DNA from: Bacteroidales bacterium
Lineage (GTDB): Bacteria > Bacteroidota > Bacteroidia > Bacteroidales > P3
Assembly: GCA_017542345.1 (NCBI GenBank)
Contig: JAFXXI010000006.1
Coordinates: 1-64,000 of the forward strand
Direction: 5' to 3'
Length of the DNA: 64,000 nucleotides
Shown: one piece after another, positions 1 through 64,000 of the stretch
Layout of the letters: each line of letters begins with the position of its first letter
How positions within the stretch are numbered: the stretch's first letter is position 1
Notes under the pieces: model-generated
The model's input: the letters and a program-made list of their open reading frames with translations, nothing else
What the model was told of the DNA's origin: nothing
Database searches by the model: none
Made by a program: the position numbers and the translations under genes

Positions 1-915
1 CGGCGAGAGCGGCAGGTTGAGGAAGAAGGCGCAGCCAGGCAGTATGGTGGGCATCGTCTCAGTGCCCTTCAAGCATTCTATCTCGGCGTCGCCCATCTGA
101 TCCAGGTGGTCGACCGATATGGCGTTGTATTTCACGCCCACTTGCACGCCGCCCGAGACAGCCATCTCGTTGGCGTGAATCTTGGGCCTCATGCCATACT
201 TGATGCCGGCTTCCAGAATGCGCGCGGTATCCTCGACGGTGAAGAAGCCCTGATCGCAGAACACATCGATGAAATCGGCCAACCCTTCGGCCGCCACCTT
301 CGGTATCATCTCGTTGATGACCAAGTCGACATAATCCTCCTGGTGGCCGCGATACTCCATCGGGATGCCGTGGGCGCCGAGGAAGTTGGACTTGATGGTC
401 ATGGGCGAGTTCTCTTTCAGACGGCGGATGACGCGCAGCAGCTTCAGCTCACTCTCGGTCGAGAGGCCGTAGCCGCTCTTGATCTCAATGGCGCCGGTGC
501 CCATGCGCATCACCTCGTCGAGGCGTTGTTTGGCCATATCGTAGAGCTCGTCTTCCGAAGCTGCGGCAGTGGCTTTGGCCGAATTGAGGATTCCCCCTCC
601 CCTCTTGGCTATCTCCTCATAGCTGAGGCCGCGGATTTTATCCACAAATTCATGCTCGCGCGAGTTGGCATAGACAATGTGCGTGTGCGAGTCGCAGAAA
701 GTCGGCATCACCATCCGCCCCGAGGCATCCACCACATTATCAGCGGTGCCACTCCACTCGCTCATCGGACCGAAGGCCTTTATCTTGTCGTCCTCCACCA
801 GGAGGTAGGCGTCCTTGACGGTCTCCATCTGCGCCATCTCCTTGCCCTGCTTGCGGAACTTTGGTGAGGTCTCCACACCCACCAGCTCCTTGATATTCTT
901 AACAAGTGTTCGCAT
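1..915 (-). CDS. hutI: Imidazolonepropionase, 3' end beyond window
   Basis: Hydrolyses 4-imidazolone-5-propanoate to N-formimino-L-glutamate, the third step of histidine degradation (cytoplasmic amidohydrolase, EC 3.5.2.7). The 305 visible residues show the metal-site motif DSHTH (His77, His79), a HutI-like stretch EIAKRGGGI near residues 101-109, AHG at 181-183, KIHANE at 245-250 and SVDH at 267-270. These are the expected metal and substrate residues in order. The family is about 400-415 residues long, so roughly 100 C-terminal residues lie left of position 1. The start is the ATG at 913-915, 14 bp after the stop of the upstream YD-like gene. It is probably co-transcribed with ruvB, an odd partner; no other hut gene is visible, but they could lie beyond the edge. 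Confidence 0.93.
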   Translation of the reverse strand, partial: MRTLVKNIKELVGVETSPKFRKQGKEMAQMETVKDAYLLVEDDKIKAFGPMSEWSGTADNVVDASGRMVMPTFCDSHTHIVYANSREHEFVDKIRGLSYEEIAKRGGGILNSAKATAAASEDELYDMAKQRLDEVMRMGTGAIEIKSGYGLSTESELKLLRVIRRLKENSPMTIKSNFLGAHGIPMEYRGHQEDYVDLVINEMIPKVAAEGLADFIDVFCDQGFFTVEDTARILEAGIKYGMRPKIHANEMAVSGGVQVGVKYNAISVDHLDQMGDAEIECLKGTETMPTILPGCAFFLNLPLSP

Positions 916-929
916 ATTATATCTTTTTG

Positions 930-1832
930 TTATTCCCAGTATTCTATTTCGTATTCGATGATACCCATAGGGGATTTCGAATAGACAAGCACATCATGTT
1001 CGTCGTAGCGATAATACTCATCGGATGGTTCTGTGTCTGTCGGATCATCGTAGTTTTTCCAATACTCACGGCGTTCCTTGCGAGTGCCGTCGGGACGGAA
1101 GGTAATGGTTACGTCGGCCTCCAGGTCCAGATCGTACATTTTTCCTGTCTGCGAGACGAGGACCCCGTTGGCATCATAGTTATAGTCGAGGGTGTCCCAC
1201 GATTCATAATAATAGGTTCTGCTGGCGACAATGCGGCCCAAAGCATCATAGAAGAGCTTCCTGTCTCGGTATCCATCTCCCTCGTCGTTGCGATACTCAT
1301 GCAGCATGCGCCCTACGGAATCATATTCGCACAAATAGCGAAGCGTGTCGCTATATTCCTTTCCCCAATCAATAACATAGACACATTCCGTAAGACCGAA
1401 ACGGGGATGCACCTTGTGAGAATAGAGCTGGTATTCGCTTACGCCCTCATGATACTTGCCGAAACTCTCACGCTTGACATGCTGCACAATACCGTCAGCG
1501 GCATACTCGATACTGCATCGTGACATCATTTCGCGGCGCGGCATCGGGTTGGCGGAGGAACTGACCCATTGATAAGTCTCGTGCAAAACCAGGCGGCCCA
1601 GATCGTCATACACATTGCGATAGGCGGTGTCGGCACTGTATCCGTGGCGGTCATAGTACTCTGTATGCTTCAGCATCCGTGCACCAGTCAATGTGTCGAT
1701 GGAATAAGTGCGTATCACTTTGATAGGCTTGGCAGTATGCGTAGGGAAATACGGCAAATCCATAAGTGCCCACTGTCCCATGGCAGGCAGAACCATTGCA
1801 ACAAACAGCAGTATCAGTCCGGCCTTCTTCAT
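930..1832 (-). CDS. Secreted protein with YD/RHS-like repeats
   Basis: A 300-residue protein with a clear signal peptide (MKKAGLILLFVAMVLPAMG-Q), so it is exported to the periplasm or beyond. The mature part is a run of irregular strands of the form YD..GR....Y, for example YDDLGRLV, YDSVGRML and YDALGRIV, spaced by about 40-60 residues. This resembles the YD/RHS repeat seen in short Bacteroidota wall-associated proteins, but without the long RHS core or a toxin tip. It sits 3 bp after ruvB and 14 bp before hutI, all in one direction. I infer a beta-rich extracytoplasmic protein of unknown function; no catalytic motif is visible. Confidence 0.7.
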   Translation of the reverse strand: MKKAGLILLFVAMVLPAMGQWALMDLPYFPTHTAKPIKVIRTYSIDTLTGARMLKHTEYYDRHGYSADTAYRNVYDDLGRLVLHETYQWVSSSANPMPRREMMSRCSIEYAADGIVQHVKRESFGKYHEGVSEYQLYSHKVHPRFGLTECVYVIDWGKEYSDTLRYLCEYDSVGRMLHEYRNDEGDGYRDRKLFYDALGRIVASRTYYYESWDTLDYNYDANGVLVSQTGKMYDLDLEADVTITFRPDGTRKERREYWKNYDDPTDTEPSDEYYRYDEHDVLVYSKSPMGIIEYEIEYWE

Positions 1833-1835
1833 AGT

Positions 1836-2858
1836 TCAGAACAATTCTTGCTGGTTGCCGTTGGTCTTGATTTTGCCGAGGTGTTGGTAGGCGAGCATGG
1901 TGACTTCGCGGCCGCGGGGGGTGCGCATCAGGTAGCCCTCCTGAATGAGGTAGGGCTCGTAGACCTCCTCGACGGTGCCGGATTCCTCACCCACGGCGGT
2001 GGCTATGGTGTTGATGCCCACGGGGCCACCCTTGAACTTGTCGATGATGGTGGTAAGGATGCGGATATCCATATCGTCCAGACCGTTGCGGTCGACATTC
2101 AGTGCTTGGAGGGCATACCTCGCGATGTCGAGCGTGATGGTGCCATCGCCTTTCACCTGGGCGAAGTCGCGCACGCGACGCAGCAGGCGGTTGGCAATAC
2201 GGGGGGTGCCGCGCGAGCGGCGTGCTATCTCAATGGCACTCTCGCTGGTAATCTTCACATCGAGCAGTCCCGCTGAGCGGTTGACAATCTTGGTAAGCGT
2301 CTCGGCATCATAGTATTCCAAGCGGCTATTGATACCGAAACGGGCACGCAGCGGGGCGGTGAGCATACCGCTGCGGGTAGTGGCGCCGATGAGGGTGAAG
2401 GGCTTGAGGCCAATCTGCACCGACCGGGCCGCCGGGCCACTCTCGATCATGATGTCGATGCGGAAGTCCTCCATGGCGGAGTAGAGGTACTCCTCGATGA
2501 TGGGCGACAGACGGTGTATCTCGTCGATGAAAAGCACATCGTTGGTTTCCAGCGAGGTGAGTAGTCCGGCGAGGTCGCCCGGCTTGTCGAGCACGGGACC
2601 GCTGGTGGTCTTGATGCCGACGCCCAACTCGTTGGCTATGATGTTGCTGAGGGTGGTCTTGCCGAGGCCCGGAGGACCGTAGAGCAGCACATGGTCGAGC
2701 GGCTCGCCGCGCTCCTTGGCGGCACGGACAAAGACCTTGAGGTTCTCAACCACCTGCTTCTGGCCGGCGAAACTGTCGAACCCCGAGGGGCGCAACGCAC
2801 GTTCTATATCTTTCTCCTGCGCAGAGATACTGCGTCCGTCCAAATTGTCATTACTCAC
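1836..2858 (-). CDS. ruvB: Holliday junction branch migration ATPase RuvB
   Basis: RuvB is the hexameric AAA+ motor that works with RuvA to drive branch migration of Holliday junctions before RuvC cleavage. The 340-residue length is normal. Walker A GPPGLGKT lies at residues 61-68, Walker B DVLFIDE at about 107-113, the sensor segment GATTRSG at 158-164 and the arginine-finger region APLRARFG just after it. The C-terminal winged-helix part with TPRGREVT is intact. ruvA and ruvC are not adjacent, which is common in Bacteroidota. It is the first gene of a minus-strand run (ruvB, YD protein, hutI) with its own promoter at 2905-2936. Confidence 0.98.
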
Positions 2859-2904
2859 TGCTGCTAATTAATTTACAAGGTGTTCGTAACCTTCGGTTCA
2901 AGTT

Positions 2905-2936
2905 GCAAAGATAACACTTTTATTTCATTCGGCAAA
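2905..2936 (-). promoter_or_regulatory. Bacteroidota-type promoter for ruvB
   Basis: On the minus strand, TTTG (2936-2933) is followed after 19 bp by TATCTTTGC (2913-2905), an excellent match to the -33 TTTG / -7 TAnnTTTG consensus of the primary sigma factor in this phylum. It predicts a start of transcription about 45 nt upstream of the ruvB ATG. Confidence 0.8.
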
Positions 2937-2955
2937 AAAAAGTTTCTAACCGCCG

Positions 2956-3095
2956 CCCCCTCGACACCCCCTCCTTACCCCCTCCGCATCCCCTGGCCAT
3001 TTTCTACGGATTTGAGCGGAGGGGGACCGGAGCGGGACCGGAGGGGGACCGGAGCGGGACCGGAGGGGGACCGGAGGGGAAGCGGAGGGGAAGGG
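2956..3095. repeat. 11-bp-periodic C-rich to G-rich array (site A)
   Basis: This fills most of the 320-bp divergent gap between ruvB and the stress-protein gene. It reads as consecutive 11-mers: four C-rich units (CCCCCTCGACA, CCCCCTCCTTA, CCCCCTCCGCA, TCCCCTGGCCA at 2956-2999), a transitional unit, then G-rich units from 3021 alternating GGGGGACCGGA and GCGGGACCGGA and ending in GGGGAAGCGGA. The 10-mer CCCCCTCCGC (2978-2987) is exactly complementary to GCGGAGGGGG (3016-3025), so the two halves can pair, and the G half has repeated runs of three to five G. No gene is present; the remaining 3096-3178 is A/T-rich with no convincing promoter match. See sites B-D. Confidence 0.9.
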
Positions 3096-3178
3096 ATAAA
3101 AAAAGTTGACGCGAGGACAATATATGAGTGCCGGGTGCGTTATAGATAATAAAAACATATTATAATAATAGACAACGC

Positions 3179-4018
3179 ATGAAATCCATCATTGTAGGAA
3201 CCGACTTCTCCGAAGGGTCGTATGCCGCCCTCGAGCTTGCCATCGACGTGGCCAACCGTATGCAGTGCGGCATATTGCTGGTGTGGGTAAGGCGCGAGAA
3301 ACTGTTGTTCACCGGTGAACAGCTTGAGACGATGACCAACCTGGCCAAGGACAAGTTGTCGGTGCTGTGCGAGAAATACCGTCCGGCGATGAAGCACGGC
3401 ACATTGGAGTGCCGCATTGTGAGCGGCAAGGTGTCGTCGGCCATCGCCGAGCTGGCCAAGAAGGAATTGTCGCCGATGATTATCATCGGTACCAACGGTG
3501 CATCGGGATACGAGAAATATGTGATTGGCAGCCAGGCGGCACGCATTGTGCAGGATTCGCCGTGCCCGGTGCTGACGATGCGTCAGGGCTTCGACTTCCA
3601 CAAGCAGCTGGAACGCATCGTGGTGCCGCTGCGCGTCAACGCCAATTCGCGCCAGAAGGTGCCGCCCGCGGCGACGATGGCACGCATCTTCGGCTCGGAA
3701 GTCTACCTGCTGGGCCTGCTGGATTTGAAGGAGGAGGAGTCGGCCCTGCGCACCTATATCGGGCAGAGCATCGACTACCTCGAGAAAGAGCACATCCCCT
3801 ACCGTTTCGAGATTCGCCCCTACTCCACCTATAGCGATACCGTGCTGAAATACGCCGACGAGGTGAAGGCTGACTTAGTGATTATCAACACCGAGCAGGA
3901 CAGGGTGATTTCGCAGCTGTTCCTCGGCACCAACGCACAGCAGATTGTCCACAAGTCGCAGATTCCGGTGCTGTGCATCCATCCGGCCGACTATATCAAC
4001 GTGGCTGCAAGAGTCTAA
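3179..4018 (+). CDS. Tandem universal stress protein (UspA family)
   Basis: A 279-residue cytoplasmic protein of two Usp domains (about 1-145 and 148-279), the double-domain form common in Bacteroidota. Domain 1 carries the nucleotide-binding pattern G-2X-G-9X-G-S at residues 104-118 (GTNGASG...IGS), so ATP binding is likely there. Domain 2 begins at ERIVVPL and has a more degenerate loop (LGTNAQQIV). Such proteins accumulate under stress and energy limitation, but their partners vary and cannot be assigned here. The ATG at 3179 gives the expected start MKSIIVGTDFS. It is followed 9 bp later by the YhiN-like gene, suggesting one transcript. Confidence 0.92.
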   Translation: MKSIIVGTDFSEGSYAALELAIDVANRMQCGILLVWVRREKLLFTGEQLETMTNLAKDKLSVLCEKYRPAMKHGTLECRIVSGKVSSAIAELAKKELSPMIIIGTNGASGYEKYVIGSQAARIVQDSPCPVLTMRQGFDFHKQLERIVVPLRVNANSRQKVPPAATMARIFGSEVYLLGLLDLKEEESALRTYIGQSIDYLEKEHIPYRFEIRPYSTYSDTVLKYADEVKADLVIINTEQDRVISQLFLGTNAQQIVHKSQIPVLCIHPADYINVAARV

Positions 4019-4027
4019 AAGGGAATT

Positions 4028-5305
4028 ATGGAGTGTGATGTGGTTGTGGTCGGCGGCGGCGCCGCGGGGCTGATGGCCGCCGTGGTGGCGGCGCGCCGCG
4101 GCAAGCGCGTGCTGTTGCTGGAGAAGATGGACCAGGCCGGCCGCAAACTGCGCATCACCGGCAAGGGACGCTGCAACCTGACCAACACCAACCCGCTGCG
4201 CGACACACTGCCGCACATCGGCAGTAGCACCGCCGGCAGCACCAACAAGCCCGGCCAGAGCGGCGGGGTGTGGCTGCGCAACGCCTACGGGCGCTTTTTC
4301 AACCAGGAACTGATGGATTTCTTTGAGGAGCGGGGCGTGGCCCTGACCGTGGAGCGCGGCAACCGCGTCTATCCCACCTCGGGGAAAGCCCTCGACATAT
4401 TCCTCGCCCTCATCAGCGAGCTGGAGTCCAGTCCCAATGTCACCATCCGCAAAAACGCCTCCGTCAAGAAGATAGAGACCCTTGACGGACAGGCTACAGC
4501 GGTCATCACCGACCGCAACGAGCGCTTCGCCTGCCGCCACATCATACTGGCCACCGGCGGACTCTCCTACCCCACTACCGGCTCGACCGGCGCCGGCTAC
4601 CGCATGGCCCGCGAACTGGGGCACACCGTGGTCGAGCCTGTTCCGTCGCTCGTGGCGTTGAAATGTGAGGAGGAGATTCCGGAGGAGCTGGTGGGCTTCC
4701 AACTGAAAAACGTGGGTCTCTCCGTGCAGGATGCTTCCGGAAAGGTCCTTTGCAGCCATTTCGGCGAGATGACTTTCTGCAGCGACGGCCTCGCAGGCCC
4801 CATCGTACTCAGCACCAGTCGCATCATCACCCGGCAACTGCACACCGGACACTCTCCGCTTACCGCCACACTCGACTTGAAGCCCGCCTTGTCGCCTGAG
4901 CAACTGGACCGTCGCCTGCTGGCAGACATCGACGCCAACGGCACACGCATCTTCAACGACGCACTGCGTCTGTGGCTGCCGGCCGAGCTGATACCATTGG
5001 CGCTACCGCAGCTGCACATAGAATATTACAAACGCCTGCACCAGATTACCGGCGAGGAGCGCCGCCGGCTGCGCGAATGGCTGAAGGGGGTGCGCTTCAC
5101 CCTGAGCGGTACCCACGACTGGAACGAGGCCGTGGTGACCCAGGGAGGTGTGTCGCTGGCTGAGGTGAATCCCAAGACCATGGAGAGCCGGTTGGTGAAA
5201 GGGATGTACATTGTGGGCGAACTGCTCGACCTCGATGCCGACACCGGTGGCTACAACCTGCAAATAGCATTCAGTACCGGCCACGCTGCCGGTGAAGCAG
5301 TATAA
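4028..5305 (+). CDS. YhiN/HI0933-family FAD-dependent oxidoreductase
   Basis: A 425-residue flavoprotein of the HI0933/YhiN family (also annotated as aminoacetone oxidase-like). The N-terminal FAD motif VVVGGGAAGLMAA is at about 6-18, followed by the diagnostic RKLRITGKGRCNLTN block near 40-55. The second dinucleotide-binding element ILATGGLSYP and the C-terminal GGYNLQIAFSTGHAAG, which closes over FAD, are both present. The physiological substrate of the family is not settled. It is probably co-transcribed with the stress protein and ends at a strong bidirectional terminator. Confidence 0.92.
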   Translation: MECDVVVVGGGAAGLMAAVVAARRGKRVLLLEKMDQAGRKLRITGKGRCNLTNTNPLRDTLPHIGSSTAGSTNKPGQSGGVWLRNAYGRFFNQELMDFFEERGVALTVERGNRVYPTSGKALDIFLALISELESSPNVTIRKNASVKKIETLDGQATAVITDRNERFACRHIILATGGLSYPTTGSTGAGYRMARELGHTVVEPVPSLVALKCEEEIPEELVGFQLKNVGLSVQDASGKVLCSHFGEMTFCSDGLAGPIVLSTSRIITRQLHTGHSPLTATLDLKPALSPEQLDRRLLADIDANGTRIFNDALRLWLPAELIPLALPQLHIEYYKRLHQITGEERRRLREWLKGVRFTLSGTHDWNEAVVTQGGVSLAEVNPKTMESRLVKGMYIVGELLDLDADTGGYNLQIAFSTGHAAGEAV

Positions 5306-5308
5306 CAC

Positions 5309-5344
5309 AAAAAAGCCCCGACGATTGCTCGTCGGGGCTTTTTT
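5309..5344. terminator. Bidirectional intrinsic terminator
   Basis: A 14-bp perfect stem (5311-5324 with 5329-5342, core GCCCCGACGA) with loop TTGC is flanked by A and T runs, so it works on both strands. It separates the convergent YhiN-like and ABC-F genes. Confidence 0.95.
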
Positions 5345-5352
5345 GTGCCGCA

Positions 5353-7254
5353 TCAACCTTCGGCGGCGATGACGGCGTCTTCCCACTCGGCCATCTTCTG
5401 GTCGAGGCTGGTCTTGAGGGCCTGGTATTCCTTATAAAAATCGGGGCTTTGGGCAGTACCGGTGGCGAGGACTTCATCCTTGGCAGCTATCTCAGCCTCG
5501 AGAGCCTCTATCTCCTGCTCCTTCTGCTTGACGACGTTCTGCAGCCTGCGGCGCTCACGCTCGCGCTCCTTGCTCTGCTCGTAGGATTCTCTGGCCTTGC
5601 TGGGCTGACTAGCCTGACTGGTATGAGTAGCCTGGCTAGGTTGGCTGATCTTACTGGCCTCCAGGAACTCCATGATGTCGCCCTTGAACTCGTGGACGGC
5701 GCCGTCGCGGAACTCGTAGAGCTCGTCGGTGAGACCGCTGAGGAAGTCGCGGTCGTGGCTCACCACTATCAGAGTTCCGGTGTATTGCAGCAGGGCATTC
5801 TTGAGGATATCCTTGCTGTTCATGTCGAGGTGGTTGGTGGGTTCGTCGAGGATGAGCAGGTTGCTGGGGGTGAGCAGCAACTTGGCCAGTGCTAGACGCG
5901 CTTTCTCGCCGCCACTGAGCACCTTGACTTTCTTGTCAATATCGTCGTCGCCAAAGAGGAAACTGCCCAGGATGTTGCGTATCTTGGGGCGTATGTCGCC
6001 TAGCGCGATGTCGTCGATGGTCTCGAAGACGGTCTTGTCGAGGTTGAGCATGGCGGCCTGGTTCTGGGCGTAATAGCCGAGTTGCACGCCCGCGCCAAGG
6101 CGGAAGGTGCCTGTGTAGTCGTTGATATCGCCCACGATAATCTTGGCCATGGTGCTCTTGCCCTCGCCGTTGCGGCCCACGAAAGCCACCTTCTTTCCGG
6201 CGGTGAGCAACAGGTCAACGCCGTCGAAGACTTGGTTGTCGCCGTAGGCCTTGCCCAGATGCTGCGCCTCGACCACTATCTTGCCGCTGTGGGGCGCCGG
6301 CGGGAACTGGAAGTGGATGCTCTCGGACGACACCTCGTCGACCGTAATCCGCTCCATGCGCTCCAGCATCTTCACGCGGCTCTGCACCTGCTTGGCCTTG
6401 GTAGCCTTATAGCGGAAGCGCTCGATGAACGCCTCTATCTGCGCCACCTGCCGCTGCTGGTTGGTGAGTTGCGCCATTTGGCTGGCACGCCTCTCCTGCA
6501 TCTGCACCACATACTCGCTGTATGGGCATTTGTAGTCGTAGATGCGACCGGCAGTGATCTCGATGGTGCGTTTGGTGATATTGTCAAGGAAGGTGCGGTC
6601 GTGCGAGACGAGTACCACGGCGCCATTGTAGTTAGCGAGGTAGTTCTCGAGCCACTGGATGGAGACAATGTCGAGGTGGTTGGTAGGCTCGTCGAGCAGC
6701 AGGAAGTCGGGGTGGCGCAACAGCAGTTTGGCCAGCTCGACCCGCATCTGCCAGCCACCGCTGAATACCACCACGGGACGATCGAAGTCGCTGTGTTTGA
6801 AGCCCAGACCCAGCAGCACCTTCTCGGCCTGTTCCTGTCGACGGCTGCCGCCGAGTAGGGCGAGATGCTCTGTCACCTCGTTGTGGCGCTCCAGCAGACG
6901 TGTATACTCAGCGCTTTCGTAGTCAGTACGTTCGGCAATTTCCTCGGTCAGGCGCTCCTGTTCGCGTTCCAGGTCATCGAGGGCGCTGAAGGCAGTCATA
7001 GCCTCTTCAAGCACTGTGCCCACACTGTCGGGCACCATTTCCTGCGGCAGGTATCCCACCGTCTGGCCCGCAGCCATAACTATGGTACCGCTTTCGGGCT
7101 CCTGCCAGCCACAAAGTATCTTTAAAAGAGTGGACTTGCCGGCACCATTCATGCCGACAAGTCCAATCCGGTCGCGGTCGCCTATGTTGAATGTAACGCC
7201 GCTGAAGAGGTCGGTGCCTGTAAACTGCACCGACAGGTTGTTTACGCTAATCAA
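5353..7254 (-). CDS. ABC-F family ATPase
   Basis: A 633-residue duplicated ATPase without membrane segments, i.e. ABC-F: ribosome-associated factors that act in translation, including EttA, Uup and YheS types. NBD1 has Walker A GMNGAGKS (34-41), the signature VFSGGWQMR and LLLDEPTNHLD. NBD2 has Walker A GRNGEGKS near 355, LSGGEKARLALAKLLL and LILDEPTNHLD. The arginine/lysine-rich interdomain linker and a C-terminal coiled coil (about 555-633, rich in E, K and R) point to the Uup/YheS side rather than EttA. The start is TTG at 7252-7254, giving MISVNNLSVQF as in relatives. It lies one codon after the tonB stop in the same frame, so translation is probably coupled. Confidence 0.93.
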   Translation of the reverse strand: MISVNNLSVQFTGTDLFSGVTFNIGDRDRIGLVGMNGAGKSTLLKILCGWQEPESGTIVMAAGQTVGYLPQEMVPDSVGTVLEEAMTAFSALDDLEREQERLTEEIAERTDYESAEYTRLLERHNEVTEHLALLGGSRRQEQAEKVLLGLGFKHSDFDRPVVVFSGGWQMRVELAKLLLRHPDFLLLDEPTNHLDIVSIQWLENYLANYNGAVVLVSHDRTFLDNITKRTIEITAGRIYDYKCPYSEYVVQMQERRASQMAQLTNQQRQVAQIEAFIERFRYKATKAKQVQSRVKMLERMERITVDEVSSESIHFQFPPAPHSGKIVVEAQHLGKAYGDNQVFDGVDLLLTAGKKVAFVGRNGEGKSTMAKIIVGDINDYTGTFRLGAGVQLGYYAQNQAAMLNLDKTVFETIDDIALGDIRPKIRNILGSFLFGDDDIDKKVKVLSGGEKARLALAKLLLTPSNLLILDEPTNHLDMNSKDILKNALLQYTGTLIVVSHDRDFLSGLTDELYEFRDGAVHEFKGDIMEFLEASKISQPSQATHTSQASQPSKARESYEQSKERERERRRLQNVVKQKEQEIEALEAEIAAKDEVLATGTAQSPDFYKEYQALKTSLDQKMAEWEDAVIAAEG

Positions 7255-7257
7255 GGA

Positions 7258-7947
7258 TTAGTGCAGCGAGAAGTTGACGGGGAGATTGTACTGCACACGG
7301 ACAGCCTTGCCGCGCTGCTTGCCGGGCGTCCACTTAGGCATGGACTTAACCACGCGCACAGCTTCGGCACCGCAGCCGCCGCCGATGTCACGGAGCACAC
7401 GCACACCCGATACCGAGCCGTCGCGCTCAACAACGAAGGTGACATAGACGCGGCCGGTGATGTTGTTCTCGCGGGCCAACTGCGGATACTTGATGTTCTG
7501 TGCCAAGTACTTGTACATAGCCTCGACACCGCCGGGGAATTCGGGATCGTTCTCCACAACCTGGAAGATGGTCTGCTCCTCTTCTTCTTCCTCCTCCTCA
7601 ATCTTAACGGGGGTAATCTCGATGTTGGTAGCCTCTTCCTGACGCTGGAACGAGCTCATATCCATCTCGTTCTCCGACTCGGCATCGTCTTCGATAACGT
7701 TCAGTTCGGTAGTCACCTCGGGCTGCTCAGGGGGAGGCGGTGGGGGCAGTTCCTCCTGCTGTGTCTGGATGATAACATCCTCCACCTCGTCCATGGCAGT
7801 GCGCTGCACCACCTCAATCTGCTCCTGGTCGTAGCTCTTCCACTCGAATGCCGCCAAGGCGAGCACCATAATCGTCACAAGACCTATCTCCAGATAGAGA
7901 CCGCGACGTTTTTCGAGGTCAGCTTTGGGATTTTTCTTGAGTTCCAT
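7258..7947 (-). CDS. tonB: Energy transducer TonB
   Basis: TonB passes the energy of the inner-membrane ExbB/ExbD motor to outer-membrane TonB-dependent receptors. The 229-residue protein has a short basic N-terminus, a membrane anchor at about 19-36 (LEIGLVTIMVLALAAFEW), a periplasmic linker with a six-proline run and an eight-glutamate run, and a C-terminal domain (about 140-229) with the Bacteroidota motif FPGGVEAM...YLAQNIKYP and the RVYVTFVVERDGSV strand. It ends one codon before the ABC-F gene. exbB and exbD are not in the window. The 7948-8068 gap is A/T-rich and I see no clear promoter in it. Confidence 0.94.
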   Translation of the reverse strand: MELKKNPKADLEKRRGLYLEIGLVTIMVLALAAFEWKSYDQEQIEVVQRTAMDEVEDVIIQTQQEELPPPPPPEQPEVTTELNVIEDDAESENEMDMSSFQRQEEATNIEITPVKIEEEEEEEEQTIFQVVENDPEFPGGVEAMYKYLAQNIKYPQLARENNITGRVYVTFVVERDGSVSGVRVLRDIGGGCGAEAVRVVKSMPKWTPGKQRGKAVRVQYNLPVNFSLH

Positions 7948-8068
7948 ATTATTGTTTTTTAATTATTTATTCTAATTTTACAGGTATTCTGCACCCTATC
8001 TTTCGCACCGCTAAAATACTAAAAAAATCCGAATTACCAACAAAAAAATGTTAATTCAGCACATTTTT

Positions 8069-11000
8069 TTAACATGCCGCCACCGAGATGTCGGGCAACA
8101 GGTATATGATGTAGCCGCTCACCGACGGGTGCCCCATGGCCCGCAAGGCTTGGCAGTATTCACCCACCTGCTCGCTGTGTTCAGCCAGCGGCACGCCCGT
8201 CTTGAAGTCGACGACCCATGTGGCGTCGGGCGCAAAGACCACGCGGTCGGGACGGAGGCGCTTGCCGTCGGTCACCAGCTCGCACTCGTTGCTGACCCGC
8301 AGCGCAGGGTCGAAGAATCGCGCCGTGTCGGGGTGTGTCACTACACGGTGCGCCAACGCCGTCAATTCCTGCATCTCCTCGTCATCCACCGTCTGCGCCG
8401 CCGCAAAGCGTGCCACCGCCGCGTCGACATCGGCGGCACAGGCCACACCGGCCAGCAGGTCATGAGCATAGATACCAAAGCGTATCTTGCGCTCCAACAG
8501 CGCCGTAGTTGCCTTCTCGGCGGGCGATGCAATGCGCACCTTCGTGGTCCAATCCGAAAACGAGAGTCGGTCCACCCCCACCACTGCTTTCTTCCGCGTC
8601 GTACCGGAGCCGACACTGTGGAAGTCCGGGTCGCCTTCGCTGACGCCTTCGGGCGCGAAACCATAGAGCAGCGACGGATAACGCAGGTCCCGCGAACGGC
8701 GTTTCTTGATGTCGCCCGGGTCGGGGCAGAAGACATAGAGTTGCTCCTTGGGACGGGTGAAGGCTACATATAGGATGTTCAGGTCGTCGACCTCCGACAT
8801 CTCCTGCTCGCGTTTGCGCTGAGGCTCGAAACTAGTCGGCACATCGGCGCTGAGGCTCACATAGGCCGTCGGCAGCGATGGCGTCGACCCGTCGGCGGAG
8901 GCGCCCTCCACCACGTCGCCGTCCACATCGACCCAGAGTTCCGACGCGTGGGCGCTCCCGTACGACAACGGACAGATAACCACCGGCTTACCCAATCCCT
9001 TCGACTTATGTATGGTAAGCAGTTGAACGGCATCGAGTTCCTCCGAGGCGGCGGCCGATAGGTTTTTCTGTGCGTCGAACCACTCGAGGAAGTCGCCCAC
9101 CCCCTGGCGGTGCATCGCCGAGAAGGCAGCCACGCGGTTGAGCAACGACGCCACATAGGGCGTGTCGATGCCGTCGAGACGCAGTTGGCGCACAATCTCC
9201 TCGCAGCATCCGTAGAGGTCGAACGATGCCAGATAATCGAGGTTGACCGGCAGCGGCGGCACCCCTGTCGGCAGCCCGTCGCATAGGAAGCCGTCGAGGC
9301 CAGCTTCCCAACCGCCCGACGGGTTCATTCCCATCGCCTCCAGCCTGTAGAGCAGGTCTGCCATCGCCACACGGTCGGCACGATTGTGGAGAAGGCGCAG
9401 CGTGGAAATGATGGCCATGACGGCATGGCTTTCACAGAGATAGAACGACTCCGTCGAGGTCTGCGGCACTGTGCTGTGGCGGGCCAGGAAGCTGCTCACC
9501 TGCCCCAGTTCGGCGTTGCTGCGGGTCAGCACCACGATGTCCCTGTAGGCGTAACCCCGTTCGTGCACCAGCATCTCAATGGTCTGCAACACACGGTCGT
9601 AGACTGCCTCTCGCACCTTTTCGAAACCCGCTTCCTGCGCCTTCGCCTCAGTCACATATTCCACCTTCACATAGCCCTCGTAGCGCTTGGCGGCCAGCTG
9701 GCGCAACTCTTCGTTCCCCTCGGCGGCCAGTTCGCCGTCGGCACCACGGCCGAGGTATATCTCGCCCACTTTCGGATTGTCGGCATAGACCTCACGGGCC
9801 AAATAGCTGAAGAAGCGGTTGTTGAAGTCCACGATAGCCTTGCCGCTGCGGTGGTTTGCAGCCAGGTTCTCGACGCTGTAGTTGCCCTGCATCGGGAGCA
9901 AGCGGCCATGGTGCCTCATGCCCTCGACGCGCGGCAGGCGTATAAATTGCTCCACATCGCCCTGCCGGAAGCGGTAGATGCTCTGCTTGCCGTCGCCCAC
10001 CACGAGCGAGCGGTGGCCCTGACTGACACCGTTCTCAATCAGCGGCACCAGGTTGTGCCACTGCATCACCGAGGTGTCCTGGAACTCGTCGATGAGGAAA
10101 TGGCGATAGCGGTTGCCGAGGCGTTCGAAGAGGAACGGTGCCGGATTGTCCTCATCCTCGACCACTTTGTTTATCAATCGGTTGAAGTCGCTCAAGTGCA
10201 CCACCTCGTTGTCATGGGCATAACTGCGCATCTGGCTGTCGAGCAGTCCCAGCAGAGCCACGGAGTAGAGGTTTTTCAGCACCGCGCGGCAGGTGTTGCA
10301 GCGCACCGTCAGGGGTTGCACCTGCGCATATAGCTTCTGCAGTCGCGGCAACGCCGCCTCGGCGGCAGCCTGGAGCGCCGTAGGGGCTTTGGCGCCCGTC
10401 AGGCGACCCTCCTCAAAGGCAGCCACAGTGCGGGGCGTGGCAGCAGGGGCCTTGCCATCGGCCAGACGGCAGACATAGCCATAGTAGCCCGACATGCCGT
10501 AAGGAGCCGTTTCCTCGGTAAGGCCGGCACCGTGCAGTGTTTCAAGCATTTCGGAACCTACCTTCGCCATCGATGCCTCGGCCGCGTGCAACAGCCCCGT
10601 GTAGCGGCTGTGGATGGCCTGGAAGTCGGCGGGCGACAGCCGCTCGAGGCGTCGCAGGTGATCGCCGACATCCTCGCGGAAAAGCAAGGCGGCAAGGTCA
10701 CCCATCTGTCTCTCTATGTTGTAGTTGCGATTATCTTCCATCTCGCTCTCGGCGAAGGCGCGCAGCACCTCCGTGAGTTCGTCGTGCCCTTCGGTACCGG
10801 CCATCGACATGAGCTGTGCCACAGCCTGCTCAATCATCTCCTGCTGGTCAATCATCACCTCGAAATTCATCGGCTGGCCGAGGTCATGGGCGAAGGTGCG
10901 CACAATGCGATGCATGAAGCTGTCTATCGTACTGACCGACAAGTCGCTGTAGTGGTGCAGTATGAGACTGCGGAGCTCGTCTGCCATGCGGCTCAGCCGC

Positions 11001-11299
11001 TCGCCGTCAGCCTCTTTCCAGAGGCCGCCCATGCGGCGCAGGCTGCGCAGTATGTCGGGCCCCATGCCGTCGCCCTCGGGATCCACGGGCGCGGCGGCCA
11101 TCTCGTCGAGCTCCTGCATGATGCGCTCCTTCATCTCGGCAGCGGCCTTGTTGGTGAACGTGATGGCCAGCACCGAACGGAAACCCGGCAGCAACAGTTC
11201 CTCACCGCCTGCGAAGACCATCGTAAGATACTCCTTCACAAGCGTATATGTCTTTCCTGCACCGGCCGAAGCCTTGTATATCACAAAGGGAGTTTCCAT
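8069..11299 (-). CDS. AddA/RecB-like UvrD helicase-nuclease
   Basis: A 1,076-residue SF1A helicase with a C-terminal nuclease, the AddA (RecB-like) subunit that processes double-strand breaks for recombination. Walker A KASAGAGKTYTL is at 9-20, AITFTNKAAAEMKERI (motif Ia) near 45-60, DEFQDTS (motif II) near 405 and VQLLTIHKSKGL (motif V) near 765. A PD-(D/E)XK nuclease core RPDRVVF...VVDFKTG is near 1020-1037. The partner AddB normally lies next to addA; neither neighbour (tonB, mutA) is addB, so it must be elsewhere. A -7 element lies at 11324-11332. Confidence 0.9.
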   Translation of the reverse strand: METPFVIYKASAGAGKTYTLVKEYLTMVFAGGEELLLPGFRSVLAITFTNKAAAEMKERIMQELDEMAAAPVDPEGDGMGPDILRSLRRMGGLWKEADGERLSRMADELRSLILHHYSDLSVSTIDSFMHRIVRTFAHDLGQPMNFEVMIDQQEMIEQAVAQLMSMAGTEGHDELTEVLRAFAESEMEDNRNYNIERQMGDLAALLFREDVGDHLRRLERLSPADFQAIHSRYTGLLHAAEASMAKVGSEMLETLHGAGLTEETAPYGMSGYYGYVCRLADGKAPAATPRTVAAFEEGRLTGAKAPTALQAAAEAALPRLQKLYAQVQPLTVRCNTCRAVLKNLYSVALLGLLDSQMRSYAHDNEVVHLSDFNRLINKVVEDEDNPAPFLFERLGNRYRHFLIDEFQDTSVMQWHNLVPLIENGVSQGHRSLVVGDGKQSIYRFRQGDVEQFIRLPRVEGMRHHGRLLPMQGNYSVENLAANHRSGKAIVDFNNRFFSYLAREVYADNPKVGEIYLGRGADGELAAEGNEELRQLAAKRYEGYVKVEYVTEAKAQEAGFEKVREAVYDRVLQTIEMLVHERGYAYRDIVVLTRSNAELGQVSSFLARHSTVPQTSTESFYLCESHAVMAIISTLRLLHNRADRVAMADLLYRLEAMGMNPSGGWEAGLDGFLCDGLPTGVPPLPVNLDYLASFDLYGCCEEIVRQLRLDGIDTPYVASLLNRVAAFSAMHRQGVGDFLEWFDAQKNLSAAASEELDAVQLLTIHKSKGLGKPVVICPLSYGSAHASELWVDVDGDVVEGASADGSTPSLPTAYVSLSADVPTSFEPQRKREQEMSEVDDLNILYVAFTRPKEQLYVFCPDPGDIKKRRSRDLRYPSLLYGFAPEGVSEGDPDFHSVGSGTTRKKAVVGVDRLSFSDWTTKVRIASPAEKATTALLERKIRFGIYAHDLLAGVACAADVDAAVARFAAAQTVDDEEMQELTALAHRVVTHPDTARFFDPALRVSNECELVTDGKRLRPDRVVFAPDATWVVDFKTGVPLAEHSEQVGEYCQALRAMGHPSVSGYIIYLLPDISVAAC

Positions 11300-11323
11300 C
11301 GTGCAAAGCGCCTGTTTCGGGTT

Positions 11324-11332
11324 GCAAATTTA
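11324..11332 (-). promoter_or_regulatory. Probable -7 element for the addA-like gene
   Basis: TAAATTTGC on the minus strand matches TAnnTTTGC and lies 24 bp before the ATG at 11299. I see no good -33 TTTG at 19-20 bp, so this is a half-supported promoter. Confidence 0.5.
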
Positions 11333-11419
11333 CGCAAAAAATCCGAATTGCGGTGCAGCGACGACAAATTATCGCGCATTTTACTGACGTACAGCTCCCT
11401 ACAACGCATCCTCTCCAGA

Positions 11420-11505
11420 CCCCCTCCCCACCCCTTCGCAATCCGACCGAGGAGGGGCGGAGGGGGAGCGGAGCGGGTCCGGAGGGGGACCGGAGGGGAA
11501 GGTTA
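11420..11505. repeat. 11-bp-periodic C-rich to G-rich array (site B)
   Basis: It lies in the 391-bp divergent gap between the addA-like gene and mutA. C-rich 11-mers (CCCCCTCCCCA, CCCCTTCGCAA at 11420-11441) switch to G-rich 11-mers from 11462: GGGGGAGCGGA, GCGGGTCCGGA, GGGGGACCGGA, GGGGAAGGTTA. The unit sequences are nearly those of site A and the G-rich strand again points toward the plus-strand gene. Apart from the two promoters and this array the gap holds nothing I can identify. Confidence 0.88.
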
Positions 11506-11626
11506 CACATGGCTGATTTTTAGTCTTTTATATAACAACATAATTGTCAGATATTTACGCGGTGTACGTGGAAAAATGTAACGGGAGTCGGAACAGGTTT
11601 TTGGGGCGAAGTAAATATTTTTAAAA

Positions 11627-11654
11627 TTGATATCAATTTATTTTGTATATTTGC
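11627..11654 (+). promoter_or_regulatory. Promoter of mutA
   Basis: TATATTTGC at 11646-11654 is a perfect -7 element; a weak TTG at 11627-11629 lies 16 bp upstream. It places the transcript start near 11660, downstream of the upstream TTG/ATG-like codons in frame, and so decides for the ATG at 11691 as mutA start. Confidence 0.65.
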
Positions 11655-11690
11655 ATTTTACAACATGCAACTAAAAAACAATACAATATA

Positions 11691-13553
11691 ATGGAAGACA
11701 ACAAGTTGTTCAGCGAATTCCCCCCAGTCTCGACCGAGAAATGGGAGGAAGTCATCAACAAGGACCTCAAAGGTGCCGATTACGAGAAGAAACTGGTGTG
11801 GAAGACTATCGAGGGTTTCAAGGTGAAGCCCTACTACCGTGCCGAGAACCTGGAAGGGCTTGAGTATCTGGACACCAACCCGGGCGAGATACCGTACACC
11901 CGCGGCAAGCATGTGGCTGACAATGTGTGGGAGGTGCGTCAGGACATCCATGTGGAAGATCTGGCAGAGGCCAACCGCATTGCGCTCGACGCAGTGGGGC
12001 GTGGTGCCACGTCGCTCGGCTTCTGCGCCAAGAAGGTGCAGTCGGTGGACGACCTGGCGGTGCTGCTGAAGGGCATCTATATCAACGCCGTGAGCATCAA
12101 CTTCATGTGCTCGACGGACTACCTGCAGCTGCTGAAGCTGTATGTCGAATATGCCAAGCGCGAGGGCTACAAGCCCGAGGAGCTGAACGGTTCGACAGAC
12201 TTTGACATGTTCCGCTATGCGCTGACGCACGGCAAATTCCACCGCGGCGAAGAGGGCGACCTCCAGATGGCCAAGGAACTGGTGGAGTATGCCCACGAGG
12301 CGCTGCCGAAGTTCCGCGTGCTGACAGTGAACGGACAGCAGCTGCACAACGCCGGCAGCAACATCGTGCAGGAGCTGGGCTTCTCGCTGGCCGCGGCCAA
12401 CGAGTTGGTGGCCCGTCTGACGGACATGGGCTGCAAGGCACACCGCGTAGCCAGCCGGATAGAGCTGAACGTAGGCGTGGGCAGCACCTACTTCATGGAG
12501 ATTGCCAAGATACGCGCCGCCCGCCTGCTGTGGAGCAAGATAGTGGAGCAGTACAAGCCCGAGTGCGACTGCGCCTACAAGCTGTTCATCAACGCTACGA
12601 CCAGCCGCTGGAACCAGTCGGTGTACGACCCGTATGTGAACATGCTGCGTTCGACCACCGAGGCCATGTCGAGTGCCGTGGCCGGCGCCGACAGCATCTC
12701 GGTGCTGCCGTTCGACAACGCCTATAAGGAGGCTGACGACTTCGGTTACCGCATCGCGCGCAACCAGCAGCTGCTGCTGAAGGAGGAGAGCTATCTGGAC
12801 AAGATAGTGGATCCCGCAGCCGGCAGTTACTATATCGAAAATCTGACCGACGAGATAGCCAAGGGCGCCTGGGAGCACTTCCTGAAAGTGGAGGCCGCCG
12901 GCGGCATGTGCAAGGCCCTGCGTGCAGGACTGGTGCAGGACGAGGTGGAGGCCACCGCCAAGCAGCGCGACCTCGACATCGCCACCCGCAAGACCACCAT
13001 TCTGGGCACCAACCAGTATCCCAACCTGCTGGAGAAGATGGGCGACAAAGTGGAGAAGGCTGAAAAAGGCAAGTGCTGTTGCTGCTGCGAGAAGGGTGAC
13101 GAAGTGCGCGTGCTGAAACCCTACCGCGGCGCCGAGGCGTTCGAAGAGCTGCGCATGCAGACCGAGCGTAGCGCCCGCCGTCCCAAAGTGTTCCTGTTGA
13201 CCTATGGCAACCTGACCATGCGCAAGGCCCGCTCGGGCTTCGCCACCAACTTCTTCGGTGTGGCAGGCTACGAGATTATCGACAACCCCGGTTTCGCCAC
13301 CCCCGAAGAGGGCGCCAAGGCAGCCCTGGAGAGCGGCGCAGATGTCGTGGTGCTCTGCTCGAGCGACGACGAATATGCCGAGCTGACCGAGCCGGTGTGC
13401 AAGCTGCTCAAGGACAAGGTGAAGAGCCTCGTGCTGGCCGGTTTCCCGAAAGAGATGGTGGAGACCTACAAAGGCTACGGCATCGACGAGTTCATCCATG
13501 TCAAAACCAATGTTCTTGACAGCCTGACCCAGTTCAACAAGATGCTGCTCTAA
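11691..13553 (+). CDS. mutA: Methylmalonyl-CoA mutase small subunit
   Basis: The small (non-B12-binding) subunit of the heterodimeric mutase that interconverts succinyl-CoA and methylmalonyl-CoA on the propionate pathway. With ATG at 11691 it has 620 residues, normal for the family, beginning MEDNKLFSEFPPV. The TIM-barrel region includes the conserved LTVNGQQLHNAGSN and AGSYYIENLTDEIA segments, and a degenerate cobalamin-type domain fills the C-terminal third. Two oddities: the large subunit mutB, normally the next gene, is absent and an LptF-type gene follows instead; and residues 462-466, in the linker before the C-terminal domain, are five consecutive cysteines (codons 13074-13088). The stop is one codon from the next start. 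Confidence 0.93.
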   Translation: MEDNKLFSEFPPVSTEKWEEVINKDLKGADYEKKLVWKTIEGFKVKPYYRAENLEGLEYLDTNPGEIPYTRGKHVADNVWEVRQDIHVEDLAEANRIALDAVGRGATSLGFCAKKVQSVDDLAVLLKGIYINAVSINFMCSTDYLQLLKLYVEYAKREGYKPEELNGSTDFDMFRYALTHGKFHRGEEGDLQMAKELVEYAHEALPKFRVLTVNGQQLHNAGSNIVQELGFSLAAANELVARLTDMGCKAHRVASRIELNVGVGSTYFMEIAKIRAARLLWSKIVEQYKPECDCAYKLFINATTSRWNQSVYDPYVNMLRSTTEAMSSAVAGADSISVLPFDNAYKEADDFGYRIARNQQLLLKEESYLDKIVDPAAGSYYIENLTDEIAKGAWEHFLKVEAAGGMCKALRAGLVQDEVEATAKQRDLDIATRKTTILGTNQYPNLLEKMGDKVEKAEKGKCCCCCEKGDEVRVLKPYRGAEAFEELRMQTERSARRPKVFLLTYGNLTMRKARSGFATNFFGVAGYEIIDNPGFATPEEGAKAALESGADVVVLCSSDDEYAELTEPVCKLLKDKVKSLVLAGFPKEMVETYKGYGIDEFIHVKTNVLDSLTQFNKMLL

Positions 13554-13556
13554 CCC

Positions 13557-14639
13557 TTGCAGAAGATAGACAAATACATCTTAGCCAAGTACATCAAGAC
13601 CTTCTTGCTGGCCTTGGCTTTGATTATTGTCATCGTCATCACCTTCGACGTCAGCGAGAAGCTGGATAAGTTCTTGAGTCACCACGCCACACTGTGGCAG
13701 GTGGTATTTGTCTACTACCTCAATTTCATCCCCGGGTTTGTCAACCTCTACAGTCCGCTGTTCATCTTCATCTCGGTGATATTCTTCACCTCGAAGATGG
13801 CCGGCAACACAGAGATTATCGCCATCCTGAGTTCGGGCATCAGCTACCGACGGATGTTGCGGCCCTACCTCTACGGGTCGTTGATAGTGGCTGTGACGGT
13901 ACTGCTGTTGGGCAACTTCGTCATTCCTCTATCGAACCGGCAGCTGATAGAATTTGAGGAGGAGTATGTCATGTCGAAGGCGAAGAACTACTACAACAAC
14001 ATGCACTTCCAGGCGGAGCGCGGCGTGCAGGTGTATGCCGAGAACTACGACGTAAGGGCAATGCGGGTGCTGAAGTTCCGCCGCGAAGAGCTGACTGCCG
14101 ACGGCGAGTTGCTGCGACGCGAGGCGTGCGACATGGCCGTGTATGACACGGCGAAACACTTGTGGCGCTGCTCGGGCTATTCGCTGCGCACCATAGCGCC
14201 CGACCACACGGAGACGCTGACCTACGAACCCATGGCAGATGTGGACTTCGGCCTTCTGCCTACGGACCTGGACCTGCTGTCGAAACGCATAGAGACCATG
14301 CCGACGCCGGCACTGATACGCCACATAGAGCGCGAGAAGATGCGCGGCACGGGGACGGTGCAGAAGGCACAGATAGAGTTGTTCCAGCGGCTGCTGAACC
14401 CGCTGGCCATCTTTGTGATGACATTCATCGGGGTGGCCATCGCGGCCCGCAAGACGCGGGGCGGCATCGGGATGCACATGGCCATAGGCATCACCATTGC
14501 TTTCGCCTTCATCGTGTTCATGAAGATAACGACGGTATTTGCCACCAACGGCAACCTATCGCCATTCATGGCAGTGCTGCTGCCGCAGGTCAGTTTCGGT
14601 CTGGCGGCGGCGTACTTGATTTACAAGGCGCCGAAGTAA
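13557..14639 (+). CDS. LptF/LptG-family lipopolysaccharide export permease
   Basis: A 360-residue YjgP/YjgQ-family membrane protein, one of the inner-membrane permeases of the Lpt complex that extracts lipopolysaccharide for transport to the outer membrane. Membrane segments lie near 12-32, 55-80 and 100-125, followed by a periplasmic beta-jellyroll domain (about 130-270) and further helices at 275-360. The N-terminus QKIDKYILAKYIKTFL is typical, which supports the TTG start at 13557; the next ATG would delete the first two helices. LptF and LptG cannot be told apart here. The TTG lies one codon after the mutA stop, in the same frame. Confidence 0.87.
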   Translation: MQKIDKYILAKYIKTFLLALALIIVIVITFDVSEKLDKFLSHHATLWQVVFVYYLNFIPGFVNLYSPLFIFISVIFFTSKMAGNTEIIAILSSGISYRRMLRPYLYGSLIVAVTVLLLGNFVIPLSNRQLIEFEEEYVMSKAKNYYNNMHFQAERGVQVYAENYDVRAMRVLKFRREELTADGELLRREACDMAVYDTAKHLWRCSGYSLRTIAPDHTETLTYEPMADVDFGLLPTDLDLLSKRIETMPTPALIRHIEREKMRGTGTVQKAQIELFQRLLNPLAIFVMTFIGVAIAARKTRGGIGMHMAIGITIAFAFIVFMKITTVFATNGNLSPFMAVLLPQVSFGLAAAYLIYKAPK

Positions 14640-14666
14640 GGAGTCGTAAGGAGTTTAAGGAGATTA
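14637..14666 (+). repeat. 10-bp tandem units at the lptF/sufE junction
   Basis: TAAGGAGTCG and TAAGGAGTTT followed by a third diverged AAGGAGATTA. The first unit contains the lptF-like stop codon. The repeated AGGAG could act as a ribosome binding site for sufE, but the array form resembles other short tandem arrays in the window. Confidence 0.6.
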
Positions 14667-14669
14667 AGA

Positions 14670-15092
14670 ATGAGTATACAGGAGACAGAACAACAGATTA
14701 TCGAGGAGTTTGCCAATTTCGACGAGTGGCTGGACCGCTATGCCTACCTCATCGACCTGGGCAAAGATTGCCCCGTCATCGAGGAGCGGGACAAGACCGA
14801 GCAGAACCTCATCAAAGGGTGCCAGAGCCGCGTATGGCTGAGCTGCACCTATGACAATGGGGTGCTGCATTTCCGTGCCGACAGCGACGCCGTCATCACC
14901 CGGGGCATCATTGCCTTGCTGATACGCGCCCTCGACGGACATACTCCACAGGAGATACTGGACGCCGACCTGGCATTTATCGATGCCATCGGCCTCAAAG
15001 AACACCTCTCGCCCACCCGGTCGAACGGTCTGACGTCGATGGTGAAACAGATGAAGATGTACGCACTGGCGTACAAGGTGAAAGGCGCATGA
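14670..15092 (+). CDS. sufE: Cysteine desulfuration protein SufE
   Basis: SufE accepts persulfide sulfur from the desulfurase SufS and passes it to the SufBCD scaffold during Fe-S cluster assembly. The 140-residue length fits. The acceptor cysteine is Cys51 in LIKGCQSRVW, preceded by the usual PVIEERDKTEQN block. It is followed 21 bp later by a DUF59/SufT-like gene. sufS is not in the window and sufC/sufD lie about 9 kb away on the other strand. Confidence 0.95.
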   Translation: MSIQETEQQIIEEFANFDEWLDRYAYLIDLGKDCPVIEERDKTEQNLIKGCQSRVWLSCTYDNGVLHFRADSDAVITRGIIALLIRALDGHTPQEILDADLAFIDAIGLKEHLSPTRSNGLTSMVKQMKMYALAYKVKGA

Positions 15093-15113
15093 TCCATTAA
15101 ATCCACAAAGTCT

Positions 15114-15431
15114 ATGGAACCCAACCAAGAGACCATCAAAGCAGCCGTCATCAACTGCCTGAAGAATGTCTACGACCCCGAGATACCAGTGAATATCTAC
15201 GACTTGGGGCTGATATACAACATCGACGTGGACGCGGAGCTGAACGTCAAGGTGCTGATGACCATGACGGCACCCGATTGCCCCGAGGCGGAGTACATGT
15301 TCCAAGAGGTGAAGCAGATGGTGGGCTACATCAGCGGCGTGAAGAGCGTGGACGTGGAGCTGACCTTCGACCCGCCATGGACGATGGACATGATACCCGA
15401 CGAAATAAAGGTGGAGTTGGGGTTTATGTAA
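15114..15431 (+). CDS. DUF59/MIP18-family Fe-S assembly factor (SufT-like)
   Basis: A 105-residue single-domain protein of the MIP18 (DUF59) family, implicated in Fe-S cluster delivery or maturation. The signature DPEIPVNIYDLGLIY is at 21-35 and the conserved cysteine lies in TAPDCPEAE (Cys56). The C-terminal DPPWTMDMIP is also typical. The pairing with sufE supports an Fe-S role. Whether it equals SufT or a PaaD-like paralog cannot be settled from sequence, though no paa genes are present. Confidence 0.88.
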   Translation: MEPNQETIKAAVINCLKNVYDPEIPVNIYDLGLIYNIDVDAELNVKVLMTMTAPDCPEAEYMFQEVKQMVGYISGVKSVDVELTFDPPWTMDMIPDEIKVELGFM

Positions 15432-15452
15432 ATGATGAATGATGAACGGTGA
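15432..15452 (+). repeat. 7-bp ATGATGA array before the DppC-like gene
   Basis: Two perfect ATGATGA units and a diverged third (ACGGTGA) abut the sufT-like stop and run into the ATG at 15453. The same unit occurs inside the coding sequence at 53872-53906. Confidence 0.7.
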
Positions 15453-16556
15453 ATGACACTACTATCGCTCATAGGCAAGAAGAAAGGGACGCCGAAGGGT
15501 TCGCTGGACAGCATGGCGTGGCGGCGGTTTCGCCGCAATCCGCTGTCGGTGGCTAGTCTGGTGGTGATAGGGTTGTTCGCACTGGTGGCCCTGCTGGGCT
15601 ATCTCATCACCCCCGACCAGACTCCCTACAGCAACCAGCAATACCTTGAGCTGGCCACCCTGAAACCCGGGAGCAAGGCAACATTTCTGTGCTTGAACGA
15701 AGAGGGAGCCGCCGAGAGACAGCACCGCAGCTCGCTGCTGGGACGTATGGCACACGGCGAGCCGCTACCTTATACCGCCATCCCCATATACAAGTATGAA
15801 GAGACCGCAGACAGCCTGCGGGCTTGGCCCGTGGCCGGAGAGCCGTTCAGCGTAGAGCAGAGTCGTGTGGTGCAGGTAAAGACGCGCACCTTTGTGCTCG
15901 GTACCGACCGCTACGGACGCGATGTGCTGAGCATGATGATGATTGGGTCGCGGGTGAGCCTGTCGGTGGGATTTATAGCCATCCTCATCGCACTGGCCAT
16001 CGGTGTCACGCTGGGTGCCCTGGCAGCCTATCACGGAGGGTGGGTGGACAACCTGATTATGTGGTTTATCAATGTGGTGTGGGCCATACCGACAGTGCTG
16101 CTGGTGATAGCCATTACCTTCGCACTGGGGAAAGGTTTTTGGCAAATATTCGTGGCGGTGGGATTGACGATGTGGGTGGACATCGCGAGGGTGGTGCGCG
16201 GCGAGGTGATGAGCCTGAAAGAGAAAGAGTTTGTGGAAGCCACCCGGGCGCTGGGATTCCGTACGGGACGCATCATTTTCCGACATATACTGCCCAACAC
16301 CGTCGGGGCCGTGGTGGTCATTGCTGCAAGCAACTTTGCCTCAGCCATCCTACTGGAGGCGGGACTGAGTTTCCTGGGCATCGGCGTGCAACCGCCCATG
16401 CCGTCATGGGGTATGATGGTCAAGGAGAACTACGGCTACATACTGCTCGACAGCGCCTATCTGGCACTGCTGCCCGGCGCCGCCATCATGATTATCGTGC
16501 TGGCATTCATGCTGCTGGCCAATGGGCTGCGCGACGCCCTGGATGTAAAGCGATAA
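15453..16556 (+). CDS. DppC/OppC-type ABC transporter permease
   Basis: A 367-residue inner-membrane permease of the peptide/nickel importer class. One helix at about 32-54 is followed by an unusually long periplasmic insert (about 55-160), then five helices from about 160 on, with the EAA loop EATRALGFRTGRIIFRHILPN near 262-282 contacting the ATPase. The conserved LGTDRYGRDVLS precedes helix 2. No DppB, ATPase or binding protein is adjacent, so its partners are elsewhere. The ATG at 15453 lies within a repeat; an internal Met 21 (MAWRRFRRNPLS) is a reasonable alternative start. Confidence 0.88.
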   Translation: MTLLSLIGKKKGTPKGSLDSMAWRRFRRNPLSVASLVVIGLFALVALLGYLITPDQTPYSNQQYLELATLKPGSKATFLCLNEEGAAERQHRSSLLGRMAHGEPLPYTAIPIYKYEETADSLRAWPVAGEPFSVEQSRVVQVKTRTFVLGTDRYGRDVLSMMMIGSRVSLSVGFIAILIALAIGVTLGALAAYHGGWVDNLIMWFINVVWAIPTVLLVIAITFALGKGFWQIFVAVGLTMWVDIARVVRGEVMSLKEKEFVEATRALGFRTGRIIFRHILPNTVGAVVVIAASNFASAILLEAGLSFLGIGVQPPMPSWGMMVKENYGYILLDSAYLALLPGAAIMIIVLAFMLLANGLRDALDVKR

Positions 16557-16592
16557 ATAAAGTATAAAAAAACATAAAAAGTGTTATTTTTA

Positions 16593-16623
16593 TTTGCATG
16601 TCAGAAAAAGTTTGTACTTTTGC
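16593..16623 (+). promoter_or_regulatory. Promoter of the lipoprotein gene at 16669
   Basis: TTTG (16593-16596), 18-bp spacer, TACTTTTGC (16615-16623): a strong Bacteroidota-type promoter with a roughly 40-nt leader. Confidence 0.8.
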
Positions 16624-16668
16624 ATCTGTTAAAGTAGTAAGTATTAACCCATAAATAATTAAAAAGCA

Positions 16669-17178
16669 ATGAAAAACATGTTCAAACTGATGGGCATTGC
16701 CCTCATCGCCAGCGCACTGCTGCTCACCTCCTGCAAAAAGGACGAAGAAGAGAATGTTCCCGAGAACAACACTCCGGAAGCCACCACTCCCGCTATCAAC
16801 GTTGTGTTTGGCTCTACCACCTGGACCTCGGATGAGGTTATGGACCGCGTGACCACCGCCACCGAAGGCGTTTATGAGTTCAGCCTTTATAAGACTGGTG
16901 CTAACGAAGCTTCCATGATGGTTCGCACCGGTATCGAGAAGGGTAGCACCTACCGCTTCTACGGCACCAACTACGGCCTTGTGTACTGGGATGGCACCGG
17001 CAGCGACGCTGTGGAGTACAACACTGTGTCCGAGGACAGCCAGATTAACATCACCGATGTCGACGCGACCAACCTGAAACTCAGCGCTGCTATTACCGCC
17101 AAATTGGTTCTGAACAGTGACACCACCGTTCTCAGCGTGACCCTGAACAACGCCAAGTGGGCCGACACTACCAAGTAA
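16669..17178 (+). CDS. Hypothetical lipoprotein
   Basis: A 169-residue protein with a lipoprotein signal peptide (lipobox LLTSC, acidic residues after Cys), so it is probably anchored in the outer membrane and may be surface-exposed. The mature domain begins INVVFGSTTW and is a compact beta-rich fold with no recognised catalytic residues. The gene at 18112 opens its mature domain with the similar IMVIFGSKKW and shares a later aromatic strand, so the two may be distant paralogs. It has its own promoter and is followed 35 bp later by another lipoprotein gene. Confidence 0.75.
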   Translation: MKNMFKLMGIALIASALLLTSCKKDEEENVPENNTPEATTPAINVVFGSTTWTSDEVMDRVTTATEGVYEFSLYKTGANEASMMVRTGIEKGSTYRFYGTNYGLVYWDGTGSDAVEYNTVSEDSQINITDVDATNLKLSAAITAKLVLNSDTTVLSVTLNNAKWADTTK

Positions 17179-17213
17179 AACCAACGACAATTAACCATTA
17201 AAAAAAAAATACA

Positions 17214-17597
17214 ATGAAGATTAAAGTTTTGGCACTTGCCGTTGCCGCTATGGCCCTGACCGTGGCTTGCAACAACAACAAGAACAACGAGGTCGTCGAG
17301 GACACCATCGACACCACCGCTATCGAGGAAATCGTTGACGACACCGTCGCCGACACCATCACCGTTGCTGAAGAAGTGGCTCCCGCCGCTCCTGTAAAGA
17401 AGGCTGCCAAGAAGGAAGTGAAGAAAGAGGAGACCAAAGTCGTGAATAACGGCGATGGCACCACCACCACCTCCTCCGCTCGTCGCACCAAGACCAACAA
17501 CGAGGGTAACACCACCAACACCGAGCAGAAGACCACCGTTACCAACAACGGCAACGGCACCACCACTACTACTTCTGCCCGCAGAAGCAGAAACTAA
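17214..17597 (+). CDS. Low-complexity Lys/Thr-rich lipoprotein
   Basis: A 127-residue lipoprotein (lipobox TVAC, Cys19). After an acidic stretch rich in D, E, T and V comes a lysine-alanine segment (VKKAAKKEVKKEE), then two copies of a NNG.GTTTT.SARR motif at about 80-91 and 111-124. The composition suggests an extended, unfolded envelope tether. No family is recognised. The strong downstream terminator ends the two-gene unit that starts at 16669. Confidence 0.65.
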   Translation: MKIKVLALAVAAMALTVACNNNKNNEVVEDTIDTTAIEEIVDDTVADTITVAEEVAPAAPVKKAAKKEVKKEETKVVNNGDGTTTTSSARRTKTNNEGNTTNTEQKTTVTNNGNGTTTTTSARRSRN

Positions 17598-17612
17598 AAA
17601 GTTCTGAAAAAG

Positions 17613-17648
17613 AAATAGGGTGTTCCTTCGCCGGAACACCCTATTTTT
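17613..17648 (+). terminator. Intrinsic terminator
   Basis: A 14-bp stem (17613-17626 with 17633-17646, core AGGGTGTTCC) with a 6-nt loop, followed by a T run, 16 bp after the lipoprotein stop. Confidence 0.93.
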
Positions 17649-17663
17649 ATAGCCAGACACACG

Positions 17664-18041
17664 ATGAGACACTGCACCTGGGGTCTAATGATAGTAGCAG
17701 TGCTGTGTACAGCCTGCCACAGCGAGGAGCGGCAAATAAAGGAGGTTGCCTATGAATACGGCATGGCCACTGCCAACTATCGCATCGAGGACGCAGAGAA
17801 GTACTGCACTGCCGAAACTCGGGAGACGACGATGGTCATGGCTCGGAGTCTGTTGGCGATGGTAGATTCGACCTATATCGCCTCGGACACCCCGGCAACG
17901 ATAGAGATTACCTCGGTGCACCGCACCTCGGACACCACGGCCATAGCCCACTACCACAAACTGACCCCGCGCAAGGACTTCACCGATAGTCTGTCGTTGC
18001 GTCGACGCGAAGGGAAGTGGCTGGTGAACATGCCGCTGTGA
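17664..18041 (+). CDS. Small DUF4878-like lipoprotein
   Basis: A 125-residue lipoprotein with lipobox CTAC (Cys18). The body has the pattern of the DUF4878/NTF2-like group: an amphipathic helix with a Y..ED.EKYC element, a strand rich in charged residues and a terminal EGKWLVNMPL strand. The NTF2-like assignment is tentative. The start ATG lies just after the terminator, with no clear promoter between, so expression is uncertain. Confidence 0.6.
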   Translation: MRHCTWGLMIVAVLCTACHSEERQIKEVAYEYGMATANYRIEDAEKYCTAETRETTMVMARSLLAMVDSTYIASDTPATIEITSVHRTSDTTAIAHYHKLTPRKDFTDSLSLRRREGKWLVNMPL

Positions 18042-18111
18042 CATTTGTCGCGACAGGCACAATAAAACTGCCGACATAGCGTTAAGGTAGATAGAAACAA
18101 AGTAAAAAAGA

Positions 18112-18801
18112 ATGAAAAAGATAGCCAAGATATTCGCGATAGGCTTCGGCGTGCTTGCTGTGGCCAGCATGGTTTTCTCGGCCTGCAAGAAAGAGGAGGA
18201 GCCTACCCCCATACCTGAACCTCCCGCAAAGGACTCGACCTTCGACCCCTATAACGACTCAACGGGCATCGAGATATCGGACAGCATCATGGTGATATTT
18301 GGCTCGAAGAAATGGAAGACGCTGAAATACACGTCCTACATCGACTCGGAATACACTTCGACGCAAGCATTTACCGAATGGGTGAATATCGTGGCGCGCT
18401 ATCCACAAGCGCCCTTCCCATACTTCAGGCTGAAGATCTTGAAAGAGCCCGGCAACCATACGACGTACATGGCTATCAACAATCCGCAAGGGGTCGGACA
18501 CACCGTTCCAGGGCGTCTGATGGGTGACCAGAAAGGCGGAAGTCTGCTTTATTACGAGAATACCGAACTCTATCAGCCTGACGGTACTCGAACTTCAGAC
18601 TGGTGGCCGCTCGACCTCACCACGTCGGTGCTGGAATTCGACGAATACAGCAATACTTTGACGGCACGTGTCACTGGTCACATGTTCCACTACAAGCAGT
18701 GGCTTGACCACTCGGTGAACCACGACCCCATTAACGTGGCCGATGCCGATACAGCCTCAATCATTATTTCATTCGGAAAACTGAATATCATTCACCGTTA
18801 G
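18112..18801 (+). CDS. Hypothetical lipoprotein, possible paralog of 16669
   Basis: A 229-residue lipoprotein (lipobox VFSAC, Cys25) with a proline-rich linker (PTPIPEPPAK) and a beta-rich mature domain beginning IMVIFGSKKW. The VxFGSxxW opening, an LLYYE/LVYWD strand and a closing strand recall the 16669 protein. No enzyme motif is visible. The stop codon overlaps the stop of the convergent DUF4296 gene by 3 bp (TTAG at 18798-18801), so no terminator fits between them. Confidence 0.7.
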   Translation: MKKIAKIFAIGFGVLAVASMVFSACKKEEEPTPIPEPPAKDSTFDPYNDSTGIEISDSIMVIFGSKKWKTLKYTSYIDSEYTSTQAFTEWVNIVARYPQAPFPYFRLKILKEPGNHTTYMAINNPQGVGHTVPGRLMGDQKGGSLLYYENTELYQPDGTRTSDWWPLDLTTSVLEFDEYSNTLTARVTGHMFHYKQWLDHSVNHDPINVADADTASIIISFGKLNIIHR

Positions 18802-19130
18802 GAAGCGGTGACACCCATCCGAGCAAGCACGTCCTGCTGTATGGCAGAGTACTGCTCGGGGTGACGTGCGTAGTAGGTCAGACTGGTGTCGACCTGCGCA
18901 CGGGTGATGCCCTGTGACTGGAGTATATCATCGTAGGCGCGCAACCATTCAGGCGACAAGGTGTCATAGTTATAACGCGTTTCGACAGCATAGAAAGCCT
19001 CCAGACGATAAGCCTCGCATAGGAAGTCAACCATCTGATCATGGTTGAGTACACCCTCGGGCAGCGAGGCACGATGGCATCCGCAAAAAAGCGACGCCGT
19101 GAAAAGTAAAAGAAGCAGGATTTTCTTCAT
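18798..19130 (-). CDS. DUF4296 lipoprotein
   Basis: A 110-residue lipoprotein from ATG 19128-19130 (MKKILLLLLF, lipobox FCGC, Cys18). A longer in-frame opening from 19196 would read through the terminator hairpin and is rejected. The body (LPEG.L....MVDFLCEAYRLEAF and RAQVDTSLTYYARHPE) fits the DUF4296 family, small helical lipoproteins of Bacteroidota with unknown role. Confidence 0.8.
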   Translation of the reverse strand: MKKILLLLLFTASLFCGCHRASLPEGVLNHDQMVDFLCEAYRLEAFYAVETRYNYDTLSPEWLRAYDDILQSQGITRAQVDTSLTYYARHPEQYSAIQQDVLARMGVTAS

Positions 19131-19147
19131 CCTTATAGATTGAATGT

Positions 19148-19186
19148 AAAAAAAGGCAGGTCCCCATACAGGGCCTGCCTTTTTTC
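19148..19186 (-). terminator. Intrinsic terminator after the 19200 gene
   Basis: Arms AAAAAGGCAGG (19150-19160) and CCTGCCTTTTT (19174-19184) form an 11-bp stem. On the minus strand it directly follows the stop at 19200 and lies before the DUF4296 gene; it could also act on the plus strand. Confidence 0.85.
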
Positions 19187-19199
19187 TTTTAAGCAAGAG

Positions 19200-19637
19200 T
19201 TAGTTCTTCAGAGCGTTGGAAATAGCCTTGGCACCTTCCTTGATACCCTCGTTAGCAGCCTCTTTGGCAGCAGCGGTGGCTTTCTCTTTCACGCAGTTCT
19301 GATAGGCAGCGTTCATAGCGGCCTGGAACTCCTCGTTCTCCTGATACTTGGCATAGCTCTCGGAGAGGATGCTCTTAATGCAAGCCTCGACACTGGAGGG
19401 GTCGGTCTTGTAGCAGTTGCACTTGGCGATACCAGCCTGCTCGGCAGCGGAGAGCATAGCGGCGTGCTCAGCCTCGCTCATACCAGTGCACTCAACAGGA
19501 GCGGCAGCTTCTTCAATCTGCTCGGTAGCCTCATCGATGATGCTATCGGTAGCCTCTTCAGCGTTCTTCTGACCACAGGAAACGGTCATGGCGGCGACAA
19601 AAAGTGCGCAGCTCAGGAATGATAAAACTTTTTTCAT
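19200..19637 (-). CDS. Small acidic Cys-containing lipoprotein
   Basis: A 145-residue lipoprotein from ATG 19635-19637 (MKKVLSFLSCALF, lipobox TVSC, Cys21); a further-upstream in-frame start is excluded because the promoter -7 element lies at 19687-19695. The mature part is helical and alanine/glutamate-rich with cysteines in AKCNCYK and near the C-terminus, which could form disulfides in the periplasm. No family is recognised. Confidence 0.72.
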   Translation of the reverse strand: MKKVLSFLSCALFVAAMTVSCGQKNAEEATDSIIDEATEQIEEAAAPVECTGMSEAEHAAMLSAAEQAGIAKCNCYKTDPSSVEACIKSILSESYAKYQENEEFQAAMNAAYQNCVKEKATAAAKEAANEGIKEGAKAISNALKN

Positions 19638-19686
19638 TTTACTGTTTTTTAATGTTATACAATATTTTCTTGTTTGTTTATCAAAT

Positions 19687-19717
19687 GCAAAGATACAACA
19701 AATGACACATACCACAA
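19687..19717 (-). promoter_or_regulatory. Promoter of the 19637 lipoprotein gene
   Basis: On the minus strand, TTGT (19717-19714), 18-bp spacer, TATCTTTGC (19695-19687). The predicted leader is about 45 nt. Confidence 0.78.
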
Positions 19718-19740
19718 GGAAATGAATTCTTAAATAATGC

Positions 19741-19765
19741 AAAAAAGCCCTCGAGTGAGGGCTTT
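19741..19765 (-). terminator. Terminator of tRNA-Val
   Basis: AAAGCCCTC / GAGGGCTTT with a 4-nt loop, followed on the minus strand by six T, 7 bp after the tRNA 3' end. Confidence 0.92.
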
Positions 19766-19772
19766 CATATTG

Positions 19773-19847
19773 TGGGAGTAACAGGGTTCGAACCAGTGAC
19801 CTCCTGCTTGTAAGGCAGGCGCTCTGAACCAGCTGAGCTATACTCCC
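19773..19847 (-). tRNA. tRNA-Val (anticodon UAC)
   Basis: A 75-nt cloverleaf on the minus strand. The acceptor arms GGGAGTA and TACTCCC pair perfectly, a D-arm with AGCTCAGCTGGTTCAGAGC is present, the anticodon loop CTTACAA carries TAC (Val) on a 5-bp stem, and the T-arm contains GGTTCGAACC. The discriminator is A and CCA is not encoded. It is a single-gene unit with its own promoter and terminator. Confidence 0.97.
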
Positions 19848-19856
19848 AAAGCGGGT

Positions 19857-19889
19857 GCAAAAATACCAACTTTTTCACACATGGCCAAA
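19857..19889 (-). promoter_or_regulatory. Promoter of tRNA-Val
   Basis: On the minus strand, TTTG (19889-19886), 20-bp spacer, TATTTTTGC (19865-19857), placing the transcript start a few bases before the mature 5' end. Confidence 0.82.
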
Positions 19890-19932
19890 TAATATTTCTA
19901 CCAAGCATGTTATCAATCACTTCAACCTACGC

Positions 19933-21750
19933 TTATGCAAAGCTTTGCATATCGACCAACTTGCGGTAGAGTCCTCCTGCGCCCATCAGTTCCTCATGGG
20001 TACCACTCTCTACAATCTGTCCCTTCTCCAGCACAATGATAACATCGGCATGGCGAATGGTACTCAATCTGTGCGCAATCACAATACAGGTACGGCCTTG
20101 CATAAGCGCATCGAGACCCTGCTGGACAGCATGCTCGGACTCGGAGTCGAGGGCCGAGGTCGCCTCGTCGAGAATGAGAATGGGTGTGTTGCGCAATACA
20201 GCCCGGGCGATACTGAGCCTCTGTCGCTGACCGCCGGAAAGGTTCATACCTCGGTCTCCGATGGGTGTGTCATATCCCTGCGGCAACGCCTCGATGAACT
20301 CATCGGCATGGGCCACCTTGGCGGCTGCACGTATCTGTTCGTGCGTGTAGCCAGTGGCGCCAAACGAGATGTTGTTTGCCACCGTATCGTTGAAAAGTAT
20401 GCAGTTCTGGCTGACCAAGCCAAACTGACGCCGCAGCGAATTGATGTTGAGGTCCAAAATATCGTGGCCATCGATGGTGATAGCGCCTGCTGTGCAGTCG
20501 TAGAATCGCGGCAAAAGGTCCACTAATGTGCTCTTGCCTGCCCCCGACGGTCCCACAATGGCCACGGTCGCCCCTTTAGGCACGGTCAAATTTATATGCT
20601 GCAGTATCAGGACATTGTCGCCGAAATGGAAGCCCACATCGTGGAGTTCAATGCGGTCGTCAAACGACTGGAGCATCACCGCATCTGGCTTCTCCATAAT
20701 CACCTCGTCGGCATCGAGCACCGAGAGGAACCGCGCCGCCGAAGCACTACCTTTCTGCAGGTTGTTATAGGCCCTGACAATGCCCATCAAGGGTGGTATC
20801 AGGCGGGCAAAGATAATCACAAAGAAGATGAAAACCGACGGATTGATATGGCCACCGACCACCCAAGAACCGCCGACTATCAACATAATGACCAACGCCA
20901 GCGTGCCAAGCACCTCTGATAGCGGCGCAGACAATTCGCGTCGACGCGCCACTCTCACCATCGATTCGGCATAGTCCTCATTGACTCGACCGAAACGCCG
21001 CGCCATAAAATCCTCACGGCCGAACGACTTAACGGCCCGCAGCGACGCCAACGTTTCCTCTAGAATAGCGAAGACCCTGCCCAGCCGGTTCTGCCCTTGC
21101 TGGGAGTCCTTCTTGAGCCTGCGACCTATGCGTGCTATCAGCCACACCCCCACCGGCAACACCAGTAAGAACAGCACAAAGAGACGCCACGACACGAACA
21201 GCAGTGTAGCACTGAAGACGATGACATTAATGGGATCTTTGACCAGCATCTGCAACATGCTGACGGCACTCCACTCTACATCGAGCAGGTCGTTCGACAT
21301 ACGGCTGATCAAATCGCCTCTTCTGCGATGGTTGAAGAACGACACAGGCAATATGGTGATGCGGTGATAGAGGTCGTTGCGCAGATGCTCTATCATGCCG
21401 TTGCGCACCGCATCCAGGAAGAACAATGCCAGGTAGCGGAAGAGGTTGCTCAACAGTGAGCAAGCCAGATAGCCACCCGAAATAGCCAACAGGCAAGGCC
21501 ATAGACCATAGACCTCTTGGTAGCGATGTAGATGCCAGAAAGCCCAGTTCGAAATACCCTCCTGTCCGAACGAAAAGGCGGGCTCGGTGGCCGACACCTC
21601 ACCCGTACCGAACAGCAGCTCCACAAAGGGCACAATCATCACATACGAGCCCAGATTGAACAGGATGTGCAACACGTTGAAGCCAATGTTCAGCCCGATG
21701 TGCCACGGATAGTATCGAAGGTACTTGAATATGCGAAATATGGGTTTCAT
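19933..21750 (-). CDS. MsbA-like ABC exporter (fused permease and ATPase)
   Basis: A 605-residue half-transporter: six membrane helices in about 1-330 and one ATPase domain in 365-605. Walker A GPSGAGKST is at about 395-403, the Q-loop VSQN, signature LSGGQRQRLSIARA, Walker B ILILDEATSALD and H-loop AHRLST follow in order. The family flips lipids, lipid A or drugs outward; a lipid A/LPS role (MsbA) is the usual assignment for the single-copy Bacteroidota gene but cannot be proven here. The start overlaps the stop of the upstream PorE-like gene by 4 bp (ATGA), implying translational coupling. Confidence 0.9.
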   Translation of the reverse strand: MKPIFRIFKYLRYYPWHIGLNIGFNVLHILFNLGSYVMIVPFVELLFGTGEVSATEPAFSFGQEGISNWAFWHLHRYQEVYGLWPCLLAISGGYLACSLLSNLFRYLALFFLDAVRNGMIEHLRNDLYHRITILPVSFFNHRRRGDLISRMSNDLLDVEWSAVSMLQMLVKDPINVIVFSATLLFVSWRLFVLFLLVLPVGVWLIARIGRRLKKDSQQGQNRLGRVFAILEETLASLRAVKSFGREDFMARRFGRVNEDYAESMVRVARRRELSAPLSEVLGTLALVIMLIVGGSWVVGGHINPSVFIFFVIIFARLIPPLMGIVRAYNNLQKGSASAARFLSVLDADEVIMEKPDAVMLQSFDDRIELHDVGFHFGDNVLILQHINLTVPKGATVAIVGPSGAGKSTLVDLLPRFYDCTAGAITIDGHDILDLNINSLRRQFGLVSQNCILFNDTVANNISFGATGYTHEQIRAAAKVAHADEFIEALPQGYDTPIGDRGMNLSGGQRQRLSIARAVLRNTPILILDEATSALDSESEHAVQQGLDALMQGRTCIVIAHRLSTIRHADVIIVLEKGQIVESGTHEELMGAGGLYRKLVDMQSFA

Positions 21751-23537
21751 TGCAGTCGTATTTGGGGAATATCCACATCCGTCCCGCCACGGTAGGCGAA
21801 CCGTTCGGCACGGAGGTGGTTTATCTTCAACAGACGGTCATAAATCGTTTTTGCCTCGGTGACGCGCGGGCATTCTATAGCGAGATGCACTCTAGGGTGA
21901 GAAGTCAGCCAGCCCGCCAGGGCGTCGACCACCTGCTCCGACCCTGAGTCGAGGCGGCTCCCCGCGAGAAACTTCACCGCCAATGGTGCCACACTGTCGG
22001 TCAGCGTCACGCTCGATGGCATCTGCCTCGCCTTGCGGCACAGGACGACTGGCAGCATTCCCTCTCGGTTGAAGGTCACTATGTTGTCTGCCTGTTCTGA
22101 AAGCATCATCACCGTGTCCCACGCTTCTCCGCGGGCATTCACCCTCACGCGACACAGGCGCATAGCCTCGGGCCGGGCCGCGGGGTAGAGGTCAAACATC
22201 AGTATATCCATGCTGCGCGACATATCGGTGCGTCCCGAGAAATAGGCATGGCGTCCGTCAGAAGTCACACCAAACGACACCTCGTCGCCTTCGGTGTTGA
22301 TGGGCAGTCCCAAATTGGTGGGGCGGTTGCCGTAGGGATCGGCAAGATTGGTGAAGTAGATGTCGTAGCCGCCGAAACCCTGCCAGCCATCGGAAAGGAA
22401 GTAGAGCATCCGCCCATCGGCAGCCAGGAAAGGCATCTTCTCATTTCCCGCAGTGTTCACCGCCGCACCCAAGTTCTCCGGACGGCTCCAGTCGCCATTC
22501 GGAAGTCTCCGGCAGCGCCAGATATCGATGCCGCCCTTCCCGCCTTTCCGGTTGGAGGCGAAAAAAAGCATCTTCCCGTCGGCGCTCACCGCCGGCTGCG
22601 ACTCCCACGTTTTGTCGCCATTGATTTGCGGCCCCAGGTTCTCCGACTTTCCCCATTTCCCATCTTTCCTTCTCACACGGTATATGTCGCTATTGGCATA
22701 ACCATTCTTATTGACAATGATTGAATAGTACAACTCCGACCCGTCGGCGGTAAGGCTCACGCCACCCTCCGGGTTACCGCTGTTGAACGGCGCAGGAAGT
22801 TCCACGCCACCGCTGTAGGTAGTGTCCACCCGTCGGCTATAACACAACCGCCAGTGCTTCTCCTCCAGTTCACGGGCATAGTAAGTACGCTCCTTCTTCT
22901 CCGGCAGTTGCCGCAGGTAATAGAACTCGGTACCGTCAGGACTGAGGTACGGCAACGCCTCGTTGTGTTTCGAGCTGACACCCTCGACACGCTGCGGGTC
23001 AAACGGTGCCATATTGAGCGTCGCCTCGGCCAGAAACTGCGACCAGTACAGGTAGTTCGACGCCTCCTCATATACCGCGCTGATTGCCTTGTCATCGTTA
23101 CCGTTGGCCAACTCAAAATACTTGTCCAACTCCGCCACAGCCTCCTCGTATCGGTCGTCGGTGTAGAGTATCATACCCATATAGAAATGCGCCAGCGCAT
23201 TCGGATAGGTGGGGCACAACTCTATGCATTTGGTGAAATAACGGCGTATGCCGGTCGTGTTGAAGCCATCGTGTACAGCCGTCATTCCCAGCCAGAACTG
23301 GGGGTCGGCAGCCTTCGGATTGCGACTCGCCACCTTGCGCATCAGCGCCGCCGACTGGCGGAAATTATGGCTGTTATAATGCGCTAGCGCCTCAGCATAG
23401 TGCCCCATGTCCGATTTCTTCACTTTGACGCCGCACTGCGCCACAAGAAAGTTGCTAATTGATAACTGGAAAATGAAAAGTATGGCGACAACCGTGATGC
23501 GCCTAATTGATGCGGCTATTTGCTCTCCAACTTTCAC
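21747..23537 (-). CDS. TPR / PD40 propeller / OmpA-like envelope protein (PorE-like)
   Basis: A 596-residue exported protein with three parts: TPR-type helices (about 45-190), a PD40 beta-propeller (about 195-440) with repeated LSPDGTEFYY, LTADGSELYY, VSADGKMLFFASNR and LAADGRMLYFLSDG blades, and a C-terminal degenerate OmpA-like domain (about 510-596) with KFLAGSRLDSGS and HLRAERFAYRGG. This order matches PorE-type proteins of the T9SS, which link the machinery to peptidoglycan. A lipobox is not evident: the signal peptide ends ...FLVAQ-C. The start is GTG at 23535-23537, inside a low-complexity tract. That tract also encodes part of the signal peptide, so the exact start is uncertain. Confidence 0.7.
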   Translation of the reverse strand: MKVGEQIAASIRRITVVAILFIFQLSISNFLVAQCGVKVKKSDMGHYAEALAHYNSHNFRQSAALMRKVASRNPKAADPQFWLGMTAVHDGFNTTGIRRYFTKCIELCPTYPNALAHFYMGMILYTDDRYEEAVAELDKYFELANGNDDKAISAVYEEASNYLYWSQFLAEATLNMAPFDPQRVEGVSSKHNEALPYLSPDGTEFYYLRQLPEKKERTYYARELEEKHWRLCYSRRVDTTYSGGVELPAPFNSGNPEGGVSLTADGSELYYSIIVNKNGYANSDIYRVRRKDGKWGKSENLGPQINGDKTWESQPAVSADGKMLFFASNRKGGKGGIDIWRCRRLPNGDWSRPENLGAAVNTAGNEKMPFLAADGRMLYFLSDGWQGFGGYDIYFTNLADPYGNRPTNLGLPINTEGDEVSFGVTSDGRHAYFSGRTDMSRSMDILMFDLYPAARPEAMRLCRVRVNARGEAWDTVMMLSEQADNIVTFNREGMLPVVLCRKARQMPSSVTLTDSVAPLAVKFLAGSRLDSGSEQVVDALAGWLTSHPRVHLAIECPRVTEAKTIYDRLLKINHLRAERFAYRGGTDVDIPQIRLQ

Positions 23538-23556
23538 TTTTCAATTTCAACTTTCA
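23525..23556. repeat. Low-complexity TCAACTTTCA-type tract
   Basis: CAACTTTCA, TTTTCAATT and TCAACTTTCA copies fill the sufD/PorE-like junction, including the GTG start of the latter. A related tract at 23450-23480 lies within its signal-peptide codons. Confidence 0.55.
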
Positions 23557-23557
23557 T

Positions 23558-24487
23558 TTATAGCTTGCTCGGGTCTATCTTGAAGTTGACATTGGGCCCG
23601 TTGCAGGGAGTCGAACAGGCAATGGCACACTCGGCGCAGGGCGTCAACTCGCCGTGCAGCCGTTTCTTCACCATGTCGCCCACCGCATCACGCAGCGTCT
23701 CTATGCCAATCCCCCTAATCACCTCGTCACAGAAAGCGTAGCTCAGCATCGTCATTGCCGTGCGCTCGCTGATGCCTCGGGTCTGCAGGTAGAACATCGC
23801 CTGCTCATCCAGCTGTCCAATGGTCGAGCCGTGTGAGCACTTTACGTCGTCGTTGTATATCTCCAGGAAAGGCCGCGTATCCACATGCGCCTTGTTGGTC
23901 AGCAGTATGTTTCGGTTGGTCTGATAGGCCTCGGTCTTCACGGCGCCATCCTGCACCAGCACATGTCCGTTGAAGCGCGCTCGCGCCGCATCGTCTATAA
24001 TGCCCTTGTACAGTTCACGGCTCGTGCAGCGGGGCATGGCATGCTCCACAAAAATATAGTTGTCGCACTCCTGCTCTCGATCCATCAAGTAGAGTCCGCC
24101 GGCCTCCACCGTGCACCCTTCCCCTTGCATGCGTATCACCACATTGTTGCGCACATGGCCGCCGCCCAACGTGACGGTGCAGAGTTTCAAGCGGGCATTC
24201 TGATGCATGGTGATATTGAGCTCTGTGATATGCCGCGCCGGAGTGTTCACGCCTTGCAGGCGATAAAGGCACAAACCAGCTCCCTCCTCCACCTCCACTC
24301 GCACATTCTCTTGGTCGGGCATGATATCATAGCCGCCTTGGTCGTTCAGCATAAACATCGGTGCATCGTCAGGCGAGCACATCACCACCTCCCGCACCCG
24401 CTCGCGGCTCACCGTAAGCGACTGCTCCGGAGCCTCACAGCGCCATCCGTCACCCCATATATTAAGCAACTGATCCTTGCGTATCAT
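23558..24487 (-). CDS. sufD: Fe-S cluster assembly protein SufD (short form)
   Basis: SufD pairs with SufB and the ATPase SufC in the scaffold that builds Fe-S clusters. The C-terminal core is clear: EIYNDDVKCSHGSTIGQLDE (with the conserved His following Cys-Ser), then ALLFYL-like FYLQTRGIS and a tail with four Cys in CAECAIACSTPC. At 309 residues it is about 110-140 shorter than common SufD proteins (420-450), the missing part being N-terminal. The start ATG 24485-24487 lies 11 bp after sufC, so the short form is native rather than a wrong start. No sufB is adjacent. Confidence 0.88.
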   Translation of the reverse strand: MIRKDQLLNIWGDGWRCEAPEQSLTVSRERVREVVMCSPDDAPMFMLNDQGGYDIMPDQENVRVEVEEGAGLCLYRLQGVNTPARHITELNITMHQNARLKLCTVTLGGGHVRNNVVIRMQGEGCTVEAGGLYLMDREQECDNYIFVEHAMPRCTSRELYKGIIDDAARARFNGHVLVQDGAVKTEAYQTNRNILLTNKAHVDTRPFLEIYNDDVKCSHGSTIGQLDEQAMFYLQTRGISERTAMTMLSYAFCDEVIRGIGIETLRDAVGDMVKKRLHGELTPCAECAIACSTPCNGPNVNFKIDPSKL

Positions 24488-24498
24488 AATTCACACAT

Positions 24499-25257
24499 TT
24501 ACGCATTCAGTTCTTCCTTAATCCAGTCATACCCCTTCTCCTCCAGTTCAAGCGCCAACTCCTTGGGGCCCGTCTTCACGATACGTCCCTCATAGAGCAC
24601 ATGCACATAGTCAGGCACGATGAAGTCCAGCAGACGCTGGTAGTGGGTAATCACCACCGTGGCATTGTCCTTCGAACGCAGCTGGTTGACACCTCCTGCA
24701 ACTATGCGTAGCGCATCGATGTCCAGTCCGCTGTCCGTCTCGTCCAGTATGCTCAACGTCGGATTCAGCATAGCCATCTGGAATATCTCGTTCTTCTTCT
24801 TCTCGCCACCGCTGAAGCCCTCGTTCACCGAACGCCCAGCCAGGCTGGCGGTCATCTCCACCACCTTCTTCTTCTCCTCCATCAGTTTCAGGAAGTCGCT
24901 GCCGCTCAACGGGTCCAGACCGTGATACTTGCGCTGCTCGTTCACAGCGGTACGCATAAAATTGGTGATGCTCACACCCGGAATCTCCACCGGGTACTGA
25001 AACCCAAGGAAGATGCCCTCGCAGGCGCGCTGATCCACTGGCATTTCCAGTATGTTCTTGCCGTCATAAATCACCTCGCCGGCAGTGACAGTATACTTCG
25101 GATTGCCGGCCACCACACCCGCCAGGGTGCTCTTGCCGTTGCCGTTCGGACCCATGATGGCATGCACCTCGCCGCGGTTCACCTCCAGGTTCACTCCTTT
25201 CAGTATCTCCCGCTCACCTATCGAGGCATGCAAATTGCGTATAGAGAGTAATGACAT
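24499..25257 (-). CDS. sufC: Fe-S cluster assembly ATPase SufC
   Basis: The 252-residue ABC-type ATPase of the SufBCD scaffold. Walker A MGPNGNGKST is at 35-44, the SufC-specific signature FSGGEKKKNEIFQMA and Walker B LSILDETDSGLDID follow, then the H-loop VITHYQRLL. First gene of the sufC-sufD unit, driven by the minus-strand half of the symmetrical promoter at 25319-25368. Confidence 0.97.
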   Translation of the reverse strand: MSLLSIRNLHASIGEREILKGVNLEVNRGEVHAIMGPNGNGKSTLAGVVAGNPKYTVTAGEVIYDGKNILEMPVDQRACEGIFLGFQYPVEIPGVSITNFMRTAVNEQRKYHGLDPLSGSDFLKLMEEKKKVVEMTASLAGRSVNEGFSGGEKKKNEIFQMAMLNPTLSILDETDSGLDIDALRIVAGGVNQLRSKDNATVVITHYQRLLDFIVPDYVHVLYEGRIVKTGPKELALELEEKGYDWIKEELNA

Positions 25258-25318
25258 GTTTATTACAATTTATTGATTGCTACTCCAATAATGCCTTCCC
25301 ACACAGGAAAGCCTGATA

Positions 25319-25368
25319 GCAAAGATACACATTTTTTCTCATATCTGTAAAAAATTGTGTATCTTTGC
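25319..25368. promoter_or_regulatory. Symmetrical divergent promoter of sufC and the DUF62 gene
   Basis: GCAAAGATACACA-T6 (25319-25337) and A6-T-TGTGTATCTTTGC (25349-25368) form a near-perfect inverted repeat around an 11-bp centre. Each outer end is a perfect TATCTTTGC -7 element, one per strand, and each -33 position falls in the opposite half. The sufC leader is about 55 nt, that of the DUF62 gene almost nothing. The -33 elements themselves are weak. Confidence 0.75.
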
Positions 25369-25376
25369 ATCCGGAT

Positions 25377-26159
25377 ATGAAAACGCCAATAGTAACACTG
25401 ACAACCGATTGGGGCGACAGCGGTTTCTTCGCCGGCATGGTGAAGGGAACCCTCTACAGCCTCATCGACGAAGTGCAGGTGGTGGACATCACCCACCGCC
25501 TGGAGGCGTTCAACATCATGACGGCCACCTTCGTGGTGCGTCAAGCCTGCACAGGCTTCCCCGAGGGCACCATCCATATCATCGACGTGGCTACCCGCCA
25601 GCCGTTCCTCTGCGTCAAAGCCTTCGGACAGTATTACCTCTGCTGCGACAACGGTCTGCCCGCCATGGTCTTCGGCGACAACATCGAGGATGCCGTCTTG
25701 CTGAAAGTGCAGGACAACGGTGTCTACAACTTCGCCGCACATACCGTCTTCGCCCGTGCCGCCGCCATGCTGGCCCGCGGCGCCTCCCTCTCCGAACTTG
25801 GCGAACGTCCTTCGCAGCTGCTGCAACGCAGCCTGCCCAACTATATCCTTCAGGATGATGTCTACCGCATATATGTGCGCTACATCGACACCTACGGCAA
25901 CGCCTATCTCGGCATGACCTACCGCGAGTTTGAGACGCTCCGTGCCGGACGTCCCTTCGTGCTCTCGGTACGCGAGCAGGAGGTCACAGAACTGATGACC
26001 GGCTACTACCAACAGCACACTGTCGCCGACCCGCGGCGGCGCCTGCGGCTCACAGTCTCGGCCACCGGCCTCCTCGAATTGGCCGTCAAGGAGAGTTCCC
26101 TCGCCCAACTCGTCGGCCTCCGCGTGAACGACAGCGTGCTCCTTCGGTTCAAGCAATAA
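25377..26159 (+). CDS. DUF62 SAM hydroxide adenosyltransferase / SAM hydrolase
   Basis: A 260-residue protein of the DUF62 family, related to fluorinase and chlorinase, members of which hydrolyse S-adenosylmethionine to adenosine and methionine. The N-terminal TLTTDWGDSGFFAGMVKG matches the family's TDFG..D..V..MKG, and VDITHRLEAFNI and the C-terminal beta-domain (about 170-260) are present. The ATG at 25377 starts 8 bp after the -7 element, so the mRNA should be leaderless or nearly so. An upstream TTG at 25365 would lie inside the promoter and is rejected. Confidence 0.88.
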   Translation: MKTPIVTLTTDWGDSGFFAGMVKGTLYSLIDEVQVVDITHRLEAFNIMTATFVVRQACTGFPEGTIHIIDVATRQPFLCVKAFGQYYLCCDNGLPAMVFGDNIEDAVLLKVQDNGVYNFAAHTVFARAAAMLARGASLSELGERPSQLLQRSLPNYILQDDVYRIYVRYIDTYGNAYLGMTYREFETLRAGRPFVLSVREQEVTELMTGYYQQHTVADPRRRLRLTVSATGLLELAVKESSLAQLVGLRVNDSVLLRFKQ

Positions 26160-26161
26160 GA

Positions 26162-26209
26162 AAATGAGGAATTACGTCGGCGTTCTTCACGCGCTGTAAT
26201 TCCTCATTT
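26162..26209. terminator. Hairpin between convergent genes
   Basis: A 14-bp perfect stem AAATGAGGAATTAC (26162-26175) / GTAATTCCTCATTT (26196-26209) around a 20-nt loop. It lies between the DUF62 and DUF3078 stops and lacks a long T run, so it is a moderate terminator on either strand. Confidence 0.7.
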
Positions 26210-26230
26210 CTAAAACCGAATCCCTAAGTA

Positions 26231-27331
26231 TTACTTTTTCGGGGTCTTCCAATTGAAGAACACCTGCACTCCGGCCATCTGGTAGAGCTGCCAGTGACCG
26301 CCGCGGCCCATGCCGCTGAAGTCGGTGTCGTATTTCAGATTGAGGGCGAAATTGGCGGAAATGTTCTGCGAGAAACGATAGTCAAGCTTCAGCTCGAAGT
26401 CGAGGTCGGTCTCGAAAGCGCGGCGGCCAAGCCAACCCATGTCTTTCAAGCGGTCGAAACCCTCTTGCGATGTGGTCTCGATGCCGGTGTACTTGGTCTC
26501 AGCTTCCGCCCAGCCAGTGGACGCGTCAATGCTCTTCCAACCCATGTTCGTCGACTTCCAGTAGTCGTAGAAGAGCTCGAGACGGGCATAGAGGTCGAGA
26601 TTGGGAAGCAGGTCTTTCTTCAGGTATTGTGCCTTCACATAGCTACCGAGCGTAGGATACCAGTTCTTCACCAGGTGATGCGTGCTGGGGTCGGCCGGGT
26701 CGAACTCGTCGGGCTGGATAACACCGTAGTTATAACCTTGGATAATCAGCGAGTCATCGGTCACAAAGGTAGTCTTGCCAGTCAGGAACGAGAGAGACAC
26801 CGACCAGTCGGGTTTCTTGTACTCAAAGGAGAGTGCGGTGGTCAGGTAGGCAGGGGCGAAGAAGTTCGACACCACGGTGCCTTCCTTGTCCTCGATGCCC
26901 TCATACTCGCGGCCTGCGCCAAACTGGGTCTTGAGGTTGGCCGTGAACGCAGCACCCCAGTCGGGCATCTTCGAGAAGGGTCTCCACGAAATGGCGCTGG
27001 TGAGGTCGATTTTATCATTGCTCTTGCGGCGCGTCTCGAAGAGCACCCCTTCGGGTTCCAAATCCTGCCAGCCGTAGCCGTAGGCCAGGTCGGCGACATT
27101 GTCCCACACATACTTGGGGTGGGTGTACTTGTAGTTGCCGAAGTAGGTGGCGGTGATGTCGAAAGTGGAGTTACCGCTCTTCGACCAGTTGTTGAACAGG
27201 TGCTCGCTCACCTTGAGGGCAGGCGTAGTGCTGGTGGCCCAGCTGCCAGCCGATGCGGCGGCCTCTTCCTGTGCGGTGGCAACGGCGGCGGTCAGCGCCA
27301 GCGTTGCAAAAAGCATAAAGATTCTTTTCAT
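26231..27331 (-). CDS. DUF3078 outer-membrane or periplasmic protein
   Basis: A 366-residue protein with a signal peptide (MKRIFMLFATLALTAAVATA-Q). The mature region is rich in alternating aromatic/polar strands, consistent with a beta-barrel or large beta-sandwich, and contains the family's LFNNWSKSGNST, WDNVADLAYGYGWQ and SNDKIDLTSAISW segments; it ends in an aromatic strand (QVFFNWKTPKK). DUF3078 proteins are abundant in Bacteroidales; their function is unknown. It follows recX by 11 bp on the same strand and is probably co-transcribed. Confidence 0.85.
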   Translation of the reverse strand: MKRIFMLFATLALTAAVATAQEEAAASAGSWATSTTPALKVSEHLFNNWSKSGNSTFDITATYFGNYKYTHPKYVWDNVADLAYGYGWQDLEPEGVLFETRRKSNDKIDLTSAISWRPFSKMPDWGAAFTANLKTQFGAGREYEGIEDKEGTVVSNFFAPAYLTTALSFEYKKPDWSVSLSFLTGKTTFVTDDSLIIQGYNYGVIQPDEFDPADPSTHHLVKNWYPTLGSYVKAQYLKKDLLPNLDLYARLELFYDYWKSTNMGWKSIDASTGWAEAETKYTGIETTSQEGFDRLKDMGWLGRRAFETDLDFELKLDYRFSQNISANFALNLKYDTDFSGMGRGGHWQLYQMAGVQVFFNWKTPKK

Positions 27332-27342
27332 TTGCTTTGGTA

Positions 27343-27810
27343 TTAATTGATTGCTTTATTGATTTCGTTCATTGTGAAGCCCCGGGTGGCAAGGAACGAC
27401 AGCAGGCGGCGGTCGGTGTCGGGGGTCTCGCCCAGTTCCTCGCGCTTGCGCGCGGCAGTGTCGCGCAGAATGCCGTAGTAAGTCTCATCGTCCACCACCG
27501 TCAGACAGGCATCTATGGTCTCCTTGGGCAGCCGCTTCAGCCGCAGCTGGTAGAGCACCTTCTGGCGACCCCAGTGCTGTTGCAATATCTTGCTCTCGCA
27601 ATAGGTGCGGGCATAGCGTTCGTCATCGAGATACGCCTCGGCGCGCAGCCGCTCCACGATGGGATCCACCTCGTCGGGCGTAGCGCCCCAGGCAATCAGC
27701 TTCTGGCGCACACCGCTCTCGCACTGCTCCGACATGGCGCAATAGCGCCGTGCGCGGTCCAGCATCGCGCGCGTCGCCTCTTCCTTGGTTGCATAATTCT
27801 TCCTGCTCAT
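27343..27810 (-). CDS. recX: Regulatory protein RecX
   Basis: A 155-residue helical protein of the RecX family, which modulates RecA filaments. The repeats ARRYCAMSEQCESGVRQKL and ARTYCESKILQQHWGRQKV with LRLKRLPKETID are typical three-helix modules. The start ATG 27808-27810 is only 7 bp downstream of a -7 element (27818-27826), so the message should be leaderless. recA is not in the window. Confidence 0.9.
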   Translation of the reverse strand: MSRKNYATKEEATRAMLDRARRYCAMSEQCESGVRQKLIAWGATPDEVDPIVERLRAEAYLDDERYARTYCESKILQQHWGRQKVLYQLRLKRLPKETIDACLTVVDDETYYGILRDTAARKREELGETPDTDRRLLSFLATRGFTMNEINKAIN

Positions 27811-27817
27811 AGCGATT

Positions 27818-27826
27818 GCAAAGATA
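27818..27826 (-). promoter_or_regulatory. -7 element of recX (leaderless)
   Basis: TATCTTTGC on the minus strand followed by only seven bases before the recX ATG. The -33 region (around 27847-27851, TTTCG) is weak. Confidence 0.65.
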
Positions 27827-28008
27827 CAACTTTTTTTTCAATCAGCCGAAAGATTATTTTTCAACTCTGTCTTTCAACCCTTTTCCATTTGCCCACAGCC
27901 CCGTTGTCCCCGGTGCCGCCCCTCTCCACCTTTCTTTTTGGTTTCTCTCCGCAACCTCCTTCCTGCAACCGGTCGTGCAACTCACACTCTCACAGGCCCC
28001 TGTTGGGT

Positions 28009-28101
28009 ATTTCAACGGTCGTTCTACGGTCCTTCTACGCTCGTTTAACGGTAAAAAACCGTAGAAATACCGTAGAACGACCGTAGAACGACCGTAGAAC
28101 T
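28009..28101. repeat. Inverted array of 11-mers (site C, hairpin part)
   Basis: Four 11-bp units (ATTTCAACGGT, CGTTCTACGGT, CCTTCTACGCT, CGTTTAACGGT; 28009-28052), a 5-nt AAAAA centre and four units of the opposite sense (ACCGTAGAAAT, ACCGTAGAACG twice, ACCGTAGAACT; 28058-28101). The 44-bp arms can fold into a long imperfect hairpin with one perfect 11-bp pair. It belongs to the 471-bp recX/GT5 gap, which contains no gene; 27840-28008 shows only C-rich low complexity. Confidence 0.92.
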
Positions 28102-28147
28102 AGCGGAGGGGAACCGGAGGGAAAGGGGAGGGAAAAGGAAGGTAACA
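28102..28147 (+). repeat. G-rich 11-mers (site C, middle part)
   Basis: After AGCGGA come GGGGAACCGGA, GGGAAAGGGGA and GGGAAAAGGAA (28108-28140), degenerate relatives of the site A/B/D units. The G-rich strand is again the sense strand of the downstream gene. Confidence 0.8.
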
Positions 28148-28202
28148 CGGAGTCATCTCGGAGTCATCTCGGACTTTACTCGGAGTTTACTCGGAGTTAA
28201 GT
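28148..28202 (+). repeat. Direct 11-mer array CGGAGTCATCT (site C, promoter-proximal)
   Basis: Five head-to-tail units: CGGAGTCATCT twice, CGGACTTTACT, CGGAGTTTACT and CGGAGTTAAGT, ending 22 bp before the -33 element of the GT5 promoter. Confidence 0.92.
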
Positions 28203-28224
28203 CAACGGCATTCCCCAAATAAAT

Positions 28225-28256
28225 TTTGTCAATTCGGAAAAATTCCGTAATTTTGC
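28225..28256 (+). promoter_or_regulatory. Promoter of the GT5 glycogen synthase gene
   Basis: TTTG (28225-28228), 19-bp spacer, TAATTTTGC (28248-28256): near-ideal. The transcript should begin about 28262, which excludes the GTG at 28258 and supports the ATG at 28282. Confidence 0.88.
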
Positions 28257-28281
28257 AGTGGAAAAAAAATATCTACAACTT

Positions 28282-29103
28282 ATGGCAAAAGGGAGAATAT
28301 TATTTGTAAATCAGGAGATTATGCCTTTTACCGAGGAAAATGAGCGTTCGTCGATGGGGCGTTATCTGCCAGCACGGTTGCAGGAAATGGGGCGCGAGAT
28401 ACGCGTGTTTATGCCCAAATTCAGCACCGTCAGCGAGCGGAAGAACCAGTTGCACGAGGTGATACGACTGAGCGGCATGAACCTGATCGTGAACAATTGC
28501 GACCATCAGTTGATTATCAAAGTGGGTTCTATCCCGACGGCGCGGATGCAGGTGTACTTCATCGACAACGACGAGTACTTCCAGCGTCACCCGGGGGCCA
28601 CGGAGGCCAACGGCACGATGACGGCTGACAGCGACGAGCGTCTGCTGTTCTTCGGCCGCGGGACGCTGGAGGCTGTGCGCAAGCTGGCCTGGCAGCCGCA
28701 CCTGATCAACTTCAGCGGATGGTTCACGGCCATGGTGCCTTTCTTCCTGCGCCGCATCAACAAAGAGAATGCCTTCTTCAGCGGCACCAAGCTGGTCATC
28801 ACGCTGACCGACGACTGGTTCAAGGGTCACATCGGCGGCGACTTGGAGCGCAAGATGAAGGCCGAGAACGCTACGGCCAAGGATCTGCGCTTATATGGCG
28901 ACACCACCTATATGGGTCTGATGAAGGCCGCCATCACCTACTCACACGGCGTCATCATCGGCTCGCCCAACGTGAACCCCGAGCTGGTGGCCTTTGCCAA
29001 GGAAAACAAGCGCAACGTGCTTGACTATATCGACGACCGCGAGGAGTTCTTCACCCGCATCAACAAATTCTACGACACCATCACCGGAAGAATCGAAAAC
29101 TGA
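28282..29103 (+). CDS. GT5 glycogen/starch synthase catalytic domain protein
   Basis: A 273-residue protein (MAKGRILFVNQEIMPF) equivalent to the N-terminal Rossmann domain of GT5 glycogen/starch synthases, the compact form usual in Bacteroidales. QEIMPFT is followed by SMGRYLPARLQEMG, VYFIDNDEYF, HLINFSGWFTAMVP and a C-terminal YSHGVIIGSP. The second GT-B domain that holds most of the sugar-nucleotide site is missing, so catalysis alone is doubtful. The neighbouring DUF4270 lipoprotein gene 11 bp downstream is the usual partner in this order. Confidence 0.85.
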   Translation: MAKGRILFVNQEIMPFTEENERSSMGRYLPARLQEMGREIRVFMPKFSTVSERKNQLHEVIRLSGMNLIVNNCDHQLIIKVGSIPTARMQVYFIDNDEYFQRHPGATEANGTMTADSDERLLFFGRGTLEAVRKLAWQPHLINFSGWFTAMVPFFLRRINKENAFFSGTKLVITLTDDWFKGHIGGDLERKMKAENATAKDLRLYGDTTYMGLMKAAITYSHGVIIGSPNVNPELVAFAKENKRNVLDYIDDREEFFTRINKFYDTITGRIEN

Positions 29104-29114
29104 CATCCTACGAC

Positions 29115-30347
29115 ATGAAACACTCCCCCACCCGACTGCCCATTGCACTGCTGACACTGCTCTGCCTGCTGACCACCGCCTGCGTCGACGAAGAGACCGA
29201 CCTGGGCGCCAATCTGGCAGGCGACGGCGCCCGTTACGAAGGTGTCGACACCACGCTCTATGCCGACGCAGCCTACAGTTTCCGTGACACGGCGCTGCAG
29301 ACCGGCGGCTACTACTACAACATCATTGGCAACTACAGCGACGCCACCTTCGGCAAGGTGAGCGCCGAGCTGTACACACAGTTGTCACTGCCTTCGCGCA
29401 CTAGCACCATCGACTTCGAGTCGGTGGAGATTGACTCTGTGGTGCTCACCCTGGTCAAGAACGCGCTCTATCCCGACACCAACGGCACCTACAGCTTCCA
29501 CTTCGAGGTGCGGCAGTTGGCCGAGGCGGTATCGTCGTCCGACAGCATCTACACTATGAGCAGCACGCTGCCGGTGGGCAGCGAAGCCCCCTACTTCGAC
29601 CAAGCGGTCACCGTGAGCGCCACCGACACGGTAGTCAGGCTGAAGCTGAGCAACGACATTGTGGAGGCTCTGCGCTATACGGGCGACAACGACGGCTTTG
29701 TGGCGCATGCCAAGGGACTTCGCATCCGCATCGTGGGCGAAAGCAGCGACCCCGGGATGCTGACCATCGACTTCTCGGCCACCAAGACCCGCCTGACAGC
29801 CTACTACCGCTACGGCGAACGTCCCGACACGAGCGACTACCAGTTCTCGCTGTCGCACCGCTTCATGCACTACGAGCACGACTACACCACTGCCGTGGTG
29901 GGCGATGACAGCGTACCTGGCGCCAACGCGCTGTACCTTGAGCCGCTGGGCGGCTACAGCGTGCGCGTGAGCTTCGACCAGGCACTGTCGGCCTTCCGCG
30001 CGGCACATCCGCGGGCCGTGATACACCACGCCGAGTTGCTGCTGCCGCTGGCGACCGGCGACTACGGCACTCCGCCGGAGCGCGTAGTGGCCTACAAAGC
30101 TGTGACCTCGGGCACCGAGCCCTATATCGCCGATTACCTGCTGGCCGGCGTGGACGGCTACTACCACAGCGACGCAAACCAATACCGCCTGCGGGTGACC
30201 CAGCATGTGCAGGGCCTGCTGCGCGACGGCATCGACCGCGGCACCACGCTGGTCATCAACTCACGCCGCAGCACGGCGACGCGCACGGTGCTCTGCGGCA
30301 CCACGACCGGTAACCGTGTAAAGATAGCACTCACTTACTCCGAATAG
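29115..30347 (+). CDS. DUF4270 lipoprotein
   Basis: A 410-residue lipoprotein (lipobox LTTAC, Cys23) followed by VDEETDLGANL, the usual DUF4270 opening. The mature protein is beta-rich with a C-terminal strand RVKIALTYSE. DUF4270 proteins are widespread in Bacteroidota next to the GT5 gene; function unknown, envelope location inferred from the lipobox. Confidence 0.88.
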   Translation: MKHSPTRLPIALLTLLCLLTTACVDEETDLGANLAGDGARYEGVDTTLYADAAYSFRDTALQTGGYYYNIIGNYSDATFGKVSAELYTQLSLPSRTSTIDFESVEIDSVVLTLVKNALYPDTNGTYSFHFEVRQLAEAVSSSDSIYTMSSTLPVGSEAPYFDQAVTVSATDTVVRLKLSNDIVEALRYTGDNDGFVAHAKGLRIRIVGESSDPGMLTIDFSATKTRLTAYYRYGERPDTSDYQFSLSHRFMHYEHDYTTAVVGDDSVPGANALYLEPLGGYSVRVSFDQALSAFRAAHPRAVIHHAELLLPLATGDYGTPPERVVAYKAVTSGTEPYIADYLLAGVDGYYHSDANQYRLRVTQHVQGLLRDGIDRGTTLVINSRRSTATRTVLCGTTTGNRVKIALTYSE

Positions 30348-30368
30348 TAAACATCAGACAACCAGATA

Positions 30369-31514
30369 ATGAAAAAAAGCCTCATCCTCACGCTCGCCTG
30401 CATCACTCTGGCTACCGCCGTGCAGGCACAGAAACAATACCGCAAGACCTACGCCGACAGCAAGCAGCCCTCGGTGGAGGGTATGCTGAACAACAACGGC
30501 AAACGCGACGGCACCTGGACCTGGTGGTATCCCAACGGCAAGATGTCGCAGCAAGGCACCTACCTCGCCGGCACCAAGACGGGCACATGGACGCTGTACT
30601 ATGACGACGGGAGCAGAATGGCAGAGGAATGCCACACCGGCAACGGCGCCAACCGCAGTTGGTATCGCAACGGCGACCTGAAGAGCGAAGTGACGGTAGA
30701 GAACGGCAAACGTAACGGCGTCTACCGCTCGTGGCACGCCAACGGACAGCAAGAGGAGGAAATCACCTATGTGCGCGGCAGCCGCGAAGGGCAGACGGCA
30801 CAATGGTACGACAACGGAAACTACCGCTTCAAAGGGCAGTATAAGAACAACGAGTTGCAAGGTGCCGCCACTTGGTGGCTCGAGAACGGCGCCAAAGACA
30901 TGGAAGGCAGTCTCGTGAACGGCGACCAGGAAGGCGAATGGACCTTCTACTGGCGCACCAATGGCAAGGTGGGCATCCGCGGCAGTTATGCCGGAGGCAA
31001 GGAGATTGGCGTGTGGACCTACTACTACGAGACCGGCCAGCGCTGGCGGGCAGGCAACTACCGCAACGGACTCCGTGAAGGCACCTGGACCACATGGTAT
31101 GAGAGCGGCAAGAAACTGCACGAAGGCGACTATGCCAACGACAAAGAGGAAGGCAAGTGGACGGCCTGGTATGAGGACGGCAAGGTGGACTACTACGGCA
31201 ACTTCCGCGCGGGCATGAAAGACGGCGAGTGGCGCGGCCTGTACGACAACGGGGCGCTGCGCTATGTTATCCACTATGCCGACGACGAGAAGAACGGCGA
31301 GGAAGTGCGCTACTACCCCAACGGCAACGTGGAGCTGCGGCAGAACTTTATCGACGGCACCCTCAACGGCAAATACGAACGCTACAACGAAGCCGGCGCG
31401 CCGGTGGAGAAAGGACAGTTTGTGGCTGGTGAGAAAGAGGGGAAATGGGTGTGGTATGACAACGGCCGCGAGATGTACAAAGCCAAGTTTAAGAACGGCC
31501 GCGAAGTGAAATGA
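30369..31514 (+). CDS. Secreted MORN-repeat (YwqK-type) protein
   Basis: A 381-residue protein with a signal peptide (MKKSLILTLACITLATAVQA-Q). The rest is about 13 MORN-type repeats of roughly 23 residues with the consensus G....G.W..WY.NG, for example DGTWTWWYPNG, TGTWTLYYDDG and EGKWTAWYEDG. Such proteins are often called 'YwqK family antitoxins', but no toxin gene is adjacent and export argues for an envelope role. The stop overlaps the maf start (ATGA, 31511-31514). Confidence 0.85.
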   Translation: MKKSLILTLACITLATAVQAQKQYRKTYADSKQPSVEGMLNNNGKRDGTWTWWYPNGKMSQQGTYLAGTKTGTWTLYYDDGSRMAEECHTGNGANRSWYRNGDLKSEVTVENGKRNGVYRSWHANGQQEEEITYVRGSREGQTAQWYDNGNYRFKGQYKNNELQGAATWWLENGAKDMEGSLVNGDQEGEWTFYWRTNGKVGIRGSYAGGKEIGVWTYYYETGQRWRAGNYRNGLREGTWTTWYESGKKLHEGDYANDKEEGKWTAWYEDGKVDYYGNFRAGMKDGEWRGLYDNGALRYVIHYADDEKNGEEVRYYPNGNVELRQNFIDGTLNGKYERYNEAGAPVEKGQFVAGEKEGKWVWYDNGREMYKAKFKNGREVK

Positions 31515-32083
31515 AGCTGCTTCTGGCCTCGCAATCGCCCCGCCGGCGTGAGCTGCTGTCGGCGCTGGGTTACCCTGTGGAATTCATCACGCTCGACGTG
31601 GACGAGCACTTGAGCACGCCCCTGCCGCCGGCAGCGGTGGCAGAGCACTTGGCCCGCCGCAAGGCGGCAGCCTGTTCGGCAGAGCGGCTGGATGGCGAGA
31701 CGGTGCTGGTGACGGCCGATACGGTAGTGGTGCACGACGGGGAAGTGATGGGCAAACCGGCCAACCGCGACGAAGCAATTGCCATGTTGCGGCGCTTGTC
31801 GGGCGACCGCCACACGGTGTATACCGGCGTCTGCCTGCGGTCGAAAGACAAAGAGACATCGTTCACCGAACAGACGGACGTGTTCTTCAAAGAGCTCGAC
31901 GACGAGACCATCGCCCATTATGTCGACCACTACCGCCCCTACGACAAAGCCGGGGCCTACGGCATCCAGGAGTGGATAGGGATGGTGGGAGTGAGCCGCA
32001 TCGAAGGCTGCTACTACAACGTGATGGGATTGCCCACAGCCCGGCTCTACGAGAGGCTGAGCTGCATGTTTTCCGAGAGATAG
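31511..32083 (+). CDS. maf: Maf-family nucleotide pyrophosphatase
   Basis: A 190-residue cytoplasmic house-cleaning enzyme that hydrolyses non-canonical or excess nucleoside triphosphates to monophosphates. The N-terminal LLASQSPRRRELL (4-16) and the catalytic Asp in VTADTVV (Asp70), plus the DKAGAYGIQ segment near 150, are diagnostic. Subtype (dTTP/UTP or m7GTP) cannot be decided safely. The 3' end overlaps convergent recQ by 37 bp. Confidence 0.93.
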   Translation: MKLLLASQSPRRRELLSALGYPVEFITLDVDEHLSTPLPPAAVAEHLARRKAAACSAERLDGETVLVTADTVVVHDGEVMGKPANRDEAIAMLRRLSGDRHTVYTGVCLRSKDKETSFTEQTDVFFKELDDETIAHYVDHYRPYDKAGAYGIQEWIGMVGVSRIEGCYYNVMGLPTARLYERLSCMFSER

Positions 32084-33933
32084 AGACTTCCTGCGTCAAG
32101 CATACGGCGCACCACGGCGGCGACATCGTGCCAGCCGTCGTTCTCCAGCAGACGACACAACTCCTGCGGGGTCATGGCGCCATGCTTGAGCAGTTGCGCG
32201 ATGGCCTCCTCGACAGTGCCATTGTCGCCCGCGGCACGGCGACAGACATCGCACACGCCGCAGTCGGCCACCCCTTCCGTCTCTCCGAGATAGGCCGCCA
32301 GCTGCCGCATACGGCACTCACTGTCGTTGCCCACATAGGCATAGACGGCTTCCAGACGCCGGCGGGCAGCCTCCTTCAACTGGTCGTAGTGTGTGTTGCC
32401 GAAGGGTATCTCTCGTTCGTCGACACGCTCCGAGACGAAGATGATTTGAGGCTTTTGCGGGCGTGGCCTGTACTCAACCACATGCATGGCATGCAGCTCG
32501 CCGAGCATACTTATTACATCGACAGTCTCGAACCTGCCGCGGGAGGCAATCTTGCGCTCGTCGATGGGCACGGGTGCGAGCAGCAGGCCCGGATACATGC
32601 GCATGAGCGTCTCCAGCAGCGAACCAAGCCGGAGGTGGTCCAGCTGGAAGCGGTAGAGCTCGTCGCGACCCACGGGAATATAAAGCGTGGAATAGGCCTC
32701 CTCTCGCTCAGGCAGCGCAATCAAGCCGAGACGCTCAAGGAAACGGCAGGCGTTGTAGAACTCGCGCACCGAGAAGCGGTAGGTGGAGCAAAGCACCTCG
32801 AGGTCGAAGTCGAAGTGGCTGTCTGCCCCGCTGCCGAGGGGAATCCTGTAGAAATTGCACAGCGCCATGTAGACGCTGCGGATGTACTTGATCGGGGGGA
32901 AAAGGGACGCGTAATCGCGTTCCAGGCGGTCGTGCTCGGCATGGCTGAAGAGCGCTATGGCGTCGGCGGGCAGTCCGTCGCGGCCAGCACGTCCGGCCTC
33001 CTGGAAGTAGGCTTCCAGCGAGTCGGGCATGTCGACATGCAGCACGAAGCGCACGTCGGGCTTGTCAATGCCCATACCGAAGGCGTTGGTGGCCACCATC
33101 ACACGGCATTTGCCACTCATCCATAGGGCCTGCCGGCGGTCGCGCTCGGCAGCGTCGAGACCCGCGTGGTAGTAGGTAGCGGAGATGCCGGAGGCATTCA
33201 GCAGGTCGGCAATCTGTTGCGTGGCACGGCGGCTACGGGCATAGACGATGCCGCAACCGTCACCCTGTTTCACCACACGCAGCAGCAGTCCTGTGCGGTC
33301 GTCACCGCGCACCACGGAGTAGCGCAGGTTGGGGCGCACATAACTGGCCGTGAAGGTGCGGCAGTTGCGCATCAGCAGGTGAAGCCGGATGTCGTCAGCC
33401 ACCTCGGGAGTGGCGGTGGCGGTGAGGGCGAGGAGGGGTACCGTCGGATGATACTGCCTGATGTCGGCTATCTGTAGGTAGGGCGGGCGGAAGTCGTAGC
33501 CCCACTGCGAGACACAATGGGCCTCGTCGACGGCGATGAGGGCGACCTTCATCCTGCGGAAATGCTCGATGAAAAGGTGCTGCCGGAGGCGCTCAGGCGA
33601 GACATAAAGCAATTTGACGGTGCCACTGAGGCAGTTGGTGAGCACCGCTGTGGCGTCGGTATGGCTCATGCCGGAGACAATACAGGCCGCCTTGATGCCA
33701 CGCTCATTGAGGCGCTGCACCTGGTCCTTCATCAAGGCGATGAGCGGCGACACCACCAAACAGAGACCCTCTGTCATCAGCGTGGGAAGCTGATAACAGA
33801 GGGACTTGCCTCCGCCGGTTGGCAGGAGCGCGAGCGTGTCGCGGCCCGCCAGCACAGAGTCTATAATCTCCTCCTGTAAGGGGCGGAACGTGTCATAGCC
33901 CCAATATTTCTTCAGGAGGGTCTGCTTGTCCAT
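32047..33933 (-). CDS. recQ: ATP-dependent DNA helicase RecQ
   Basis: A 628-residue SF2 3'-5' helicase for recombination and fork repair. Motif 0 FRPLQ (16-20), Walker A LPTGGGKS (37-44), DEAH box AVDEAHCVSQWG (134-145), LTATAT and the QEAGRAGRDG motif VI are present. The RQC zinc site is CRMRQ...CGVCDVC near 535-560. No complete HRDC domain is seen; the C-terminal 60 residues are a helical tail. The ATG touches the stop of the upstream T9SS type-B gene without spacing, and the 3' end overlaps maf by 37 bp. Confidence 0.95.
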   Translation of the reverse strand: MDKQTLLKKYWGYDTFRPLQEEIIDSVLAGRDTLALLPTGGGKSLCYQLPTLMTEGLCLVVSPLIALMKDQVQRLNERGIKAACIVSGMSHTDATAVLTNCLSGTVKLLYVSPERLRQHLFIEHFRRMKVALIAVDEAHCVSQWGYDFRPPYLQIADIRQYHPTVPLLALTATATPEVADDIRLHLLMRNCRTFTASYVRPNLRYSVVRGDDRTGLLLRVVKQGDGCGIVYARSRRATQQIADLLNASGISATYYHAGLDAAERDRRQALWMSGKCRVMVATNAFGMGIDKPDVRFVLHVDMPDSLEAYFQEAGRAGRDGLPADAIALFSHAEHDRLERDYASLFPPIKYIRSVYMALCNFYRIPLGSGADSHFDFDLEVLCSTYRFSVREFYNACRFLERLGLIALPEREEAYSTLYIPVGRDELYRFQLDHLRLGSLLETLMRMYPGLLLAPVPIDERKIASRGRFETVDVISMLGELHAMHVVEYRPRPQKPQIIFVSERVDEREIPFGNTHYDQLKEAARRRLEAVYAYVGNDSECRMRQLAAYLGETEGVADCGVCDVCRRAAGDNGTVEEAIAQLLKHGAMTPQELCRLLENDGWHDVAAVVRRMLDAGSLYLSENMQLSLS

Positions 33934-36900
33934 TTATCGGAGAAGCGTGAGGCTGCCGTGACGCGAACTGAGCGTCTTGGCCTCCGGTTTGCGGTAGTTG
34001 CACACATACACATACGCTCCCTGCGGGCACGGCGTGCCGTTGCGCGTGCCGTCCCACTCAAACTTCGGGTCGTCTGACTCGAACACCAGCAGGCCGTTGC
34101 GGTTGTAGATGTAGATGTGGAAATATTCGTAGGCGTTGTTCGTGTACAGTTTGAACACCGCGTTCTGGTCCTCGCTCCCGGGCGTGAAGCTGTTCGGCAG
34201 CCACGCCGTGTAGATGTACACCGGTATCGCAAACGGGTAGTCGATGCTGCAGCCTATCTCGTTGGCCGTCGTCAGCACCACATGCACCGCCGAGTCCTGG
34301 TCGATGCCGTCGAAGGTGTGCTGTATCACCTTTCCTTCCACCACCTGGCCGTCCTCAAAGCGCCACTCCGTCGAGGCGCTGTTCGACGAGCGGTCCGCCA
34401 AGACGATGGTCGGGTCTTCGTTGTCGATATAACCGGGGTCGAGCACCACGTTGGGCACTGGCATCGGCACCACCGTCACCGTCTCCGTCAGCGGCGATGC
34501 GTCGCAGTTGTTGCTGCCGTGGCCTATCATCGTGTAGGTCGTCGTGCGGCTCGGCGTGACATATATCACGTCGTTCGTCTCCTGTCCTGCCAGCGACGGG
34601 TCGGCCGGCGAGGCCACCCAGCTGTAGTGGTCGGCATTGCTGCCTGTCAGCACTGCGGTGTCGCCCGGGCAGATGCGCGACCGCGGCGTCATGTCCAGCT
34701 GCGGACGCACCAGGTAGGCGTAGATACTGTCCCATGCCGTGCACCCCTGCGGGCTCGTCACCTTCACATAGTATACCGAGGTATCGGCATAGGGCTCCAC
34801 CTGGAGGCGGTTGCTTATCCCAAAGCCGCCGCTCACCGTCCCGTTGGTCAGCGACCACTCATAGGTGCAGCCTGGCACGCCCACGGCATTCACTGTCGCG
34901 TCGGTCTTGCTGCCCTGGCACACTATCGTGTCGCCCGTTACCGTCAACTCCGGATGCACGAACACTGCCACCATGTCGCTCACCACCGTGTCGCACCAGT
35001 TGGTGTCCTGCGTGTTCTCCAGGTTCACTGAATAGAGTCCGTTGAGCACTCGCAGCCGTATCGGCTCGATGGAGTGCGTGAACGACCGCGAGAAGCTCTG
35101 CTGCACCGTGCTGTGCGGCGGGTTGTTTACCCTGTCAAAGGCGCCCCGTATCGTGTCATAGCCGTCGCCCTCTTCGTTCAAGAGGTACCACTCGCGGTAC
35201 ATCACGTTCGGCGTGGTGTCCGTGATGGTCGTCTGGTCGGCGTCGCACAGCACTTTGCGCGACAATTTGATGCCGGCCTTCTTGGGCCGTGAGATGGGCT
35301 TGATCTTGTATACTGCCTCCGAATAGCAGGTCGTGTCCACGTTGTAGGTACGCACCAGGAGGTACCTCAGTGTCGTGTCATTGAACTGGTGTATCAGCGA
35401 GTCGCCGCGGCCGCTGTCTATCACCGTTCCGCGGCACAGCGAGTCGGAATAGTAGGCCCACCGCGTCAGGCTGTCGTTCACTAGCATCGGCGCACCGGGC
35501 ACCTCGCTCTCGTTCCACGTCTTCACCTTTCCGTCGCACGTCAGCGTCTTGCCGATGGCCATCGAAGGCTTCTGGTTGTCGACACTCAAGTACAGGTTCG
35601 TGTAGAAGGGCTTCGCGGGGTCCAGCGCCGATTTCATCCTGCAGCGGAAGGTCTGGCGGTTGCCGAAGCTATCTATCACATGCCCCAGCGAGTCCACAGG
35701 GCGTATCTGCTGGTGCGCCGAGTTGGGCCGGTACAGCACTCGGAAGTCGCTCGACTTCACGTCGTAGTTGCTGTAGCGTATGGTGTCGCGACGCCCGTTG
35801 CTGCGCACGATGACTGTGTCCTCGGGGCCCTCGGCAAAGGTGCCGTCGGCCATGCGCACGTTGCGGAAGGTGAAGTAGGCGTCACGCCCGCCACGCGAGA
35901 GGTTATCCTGGGCGGGGTCGCTCGCGCCGAATTCCGACACGCTCCACTGGTAGCGCTTCATGCCGCGCGGGGCACGCAGCGTCGTCACCACCGTGTCACG
36001 GCCCGCCGGGCAGCCCGTGCCCGTCAGCGACATCGGGCGGCACTCACCCGTCACATAGCCGTAGCCGTAGTGGGCGTTGTAGCCGCAGTCGGCCACCATC
36101 ACCTCCACACGCACCTGCTGGTACAGCAGGCCGCCAAGGTTAATCACCACCTTCTCCCAGTCTTTGTAATAAACCCTGTTGTAGCCAGAACCATACTGAT
36201 GCCAACCCACCCCACCTGAGGGAGCCATCACCACATTGCCTCCTTCCGAGGCCAGCGACGAGGAAACCATGTAGGACAGGGTGTCGCACATCTGGGTTGC
36301 CGTGGGACTTGTGAAGGTTCCCGTCGGGCTCACCTGGCGCCAGTTGGGGTTGGAGGCCGTGCCGGCGTTGTACTGCACACGGATGATGAACCACGGGTTG
36401 ATCAGTACCGTATGGGTCGGTGCCTCAATCACGATGGCGTAGTACAATATCAGCATCGCGTTGTTCACATTCGGCGTGATATAGTAGTACAGCGCCGTGG
36501 CGCCCTGGTATGAACTGGGTACCCATACTGGCCAAGTGGAGCCAGAGCCGGAACTTGAACCCGCCGAACAGTCGTCGCCGATGCGGATGCTGTGGGTGAG
36601 CTGAGTGTTGACGAAGCCGGGTGTGGGGTCGTTGGTGTTGAAGTGGGTGGGCACAAAGGGAAGCATATCACCCGTATTGGGGTCTTTGTTCGTGGGGTGT
36701 CCGGAAGCCGTCGAGTTAGTGTTCATGATGGCGAACTGCCTGTCGTGGTTCGGTATGAGACCGTTACTTGACCCGCCGCATCCTGATACTCCCTGGTTGC
36801 TCAACTGGCTGGCATTGATAATGGTGCCGCTCCACTTGATGCCCGTCTCACCTGTCAGAGGGCTCGGCATCGGGCGCTGACTCTTGTCCGCCACCGCGCC

Positions 36901-37068
36901 CAGTTCGCCGCGGTAGTAGCACTGCGAGTTGCCCGCCGTAAACGAGGTGGGCTTATACCAACCCGGACAGGCCGTGTTCTGGTTCCAGTCGTCCTGCGCC
37001 ATCGCGCTGTTTGTCAGTGCGGCAAAACAAAAGACCAGCACCGCCATTATCCATTTCTTGCTATTCAT
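33934..37068 (-). CDS. Large secreted protein with T9SS type B (CHU_C) sorting domain
   Basis: A 1,044-residue secreted protein with signal peptide MNSKKWIMAVLVFCFAALTNSAMA-Q. After a variable N-terminal half come Ig/PKD-like repeats (VTGDTIVCQGSKTDATVN, TPRSRICPGDTAVLTGSN, LADRSSNSASTEWRFEDG) and a C-terminal 95-residue gliding-motility-type sorting domain: YTAWLPNSFTPGSEDQN, YIYNRNGLLVFES, WDGTRNGTPCPQGAYVY. This directs export by the T9SS and places it on the cell surface or outside. Function unknown. It has a promoter at 37131-37163 and abuts recQ with no gap. Confidence 0.88.
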   Translation of the reverse strand: MNSKKWIMAVLVFCFAALTNSAMAQDDWNQNTACPGWYKPTSFTAGNSQCYYRGELGAVADKSQRPMPSPLTGETGIKWSGTIINASQLSNQGVSGCGGSSNGLIPNHDRQFAIMNTNSTASGHPTNKDPNTGDMLPFVPTHFNTNDPTPGFVNTQLTHSIRIGDDCSAGSSSGSGSTWPVWVPSSYQGATALYYYITPNVNNAMLILYYAIVIEAPTHTVLINPWFIIRVQYNAGTASNPNWRQVSPTGTFTSPTATQMCDTLSYMVSSSLASEGGNVVMAPSGGVGWHQYGSGYNRVYYKDWEKVVINLGGLLYQQVRVEVMVADCGYNAHYGYGYVTGECRPMSLTGTGCPAGRDTVVTTLRAPRGMKRYQWSVSEFGASDPAQDNLSRGGRDAYFTFRNVRMADGTFAEGPEDTVIVRSNGRRDTIRYSNYDVKSSDFRVLYRPNSAHQQIRPVDSLGHVIDSFGNRQTFRCRMKSALDPAKPFYTNLYLSVDNQKPSMAIGKTLTCDGKVKTWNESEVPGAPMLVNDSLTRWAYYSDSLCRGTVIDSGRGDSLIHQFNDTTLRYLLVRTYNVDTTCYSEAVYKIKPISRPKKAGIKLSRKVLCDADQTTITDTTPNVMYREWYLLNEEGDGYDTIRGAFDRVNNPPHSTVQQSFSRSFTHSIEPIRLRVLNGLYSVNLENTQDTNWCDTVVSDMVAVFVHPELTVTGDTIVCQGSKTDATVNAVGVPGCTYEWSLTNGTVSGGFGISNRLQVEPYADTSVYYVKVTSPQGCTAWDSIYAYLVRPQLDMTPRSRICPGDTAVLTGSNADHYSWVASPADPSLAGQETNDVIYVTPSRTTTYTMIGHGSNNCDASPLTETVTVVPMPVPNVVLDPGYIDNEDPTIVLADRSSNSASTEWRFEDGQVVEGKVIQHTFDGIDQDSAVHVVLTTANEIGCSIDYPFAIPVYIYTAWLPNSFTPGSEDQNAVFKLYTNNAYEYFHIYIYNRNGLLVFESDDPKFEWDGTRNGTPCPQGAYVYVCNYRKPEAKTLSSRHGSLTLLR

Positions 37069-37130
37069 AAATCATTATATTTTGTTCATTTTCAGTCTTA
37101 TGTACACAATCACACAACACTATGTCAACC

Positions 37131-37163
37131 ACAAAGATAGTACTTTTTTACAACATGTGCAAA
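37131..37163 (-). promoter_or_regulatory. Promoter of the T9SS type-B gene
   Basis: On the minus strand TTTG (37163-37160), 20-bp spacer, TATCTTTGT (37139-37131), giving a leader of about 60 nt. Confidence 0.75.
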
Positions 37164-37227
37164 CTTTTTTCCGTGTTGCGTTCACCCAGTAGACGCACAA
37201 AGAACGAAAATGCTGTCTGTGGGGGCT

Positions 37228-37267
37228 AAAAAAAACCGTGGCGCACCATCATGATGGCACGCCACGG
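37228..37267 (-). terminator. Terminator after rpsA
   Basis: Outer arms CCGTGGCG / CGCCACGG with an inner palindrome CCATCATGATGG, followed on the minus strand by eight T. It lies 34 bp after the rpsA stop. Confidence 0.93.
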
Positions 37268-37301
37268 GCGTGAAAGTGTCGCCTTGCGGCAGACCGACGG
37301 G

Positions 37302-39068
37302 TTACTTCTCCTCCTTCAGTTTCTGGAAGATATCGAGGTCACCAAGGGTGGTCTTCTCGAGGGTCTCGTTGATCTGCTTCACCGTCTTCTTGGTGGCGCG
37401 CTCGCGGCTCTCGCCCTCGGCGCGGGCACCGTCATTACCCTCCTGGAAGGTGCGGGTGTGGCTGACGATGATTTTCTTGGAGTCTTTGTTGAACTCAATC
37501 ACCTTGAAGTCAAGGGTCTCGCCGTTCTTGGCCTTGCTCTTGTCTTCCTTGTCGAGGTGACGCATCGGGGCAAACGCCTCGACGTCGTAAGGCAGGATGA
37601 CGGTGGCACCCTTGTCGTTCATGTTGACAATCTTGCCCTGGTGGACACTGCCAACGGTGAAGAGGGTCTCGTAGACATCCCAGGGGTTCTCCTCGAGCTG
37701 CTTGTGACCGAGGCTCAGGCGACGGTTCTCGGCATCGACCTCGAGCACCACCACGTCGATCTTCTCACCGATCTTGGTGAACTCGGCGGGGTGTTTAATC
37801 TTCTTGCTCCAACTGAGGTCGCTGATGTGGATCAGGCCGTCGACGCCCTCCTCCAGTTCGACGAAGATGCCGAAGTTGGTGAAGTTGCGCACGGTAGCGG
37901 TATGCTTGCTGCCCACAGGATACTTCTCGGCGATCGAGAGCCAGGGGTCGGGCATGAGCTGGCGGATGCCGAGGCTCATCTTGCGGTTTTCGCGGTCGAG
38001 GTTCAGGATGACGGCCTCCACCTCGTCGCCCACCTTCAGGAAGTCCTGGGCGCTGCGCAGGTGCTGGCTCCAGCTCATCTCGCTGACGTGGATCAGACCT
38101 TCCACGCCGGGCATAACCTCCACAAAGGCACCGTAGTCGGCAATGACCACCACTTTGCCCTTGATGTGGTCGCCTTCCTTGAGGTTGGCGTCCAGCGCAT
38201 CCCACGGGTGCGGGGTGAGCTGCTTCAGGCCGAGAGCGATGCGGCGCTTGGCCTCGTCGAAGTCGAGGATGACAACGTTGATCTTCTGGTCGAGGGAGAC
38301 AATCTCCTCGGGATGGTTGATACGGCCCCAGCTCAGGTCGGTGATGTGGATCAGGCCGTCCACGCCGCCGAGGTCGACGAACACGCCGTAGCTGGTGATG
38401 TTCTTCACCACGCCTTCCAGCACCTGGCCCTTCTCGAGGTGGCTGATAATCTCGGCCTTCTGAGCCTCGATCTCGTCCTCGATGAGCGCCTTGTGGCTGA
38501 CGACGACATTCTTGTATTCATGGTTGATTTTGACCACCTTGAACTCCATCGTCTTGTCGACATACACGTCGTAGTCGCGGATGGGTTTCACGTCGATCTG
38601 GCTGCCCGGCAGGAAGGCCTCGATGTTCTCGAACACCGTGACGATGAGACCGCCTTTGGTGCGGCTCTTCACATAGCCGGTGATGATTTCCTGGTTGTCG
38701 TAAGCCTGGTTCACACGCTCCCAGCTCTTCAGGATGCGGGCTTTCTTGTGACTCAGCATCAGCTGGCCGTTGGCGTCCTCCTGGCTCTCCACGAAGACCT
38801 CAATCTTGTCGCCCGGTTTCAGGTCGGGGTTGTAGCGCACCTCGCCGGCGGGGATGACACCGTCGCTCTTGGCGCCCACATTCACCACCACCTCGCGGTC
38901 GTTGATGGCCACGATGGTACCCTCGATGACCTCTTGCTCGGTGAAGGCGTTGAAGCTCTTCTCATAGGCGTCGTTCTTCTCGCCCGACTGTTGTTTGATT
39001 CTTCCCGCTTTCTCCTCGACGGCACTCCAATCGAAATCGCTCAGCGGTTGCACATTTTTGTAATCCAT
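37302..39068 (-). CDS. rpsA: Ribosomal protein S1
   Basis: A 588-residue protein with six S1 (OB-fold) RNA-binding domains, delivering mRNA to the 30S subunit. Domains 3-5 carry the typical GVFVDLGGVDGLIH, GAFVEVMPGVEGLIH and GIFVELEEGVDGLIH strands followed by SW; domains 1, 2 and 6 are more divergent. The length fits the six-domain form. Single-gene unit with terminator and probable promoter; because Bacteroidota mRNAs lack Shine-Dalgarno sequences, S1 is expected to be important in initiation here. Confidence 0.97.
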   Translation of the reverse strand: MDYKNVQPLSDFDWSAVEEKAGRIKQQSGEKNDAYEKSFNAFTEQEVIEGTIVAINDREVVVNVGAKSDGVIPAGEVRYNPDLKPGDKIEVFVESQEDANGQLMLSHKKARILKSWERVNQAYDNQEIITGYVKSRTKGGLIVTVFENIEAFLPGSQIDVKPIRDYDVYVDKTMEFKVVKINHEYKNVVVSHKALIEDEIEAQKAEIISHLEKGQVLEGVVKNITSYGVFVDLGGVDGLIHITDLSWGRINHPEEIVSLDQKINVVILDFDEAKRRIALGLKQLTPHPWDALDANLKEGDHIKGKVVVIADYGAFVEVMPGVEGLIHVSEMSWSQHLRSAQDFLKVGDEVEAVILNLDRENRKMSLGIRQLMPDPWLSIAEKYPVGSKHTATVRNFTNFGIFVELEEGVDGLIHISDLSWSKKIKHPAEFTKIGEKIDVVVLEVDAENRRLSLGHKQLEENPWDVYETLFTVGSVHQGKIVNMNDKGATVILPYDVEAFAPMRHLDKEDKSKAKNGETLDFKVIEFNKDSKKIIVSHTRTFQEGNDGARAEGESRERATKKTVKQINETLEKTTLGDLDIFQKLKEEK

Positions 39069-39183
39069 GTGTAGGAATTCTTGTTGTTTTGTGTGCCCAC
39101 CGCCACGGCACGGGTTTCACTTATTTTCTCTAACTGCATGTATGTCACTTCGTTGGCGGTATACGGCGCACACATACAGAAAT

Positions 39184-39192
39184 GCAAAGATA
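39184..39192 (-). promoter_or_regulatory. -7 element of rpsA
   Basis: TATCTTTGC on the minus strand, about 115 bp before the ATG. I see no convincing -33, so support is partial. The 230-bp gap 39069-39300 otherwise holds the terminator of the fn3 gene. Confidence 0.55.
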
Positions 39193-39223
39193 CAACATTT
39201 ATTTAAATTGGAAGAAAAAAGAT

Positions 39224-39260
39224 AAAAAAAGAGTGGGCCGCGCCGTGGCGCGGCCCACTC
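39224..39260 (-). terminator. Strong terminator of the giant fn3 gene
   Basis: A perfect 14-bp GC-rich stem (39231-39244 with 39247-39260, core GGGCCGCGCC) with the T run on the minus strand, 41 bp after the stop at 39301. Confidence 0.95.
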
Positions 39261-39300
39261 GGGTCAGTGTGTACCCCTTGCGGGGTCGGGGAAGGTCAAC

Positions 39301-42300
39301 TTACTTCACGATGAGCTTGCGCACCGCGGTGCCCTCGGCGGTGGTGACGCGCACGAAGTAGGCGCCCTTGGCGAGGTCGCTCACGTCGATGGTCAGGCTA
39401 CCGTCCTCGGTGTACCAGCTGCCGCTCTGGCGACCGTTGAGGTCGACCAGCGTCACCGTCGAAGCGGCGGGAGCCGTGATGGTGACCATCTCGGAAGCTG
39501 GGTTCGGGTAGACCACCACAGCCTGGTCGCCGTCGGCATCGAGGATGCCCTGGCCGCCGCTGGTGGTGGTGAAGCTCACCACAGCACTCCACACGCCGGC
39601 GGCACCACTGCAGTTACCGCGCACATAGGCGTCATAGTGGGTGTTGCGGTCGAGACCGGTCAGCACGCAGGTGTTGGTGTTCACCGTCACGCTGGTGCCG
39701 TCGCCCTGGCTCATGCCTTGGTAGCCATACTCCACGGTGTAGCTCTCGGCGCCGGTGGCGGGCCACGAGAGGGTGGCACCGGTGGCGGTGAGGTTGCTCA
39801 CGGTGATGTCGGTCACCTGCTCGCAGCGCAGGGTCGTCACCTCGAGGGTGTCGCTCCAGTCGCTGTACTCGGTCTCGGTGCAGAAGCCGCGGACGGCCAT
39901 GCTGTAGGTCGTACCTTCGACGAGGTCGGTGTAGGTGATGGTCGGAGTACCGGTCACAGTGTCATACCTATTGACGGTGGTACCTGCGAAGAGGTGCACC
40001 TCCCAGGTGGTCTGGCGGTTGCCGGGCGTCCAGGTCAGCGTGGCACCGGTGTAGGTGACGTTGGTGGTGCTGAGGTTGCTCGGAGCCGTGCAGGGCAGGT
40101 TGGCGGTGGTGAAGTTGCCGGTAGCGGCAGAGCTCCAGTTGCCGTCGTCGCACTGCTTACGCACTGCGTAGAAGTACTCGGTATTGTTGCTCAAGCCAGT
40201 CAGGTTGAAGACACCCGTGGTGTTGGTCTGCGGAGCGCCGAGGTTGTCGGGATCGGTGCCGTAGGCCAGCTCGTAGGCCAAGCCGGTACCCACAGCGGTC
40301 ACCGTGGCAGACTGGTAGGTGATGTCAGACACCGTCACACCAGGAGCCTGGCAGGAGCTGCCGCAAGAGACAAGCTTCATCGTGGGACGCCAGGTGTAGA
40401 CCGTCTTACTGCCACCGAAGGAAGCAGGCGACGACGGGTTGGGGTTCTCACTGTCGCTGTAGAAGGTGAGCGTCTTGTTGCCCGTGCAGGCGGAGGTGTT
40501 GAAGATGTAGGCCGAGCCGTTGTAGGCGTTCGAGTTATCGTCCACAATCACCAGCAGGTTGCTGTGGCCGTCCCAGGTGTAGGTGGTATCGAACTGGAAG
40601 TAGTTCCAACCATTCGAGCAGTTGAGGTGGCCACTGTAGACCAGCACAGCGGTGTTTGCGTTGAGCGCCACCACATCGGTGGTGCTGCTGAAGGTCTTCT
40701 TGGTGGTCGGCTGCAGATAGATGTTGACACTGGTCTTGCTGCTCGAAGCCGTGGTGTAGGCATAGCTGTAGGCGATAGCGGAGATATCACCGATGCCGAC
40801 CAGTTCGGCGCTGTCGATGATGGTCTCGCTGAGGGTGTACTTGTAGAAGTTGTTGACAGGAGCATTGTAGGAGGTGGCAGTGTTAGTGCCGGTGGAGGCG
40901 ATGGTGGCGCCGTCGCACAGTTCGGTGCTCAGGGTAGCCTTGGTGCTCCAGGTGCTCTGATCGGTGGCCGAGCAGAGGGCACGCACATAGACATCGTAGG
41001 CAGTCAGCGTGTCAAGACCCGAGATGGTGCAGGGGTGGCTGCTGACGGTGATGGTCTGGCCGCCGCTACCGGCAGCATGGCCCACAGGACCATAGTTGAC
41101 CTCCCACTGCGAGGCCGGGGTACCCACGTCAGTCCAGTCCACATCGATGGTAGAGGTACTGGCACCAACAGAATGGACATTGGCCACAGGCATACAGCTG
41201 GGCACGAAGTCCACCTGGATGTCGTCGAGGTAGTTGTAGCTGTAGTCGTAGGTCGTGGTGCTGGAGTTGTAGAAGTTGCGGATGGCTATGGTGCGGCTGT
41301 TGCCATGGTAGGTAGCGAAGTAGACCGTGTGCTGGGTCTTGGTGCTGGTCGGGCTGGTGATGGTCTGAACGGGGATGAAGGTGTTGCCTTCCATCACACC
41401 GACCTCAAAAGCGTAGTTGGCGCTAGCAGTGTAGTGCCATAACTTGAGTTCCAGGGTGTCGAGGTCGACCGGCATCGGCGGCAGCATAAAGTAACCCACG
41501 CCCGCGATACGCAGACTGTAAGAGCCGCTGTGGGCATAGGTGGTGCCGTAATATACACCCGGCAGATAACTGCCAGTGGTATAGCTGGAGGTTCCCGTCA
41601 ACGTGTAATCCCAGCAGTTGGGCATCACACCATAGTTGCCGCTGGTGCTAGTGTTAGTGGAAACGTTGTCGAAGTTCTCCGTGTACGGCAGGGTCACAGC
41701 GTTGCACGGCGTGGTGAAGCTCAGGGTAGCGGTGTCGTTGCAGCTGCCGATGACCATCACGTCATACTGCGTCTGCGGATTCAAACCGGTGAGGTTGATA
41801 TCGCGCGTAGTGGTGGTGGTGTCGGTGTAGGTCGCGGCGCTGTGCAGCTTGTAGCGCACGGTGTAGCTCGCGGCGGTGCTGCGGCTCCACACGAGGTAGG
41901 CAGAGGTGCCCTGCAACATTTCGGCATGCAGGTGCGATACCGGGATGCAGGCGGGCAGCGTGTCGACCACGATGTCGTCAATATAGATGTAGTTGCTCGA
42001 GGAACTGCACCGGCTGCGCATAGCGATGCGGTTGTCGGTGCCAGCGTAGTCGTTGAAGTAGCACACCACATTGTAGACGTTGTTGGTGCCACCAACGAAG
42101 TCGACCGTGTCGTAAGGCACGAAGGTGTTGGTGCTGTTCAGGGTGCCGATAACGAGACCTGCGTTGGCGGGGCTGGCGTTATGGGCACGGAAGGACATCA
42201 TCAGCGTGTTGATGGCGGGCTGCATCTGCGGCAGGGCGGCCACACCGCTGTCAGTGTTGAACTGGAAGCAGTGGGACGCTGTGCCGGTGTAGGCACCGGT

Positions 42301-45300
42301 CGAGGTGTAGATGACGTGCGGCAGGGGCGAACCCGTGGCGGTCCAGCAGTTAGGCAGGGCGTCGGCAGGGCTGGTTCCCGGAGGCACGATGCCATTCTCG
42401 AAGCTCATCACATAGGGCAGCGTGGTAATCTCAGCGCACGAGGTGGTGAAGCGGATCACCTGGCTGGCAACGGAGGTGTCGCCGCTGGCTCCGCAGACAG
42501 TGTAGACGTAGGCGTCATAGCTGGTGCTGTGGTCCAGACCGGTGAGGATGATGGGCGAGCCATTGCCCGTCACGCGGGTGCCGGTGCCCGGAGTATAGTA
42601 GCGAGGACCGTACTCAACCACATAGCTGGTGGCGTTCCGGCCCGGGTTGGTCCAGCTGATGGTGGCCGTGGTGGTGGTCACGGTGTCGACGGTGAAGTCG
42701 CTTGCCGGCGTGCACTGCGGCACATACTCGACCACAATGTCGTTGAGGAAGCTGTAGTTGTCGTTGAAGGCATCCCAGAAGGCGATGTGAGCGTGCTCAT
42801 AGCCAGCGGGGATGTTACCGGCGAACTGGTAGGTGATGTTCACCTCGTTGGTCGTCGAGTCAATCTGCGAACGGATCAGGGTGTCGAGCACATGTATCGA
42901 GGTGATGGGAGCAGCGGGATCGAGCATCAGGCCCATGAGGAAGCGCACATTTTCGCCGCCCTGGAGCAGTTTGAAGCGAATCTGCAGCGAGTCGAGCTCT
43001 TCGGCCACCTCGGGCAGAATAACATAACCACCGTTGTAGATTAAGCAAAGCCTGTCTTCCGAACCCTGGAGTCGGGTCACAATCGGCATCGGATAGGTGG
43101 TACCCAGGTTGATGGTACCCACCGTCCAGCAATAGCGCTCAAAGACACCGTTTGCTCTGTCTTCGAAGTCCTCGGTCAGAGGCAGTGGCATCGGGGCGCA
43201 CAGGGTCTGCACGGTAGCGGTGCCGGTCAGGGTTGCGCCGTCGCACTGGGTGCTGACACGGACAACATACTCGCTCGAAGGAGTCAGGCCGGTGATGCTG
43301 ATCGTGCCCGTGGTGTTGGCGGTAGCCACCGTGGTCCAAGTGCTGTCGCCCGTGGCGCGGTAGGCCACATTATAGGTGTGGCCCGTCTCGGCGTGCCAGC
43401 TCACGAAGATGGAAGTCGTCGTGGCGCTGTCGGTGAAGAGGATAGGTGTGCCGCAGGTCGGGACAGTGCAGTTGGGCTTGGTCAGCACAATCTGGTTGAC
43501 GTAGCTCAACACACCGTTACTGGCATCGGCATCGGGAGCCGCGGGCGAGAAGGGATCGTCGTCCCAGTAGTAGTAGAGCGAACGAGTCGTGCTGGTAGCC
43601 GTAGCGTTCCAGCTGGCCGAGGTTTCGTAATCACCGGTCAGGTCGTTGCAGGCAATGACCAGGTTGCTGCCGGGCGTGCGCACAAACGGAGTGGTCAGCG
43701 TGACGGTGATAAATCCGCTGGTGCCGTTCATGGTGCCGTTGAAGACCTGCGTCAGGGCGCTGGCGGGCACATAGTCGGCCGACGAGCCGAATGCGCTCTG
43801 CGTGGTGTTGGCCATGTAGATGGTCATGCTGCGCGGAATGGTGAGGGTGCCTTGATAATAATAGGTAATAGCACCGATGGTGTCAATGTCGCCAAGCTCC
43901 TCAGCCAGGTAGATTTGCTGCGTGTAACTATAATTATAGTATACATAGGTAGGCAGGTAGCTGTTGCTCGCGCCACCCTCGGTAATCATGGTGCCGCACG
44001 CCGGCGTCGAGATAGTGCCGCTGTTGGCCTCACTGACCAAGTCGCTGCAGAGGGTGAGGATGCGATACTGATAGCTGGTGTTGGCGGTCAGGCCATTGAT
44101 GTAGCAGTGGTTCGTGGTCACCACCATGCTGTCCCAAGTGGTAGCGGTGGTAGCCTTCCAGTACACGCGGTAGGCCGTGGCGGCGTTGCCCGCGGTCGGG
44201 GCATCCCAAGTCAAGCCGAAAGCGGTGTAGTCGAGACCCGCAACCGTCACATTGCTCACGGGCACGCAGTCTGCGGTGGTGGTGAAGTTCATCGTGCGCA
44301 CACGAGCCGACTCGGTGGCGCATTCAGTCCTGGCCCACACATAGTAGGTCGTGGTGCCGTGCAGGCCGGTGAAGGTGTAGCTGTTGGTGCCGGCAGGCAC
44401 GAAGGCGCTGTCGGTGGCGGCGGCGATGTTGTTCACCGTGGCGATGTAGAGCATCACACCCGTGTGGCCGGCGTTGGCGGGCACGGTCCAGGCCACCGTG
44501 GCGTTGTTGTTGCTCACGCTCGAAGCATAGAGACCCTCGACCGAGGGGCAGTTGCTGCTCTGGTACACCTCAACGTCGTCGAGCATCATGTAAATGGTTG
44601 TCGAAGTGCCTGGATGCTGAATAGAGCTGAAAGCAATATAGGTGCCAGTGCCGGTATAGTTTGCCAAGGACACAGTGAACTCCTCGTAGGTGGTTCCAGC
44701 GGGATGCACCGTATCGACTGCCACGAAGGTGGTAGCATCCAGCGGGTCAGTCATCACGCCGACCACAAAGTCGCAGTTGTAGCTGGTGCTGTACTGCCGT
44801 GCCCAGAAGTTGACCTCAAGGGTGGTAAGCAACGTGGACTCCACGGGGGGCAAAATGCCGTAGCAATAGCCACCGGAGGCGGCGTAGAAGTAGAGACCAT
44901 GGGTGTTGTTATGGCCATAGCTGGTGGTGGCATTGACGTAGGGCCGGTCGGCCGTGCTGCCCAACCTGTGCCAGCAAGAGGGGAAGGCGGTGCTGCCGGT
45001 GCCGTAGGTCTCGAAGTCTTCGAGGTAGGGCAGCGTAATGTGCTGCGGGCACGAGGTACGAGCCAGGACACTCATAGCAATACTCGAATCGGTGGAGGAG
45101 CACAGCGCGCGCACCTCGAAGTTGTAGGCCGTGTTGGGATAGAGACCCGTGACAGTGTAGAAGGTGTCGAGGGTGGTGACGTAGAAGCCCGCGCCGTCGG
45201 TAATCGACCACTCGGTTTCTTCGCCGACAGGATGCCAGCTGAGAGTGATGCTGTTCTCCGTGGCGGTGTCAACTGCGACATTGGCCACATGCGGGCAGGT

Positions 45301-48300
45301 CGGGATGGCATCCACCATGAAGTCATCGGTGTAGGCATACCAAGAGGAGGACGGACGGTTGACTCGGACAGCAATGTAGTTGCCGTTGCCATGATAGGAG
45401 TTGAGGGGAACCTCATAGAAAGTCCAATCGATGGAACCCGATGGCACATTGACCGTGTCGACCACCTGGAAGGTGCTGATGTTCTCCGGGTCGGTCATCA
45501 CGCCCACAAAGAACACGGGGGCGTAGCTGGTGCTCGAGGGACGAGCCCAGAAGCTGAGCTGCATCCCGCTGATGGGAGTCGTGGTGGTGTCCATCGGGGG
45601 CAGCACAACGACCTGGTAGTCGCCGTAGGTGCCGGTGGTGGTAGTGGAATACCAGTAGAGGCTGCGAGTGCCGCTGTGTGCTGTCGAATACACATAGGGA
45701 TAGCCAAAATAGGAGGTACCATTGTTCAGGTGGTGCCAGCAGGGGATGTCAGGACGCGCCGAGGAGCTGCCGGTGGGCAGGTCGTCAAAATTGTAGCTGT
45801 AGGGTATGGATACAGCAGCGCAATGGGTGCGGGCCGAAACCGTGCCGGCATAGAGCGTATTATCGTCGGTGCAGGTGAACGACACACGGAAGTCATAGTC
45901 CGTACCGGGGTTCAGATTGTCGAAGGTGTAGTTGGTGGTGGTCACACCGGTGGCGGCGCTGGTCCATGTCGTGGTGCCGTGCACACGGTAGTCCACATCC
46001 CACTCGGTCTCGTTGTAGCCGGGTATCCAGGCCAGTTCAACCGTGTCTTGCGACACATAGGTCGCCCGCACCGCAGGAGCGGCACAGGCAATCGTTCCGT
46101 TGTCTACCTTATAAATGTGCATGTTAGCGCGGTAGGAAAGGGAGGTGCCGCCCGAGACACTGCTGATGGTATAGGGGCTACTATCATTCTGCACATAGCG
46201 TCCGCTACCAGCGGGAGCGCTGTGGGTAGCGTAGATATAAGATGAACCAGGATAAGCATTCGAGTTATCGTGCACTACAACCAGCAGGTTGCTGGTGCCG
46301 TCATACTGGAACGGTGTGGTGAACTGGAAGTGGTTCCAACCCTGCGTGCAGTTCATGTTGCCTGTGTAGACCGGCACAAATGTATTGGCATTGTAGGTCA
46401 CGAAGGCGCTGCTGAGCGACGACGTGGTGGTATTGGCCAAGTAGATGGTCACATTGGTCTTCTGCGTTACGGCCGTAGCATAGCTATACTGGAAGTCGAT
46501 GCCGGTCAGCGTGGCAGCGCCACCCATCTCGGCAGCTGTGATAATCTGTTGAGTATAGGAATACTTATAGAAGTTGCCGATGGGGAGGTAGTATGAAGTA
46601 CCGGGGGTGCCGTCGGTTATGTCAATATAAGCGTTAGGACCTGTGGTGAACTCGATGCTGTCCCTACGGCCAAGACCGTCGTTGCCGCAGTCGGCCTGGA
46701 CGTAGGCCTTATAGGTGGTACGGGGCTGCAGACCGGTCAGCGTAGCGGTGGGCTCGGTGGCCAGCACCGTGGCGGGGCTGGTGCCTCCGATGCTGTCGTA
46801 GGTCACCTGATAGCCGCCGTCGGGGTCGCCATAGCCAGCCTGGTGATTCCAGGTGAGCAGCGCGGCACCCACGGTGGTGGCAGCGTCAAGATCGGTGATA
46901 CCCGGGCAGGTGGGCATCGGCTCGAGGGTCACATCGTCAAGCATCAGGTAGATGGCTGACGAAGAGCCAGAATGCTGGATAGCTCTGAAGGCGATATAGG
47001 AGCCAGAGCCTGTATAGGTTCCCAGGGCCACCTCGAAGTGCTCGTAGGTGGTCCCCGCGGGATGCACCGAGCCTATCGCCGTGAATGTGGAAGCATCCGT
47101 CGGGTCGGTCATCACGCCGACCTCAAAGTCGCAGTTGTAAGTGGTAGAGTACTGCCGTGCCCAGAAGCTAACCTGCAAGGTACTAATGTTCAGCGTATTG
47201 GAATCCAAAGAAGGCATAATGGCGTAGCAATAGCCCCCGGCGGCAGCGTAGAAGTAGAGGCCGTGGCTATTGTTGTGGCCGTAAGAAGTGGTGGCATAGA
47301 TGTAGGGCCTGTCGGCCGTGCTGCCCAGCTTGTACCAGCATGTGGGGAAGGCAGTGGTGCCGGAGCCGTAGCTCTCGAAGTCCTCCGTGTAGGGCAGCGT
47401 GGTCAGGGCGCCGCAGGCCGTGCGGAAGGTGAAGACAGTCGAGTCAGACATATCGCCGCCGCAGTTGGCTTTGATATAAACGACATACTGTGTGTTGGCA
47501 GCGAGGCCCGTCAGGGTGGCCATGGTGTCATAGACCGTCATCGTCGCGCCGGTGCCGGGCGTGAAGCCCACAGTGTCGTATTCCACCTCCCAGCTGCTGG
47601 GGTTGGTGGTGAAGCTGTTGGGCGTCCATCTGATGTAGGCCTCGTCTGACGTGACACTGTCAAGCGCCACAGCGGTAGGCCTGTTGCAGTTGGGGGCCTC
47701 AAGAAGCTCCACATCGTCCACATAAACATAATTGTAGCAATATGAGGCACTGCCCTGCAGCGGAGGCACAGGAGCATAGATGACCACATACTTGCCGGTG
47801 CCGGTATAGTTGGCAAAGCCCACCTCGGCATCATGGATCGAGGAGGCTGCGGTGCTGAAGTAGTCGAGGGTGTCAATCCAGGTCACCTGGGCCGCTATCG
47901 AGTCGGCATTGACAAATCCCACATAGCTGTCGGCAACACCGATATAGAGAAGCGTGGTGTAATAGTTGCTGGCGGTGGAGCCGCGTTTCACCTTCAGTCT
48001 CAACATCAGGTCGCTCATGCTAAGGGCATCATCGATGGCCGGCAAGGTTGCCCAGCTGTAGATGCGGTCGGCCGTGGCCGACGAGGGATAGTAGCCATAG
48101 AAGTAGAGGCTGCGTGTTCCGTTGACAACCGTGCTGGAGGGATAGGGGTAGGCAGTGGTGCTGTTGGTACCCTTGTGCCAGCAGGTGCTGATGGGGCTAG
48201 TCGAACTCGAGCCATAGCTCTCGAAGGTCTCGAGATAGGGCAGCGTGTCAAGTCCCAAGCAATCGGTGCGGAAGCTGAAGGTGGTCGGATCGGACTCATC

Positions 48301-50082
48301 GCCAACGCCGCAGTTGGCTCTAATATAGATGTCATACTGCGTGTTCGGGTTGAGACCCGTCAGGGCGATGGTGGTGTCGGTCATCGTCGTCGTTATGCCG
48401 GTGCCGGGGGTGAAGCCCGCGGTGTCGTACTCAACCACCCAGCTGCTGGGGTTCGCGGTGCGGCTGTCGGGCGTCCACACGATGGTGGCCTCGTCGGACG
48501 AGATGCTCGAAAGCGCCACAGCGGAAGGCCAGAAGCAGGTGGGGATGACCCTCACCGTGATATCGTCCACAAGCATGGTGTTGTAGTTCGATGCAGGCTG
48601 CGGGACCATGAAGGTGATACGGCCGTGGGGACCCGTGTAAGTGTTGAACTGCACCTCATGGTAAGTATAAGTAGTCGAGGCGTTGCTATAGATGGTATCC
48701 ATCGGCACAAAAGTGCTGGGATTGGTCGGGTCGGTCATCACACCCACAATCAAATACGATTGGTAGCTGGAGGAGCCAGAGCGAGACCAGAAATCCACCT
48801 GCAGGGTGTTAATGGGAGCCGTCGTAGAGTCAATCTCCGGAAAGATAGCATACTGGTTGGCATAGGTGCCACTGGTAATATAGGTATAGAAGCGCATGGC
48901 ATTGGCGCCGCTGTGGGTATTGCCGCTGGTGGCATAGACCATCGGGTAGCCCGAGTAGCTGGTGTTCGTACCCGTATTGTGGTGGTCCCAGCAGGGGGGC
49001 AGGTTGTTCTCCGACACCGAGGTCGTGGTGGCACCCTCAACCCCGTCAAAGTTCTCCGTGAAAGGCAGGTCGGCCAAGGTGATGCTGGTGCAGGCCGTAC
49101 GGAAACTGATACTGCTGGCAAAACTGGTGTCGTCATATCCGCAGACTCCACGCACGCTGATAGTGTAGGGGGTGTTGGCTCTGAGGGTGTCGAACACAAT
49201 CGCCGTGTCATAGACATACTCCCAGTCAGCACCATTCAGGCTATATACCCATTCAGTCTCCGTGCCACCAGGGCTCCAAGTCACTATGGCCGAATCGGTC
49301 GTAATATTGGACACCGTCAACGCCAGAGGACCCGGGCAGCTGAGGTTGCTGGGATGAATGAAAGCGTAGTAACGGTTGGCTCCAAACCAGGTACCTGAGG
49401 CATTGGTCACCGAAGAACCGTTGGTGAAATGCTGGGCTGTATTGGTGGCCGAAGAGATAATCCAGCCATCGCTGGCGCTCACGCACATGCCGCACTGATG
49501 CGACACGGCGGGAGCCGTCGAAGGAATGCCCGAAGCGGCGGGGAAGACAATCTCGATATTGCCGTTCTTGTAGAGGTGCACCTGCCACTTGTAGAGATAG
49601 TTGCGAGTAGAGCTGGTATAAGTTCCCATGCAGAACTCCACGGCAAGCAGCGTGTCGTCATCATCGGTCACATGCTGCTTCGCCTTCACATAGTGGGAGC
49701 CTGTGACACCGTAGCCGTCGCAACCGAAGGCGTTGATCTTTGGGTTGTTGACAGCAGCATTGGCCGAGCTGAACGGGGTGCTGTAGTTGGCAGTTCCCGT
49801 CACCGTGCTGCCCAGACGCAGGTTACCGTCGGTGTTCACCGAGTACTGCGTGTAGTTGGTCGAGCCAAACGGGAAACTGAACCCGATGCTCTGCACACTC
49901 GACGCCATACCGTCACTGTTCGACGGTGTCAGGATCTGCGTCGCTCCGGTCATGCTGACCCATTTCGTCGCATCGACACCCGTCGAGAAAGCATAATTCC
50001 CGAGGGTAACCGCCTGCGCCCGAGATGCCCATGGCACTACCAGTGCCGCGATGAGCATCAACAAACATAAGTGCTTTTTCAT
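39301..50082 (-). CDS. Giant fibronectin type III / MAM-like T9SS surface protein
   Basis: A 3,593-residue protein with signal peptide MKKHLCLLMLIAALVVPWASRA-Q and a C-terminal T9SS type A sorting domain (VVVYPNPASEMVTI, DLNGRQ, YFVRVTTAEG...RKLIVK). I count about 15 fibronectin type III modules (LTGL.P.T.YD..VRA.C type), eight 'choice-of-anchor'/MAM-like modules opening LPYTEDFESYG or LPFTENFDG and containing CW and VGVMTD, three modules of a Y..YSYTQQI type, and an N-terminal FG-rich beta domain. It is therefore a long surface stalk, probably an adhesin, exported by T9SS. Two MAM-like modules (around 44560-45030 and 46920-47400) are nearly identical, pointing to recent duplication. It is the largest gene in the window. 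Confidence 0.9.
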   Translation of the reverse strand: MKKHLCLLMLIAALVVPWASRAQAVTLGNYAFSTGVDATKWVSMTGATQILTPSNSDGMASSVQSIGFSFPFGSTNYTQYSVNTDGNLRLGSTVTGTANYSTPFSSANAAVNNPKINAFGCDGYGVTGSHYVKAKQHVTDDDDTLLAVEFCMGTYTSSTRNYLYKWQVHLYKNGNIEIVFPAASGIPSTAPAVSHQCGMCVSASDGWIISSATNTAQHFTNGSSVTNASGTWFGANRYYAFIHPSNLSCPGPLALTVSNITTDSAIVTWSPGGTETEWVYSLNGADWEYVYDTAIVFDTLRANTPYTISVRGVCGYDDTSFASSISFRTACTSITLADLPFTENFDGVEGATTTSVSENNLPPCWDHHNTGTNTSYSGYPMVYATSGNTHSGANAMRFYTYITSGTYANQYAIFPEIDSTTAPINTLQVDFWSRSGSSSYQSYLIVGVMTDPTNPSTFVPMDTIYSNASTTYTYHEVQFNTYTGPHGRITFMVPQPASNYNTMLVDDITVRVIPTCFWPSAVALSSISSDEATIVWTPDSRTANPSSWVVEYDTAGFTPGTGITTTMTDTTIALTGLNPNTQYDIYIRANCGVGDESDPTTFSFRTDCLGLDTLPYLETFESYGSSSTSPISTCWHKGTNSTTAYPYPSSTVVNGTRSLYFYGYYPSSATADRIYSWATLPAIDDALSMSDLMLRLKVKRGSTASNYYTTLLYIGVADSYVGFVNADSIAAQVTWIDTLDYFSTAASSIHDAEVGFANYTGTGKYVVIYAPVPPLQGSASYCYNYVYVDDVELLEAPNCNRPTAVALDSVTSDEAYIRWTPNSFTTNPSSWEVEYDTVGFTPGTGATMTVYDTMATLTGLAANTQYVVYIKANCGGDMSDSTVFTFRTACGALTTLPYTEDFESYGSGTTAFPTCWYKLGSTADRPYIYATTSYGHNNSHGLYFYAAAGGYCYAIMPSLDSNTLNISTLQVSFWARQYSTTYNCDFEVGVMTDPTDASTFTAIGSVHPAGTTYEHFEVALGTYTGSGSYIAFRAIQHSGSSSAIYLMLDDVTLEPMPTCPGITDLDAATTVGAALLTWNHQAGYGDPDGGYQVTYDSIGGTSPATVLATEPTATLTGLQPRTTYKAYVQADCGNDGLGRRDSIEFTTGPNAYIDITDGTPGTSYYLPIGNFYKYSYTQQIITAAEMGGAATLTGIDFQYSYATAVTQKTNVTIYLANTTTSSLSSAFVTYNANTFVPVYTGNMNCTQGWNHFQFTTPFQYDGTSNLLVVVHDNSNAYPGSSYIYATHSAPAGSGRYVQNDSSPYTISSVSGGTSLSYRANMHIYKVDNGTIACAAPAVRATYVSQDTVELAWIPGYNETEWDVDYRVHGTTTWTSAATGVTTTNYTFDNLNPGTDYDFRVSFTCTDDNTLYAGTVSARTHCAAVSIPYSYNFDDLPTGSSSARPDIPCWHHLNNGTSYFGYPYVYSTAHSGTRSLYWYSTTTTGTYGDYQVVVLPPMDTTTTPISGMQLSFWARPSSTSYAPVFFVGVMTDPENISTFQVVDTVNVPSGSIDWTFYEVPLNSYHGNGNYIAVRVNRPSSSWYAYTDDFMVDAIPTCPHVANVAVDTATENSITLSWHPVGEETEWSITDGAGFYVTTLDTFYTVTGLYPNTAYNFEVRALCSSTDSSIAMSVLARTSCPQHITLPYLEDFETYGTGSTAFPSCWHRLGSTADRPYVNATTSYGHNNTHGLYFYAASGGYCYGILPPVESTLLTTLEVNFWARQYSTSYNCDFVVGVMTDPLDATTFVAVDTVHPAGTTYEEFTVSLANYTGTGTYIAFSSIQHPGTSTTIYMMLDDVEVYQSSNCPSVEGLYASSVSNNNATVAWTVPANAGHTGVMLYIATVNNIAAATDSAFVPAGTNSYTFTGLHGTTTYYVWARTECATESARVRTMNFTTTADCVPVSNVTVAGLDYTAFGLTWDAPTAGNAATAYRVYWKATTATTWDSMVVTTNHCYINGLTANTSYQYRILTLCSDLVSEANSGTISTPACGTMITEGGASNSYLPTYVYYNYSYTQQIYLAEELGDIDTIGAITYYYQGTLTIPRSMTIYMANTTQSAFGSSADYVPASALTQVFNGTMNGTSGFITVTLTTPFVRTPGSNLVIACNDLTGDYETSASWNATATSTTRSLYYYWDDDPFSPAAPDADASNGVLSYVNQIVLTKPNCTVPTCGTPILFTDSATTTSIFVSWHAETGHTYNVAYRATGDSTWTTVATANTTGTISITGLTPSSEYVVRVSTQCDGATLTGTATVQTLCAPMPLPLTEDFEDRANGVFERYCWTVGTINLGTTYPMPIVTRLQGSEDRLCLIYNGGYVILPEVAEELDSLQIRFKLLQGGENVRFLMGLMLDPAAPITSIHVLDTLIRSQIDSTTNEVNITYQFAGNIPAGYEHAHIAFWDAFNDNYSFLNDIVVEYVPQCTPASDFTVDTVTTTTATISWTNPGRNATSYVVEYGPRYYTPGTGTRVTGNGSPIILTGLDHSTSYDAYVYTVCGASGDTSVASQVIRFTTSCAEITTLPYVMSFENGIVPPGTSPADALPNCWTATGSPLPHVIYTSTGAYTGTASHCFQFNTDSGVAALPQMQPAINTLMMSFRAHNASPANAGLVIGTLNSTNTFVPYDTVDFVGGTNNVYNVVCYFNDYAGTDNRIAMRSRCSSSSNYIYIDDIVVDTLPACIPVSHLHAEMLQGTSAYLVWSRSTAASYTVRYKLHSAATYTDTTTTTRDINLTGLNPQTQYDVMVIGSCNDTATLSFTTPCNAVTLPYTENFDNVSTNTSTSGNYGVMPNCWDYTLTGTSSYTTGSYLPGVYYGTTYAHSGSYSLRIAGVGYFMLPPMPVDLDTLELKLWHYTASANYAFEVGVMEGNTFIPVQTITSPTSTKTQHTVYFATYHGNSRTIAIRNFYNSSTTTYDYSYNYLDDIQVDFVPSCMPVANVHSVGASTSTIDVDWTDVGTPASQWEVNYGPVGHAAGSGGQTITVSSHPCTISGLDTLTAYDVYVRALCSATDQSTWSTKATLSTELCDGATIASTGTNTATSYNAPVNNFYKYTLSETIIDSAELVGIGDISAIAYSYAYTTASSSKTSVNIYLQPTTKKTFSSTTDVVALNANTAVLVYSGHLNCSNGWNYFQFDTTYTWDGHSNLLVIVDDNSNAYNGSAYIFNTSACTGNKTLTFYSDSENPNPSSPASFGGSKTVYTWRPTMKLVSCGSSCQAPGVTVSDITYQSATVTAVGTGLAYELAYGTDPDNLGAPQTNTTGVFNLTGLSNNTEYFYAVRKQCDDGNWSSAATGNFTTANLPCTAPSNLSTTNVTYTGATLTWTPGNRQTTWEVHLFAGTTVNRYDTVTGTPTITYTDLVEGTTYSMAVRGFCTETEYSDWSDTLEVTTLRCEQVTDITVSNLTATGATLSWPATGAESYTVEYGYQGMSQGDGTSVTVNTNTCVLTGLDRNTHYDAYVRGNCSGAAGVWSAVVSFTTTSGGQGILDADGDQAVVVYPNPASEMVTITAPAASTVTLVDLNGRQSGSWYTEDGSLTIDVSDLAKGAYFVRVTTAEGTAVRKLIVK

Positions 50083-50151
50083 AATGAATAAATTTAGTTA
50101 ATTGATTGATTTATATATCCTAATTAAAATATCGCCTTTTTTAAGCCTACC

Positions 50152-50184
50152 ACAAAGGTAGGAAACACATTTGAAAAAAGCAAA
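50152..50184 (-). promoter_or_regulatory. Promoter of the giant fn3 gene
   Basis: On the minus strand TTTG (50184-50181), 20-bp spacer, TACCTTTGT (50160-50152). Leader about 65 nt. Confidence 0.75.
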
Positions 50185-50275
50185 TTTTTTTTATTTTTTA
50201 ACACTCATAAAAAGCACAAAACACTCCCCCCCAGCGAGTTCCCGATTTTAAGTTAAAAAAGTCCGCCAACCACCG

Positions 50276-50409
50276 TCCGGCAACCCCCTTCCGGTCCGGT
50301 TCCCCTCCGGTCCCCCTCCGGTCCCCCTCCGCTCCCCCTCCTATCAAAATGCCACAAAATGGCCAGAGGGTCCCCGCCGGGACCCGAGGGGGTCCCGAGA
50401 GGAGTGTGA
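50276..50409. repeat. 11-bp-periodic array (site D)
   Basis: Occupies most of the 358-bp gap between the MFS stop and the fn3 gene. Units on the plus strand: TCCGGCAACCC, CCTTCCGGTCC, GGTTCCCCTCC, GGTCCCCCTCC twice, GCTCCCCCTCC (50276-50341), then after two bases TCAAAATGCCA, CAAAATGGCCA, GAGGGTCCCCG, CCGGGACCCGA, GGGGGTCCCGA, GAGGAGTGTGA (50344-50409). On the minus strand, the sense of the fn3 gene, the first block reads GGAGGGGGACC, i.e. the site A unit. The rest of the gap (50083-50275) holds the promoter and A/T-rich sequence. Confidence 0.88.
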
Positions 50410-50440
50410 TGTAAGAGGTAAGGTGTTAGATGTGAGCCCG

Positions 50441-51706
50441 CTAAGCTCTTCCCTTGGGCTTGCTGCCTACGAGGGCGTAGAAGAGGATATAGGCGAAGCC
50501 GGCGACGACAATCCAGTAGCTGGGCTGGTAGCCGGCGACGCCGAAGATGTCGACCACGCCGTTCATCAGCAGCGGAAGCACGCCGCCGCCACACACCAGG
50601 GCCATGAAGAGGCCCGAGGCACGCTCGGTGTAGCTGCCGAGACCCTCGACGGCGAGGTTGAAGATGCCGCCCCACATGACCGAGGTGCAGAGGCCCACGC
50701 AGACCAGCAGGGCCGCGCTGAGGGGCACGGGGTTGAGGCCGAAGCCGCGGGCTCCGTTGAAGCCGGGGAACGACACCATGGTGGTGGCGGGGATGACGAT
50801 GGCCAGCGTCACAAGGACGACCGCCGCGGAGGCCACGACGGCGAGCATCTTGCGGGCGGAGACTTTGGCGCCGACGAGGCCGCCGACGAGGCGTCCCACG
50901 AGCATCAGCAGCCAGTAGAAGGCGGTGACCGAGCCGGCCACGGCCTCGGCGTTGACGCCGTCGGCGAAGATATGCGCCTCAGGGTTCTGGAGCCACTTGT
51001 TGAGCACGTTGGGGGTACCCACCTCGACACCCACATAGATGAAGATGGCGATGGCGCCGAGCACGAAATGGCGGAACTGGAAGAGGCCCTTGAAATCGGT
51101 GGAGACGTGCCGTGTCACGTCTCTACTTTCGGGGATGTCGGTGAGGAGGATGACGACGAAGGCGAGGGCGAAGACCGCCAGGGCGGTGTACATCAGGGGG
51201 AAGGTGTCGGAGATGCGGGCGTCGACGATGCTGGGGATGAGGAGGCCCGTGATGACGATGACGGCGGTGCCGCAGAGCGAGTTGAAGGTGCCGCCGAACT
51301 GGATGAGCTGGTTGCCGCGGTTGCCGCCGCCGCCAAGGCGGTTGAGCATGGGGTTGACCACGGTGTTGAGCAGGCACATGGAGAAGCCGGCGATGAGGGC
51401 GCCGCAGAGGTAGACGCCGAAGCTGCCCGCCAGGCCCGAGAGCAACTGCACTCCCACACCGGCGAAGCCCACGGCCACGGCGATGAGGGCGGTGCGCTTG
51501 TAGCCGCGCCGCTGCAAGAGGCTGCCGGCCGGCACGCCCATGATGGCATAGGCTATGAAGTTGGCGAAGACGCCCAGGGTGCCCTGCCAGTTGGGGATGG
51601 AGAACTGGTTTTTCAGGATGTCGCCCATGGGCGAGGCCAGGTTGGTGACGAACGAGATCATGCCGAAGAGCAGGATCATGACGATGATGGGGAGGAGCTT
51701 TTTCAT
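50441..51706 (-). CDS. FucP-like MFS sugar transporter
   Basis: A 421-residue 12-helix transporter of the major facilitator superfamily, FucP/glucose-galactose type. The N-terminal helix FGMISFVTNLASPMGD, the loop GSLLQRRGYKRTAL between helices 2 and 3 and the NTVVNPML segment in helix 4 match this family, which imports monosaccharides with H+ or Na+. The substrate cannot be told. No sugar-catabolic genes lie next to it; the nearest downstream gene on the same strand is the fn3 gene beyond repeat site D. I see no promoter in the 55-bp upstream gap. Confidence 0.85.
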   Translation of the reverse strand: MKKLLPIIVMILLFGMISFVTNLASPMGDILKNQFSIPNWQGTLGVFANFIAYAIMGVPAGSLLQRRGYKRTALIAVAVGFAGVGVQLLSGLAGSFGVYLCGALIAGFSMCLLNTVVNPMLNRLGGGGNRGNQLIQFGGTFNSLCGTAVIVITGLLIPSIVDARISDTFPLMYTALAVFALAFVVILLTDIPESRDVTRHVSTDFKGLFQFRHFVLGAIAIFIYVGVEVGTPNVLNKWLQNPEAHIFADGVNAEAVAGSVTAFYWLLMLVGRLVGGLVGAKVSARKMLAVVASAAVVLVTLAIVIPATTMVSFPGFNGARGFGLNPVPLSAALLVCVGLCTSVMWGGIFNLAVEGLGSYTERASGLFMALVCGGGVLPLLMNGVVDIFGVAGYQPSYWIVVAGFAYILFYALVGSKPKGRA

Positions 51707-51725
51707 GAGGTTTGAGTTTTATTTT

Positions 51726-51761
51726 TTAAGGACCTTAAGGACTTTAAAGACTTTAAGGTCG
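51726..51761 (+). repeat. 9-bp tandem array abutting the C10 protease stop
   Basis: TTAAGGACC, TTAAGGACT, TTAAAGACT and TTAAGGTCG: four 9-mers ending exactly at the stop codon (51762) of the C10 protease. Its ends are partly complementary, so it could also fold, but there is no T run for a terminator. Confidence 0.75.
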
Positions 51762-53804
51762 TTACTGCACTACTATCTTTTTGATGCGGTCGGCGGCACG
51801 GACCAGATAGACGCCCGATGCGGGCAGCGGGAAGCGGACGGTGGAGAGTGAAGAACTCTGGAGGAGGCGCCCCTGGAGGTCGTAGAGGGCGATGTCGTCG
51901 GTGGCGGCGTCGACGGTGACGGTGCGGCCGTCGACACGGACGCGGAAGGTGCCGTCGTCGGCCACGTCGGCGATGCCGCTATGCGACGAGGCGATGTTGA
52001 CCTTCATGAGCCACGAGACGTAGTAGCCGTCGGTGACGGTGAACCAGCGGCCGTTGCTGCCGCGGAACCAGGTGCCGCCCGGCACGCCGCCATAGCGGCT
52101 GCAGGCGGCGGGATAGTTGACGCCGTTGGTGCTGAGCACCACCCACACGGGCTGCTGGGGGTTGTAGGCCACCATGGAGTCGAGCACGATGGTGGTCCAG
52201 CCCTGGTGTCCGTTGAGGTAGCTGTCCTGCTGGTAGATGAGCGAGTCGGGGCCTGTGTCGCCACCGCTGTAGATGGAGACGCGGCGCTGCACGTCGGGGG
52301 ATTCGTCGACATAGAGCTTGACGGAGGTGATGTGGCCGTCGGAGGGCAGCAGCTGGGTGGGTATGCAGATGCCCCACTCGGTGGGCTGGCCGGTCTCGTA
52401 GCCCCAGCCGTAGCTGAAGTAGAGGCGCGGCTGGCAGAAGGCGACGGTGTCGCGGTGGATGGGCTCAAAAATAGCGGTGTCGGTGTGGCTCTCGACGGCG
52501 GGGCGGAAGCGCGGGTTGTGCAGGCTGCCGTCACTCCAGCGCACGAAGCGGTAGCCGGTGGCGGCGGTGGCTTCGAGGGCGAAGGGCTGTCCGCCGAAGA
52601 TCTCGGCGCCCTGGCGGTAGCTGACGCTGCCCCAGTCGGAGCGGTTGGCGACGCCGGTCACCGTGACGGTGGCCTCGCGGGCGCCGGTGCGGGGGTAGAT
52701 ATTGATGATGGCGCTGTTGCCCAGGTTCCACGACGAGTATTCGTCGGGGTTGAGGGCGCCCATGGCGAAGTAGCCGTCGGCATAGCCGTCCCAGCCCCAG
52801 TTGATGTGGAAGAGGCCTTGGGCGTCGTAGCCGTCGCAGACGAAGATGTGGCCGCCGCCGTCGGGGGCGCCGCCACGGTAGATGACGGGCCGGCCGGCGT
52901 CGAGTTGGGCACGCAGCAGGGCTTCCCACTGGCCATTCGGGTATTCGCACTGGAGGACCGAGCGGATGTCGCCGCTATAGTTGAAGAAGAGGGGCATGAC
53001 GCTCTCGGTGGCGCGGCCGTAGTTGTAGTTGTCGTAGTAGATGTAGGAGTTGCTGGAGGTGCAGCTGTAGTCCATGTTGAGGGCCACGCCGCAGTGGTAC
53101 ATGAGGGTGGCCACGGCCAGACGCTCGGTGTCGGACGAGGCGGCTGTGAGCTGGACGGGCATGTGGGCCCAGTCGTAGACGGTGTTGCCGAAGTCGGCGT
53201 GGAGCTGTCCGTAGGTGTGGTGGTAATAGCTCTCGGCCCAGTAGCCGGTGTCGGGGCAGTTCCAGTATTTCATGACCTGCGCCATAGCGGTGGCACCGCA
53301 GCCGGTGAGGGCGTGCTCCTGGTAGTCCACGTCGAAGGGGCAGAGGTCGTTGTAGTAGGGCGACTGGCCCCACTGGGTGGCAACGAGGGGCGCGACGCCG
53401 TCGCCGTCCTTCGGGCCGCCGGCAAGGGCTTGCTGCCAGCGCGCGTCCACCTCGGGGGTGCTCTCGATGCCTTCACGCTGCAGGGCGTCGATGCGGGAGG
53501 CCACGGTGGCGAGCCACGCCATAGGAGCCTTGGCGGAGAGGCTGAAGGGGTTGGAGGCCGAATAGCCCACGACGGGCAGGGCGCAGTTGTCGCCCGCGAC
53601 CACGGCGAAACCCCGGCCGCTGGCGGGGGTGAAGAGGTAGAGCCCCTGGAAGGGCAGCTCGGCGGTGCGGTCGACAAGGAGTGTGTCGCCCAGCAGGTTG
53701 GCGGCAACACGGCGCGCCATGGCGGGGTCGACGGGTTTGGCGGCGGCGCCGACGCCAAGGAGCGTCAGCAGGGCCGTCAGGAGGGTGAGGCGTATCTGTT
53801 TCAC
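51762..53804 (-). CDS. Secreted C10 (streptopain-like) cysteine protease, T9SS
   Basis: A 680-residue secreted protease. Signal peptide about 1-22, then a SpeB-type propeptide (to about 140), then the C10 domain: catalytic Cys169 in ALTGCGATAMAQVMKYW, His319 in GGGHIFVCDGY and the HINWGWDGYADGYF segment. A following InlB-B-like module (GSVSYRQGAEIFGGQPFAL, YRFVRWSDG), a jelly-roll region and a T9SS type A tail (DLQGRLLQ, GVYLVRAADRIKKIVV) complete it. Start is GTG at 53802-53804, overlapping the stop of the upstream C10 gene by 4 bp, so the pair is translationally coupled. Confidence 0.93.
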   Translation of the reverse strand: MKQIRLTLLTALLTLLGVGAAAKPVDPAMARRVAANLLGDTLLVDRTAELPFQGLYLFTPASGRGFAVVAGDNCALPVVGYSASNPFSLSAKAPMAWLATVASRIDALQREGIESTPEVDARWQQALAGGPKDGDGVAPLVATQWGQSPYYNDLCPFDVDYQEHALTGCGATAMAQVMKYWNCPDTGYWAESYYHHTYGQLHADFGNTVYDWAHMPVQLTAASSDTERLAVATLMYHCGVALNMDYSCTSSNSYIYYDNYNYGRATESVMPLFFNYSGDIRSVLQCEYPNGQWEALLRAQLDAGRPVIYRGGAPDGGGHIFVCDGYDAQGLFHINWGWDGYADGYFAMGALNPDEYSSWNLGNSAIINIYPRTGAREATVTVTGVANRSDWGSVSYRQGAEIFGGQPFALEATAATGYRFVRWSDGSLHNPRFRPAVESHTDTAIFEPIHRDTVAFCQPRLYFSYGWGYETGQPTEWGICIPTQLLPSDGHITSVKLYVDESPDVQRRVSIYSGGDTGPDSLIYQQDSYLNGHQGWTTIVLDSMVAYNPQQPVWVVLSTNGVNYPAACSRYGGVPGGTWFRGSNGRWFTVTDGYYVSWLMKVNIASSHSGIADVADDGTFRVRVDGRTVTVDAATDDIALYDLQGRLLQSSSLSTVRFPLPASGVYLVRAADRIKKIVVQ

Positions 53805-56110
53805 AGGACTATGATTTTGCGGGTTTGGCCTGCGGCACGGAGGAGGTAGACACCGGGGGCGGGAAGGGTGAATGATGAATGATGAGTGATGAATGATGAA
53901 TGATGAATAAGGCGACCTTGGATGTCGTAGAGGGCGACGGGGGTGCCGGCAGGGGCGTCGACATGGAGGGTGCGGCCGGTGAGGCGGACGGTGAGCGGCG
54001 CGGAGAGGGCGTCGACGGGGTCGATGCCGGTGCGGTCGCGGCCGAAGACGGCCGTGAGGGTGAGGTCGGTGGCCAGGTGGAAGCTGTAGGGGTTGGCACG
54101 CACGGTGTCGCCGCGCGAGGAGAGCCAGTAGTAGAAGACGGGGTCGCCGGGGTCGGAGTGGGCAGTGACGGTAACGAGGCTGTCCTCGTGGTAGATGCCG
54201 TCGCCCTGGGCATAGCAGGAGGCCGGCAGGACGGCGTAGTTGCTGTCGGCACCGGCCACGGCGGTGGCGAGGGTGAAGGAGCGTCCGGTGCGGGGCGCGA
54301 AGAGGCCGCGCAGCATCCAGGAGCAGTAGTTGCCGTGGCGGTCGTAGGTGTCCCAGCCGCTGGGCAGGTGGTACCAGCAGCCGTCGAGGTTGCCGCTGTA
54401 GGCGGTCATGGCAGCGGGATAGCCGCCGCCGCTGTAGCGCACGGTGATGAAGAGAGGCTCGTGGTTGCCCACATAGAGGGCGCTGTCGAGCTCGAGGGTG
54501 TACCAGCTCTGCGTGGACATGTAGAAATCGTCGTGGGTGTAGACCAGGTGGCCCTCGTCGATGGAGGCGCCGCGGTAGACGTTGAAGGTGTAGTCGCCGC
54601 CGGCGAAGAGGAAGAACTGGATGGCGGTGAGGCTACGCATGGGGTCGTGCAGCGAGGGGGGTATGCGGATGCCCCACTCGGTGATGCTGCTGTAGTCGTC
54701 GTACCAGGCGGAGAGCATGTGGTCGGCCGAGTAGCCGAGGGTGTCGCCGTGGAGGGGCACAAAGAGGGCTGTGTCGCGGTAGTCGCCGTTGGCGATGAAC
54801 TCGACGGGATTGTAGACATTGCCGCTGGTCCAGCGGTCGAAGCGGTAGCCCTCGGCGGCGGTGGCGATGATCATGACGGTGTCGGAGAAGGTGTGATAGC
54901 GGCCGCTGCCGGAGACGCTGCCCTGGGCAGAATTGGCGGCACGGACACTGACCACCGAGATGCCGTCGCCCTCGCTGTTGGTCGAAGGCTGCACGCCTAC
55001 CAGGGCCGAATTGTCGCCGTTGAAGGTGTAGGTGGCGTTGCCGCCGGTGCCGCCGGCGCCGGGCGAGAGCGAGTCGAGGGTGTAGTAGCCGTCGTAGCCT
55101 CCGCCCCACCCCCAGTTGACGTGGAAGAAGCGGTTGCCGGTGCGGGAGTTGGTGTTGCTGCTGTAGCCGTCGATGACGAAGGCGTGGCCGCCGGTGCCGT
55201 CGAAGCCGGAGTAGAGCACCGGCCGGTGGTGGTCGATTTCGTCCTTGATGAGGGCGTCCCATTCGGCGTCAGTGTACTGACGCTTGGAGACTCCGTGGAG
55301 CATGGGGTTGTAGCGGAAGTATTGCTTCAGGGAGTTCTCGGCCGAGGGATAGCTGGCGCTGCCGTAGGATATCACGTGGGCGCCGCTGGAGCCGGTGCCA
55401 TAGTTCATCGAGACCGAGACGCCGACGTGGAACATGAGCTGCGCCACGGCGAAGACTTGGGCGTCGCTGCTGAAGCGGTTGAGGCGGTCGGGCATGTCGG
55501 ACCAGCTGTAGGCGGTGTCGAACGAGCACTGGATGAGGCCGAAGGGCTGGCAGGTGTAGGCGTTGCTGCCGTGACCCACGGCAGGGTGGTTCCAGTATTT
55601 CATGACCTGCGCCATGGCGGTGGCCACGCAGCCGGTGACGGCGTGGCGCGAGTTGGTGGGGGAAACCGGGCAGCGGTTGTTGTAGTAGGGCGACTGGTTC
55701 CACTGGGTGGTCATCAGGGGTGCCACGGTCTCGGTGGCGTCGGGCAGCTGCTCCCAGAGGGCCTGGACAGCGGCGGAGGGGGTGGCGCCGGCCTCGCGGA
55801 GCGACGCTATCTCGCGGTTGTAGGCGCTGATCCAGTCGGCCACATGGTCGGGCATGGTCTTGGGGTCGAAGGCGCCGTCGCGCGAATAGGCCAGCACGGG
55901 GCGCACGCAGTCGTCGGCCGCAACGAGCACGAAGCCGGGGCCATCGACGGGCGTAAAGAGATAGATATCGCCCATCTCGGCGACGTTGAGGTCGACGCCG
56001 GGGAAGAAGGCGGCGGCCACGTCGGAGGCGCGGCCAATGCCCACAGGCTTGGCGACCGACAGCAGGGCCGTCAGCAGCAGGGCCGCGAGGAGGGTGGTTT
56101 TCTTCAGCAT
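53801..56110 (-). CDS. Second secreted C10 cysteine protease, T9SS
   Basis: A 769-residue paralog of the next gene. Signal peptide MLKKTTLLAALLLTALLSVA-K, propeptide to about 130, catalytic Cys161 in AVTGCVATAMAQVMKYW, His309 in GGHAFVIDGY and HVNWGWGGGYDGYY. Two InlB-like modules follow (VSGSGRYHTFSD..., YRFDRWTSG; and a second near 640-700), then a T9SS type A tail (LYDIQGRLI, GVYLLRAAGQTRKIIV). The tail contains HHSSFITHHSSF encoded by a 7-bp DNA repeat (53872-53906). First gene of the two-protease unit; no clear promoter upstream. Confidence 0.93.
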   Translation of the reverse strand: MLKKTTLLAALLLTALLSVAKPVGIGRASDVAAAFFPGVDLNVAEMGDIYLFTPVDGPGFVLVAADDCVRPVLAYSRDGAFDPKTMPDHVADWISAYNREIASLREAGATPSAAVQALWEQLPDATETVAPLMTTQWNQSPYYNNRCPVSPTNSRHAVTGCVATAMAQVMKYWNHPAVGHGSNAYTCQPFGLIQCSFDTAYSWSDMPDRLNRFSSDAQVFAVAQLMFHVGVSVSMNYGTGSSGAHVISYGSASYPSAENSLKQYFRYNPMLHGVSKRQYTDAEWDALIKDEIDHHRPVLYSGFDGTGGHAFVIDGYSSNTNSRTGNRFFHVNWGWGGGYDGYYTLDSLSPGAGGTGGNATYTFNGDNSALVGVQPSTNSEGDGISVVSVRAANSAQGSVSGSGRYHTFSDTVMIIATAAEGYRFDRWTSGNVYNPVEFIANGDYRDTALFVPLHGDTLGYSADHMLSAWYDDYSSITEWGIRIPPSLHDPMRSLTAIQFFLFAGGDYTFNVYRGASIDEGHLVYTHDDFYMSTQSWYTLELDSALYVGNHEPLFITVRYSGGGYPAAMTAYSGNLDGCWYHLPSGWDTYDRHGNYCSWMLRGLFAPRTGRSFTLATAVAGADSNYAVLPASCYAQGDGIYHEDSLVTVTAHSDPGDPVFYYWLSSRGDTVRANPYSFHLATDLTLTAVFGRDRTGIDPVDALSAPLTVRLTGRTLHVDAPAGTPVALYDIQGRLIHHSSFITHHSSFTLPAPGVYLLRAAGQTRKIIVL
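53872..53906. repeat. 7-bp ATGATGA array inside the coding sequence
   Basis: Five 7-mers (ATGATGA twice, GTGATGA, ATGATGA twice on the plus strand) lie within the C-terminal sorting domain of the C10 gene and encode its HHSSFITHHSSF stretch. Confidence 0.9.
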
Positions 56111-56130
56111 GGTATTCCTATAAGGGTATA

Positions 56131-56165
56131 AAAAAAAGCAGACACCGTCTCAAGGCGATGTCTGC
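56131..56165 (-). terminator. Terminator of the ATP synthase operon
   Basis: GCAGACA (56138-56144) / TGTCTGC (56159-56165) with an 8-base T run on the minus strand, 15 bp after the atpG stop. Confidence 0.93.
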
Positions 56166-56179
56166 CGTTGTGTTTTGTC

Positions 56180-57061
56180 TTATCCTTTCAGGGCTTCGGA
56201 GCCACTGACAATCTCGATGATTTCGTTGGTGATGGAGGCCTGGCGGGCTTTGTTGTAGGAGAGCCGCAGGTCTTTGAGCAGCTCGGTGGCGTTGTCGGTG
56301 GCTTTCTGCATGGCCGTCATGCGGGCGCCATGCTCGGCGGCCAGCGAGTCGAGCACTGCGCGATAGAAGGTGCTGCGCAGCGTGAGGGGCAGCATCTCGC
56401 GCAGGATGTCCTCTTTGGAGGGCTCGAAGATGTAGTCGTTGGCTTTTTTAGCGCCTTTCGTGTCCTTAGGGGCTTTGAGGTCCTTGGGGCTGACCGGCAG
56501 CCAGGGTTCGCAGGTGAGCACCTGCGAGAGGGAGTTCTTGAACTGGTTGTAGACCATCTCGACACGGTCGATGCGCTTCTCGACGAAGTCGTCCATCAGG
56601 GTGTCGGCCAGGGTGGCCACCGCGTCGAACGCAGGGCTGTCGAGCAGCTCGTCGTGGGCGCTCACCTGGAGGTCTTTCTGGCGCGCCAGCAGCTCGGAGG
56701 CTTTCTTGCCCACAGAGACGATGCGGATGGCGGCGCCGGCCTGGCGCCAGTGGTCGATGCGCTGCTGCGCCAGCTTGAGCACGTTGCTGTTGAAGGCGCC
56801 GCAGAGCCCTTTGTTGCTGGTGACGACCACCAGCACGACCGTCTGCACGGGGCGCACAGCGTGGAAGGGGGTCTGCACGCCGTCGCCGGTGTCGATGTCA
56901 GCCACTATCTCGTTCAGCTGGGCCGCATAGGGGCGCATGCCGATGATGGCGTTCTGCGCACGGCGGAACTTGGCGGCAGAGACCATCTTCATGGCGGAGG
57001 TGATCTGCTGCGTGGAGCTCACCGACGAGATGCGCGTGCGTACTTCTTTGAGGTTAGCCAT
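56180..57061 (-). CDS. atpG: ATP synthase gamma subunit
   Basis: The central rotor shaft of F1. The 293-residue protein has the expected N-terminal helix MANLKEVRTRISSVSSTQQITSAMKMVSAAK and the C-terminal helix DNATELLKDLRLSYNKARQASIT that sit in the alpha3beta3 barrel. Last gene of the atp unit, 21 bp after atpA, before a strong terminator. A charged insert near 190-205 (KDLKAPKDTKGAKKA) is family-variable. Confidence 0.95.
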   Translation of the reverse strand: MANLKEVRTRISSVSSTQQITSAMKMVSAAKFRRAQNAIIGMRPYAAQLNEIVADIDTGDGVQTPFHAVRPVQTVVLVVVTSNKGLCGAFNSNVLKLAQQRIDHWRQAGAAIRIVSVGKKASELLARQKDLQVSAHDELLDSPAFDAVATLADTLMDDFVEKRIDRVEMVYNQFKNSLSQVLTCEPWLPVSPKDLKAPKDTKGAKKANDYIFEPSKEDILREMLPLTLRSTFYRAVLDSLAAEHGARMTAMQKATDNATELLKDLRLSYNKARQASITNEIIEIVSGSEALKG

Positions 57062-57082
57062 TTCTCTACCTGCTACTACCTA

Positions 57083-58660
57083 TTATTTATATCTCTCTGC
57101 CACGTCCAATGCCAAGGCCTTCATGGTGGCCAGGTCGCTGTCGACCAGCTTGCCGGCGCGCAGGTTGGCCAGTATGTCGGCGTGTTCCTGACGCATGTGG
57201 AAGAGGAAGGCTTTCTCGTAGTCGCGCACCTTCTCGACGGGCACCTTCTGGAGCAGTCCGTTAGTGCCGCAGAAGATGATGGCCACCTGCTCTTCGACGG
57301 GCATGGGGCTGTACTGGGGCTGTTTGAGCACCTCGACATTGCGGGCGCCCTTGTCGAGCACTGCCTTGGTGGCGGCGTCGAGGTCGGAGCCGAACTTCGA
57401 GAAGGCCTCCAGCTCGCGGTACTGGGCCTGGTCCATCTTGAGTGTACCGGCAATCTTCTTCATCGACTTGATCTGCGCCTTGCCACCCACACGGGATACC
57501 GAGATACCCACGTTGATGGCGGGACGCACACCGCTGTTGAAGAGGTTGGTCTCAAGGAATATCTGGCCGTCGGTGATGGAGATGACGTTGGTGGGGATGT
57601 AGGCCGACACGTCGCCCGCCTGGGTCTCGATGATGGGCAGGGCTGTCAGGCTTCCGCCGCCTTTCACCTTGCCTTTCAGCGAGGCGGGCAGGTCGTTCAT
57701 GTTGGCGGCGATGGCGTCGCTCTGGATGATGCGGGCGGCACGCTCCAGAAGGCGGCTGTGCAGGTAGAACACATCGCCCGGGTAGGCTTCGCGTCCCGGC
57801 GGACGACGGAGCAGCAACGATACTTCGCGGTAGGCCACGGCCTGCTTCGAGAGGTCGTCGTAGATGACGAGGGCGTTGCGGCCCGTGTCGCGGAAGTATT
57901 CGCCGATGGCGGCACCCGCGAAGGGGGCGTAGAACTGCATGGCCGCGGGGTCAGAGGCGGTGGCCGCCACCACGATGGTGTAGGCCATGGCGCCCTTCTC
58001 CTCGAGGTTTTTCACCAGGTTGGCCACGGTGCTGCCCTTCTGGCCACAGGCCACATAGATGCAGTAGACCGGGTCGCCGGCGTCATAGTTGTTTTTCTGG
58101 TTGATGATGGTGTCTATGGCAATGGCCGTCTTACCGGTCTGGCGGTCGCCAATGATGAGCTCGCGCTGGCCGCGTCCGATGGGAATCATCGAGTCGATGG
58201 CCTTGATACCAGTCTGCAGCGGCTGCTCCACAGGCTGACGGAAGATGACGCCCGGGGCTTTGCGCTCGATGGGCATGTCGAACAGCTCGCCCTCGATGGG
58301 GCCCTTGCCGTCGATGGGCTGGCCGATGGTGTTGATGACGCGGCCCAGCAGCCCCTCGCCGACGGGCAGCGAGGCGATGCGCTTGGTGCGCTTCACCGTG
58401 TCGCCCTCGTTGGTGGTGCTCACTTCGCCGAGCATCACCACACCCACGTTGTCCTCCTCGAGGTTCTGCACAATGCCCTGGTCGCCGTTGTCGAACTCCA
58501 CCAGCTCGCCGCTCTGGGCGTTGTTGAGGCCGTAGACGCGGGCGATGCCGTCGCCCACAGTGAGCACGGTGCCCACCTCCTCAAGCTGCACATCGAGGTC
58601 GACGTCGGCCAGTTGCTTCTTCAAGATTGCCGATACTTCGGCAGGTTTAATATCTGACAT
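57083..58660 (-). CDS. atpA: ATP synthase alpha subunit
   Basis: The 525-residue F1 alpha subunit. Walker [12 protein letters not shown] near 170, the alpha signature [12 protein letters not shown] near 380-390 and the [11 protein letters not shown] and [13 protein letters not shown] segments are intact. It lies between atpH and atpG. The catalytic beta subunit (atpD) is absent from the window. Confidence 0.98.
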
Positions 58661-58665
58661 ATACT

Positions 58666-59223
58666 TTACAGTTTACTTTCGTATTCATTCTTCGCGAACG
58701 CCAACCGCAGCTTGCGTATCTTGGTGCGGATGCGGGCGTCGTACATCTTGTTGTCGAACTCCAGCTTGAAACTGCCGAGCATCTTCTCGTCGGTACGGTC
58801 ATGCAGTTCGACGTGTTTGCCGGTGTATTCCTCCACCATGCGGGTAACCATGCGACGGGCTTCGTCATCGATGGGCTGGTGGGTGACAAGGTCGCTGTAG
58901 ACGATGTTCCTGCCGTCGCGCCAAAGGGTGAGATATGCCTCGCTGATGCCCTTGAGGTTGACGGCCCTGTTCTTTCTTACGACAAAAAGCAGGAACGCCA
59001 TCGTCTCGGCAGAGACATGGTCGGCAAAGAGGGCTTGGATGACGGCGCTCTTTTTGGTGTGGGGCACGGTAGGATTACCCATGACCACCGCGAACTGGCG
59101 GTTCTCGGTGCAGACCGCTCCGATAAGCCGCATGTCGTCGGCCACTCGGTCGGCGGCGCCGGTATCGCCTGCAAGCATATAGAGCGCCTTGGCGTAATTG
59201 GTATTGACGCGATAGTTATTCAT
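58666..59223 (-). CDS. atpH: ATP synthase delta subunit
   Basis: The 185-residue stator subunit joining F1 to the b subunits. With ATG 59221-59223 it opens [18 protein letters not shown], the usual helix 1; an upstream in-frame start would read into the lipoprotein gene and is rejected. The C-terminal [14 protein letters not shown] region and the [24 protein letters not shown] helix are present. It is only weakly conserved, as usual. Confidence 0.93.
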
Positions 59224-59236
59224 CGATTGTAGGCTC

Positions 59237-59761
59237 TTACAGTTTTGTGAAAAGGTTGAGGTGCAAGTCGCCATAGCCGCCGCAGGTGGGCACGTCGTCC
59301 ATGGGCGAGTAGCCATAGATGAGCAGCGAGTCCTCCCCCAGTATGGTAACGGTGGCGACGTAATCGTAATGGTAGGTGCAGGGGTCTATGCCAGCCGTTC
59401 CACTCACCAGATAGCGCCAATTGACGCTGCGCCACGCGGCTGCCGACGAATGGAATGTGGAATCACTCAAAAAGTCAATGGTATCGTGGTAGACGAAAGC
59501 CTTGATGGTGCTATCCTCAGGATGTCCGTCGACAAACCTTTCAAAGTATATGTCCTGCAACACCCATTTGCCCCGAAGTCCATTAGAGACCTCCGGTTCG
59601 GGCTGCTGGGGGGTGCCTGTTGGGTCAGGCTGGCTGACGTTGGCAGCCGGCGAGGGGGTGGGTTGGGCTTCCTCCTTCTCGGTGCAGGCCACAAACAGCA
59701 TCGCCAGCAGTAGCGGGGCGGTGAGCAGGCGTAGCACAATGTGATGCAATCGGCGGTTCAT
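59237..59761 (-). CDS. Lipoprotein inserted in the atp operon
   Basis: A 174-residue lipoprotein (MNRRLHHIVLRLLTAPLLL..., lipobox FVAC, Cys26) with a proline-rich linker and a C-terminal beta domain containing GKWVLQDIYFERF, DTIDFLSDSTFHS and VTILGEDSLLIYG, reminiscent of a lipocalin-like sandwich (tentative). It lies between atpF (28 bp upstream) and atpH (13 bp downstream), an unusual place for an exported protein. It is not a known ATP synthase subunit. It is intact and in the same direction, so it is probably co-expressed. Confidence 0.8.
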   Translation of the reverse strand: MNRRLHHIVLRLLTAPLLLAMLFVACTEKEEAQPTPSPAANVSQPDPTGTPQQPEPEVSNGLRGKWVLQDIYFERFVDGHPEDSTIKAFVYHDTIDFLSDSTFHSSAAAWRSVNWRYLVSGTAGIDPCTYHYDYVATVTILGEDSLLIYGYSPMDDVPTCGGYGDLHLNLFTKL

Positions 59762-59789
59762 TCTTGGCGGCTATTGTTGACTATACGGC

Positions 59790-60290
59790 TTAATTCTGGC
59801 TCATGACTTCCAGCTCCTTCTGGATAAGGGCATCGGCCTTTGACTTGTCGCTCAATTCGGCACGGATAAGCTTCTCGGCAATCTCGATGCTGAGGTTGGC
59901 TATCTGGTTCTTGAGCTCATGCATGGCTTTGAGTTTCTCATAGTTGATGTTCTCACGGGCGGCTTCGACGATGCGGTCGGCCTCGGCGGTAGCTTTGGCG
60001 CGGGCGTCCTCGACAATCTGGTCGCTCGCCACACGTGCATTGCGCAGCATCTCGTCGCGCTCAATCTTGGCTTGGCGCAGCAGTTCCTCGTTGTGAGCCA
60101 CCAGCCCCTTCATCTCCTCGCGGGCCTTGGCGGCCTCGTTGAGCGAGTTGGCGATGGCCTCCTCGCGGCTCTTCAGCGCCTTCAGTATCATGGGCCAGCC
60201 CCACTTGATGAGGATGAACGCCAGTATGCCGAAAGATACCAGCATCCACACAAAGGTGCCCAGGCCCGGGTTTATCAATGGATTGTTCAT
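59790..60290 (-). CDS. atpF: ATP synthase b subunit
   Basis: The 166-residue peripheral stalk subunit: an N-terminal membrane helix (about 11-34, FVWMLVSFGILAFILIKWGW) followed by a long charged helix (KALKSREEAIANSLNEAAKAREEMK) that dimerises. It lies between atpE (58 bp upstream) and the lipoprotein. Confidence 0.95.
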   Translation of the reverse strand: MNNPLINPGLGTFVWMLVSFGILAFILIKWGWPMILKALKSREEAIANSLNEAAKAREEMKGLVAHNEELLRQAKIERDEMLRNARVASDQIVEDARAKATAEADRIVEAARENINYEKLKAMHELKNQIANLSIEIAEKLIRAELSDKSKADALIQKELEVMSQN

Positions 60291-60348
60291 AGTGTTTCCG
60301 TTTCAAAGGGGCTGCCAATCGCAGCCCCGTAAGTTGTTGTGTCGCGTG

Positions 60349-60636
<288 letters not shown>

Positions 60637-60653
60637 TTATTCGCAAATCGGAT

Positions 60654-60662
60654 GCAAAAATA
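60654..60662 (-). promoter_or_regulatory. -7 element of the atpE operon
   Basis: TATTTTTGC on the minus strand, 47 bp before the atpE ATG. The -33 region shows no good TTTG, so support is partial. It implies that the atp unit is transcribed apart from nadB. Confidence 0.6.
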
Positions 60663-60693
60663 TGTATTTTTCTCCAATTAATTGTTAAAATCC

Positions 60694-62271
60694 CTAAACT
60701 TTTTTCTCTATCAGGTCCAGACTGTAGTGAAGCCCAACGTTTTCCCGACGTGCGCGGGCCATCTTGATGATGAGATAGGCGCAGGCGATGAGGTTGCGCA
60801 GCTCGCTGAGCGGCTCGGTGAGCACACTGCGGTTGTAGAGATCCTCGGTCTCGCGGAAGATGAGGTTCAGGCGGTCGAAGGCGCGCTGCAGGCGCAAGTC
60901 GCTGCGCACAATGCCGACGTAGTTCCACATGATTTCCTGCAACTCTTTCTTCGTCTGGGTGATGAGCACCATCTCCTCGTTCAGTACCATGCCCTCGGCG
61001 TTCCAATCGGGCACCTGACGGTGGGTTGATAAGTCAATCTGCAGATACGTTGATATGGTCGCTTGCGCCGCATTGTGGGCATACACCACTGCCTCGAGCA
61101 GCGAGTTACTGGCCAGGCGGTTGCCGCCATGGAGGCCTGTGCAGCTGCATTCGCCCGCGGCATAGAGGTTGTGGATGGACGACTCGCCGTTGCGGTCTAC
61201 CTTGATTCCGCCGCACTGGTAGTGCGCCGCCGGACGGATGGGTATCATGTCGCGCGTGATGTCAATGCCTATCGAGAGGCACTTGGCGTAGATGGTGGGG
61301 AAGCCCTCGATGAGGTGCTTCTTGCCGATGCCCCGCGCGTCGAGATAGAGGTAATCCTTGCCCGATAGCTTCATCTCGTTGTCGATGGCGCGGGCCACGA
61401 TGTCGCGCGGCGCCAGCGACAGACGGCTGTCGTACTTCTGCATGAACTCCTTGCCGTCGCGGTCTTTCAGTATGGCGCCGGCGCCACGCATAGCCTCGGT
61501 GATGAGGAAGGCGGGCTTTTCGGCGGGGTTGTAAAGGCTGGTGGGGTGGAACTGCATGAACTCCAGATCGGCCAGCACGCCGCGGGCACGGTGCACCATG
61601 GCCACACCGTCGCCCGTCGAGATGACGGGGGTGGTGGTGGTGCTATAGACATTGCCCATGCCGCCCGTAGCCAGCAGGGTGACCCGCGAGAGGTAGGTGT
61701 CAATGCGGTTGGTGTCGCAGTCCAGGGCGTAGACGCCATAGCACTCGATGTTGGGTGTGTGCTTGGTGACGCGCTGCCCCAGGTGGTGCTGCGTGATGAT
61801 GTCGATGGCAAACTGCCGTTCCTTGATTTCGATGTTGGGATGGCGACGGGCAGCCTCCAGCAGGCCGCGCTCTATCTCCTCGCCCGTATTGTCCTTGTGG
61901 TGCAGGATACGGAACTCCGAGTGGCCGCCTTCGCGGTGCAGGTCGAACTTGTCGCCCTTGCGGTCGAGGTCAAAGTTGACGCCATATTGCACCAACTCGC
62001 GGATGCGGTCGGGCGCCTCGCGGATGGTCATCTCCACCACTTCGCGGTTGCAGATGCCGTCGCCCGCCACGAGGGTGTCCTGGATATGCTTGTCAAACGA
62101 GTCGCTGTCATACATCACCGCCGCAATGCCCCCTTGGGCGTAGCGGGTGCTGCCTTCGGCGGCGTCGCCTTTGGTGAGGATGCACACCTTTCCGTAGGGC
62201 GCCACCTTGAGGGCATAACTCAAGCCGGCAATGCCGGAACCCACGACGAGGAAGTCTACTTCAAAACGCAC
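60694..62271 (-). CDS. nadB: L-aspartate oxidase
   Basis: The FAD enzyme that oxidises L-aspartate to iminoaspartate for de novo NAD synthesis (with NadA). The 525-residue length fits. FAD motif VVGSGIAGLS (10-18), the EGSTRYAQGGIAAV segment, EFMQFHPTS and the FAD-closing RLASNSLLEAVVYA are present. The start is GTG at 62269-62271 (MRFEVDFLVVG). It lies upstream of atpE on the same strand; nadA and nadC are not in the window. A 7-bp repeat array (62275-62309) abuts the start. Confidence 0.96.
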   Translation of the reverse strand: MRFEVDFLVVGSGIAGLSYALKVAPYGKVCILTKGDAAEGSTRYAQGGIAAVMYDSDSFDKHIQDTLVAGDGICNREVVEMTIREAPDRIRELVQYGVNFDLDRKGDKFDLHREGGHSEFRILHHKDNTGEEIERGLLEAARRHPNIEIKERQFAIDIITQHHLGQRVTKHTPNIECYGVYALDCDTNRIDTYLSRVTLLATGGMGNVYSTTTTPVISTGDGVAMVHRARGVLADLEFMQFHPTSLYNPAEKPAFLITEAMRGAGAILKDRDGKEFMQKYDSRLSLAPRDIVARAIDNEMKLSGKDYLYLDARGIGKKHLIEGFPTIYAKCLSIGIDITRDMIPIRPAAHYQCGGIKVDRNGESSIHNLYAAGECSCTGLHGGNRLASNSLLEAVVYAHNAAQATISTYLQIDLSTHRQVPDWNAEGMVLNEEMVLITQTKKELQEIMWNYVGIVRSDLRLQRAFDRLNLIFRETEDLYNRSVLTEPLSELRNLIACAYLIIKMARARRENVGLHYSLDLIEKKV

Positions 62272-62274
62272 AGC

Positions 62275-62309
62275 GTTCAGTGTTTAGTGGTTAGTGTTCA
62301 GTGTTCAGT
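62275..62309. repeat. 7-bp GTTCAGT array at the nadB start
   Basis: GTTCAGT, GTTTAGT, GGTTAGT, GTTCAGT, GTTCAGT: five head-to-tail 7-mers that fill the 41-bp gap between the InlB-repeat gene stop and the nadB start. Confidence 0.9.
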
Positions 62310-62312
62310 GCC

Positions 62313-64000
62313 TTAGTGGCGGACGATGAGCTTGCGGGCCACGGTGCCGTCGGGCGTCGTGGCACGGAGGATATAGAGTCCTTCAGGCAGCGAAGCCACC
62401 TCGATATCGAGGCTCTCGCCCTCAGTACGCCACACTGCCAGGCTGCGGCCGTTGATGTCCACCAGCGTCACCTCGGTGCCGGGGACCATGCCCGCGAGGG
62501 TAGCCACGGTGGCAGCCGGGTTGGGGCTGAGGGTCACGCTGGCGCTCTCCACGTCGTCGATGCCGACCGTGCGGGGCACGAAGATGGCTGTATAGGTGGC
62601 GTCGCCCTCCACCGAAATGGTGCGCGGGTTGTTGGTGTTACCGTCGTTCCACTCCTTGAAGTCATATCCGCCATAAGGACGTGCCTTGATGATGGCCGAC
62701 TGGTGTATCAGGAACTGGCCGCCGCCCTCCACGATACCCATGGTGCTGTCGGAACTCAGCACCGTGATGGTGAAGGTCTGCGACTCCACGGTGGCGAAGG
62801 TGGCAGTATAGGTGGCATCGCCCAGCACGGCGATATAGCGCGTGGCGCTCGGATTGCCGTCGTTCCACTGCACGAAGACATAGCCCTCTTTGGCCGTGGC
62901 ACTGATGCTCACCATCGTGCCTGACTCATATTCGCCGCCGCCGCTCACGGTGCCCATCGTGGTGTCCGACGAGAGAACGGTGATGGTGAAGGTGGGCGTC
63001 GGAGGCGTGTTCGAGAAGGTGGCTATGTAGGTGGCGTCCTGCGTCACCGTGATAACGCGTACCGAGTCGGTGACGCCGTCGTTCCAGCGCACAAAGCGGC
63101 AGCCCGCGGCCGACGTAGCCGTCAGGGTCACCTGGCTGCCCTCGAGATAGGTGCCGCCGCCCGTTACCGTACCGAAGTTGGGGTTCGAGCTGAAAGCTGT
63201 GATGACATATTGTTCGAGCACCTCCTCGAAGGTGGCCGTATAGGTGACATCGAAGTTGACCGTCACAACACGCGTGGCGTTGGTGTCGCCGTCCTGCCAC
63301 TGCACGAAGCGGTGGCCCGTGGTGGGCGTGGCGGTGATGGTGACCTGGCTGCCCTCCTGATAGCTGCCGCCACCCGTCACCGTGCCCCAGTCGTCATTGT
63401 TGCTCGTCACCGTAAGGGTGTGGAAGTTGGTGTCGAAGATGGCCGTATAGGTGGCGTTCTGCGTCACCGTAATCTGGCGCATGATGCTGGGATTGCCGTC
63501 CTCCTGCCACTGCACAAAGCGGTAGCCGGGGTTGGAGTTGGCGCGGATGGTGATATGCGTGCCCTCCACATAGGTGCCGCCGCCCGTCACCGTGCCCCAG
63601 TCCGGGTTGTTGCTCACCACCGTGATGGTGTACTGCTGCGGAGGTATCTCCTCGAAGGTAGCCGTATAGGTGGCGTTCTGCGTCACCGTTATTTGACGTA
63701 TATTCTGCGTGTTGCCGTCATGCCACTGCACGAAGCGGTAGCCCGTGCGCGGCGTGGCCACCAGCGTGGCCGTAGCGTTCAGGTTATAGGTGCCGCCGCC
63801 GCTCACCGTGCCCCAGTTCGTGTTGTTGCTCTGCACCGTGATGGTGTACACCGGCTCGAAGATGGCCGTATAGGTGGCGTTCTGCGTCACCGTGACAATG
63901 CGTGTGGCGTTCAGGTCGTTGTCGCTCCAGCGCACAAAGCGGTAGCCCGTGTTGGGCGTAGCCGTCAAAGTGGCCGTAGTGTTTTCATAGTAGGTGCCGC
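62313..64000 (-). CDS. InlB B-repeat T9SS surface protein, 5' end beyond window
   Basis: At least 562 residues of a larger protein whose N-terminus lies right of 64000; the frame is open to the edge (GTYYENTTATL...). It consists of six complete and one partial divergent InlB B-type repeats of about 68-72 residues, each of the form YTITV.SNN..WGTV.GGG.Y...., TGYRFVQW.DG, R.ITVTQ.ATYTA.F. They are followed by a T9SS type A sorting domain (VTLSPNPAATVATL, LVDINGRSLAV, GLYILRATTPDG...RKLIVRH). A surface or secreted protein with bacterial-Ig-like stalk is inferred; no enzymatic domain is visible in the part seen. Confidence 0.9.
   Translation of the reverse strand, partial: GTYYENTTATLTATPNTGYRFVRWSDNDLNATRIVTVTQNATYTAIFEPVYTITVQSNNTNWGTVSGGGTYNLNATATLVATPRTGYRFVQWHDGNTQNIRQITVTQNATYTATFEEIPPQQYTITVVSNNPDWGTVTGGGTYVEGTHITIRANSNPGYRFVQWQEDGNPSIMRQITVTQNATYTAIFDTNFHTLTVTSNNDDWGTVTGGGSYQEGSQVTITATPTTGHRFVQWQDGDTNATRVVTVNFDVTYTATFEEVLEQYVITAFSSNPNFGTVTGGGTYLEGSQVTLTATSAAGCRFVRWNDGVTDSVRVITVTQDATYIATFSNTPPTPTFTITVLSSDTTMGTVSGGGEYESGTMVSISATAKEGYVFVQWNDGNPSATRYIAVLGDATYTATFATVESQTFTITVLSSDSTMGIVEGGGQFLIHQSAIIKARPYGGYDFKEWNDGNTNNPRTISVEGDATYTAIFVPRTVGIDDVESASVTLSPNPAATVATLAGMVPGTEVTLVDINGRSLAVWRTEGESLDIEVASLPEGLYILRATTPDGTVARKLIVRH

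Follow-up and report, generated by a model that had tools for sequence, protein, structure and literature searches.

An 11-bp-periodic, two-armed intergenic element dispersed in a Bacteroidales genome, and its possible function between divergent promoters

RESULTS

Four arrays of 11-bp units in the spacers of a 64-kb window

The window, by which we mean the whole stretch of 64,000 nucleotides analyzed here (contig JAFXXI010000006.1), contains four intergenic arrays of 11-bp units, referred to as sites A to D. Site A (2951..3095, no strand assigned) lies between ruvB on the minus strand and uspA on the plus strand, with a Pfam match to Usp for uspA and one to RuvB_N among its flanking proteins. 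It is composed of a C-rich left arm (2956-2994) and a G-rich right arm (3014-3095), the latter made of seven units on a single 11-bp grid, and Tandem Repeats Finder (TRF) reports period 11 at 2956-2994 and at 3017-3090 (6.7 copies, 90% match). Site B (11405..11500, no strand assigned) separates an open reading frame (ORF) on the minus strand (8069-11299), which we read as a putative helicase-like gene, from mutA on the plus strand, with MM_CoA_mutase among the Pfam matches of its flanking proteins. Its C-rich arm spans 11405-11438 and its G-rich arm 11447-11500, with a period-11 TRF row at 11458-11498 (3.7 copies, 83%).

Site C has two parts. The first (28006..28105, no strand assigned) is built of CCGTAGAACGA-type 11-mers that form a hairpin, with arms at 28008-28052 and 28058-28102, and the second (28058..28211, plus strand) is a run of 14 consecutive 11-mers on an unbroken single grid, in which three unit words follow each other in turn (ACCGTAGAACG; ACCGGAGGGAA; CTCGGAGTCAT / CTCGGAGTTTA); several period-11 TRF rows fall inside 28011-28198. 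Site D (50289..50403, no strand assigned) lies between an ORF of 3,593 amino acids (39301-50082, minus strand) and the 3' end of ORF 50441-51706 (minus strand). It has one regular arm at about 50289-50341, in minus-strand reading, and one diverged arm at 50371-50403, with a TRF row of period 11 at 50295-50341 (4.3 copies, 94%). The four arrays of the original prediction are therefore real, given that TRF finds period 11 at all of them, and so is its division of them into sites A, B, and D, with common GGAGGGGGACC-type units, and site C, with other units. In sites A, B, and D, a centre separates a C-rich from a G-rich arm, the arms being oppositely oriented and pointing outward; in site C, more 11-mers follow a hairpin made of other words. 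An Rfam scan of the window at gathering threshold returned one tRNA and no family match for the arrays, and we rejected a known structured RNA on this basis.

The arrays are copies of a dispersed two-armed element

The exact word GGGGGACCGGAGNGG has 66 matches in the 1.26-Mb assembly of the genome to which the window belongs (referred to as the study genome here) and its reversed pattern has none; according to our grouping of the listed places, the matches correspond to about 39 loci. We aligned 31 oriented arms taken from 65 matches after the removal of duplicates, a few of them being both arms of one element. Judged by eye, the copies mostly agree in the succession of unit variants from the centre outward (GGAGSGGGA, GCGGAGSGGGA, CCGGAGSGGGA, CCGGAGGGGAA, CCGGAC...) and have a related centre, like TTCGCAATTCGACCGAAGATGAGC. 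An AT-rich flank is common to some copies, and two of these loci, L040 and L050, are 80% identical over 112 bp, beyond the array. Since unit order, centre, and some flanks recur across loci, the alignment shows the four arrays to be, as judged from their sequences, copies of one dispersed intergenic element rather than four independent arrays. Hairpins with CCGTAGAACGA units make up a second family in the study genome, which also contains chimeras between both families. The two-armed, dispersed nature of the arrays and their preference for divergent spacers had been overlooked in the original prediction.

Period 11 predominates in the study genome

When the window was scanned for periods 4 to 30 by autocorrelation with a strict threshold, period 11 and its harmonic 22 alone exceeded it; sites A, C, and D pass this threshold and site B lies below it. 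To widen the sample, we combined the window with 20 further stretches of the study genome, giving 42,098 intergenic bases. This sample contains 26 arrays with period 11, compared with 0 to 4 arrays for each other period between 5 and 25, apart from period 22 with 12, and none of 20 order-3 Markov simulations produced a period-11 array. The original prediction had staked period 11 against periods 8 to 14, over which it clearly predominates (26 arrays versus 0 to 4).

The picture is different in some relatives, where period 7 outnumbers period 11: 7 versus 2 arrays in G001, 15 versus 8 in G012, 12 versus 1 in G002, and 19 versus 1 in a series of 70 named loci (L081-L150). Another set of 20 stretches contains 17 arrays of period 7 and 14 of period 11.

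Related genomes carry arrays of the same period with other words

The word of the study genome was absent from all 40 relatives searched (24 of the same genus and 16 of the same order). Arrays of period 11 built from other words nevertheless occur in several relatives and in some other Bacteroidales families: across a tally of 26 sources, comprising the study genome, members of the same genus or near named relatives, and other families, 23 contain at least one period-11 array with a score of at least 20, although some of the stretches had been picked around pattern matches or Y1_Tnp genes. The 115 arrays in total fall into 31 unit families by rough clustering. Outside this tally, 15 further sources with 3 to 21 kb readable each yielded one array in two cases and none in 13, and another four stretches read only N. 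The RuvB sequences of G001 and RUG10805 are identical, and these two, whose stretches do not overlap, may be one species; G001 and RUG71 may also be conspecific. Among named relatives, the closest are genomes of uncultured Bacteroidales, several of which carry a rumen sample label.

Examples of words found elsewhere are CGGACCATCCC in G010, TTACGGTAGTA in G012, GGTAGGAGTTG in several sources, and ATTATAATACC in RUG14400, whose RuvB has its nearest named-locus match in an uncultured member of the Prevotellaceae. G317, from another family, has six period-11 arrays in 100 kb, with three of its five stretches picked around matches. Arrays are scarce in the read stretches of some relatives (none in G014 and one in G016), the 70 loci L081-L150 contain a single array in 1.2 Mb, and a search pattern modelled on the L150 words had no match in five genomes. 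Three CGGAG motifs at 11-bp spacing occur in 9 of 393 genomes of the order (8 of 392 without the study genome), in one of the nine (G032) inside a called gene, and the reversed control pattern has one match, in another genome. A core motif across the 31 unit families is weak, with GGAG in 10 (4.5 expected) and CGGA in 7, as read from family consensus sequences that are noisy and in which both arms are mixed. A universal core motif was thus rejected. What persists is the unit length, and the proposal of a constant unit of one helical turn with changing words finds support in the study genome as well as in its relatives.

Arrays prefer spacers between divergent genes

We then related the arrays to their spacers, counting those with a net length of 80 to 1,500 bp. 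In the part of the study genome sample that was not selected for matches, arrays occupy 12 of the 28 divergent spacers, compared with 6 of 71 codirectional ones and 1 of 8 convergent ones (divergent versus codirectional, Fisher P = 2e-4). Twelve relatives in or near the genus agree (18 of 63 divergent versus 15 of 173 codirectional, P = 2e-4), also when RUG71 is left out (17 of 56 versus 14 of 156, P = 3e-4), and the highest occupancy is that of G010, with 8 of 9 divergent spacers. The preference was not seen in G317 and RUG14400, which belong to other groups (0 of 11 divergent and 5 of 56 codirectional). With stretches partly picked around matches included, the study genome counts are 26 divergent, 11 codirectional, and 2 convergent (n = 39). 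Given that most arrays lie between divergent starts, and hence upstream of both genes (26 of 39), we rejected the idea that they are terminators. Gene calls were made by a simple script based on ORFs and codon usage, whose errors these context counts carry; four arrays of the study genome and one of G010 overlap called genes, which are perhaps over-long ORFs.

Divergent spacers rarely hold more than one array. In six species, 1 of 68 such spacers contains two, against 5.9 expected if arrays are left unmerged (none of 5,000 draws was so low) and 4.2 if arrays at most 70 bp apart are merged (P = 0.013), a signal that weakens with merging at 150 bp (2.7 expected, P = 0.15).

The original prediction also held that the G-rich strand is the sense strand of the next gene, which does not extend to a genome-wide rule. 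At sites A, B, and C it is trivially true, because the element has two opposite arms and these sites lie between divergent genes. In codirectional spacers, the regular arm faces the next start in 7 of 10 cases in the study genome and, by our reading, the opposite way in 4 of 4 in G010. Likewise, a consistent, tight distance to the promoter gives way to a broad distribution, with a median of 120 bp and quartiles of 64 and 168 bp (n = 63, measured to the start-facing gene). The strand of the arrays shows no bias relative to GC skew (19 of 37 stretches), which leads us to reject a lagging-strand bias. The genes beside the arrays are unremarkable: among the 74 flanking proteins, each Pfam family is seen in at most 2, and a linked gene family was rejected for that reason.

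Neighboring units are the most alike

Unit identity, calculated from 42 arrays of at least 88 bp (32 for the most distant step), is 0.72 between neighbors and decays to 0.59, 0.48, 0.37, 0.31, and 0.29 over five more steps. In addition, the sister genomes G191 and G379 differ in one orthologous spacer by exactly one 11-bp unit, with otherwise nearly identical flanks, although this is a single case. The decay and this one difference support the suggestion of a copying mechanism that keeps the unit length, in the form of copying between neighboring units.

The spacer between ruvB and uspA has arrays in the study genome, L076, and G012 (a weak one, with a score of 21), with three different words, and lacks one in L071-L075, L077, and L080. 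Where array-bearing genes of relatives have an orthologue in the study genome, the latter has an array of its own at 3 of 9 (Fisher P = 0.19). This is not significant, and conserved presence at orthologous positions was rejected. The relatives' spacers are too diverged to define base-exact empty sites.

Some arrays are palindromic

Using an ungapped palindrome score of our own with a threshold of 15, we found that 14 of 32 arrays of the study genome, 7 of 10 of G012, and 10 of 19 others reach the threshold, versus 1 of 60 random stretches per group and none of the 14 arrays of G010. In single-stranded DNA folding, the site C hairpin (28006-28110) is far more stable than shuffles (z = -7.9), sites A, B, and D are only slightly better (z = -1.5, -1.2, and -2.0, respectively), and the rest of site C folds no better than shuffles (z = -0.8). 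Palindromy is real, but it is not universal among the arrays.

DISCUSSION

According to the twin-domain model, the DNA between divergent promoters, where the arrays are preferentially found, is expected to be negatively supercoiled. We also found the conserved phases of the unit to lie next to each other on one side: their lag-1 circular autocorrelation is 0.07, versus -0.10 (standard deviation 0.04) when the phases are permuted, in a set of 52 arrays with one array for each species and family. This is as expected if a protein contacts one face of the helix, although block-wise mutation could mimic it. The helical repeat of negatively supercoiled bacterial DNA in vivo is about 11 bp per turn (PMC8501960). 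Because of the conserved side, this in vivo turn, and the supercoiled divergent promoters taken together, we favor, tentatively and at a little less than even confidence, the notion that the element is a docking strip, to which a protein would bind once per turn on one face of the DNA, separating the flanking promoters.

The putative DNA-binding protein would sit once in every 11-bp turn along the strip, and the bound strip would keep the promoters on either side apart. If the strip gained or lost one whole turn, the bound molecules would stay in line, whereas an insertion or deletion of any other length would break it. The period would thus be held while words drift, because whole-turn changes keep the alignment and other lengths do not. 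The prevalence of period 7 in several relatives counts against the docking strip, as do the failure to find a binding protein among the products of the flanking genes, the nonsignificant conservation of arrays at given spacers, their scarcity in several relatives, the missing divergent preference in G317 and RUG14400, and the dependence of the one-array-per-spacer signal on the merging distance. A more complete version, which we consider possible but rather doubtful in all its parts, would be a bacterial boundary element at divergent promoters whose helical period, and not its sequence, is conserved. Each spacer would hold a single element with two arms, their 11-bp units in phase with the turn of supercoiled DNA in vivo, and a fast-evolving protein would bind one face, with whole-unit copying as the means of renewal.

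Nearly as likely as the docking strip is a neutral element that changes by slippage. In this case, the arrays would be a neutral or selfish, MITE-like dispersed repeat, which survives mainly in places that are untranscribed and upstream of both promoters. Its arms would lengthen and shorten by replication slippage, and since slippage preserves whatever unit length was there at the start, the period of 11 would be an accident of inheritance. We take this scenario as a serious candidate, though not the leading one. It would account for the unbroken grid, for copies that are alike in order, centre, and some flanks, for adjacent units being most alike, with a sister pair that differs by one unit, for presence and absence differing among species at one spacer, and for several unit families common to species, in the manner of a satellite library. 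By itself, however, it does not account for period 11 with unrelated words in several Bacteroidales families, it explains the near-full occupancy of divergent spacers in G010 less well, and it leaves the conserved side of the unit unexplained. Nor do the arrays have a link to Y1 transposases: among 15 stretches with a Y1_Tnp gene, one has an array no more than 500 bp from it.

A cruciform or hairpin, in which the two arms would fold back and take up the negative supercoils that arise between divergent promoters, is improbable. Both the excess of palindromic arrays over random stretches and the stable hairpin of site C speak for it, but G010 combines the highest occupancy with no array at the palindrome threshold, sites A, B, and D hardly beat their shuffles, and a cruciform has no need of 11-bp tandem units.

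We reach a still more skeptical view of REP/BIME-type elements mobilized by a RAYT (Y1) transposase, for which there is very little room. The arrays resemble these in being dispersed, intergenic, and partly palindromic, with words that differ between species, and of 99 genomes sampled from the genus, 62 have PF01797. However, REPs are found chiefly between unidirectional and convergent genes (PMC3733652), and in this genus the arrays show the opposite location, with 12 divergent, 6 codirectional, and 1 convergent among the 19 of the study genome sample unselected for matches. Whereas REPs carry a GTAG/CGTC tag at the stem foot, no fixed tag is common to the 31 unit families; the arrays are built of 11-mers, Y1_Tnp genes are not flanked by them, and PF01797 has no match in the study genome (69.7% complete). 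On location, tag, and RAYT flanking, we therefore rejected identity with RAYT-driven REPs.

Equally hard to credit is primer slippage, in which RNA primers of about 11 nt would reanneal on the adjacent unit so that replication sets the unit length: it would fit a fixed length with free sequence and the likeness of nearest neighbors, but the arrays have no strand bias with respect to GC skew, and one would expect it to act in many genomes, whereas 69 of the 70 loci L081-L150 (1.2 Mb) have no array at the threshold applied.

Among known systems, the arrays resemble MITE-type elements as noncoding copies that recur with a related order across many spacers. Their arms, by contrast, vary by whole 11-bp units; the aligned copies show no fixed ends, and no target duplication or parent transposon was found, in a comparison with relatives whose spacers are too diverged to locate an empty site to the base. 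In satellite and minisatellite DNA, the unit length is kept while the sequence turns over, and changes occur by a whole unit, as in the copy number difference of exactly one unit between G191 and G379. Minisatellites originate independently at each locus, however, whereas one word, a related order, and a related centre occur at many loci of the study genome; and, compared with satellites, the arrays are short, lie in bacterial spacers, and have the same unit length with unrelated words in several lineages. Tandem 11-bp direct repeats are also found in parC of plasmid R1, where they are bound by ParR (PMC9426499). By analogy, the array may work somewhat like that of parC, but it is not one: the arrays are chromosomal, occupy dozens of loci, have two outward arms and a word free to change, and have no gene family that recurs next to them, judging from the scattered Pfam families of the flanking proteins. 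Our literature searches for this class of arrays, with subscription literature mostly outside their reach, found no description among the papers listed, and a term search of PMC2817692 gave no match. We rate the element among the dispersed intergenic repeats, with a class of its own if the docking strip is right.

If selection or copying keeps the period and not the sequence, the arrays would document the helical repeat that DNA naturally adopts in the cell at divergent promoters, and they may represent a class of bacterial elements defined by geometry. They offer a testable handle on how neighboring divergent promoters are separated, as well as on how repeat units hold their length while their letters change. 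Even if neutral, they would be a class of dispersed repeats with a placement opposite to that of REPs.

Sequences flanking the 11-bp arrays, and Y1_Tnp matches in the genus

In several of the dispersed two-armed elements of the source genome, the regular arm, i.e., the better-kept run of 11-mers, is followed by an AT-rich module of the CTGATTTT...TTTATATAA type. The module was located at eight loci (L036, L040, L050, L014, L035, L037, L045, and L049) and at 11500-11600 in the window, and the flanks of two of these copies, L040 and L050, match at 80% across 112 bp. A search for the Y1_Tnp domain (PF01797) gave no matches in the source genome, which is incomplete, and found it in 62 of 99 genus genomes sampled, with a maximum of 7 matches per genome.

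Other repeats and array variation among relatives

The window also carries period-7 arrays at 53869-53908 and 62275-62310 (units TGAATGA and GTTTAGT), as well as a 210-bp repeat of 2.9 copies (63288-63893) inside the ORF at 62313-63968. Period-7 arrays are few in the source genome (3, versus 32 of period 11); they outnumber period-11 arrays in the relatives G001, G012, and G002 and in the loci L081-L150.

In the relative represented by L075, the ruvB-uspA spacer (∼9480-9700) holds a different repeat-like sequence, of the GCCCCCGCAGGGGC type, in place of an 11-bp array. Between the sister genomes G191 and G379, one spacer differs in length by exactly one 11-bp unit (arrays at L216 13565-13628 and L219 9327-9379).
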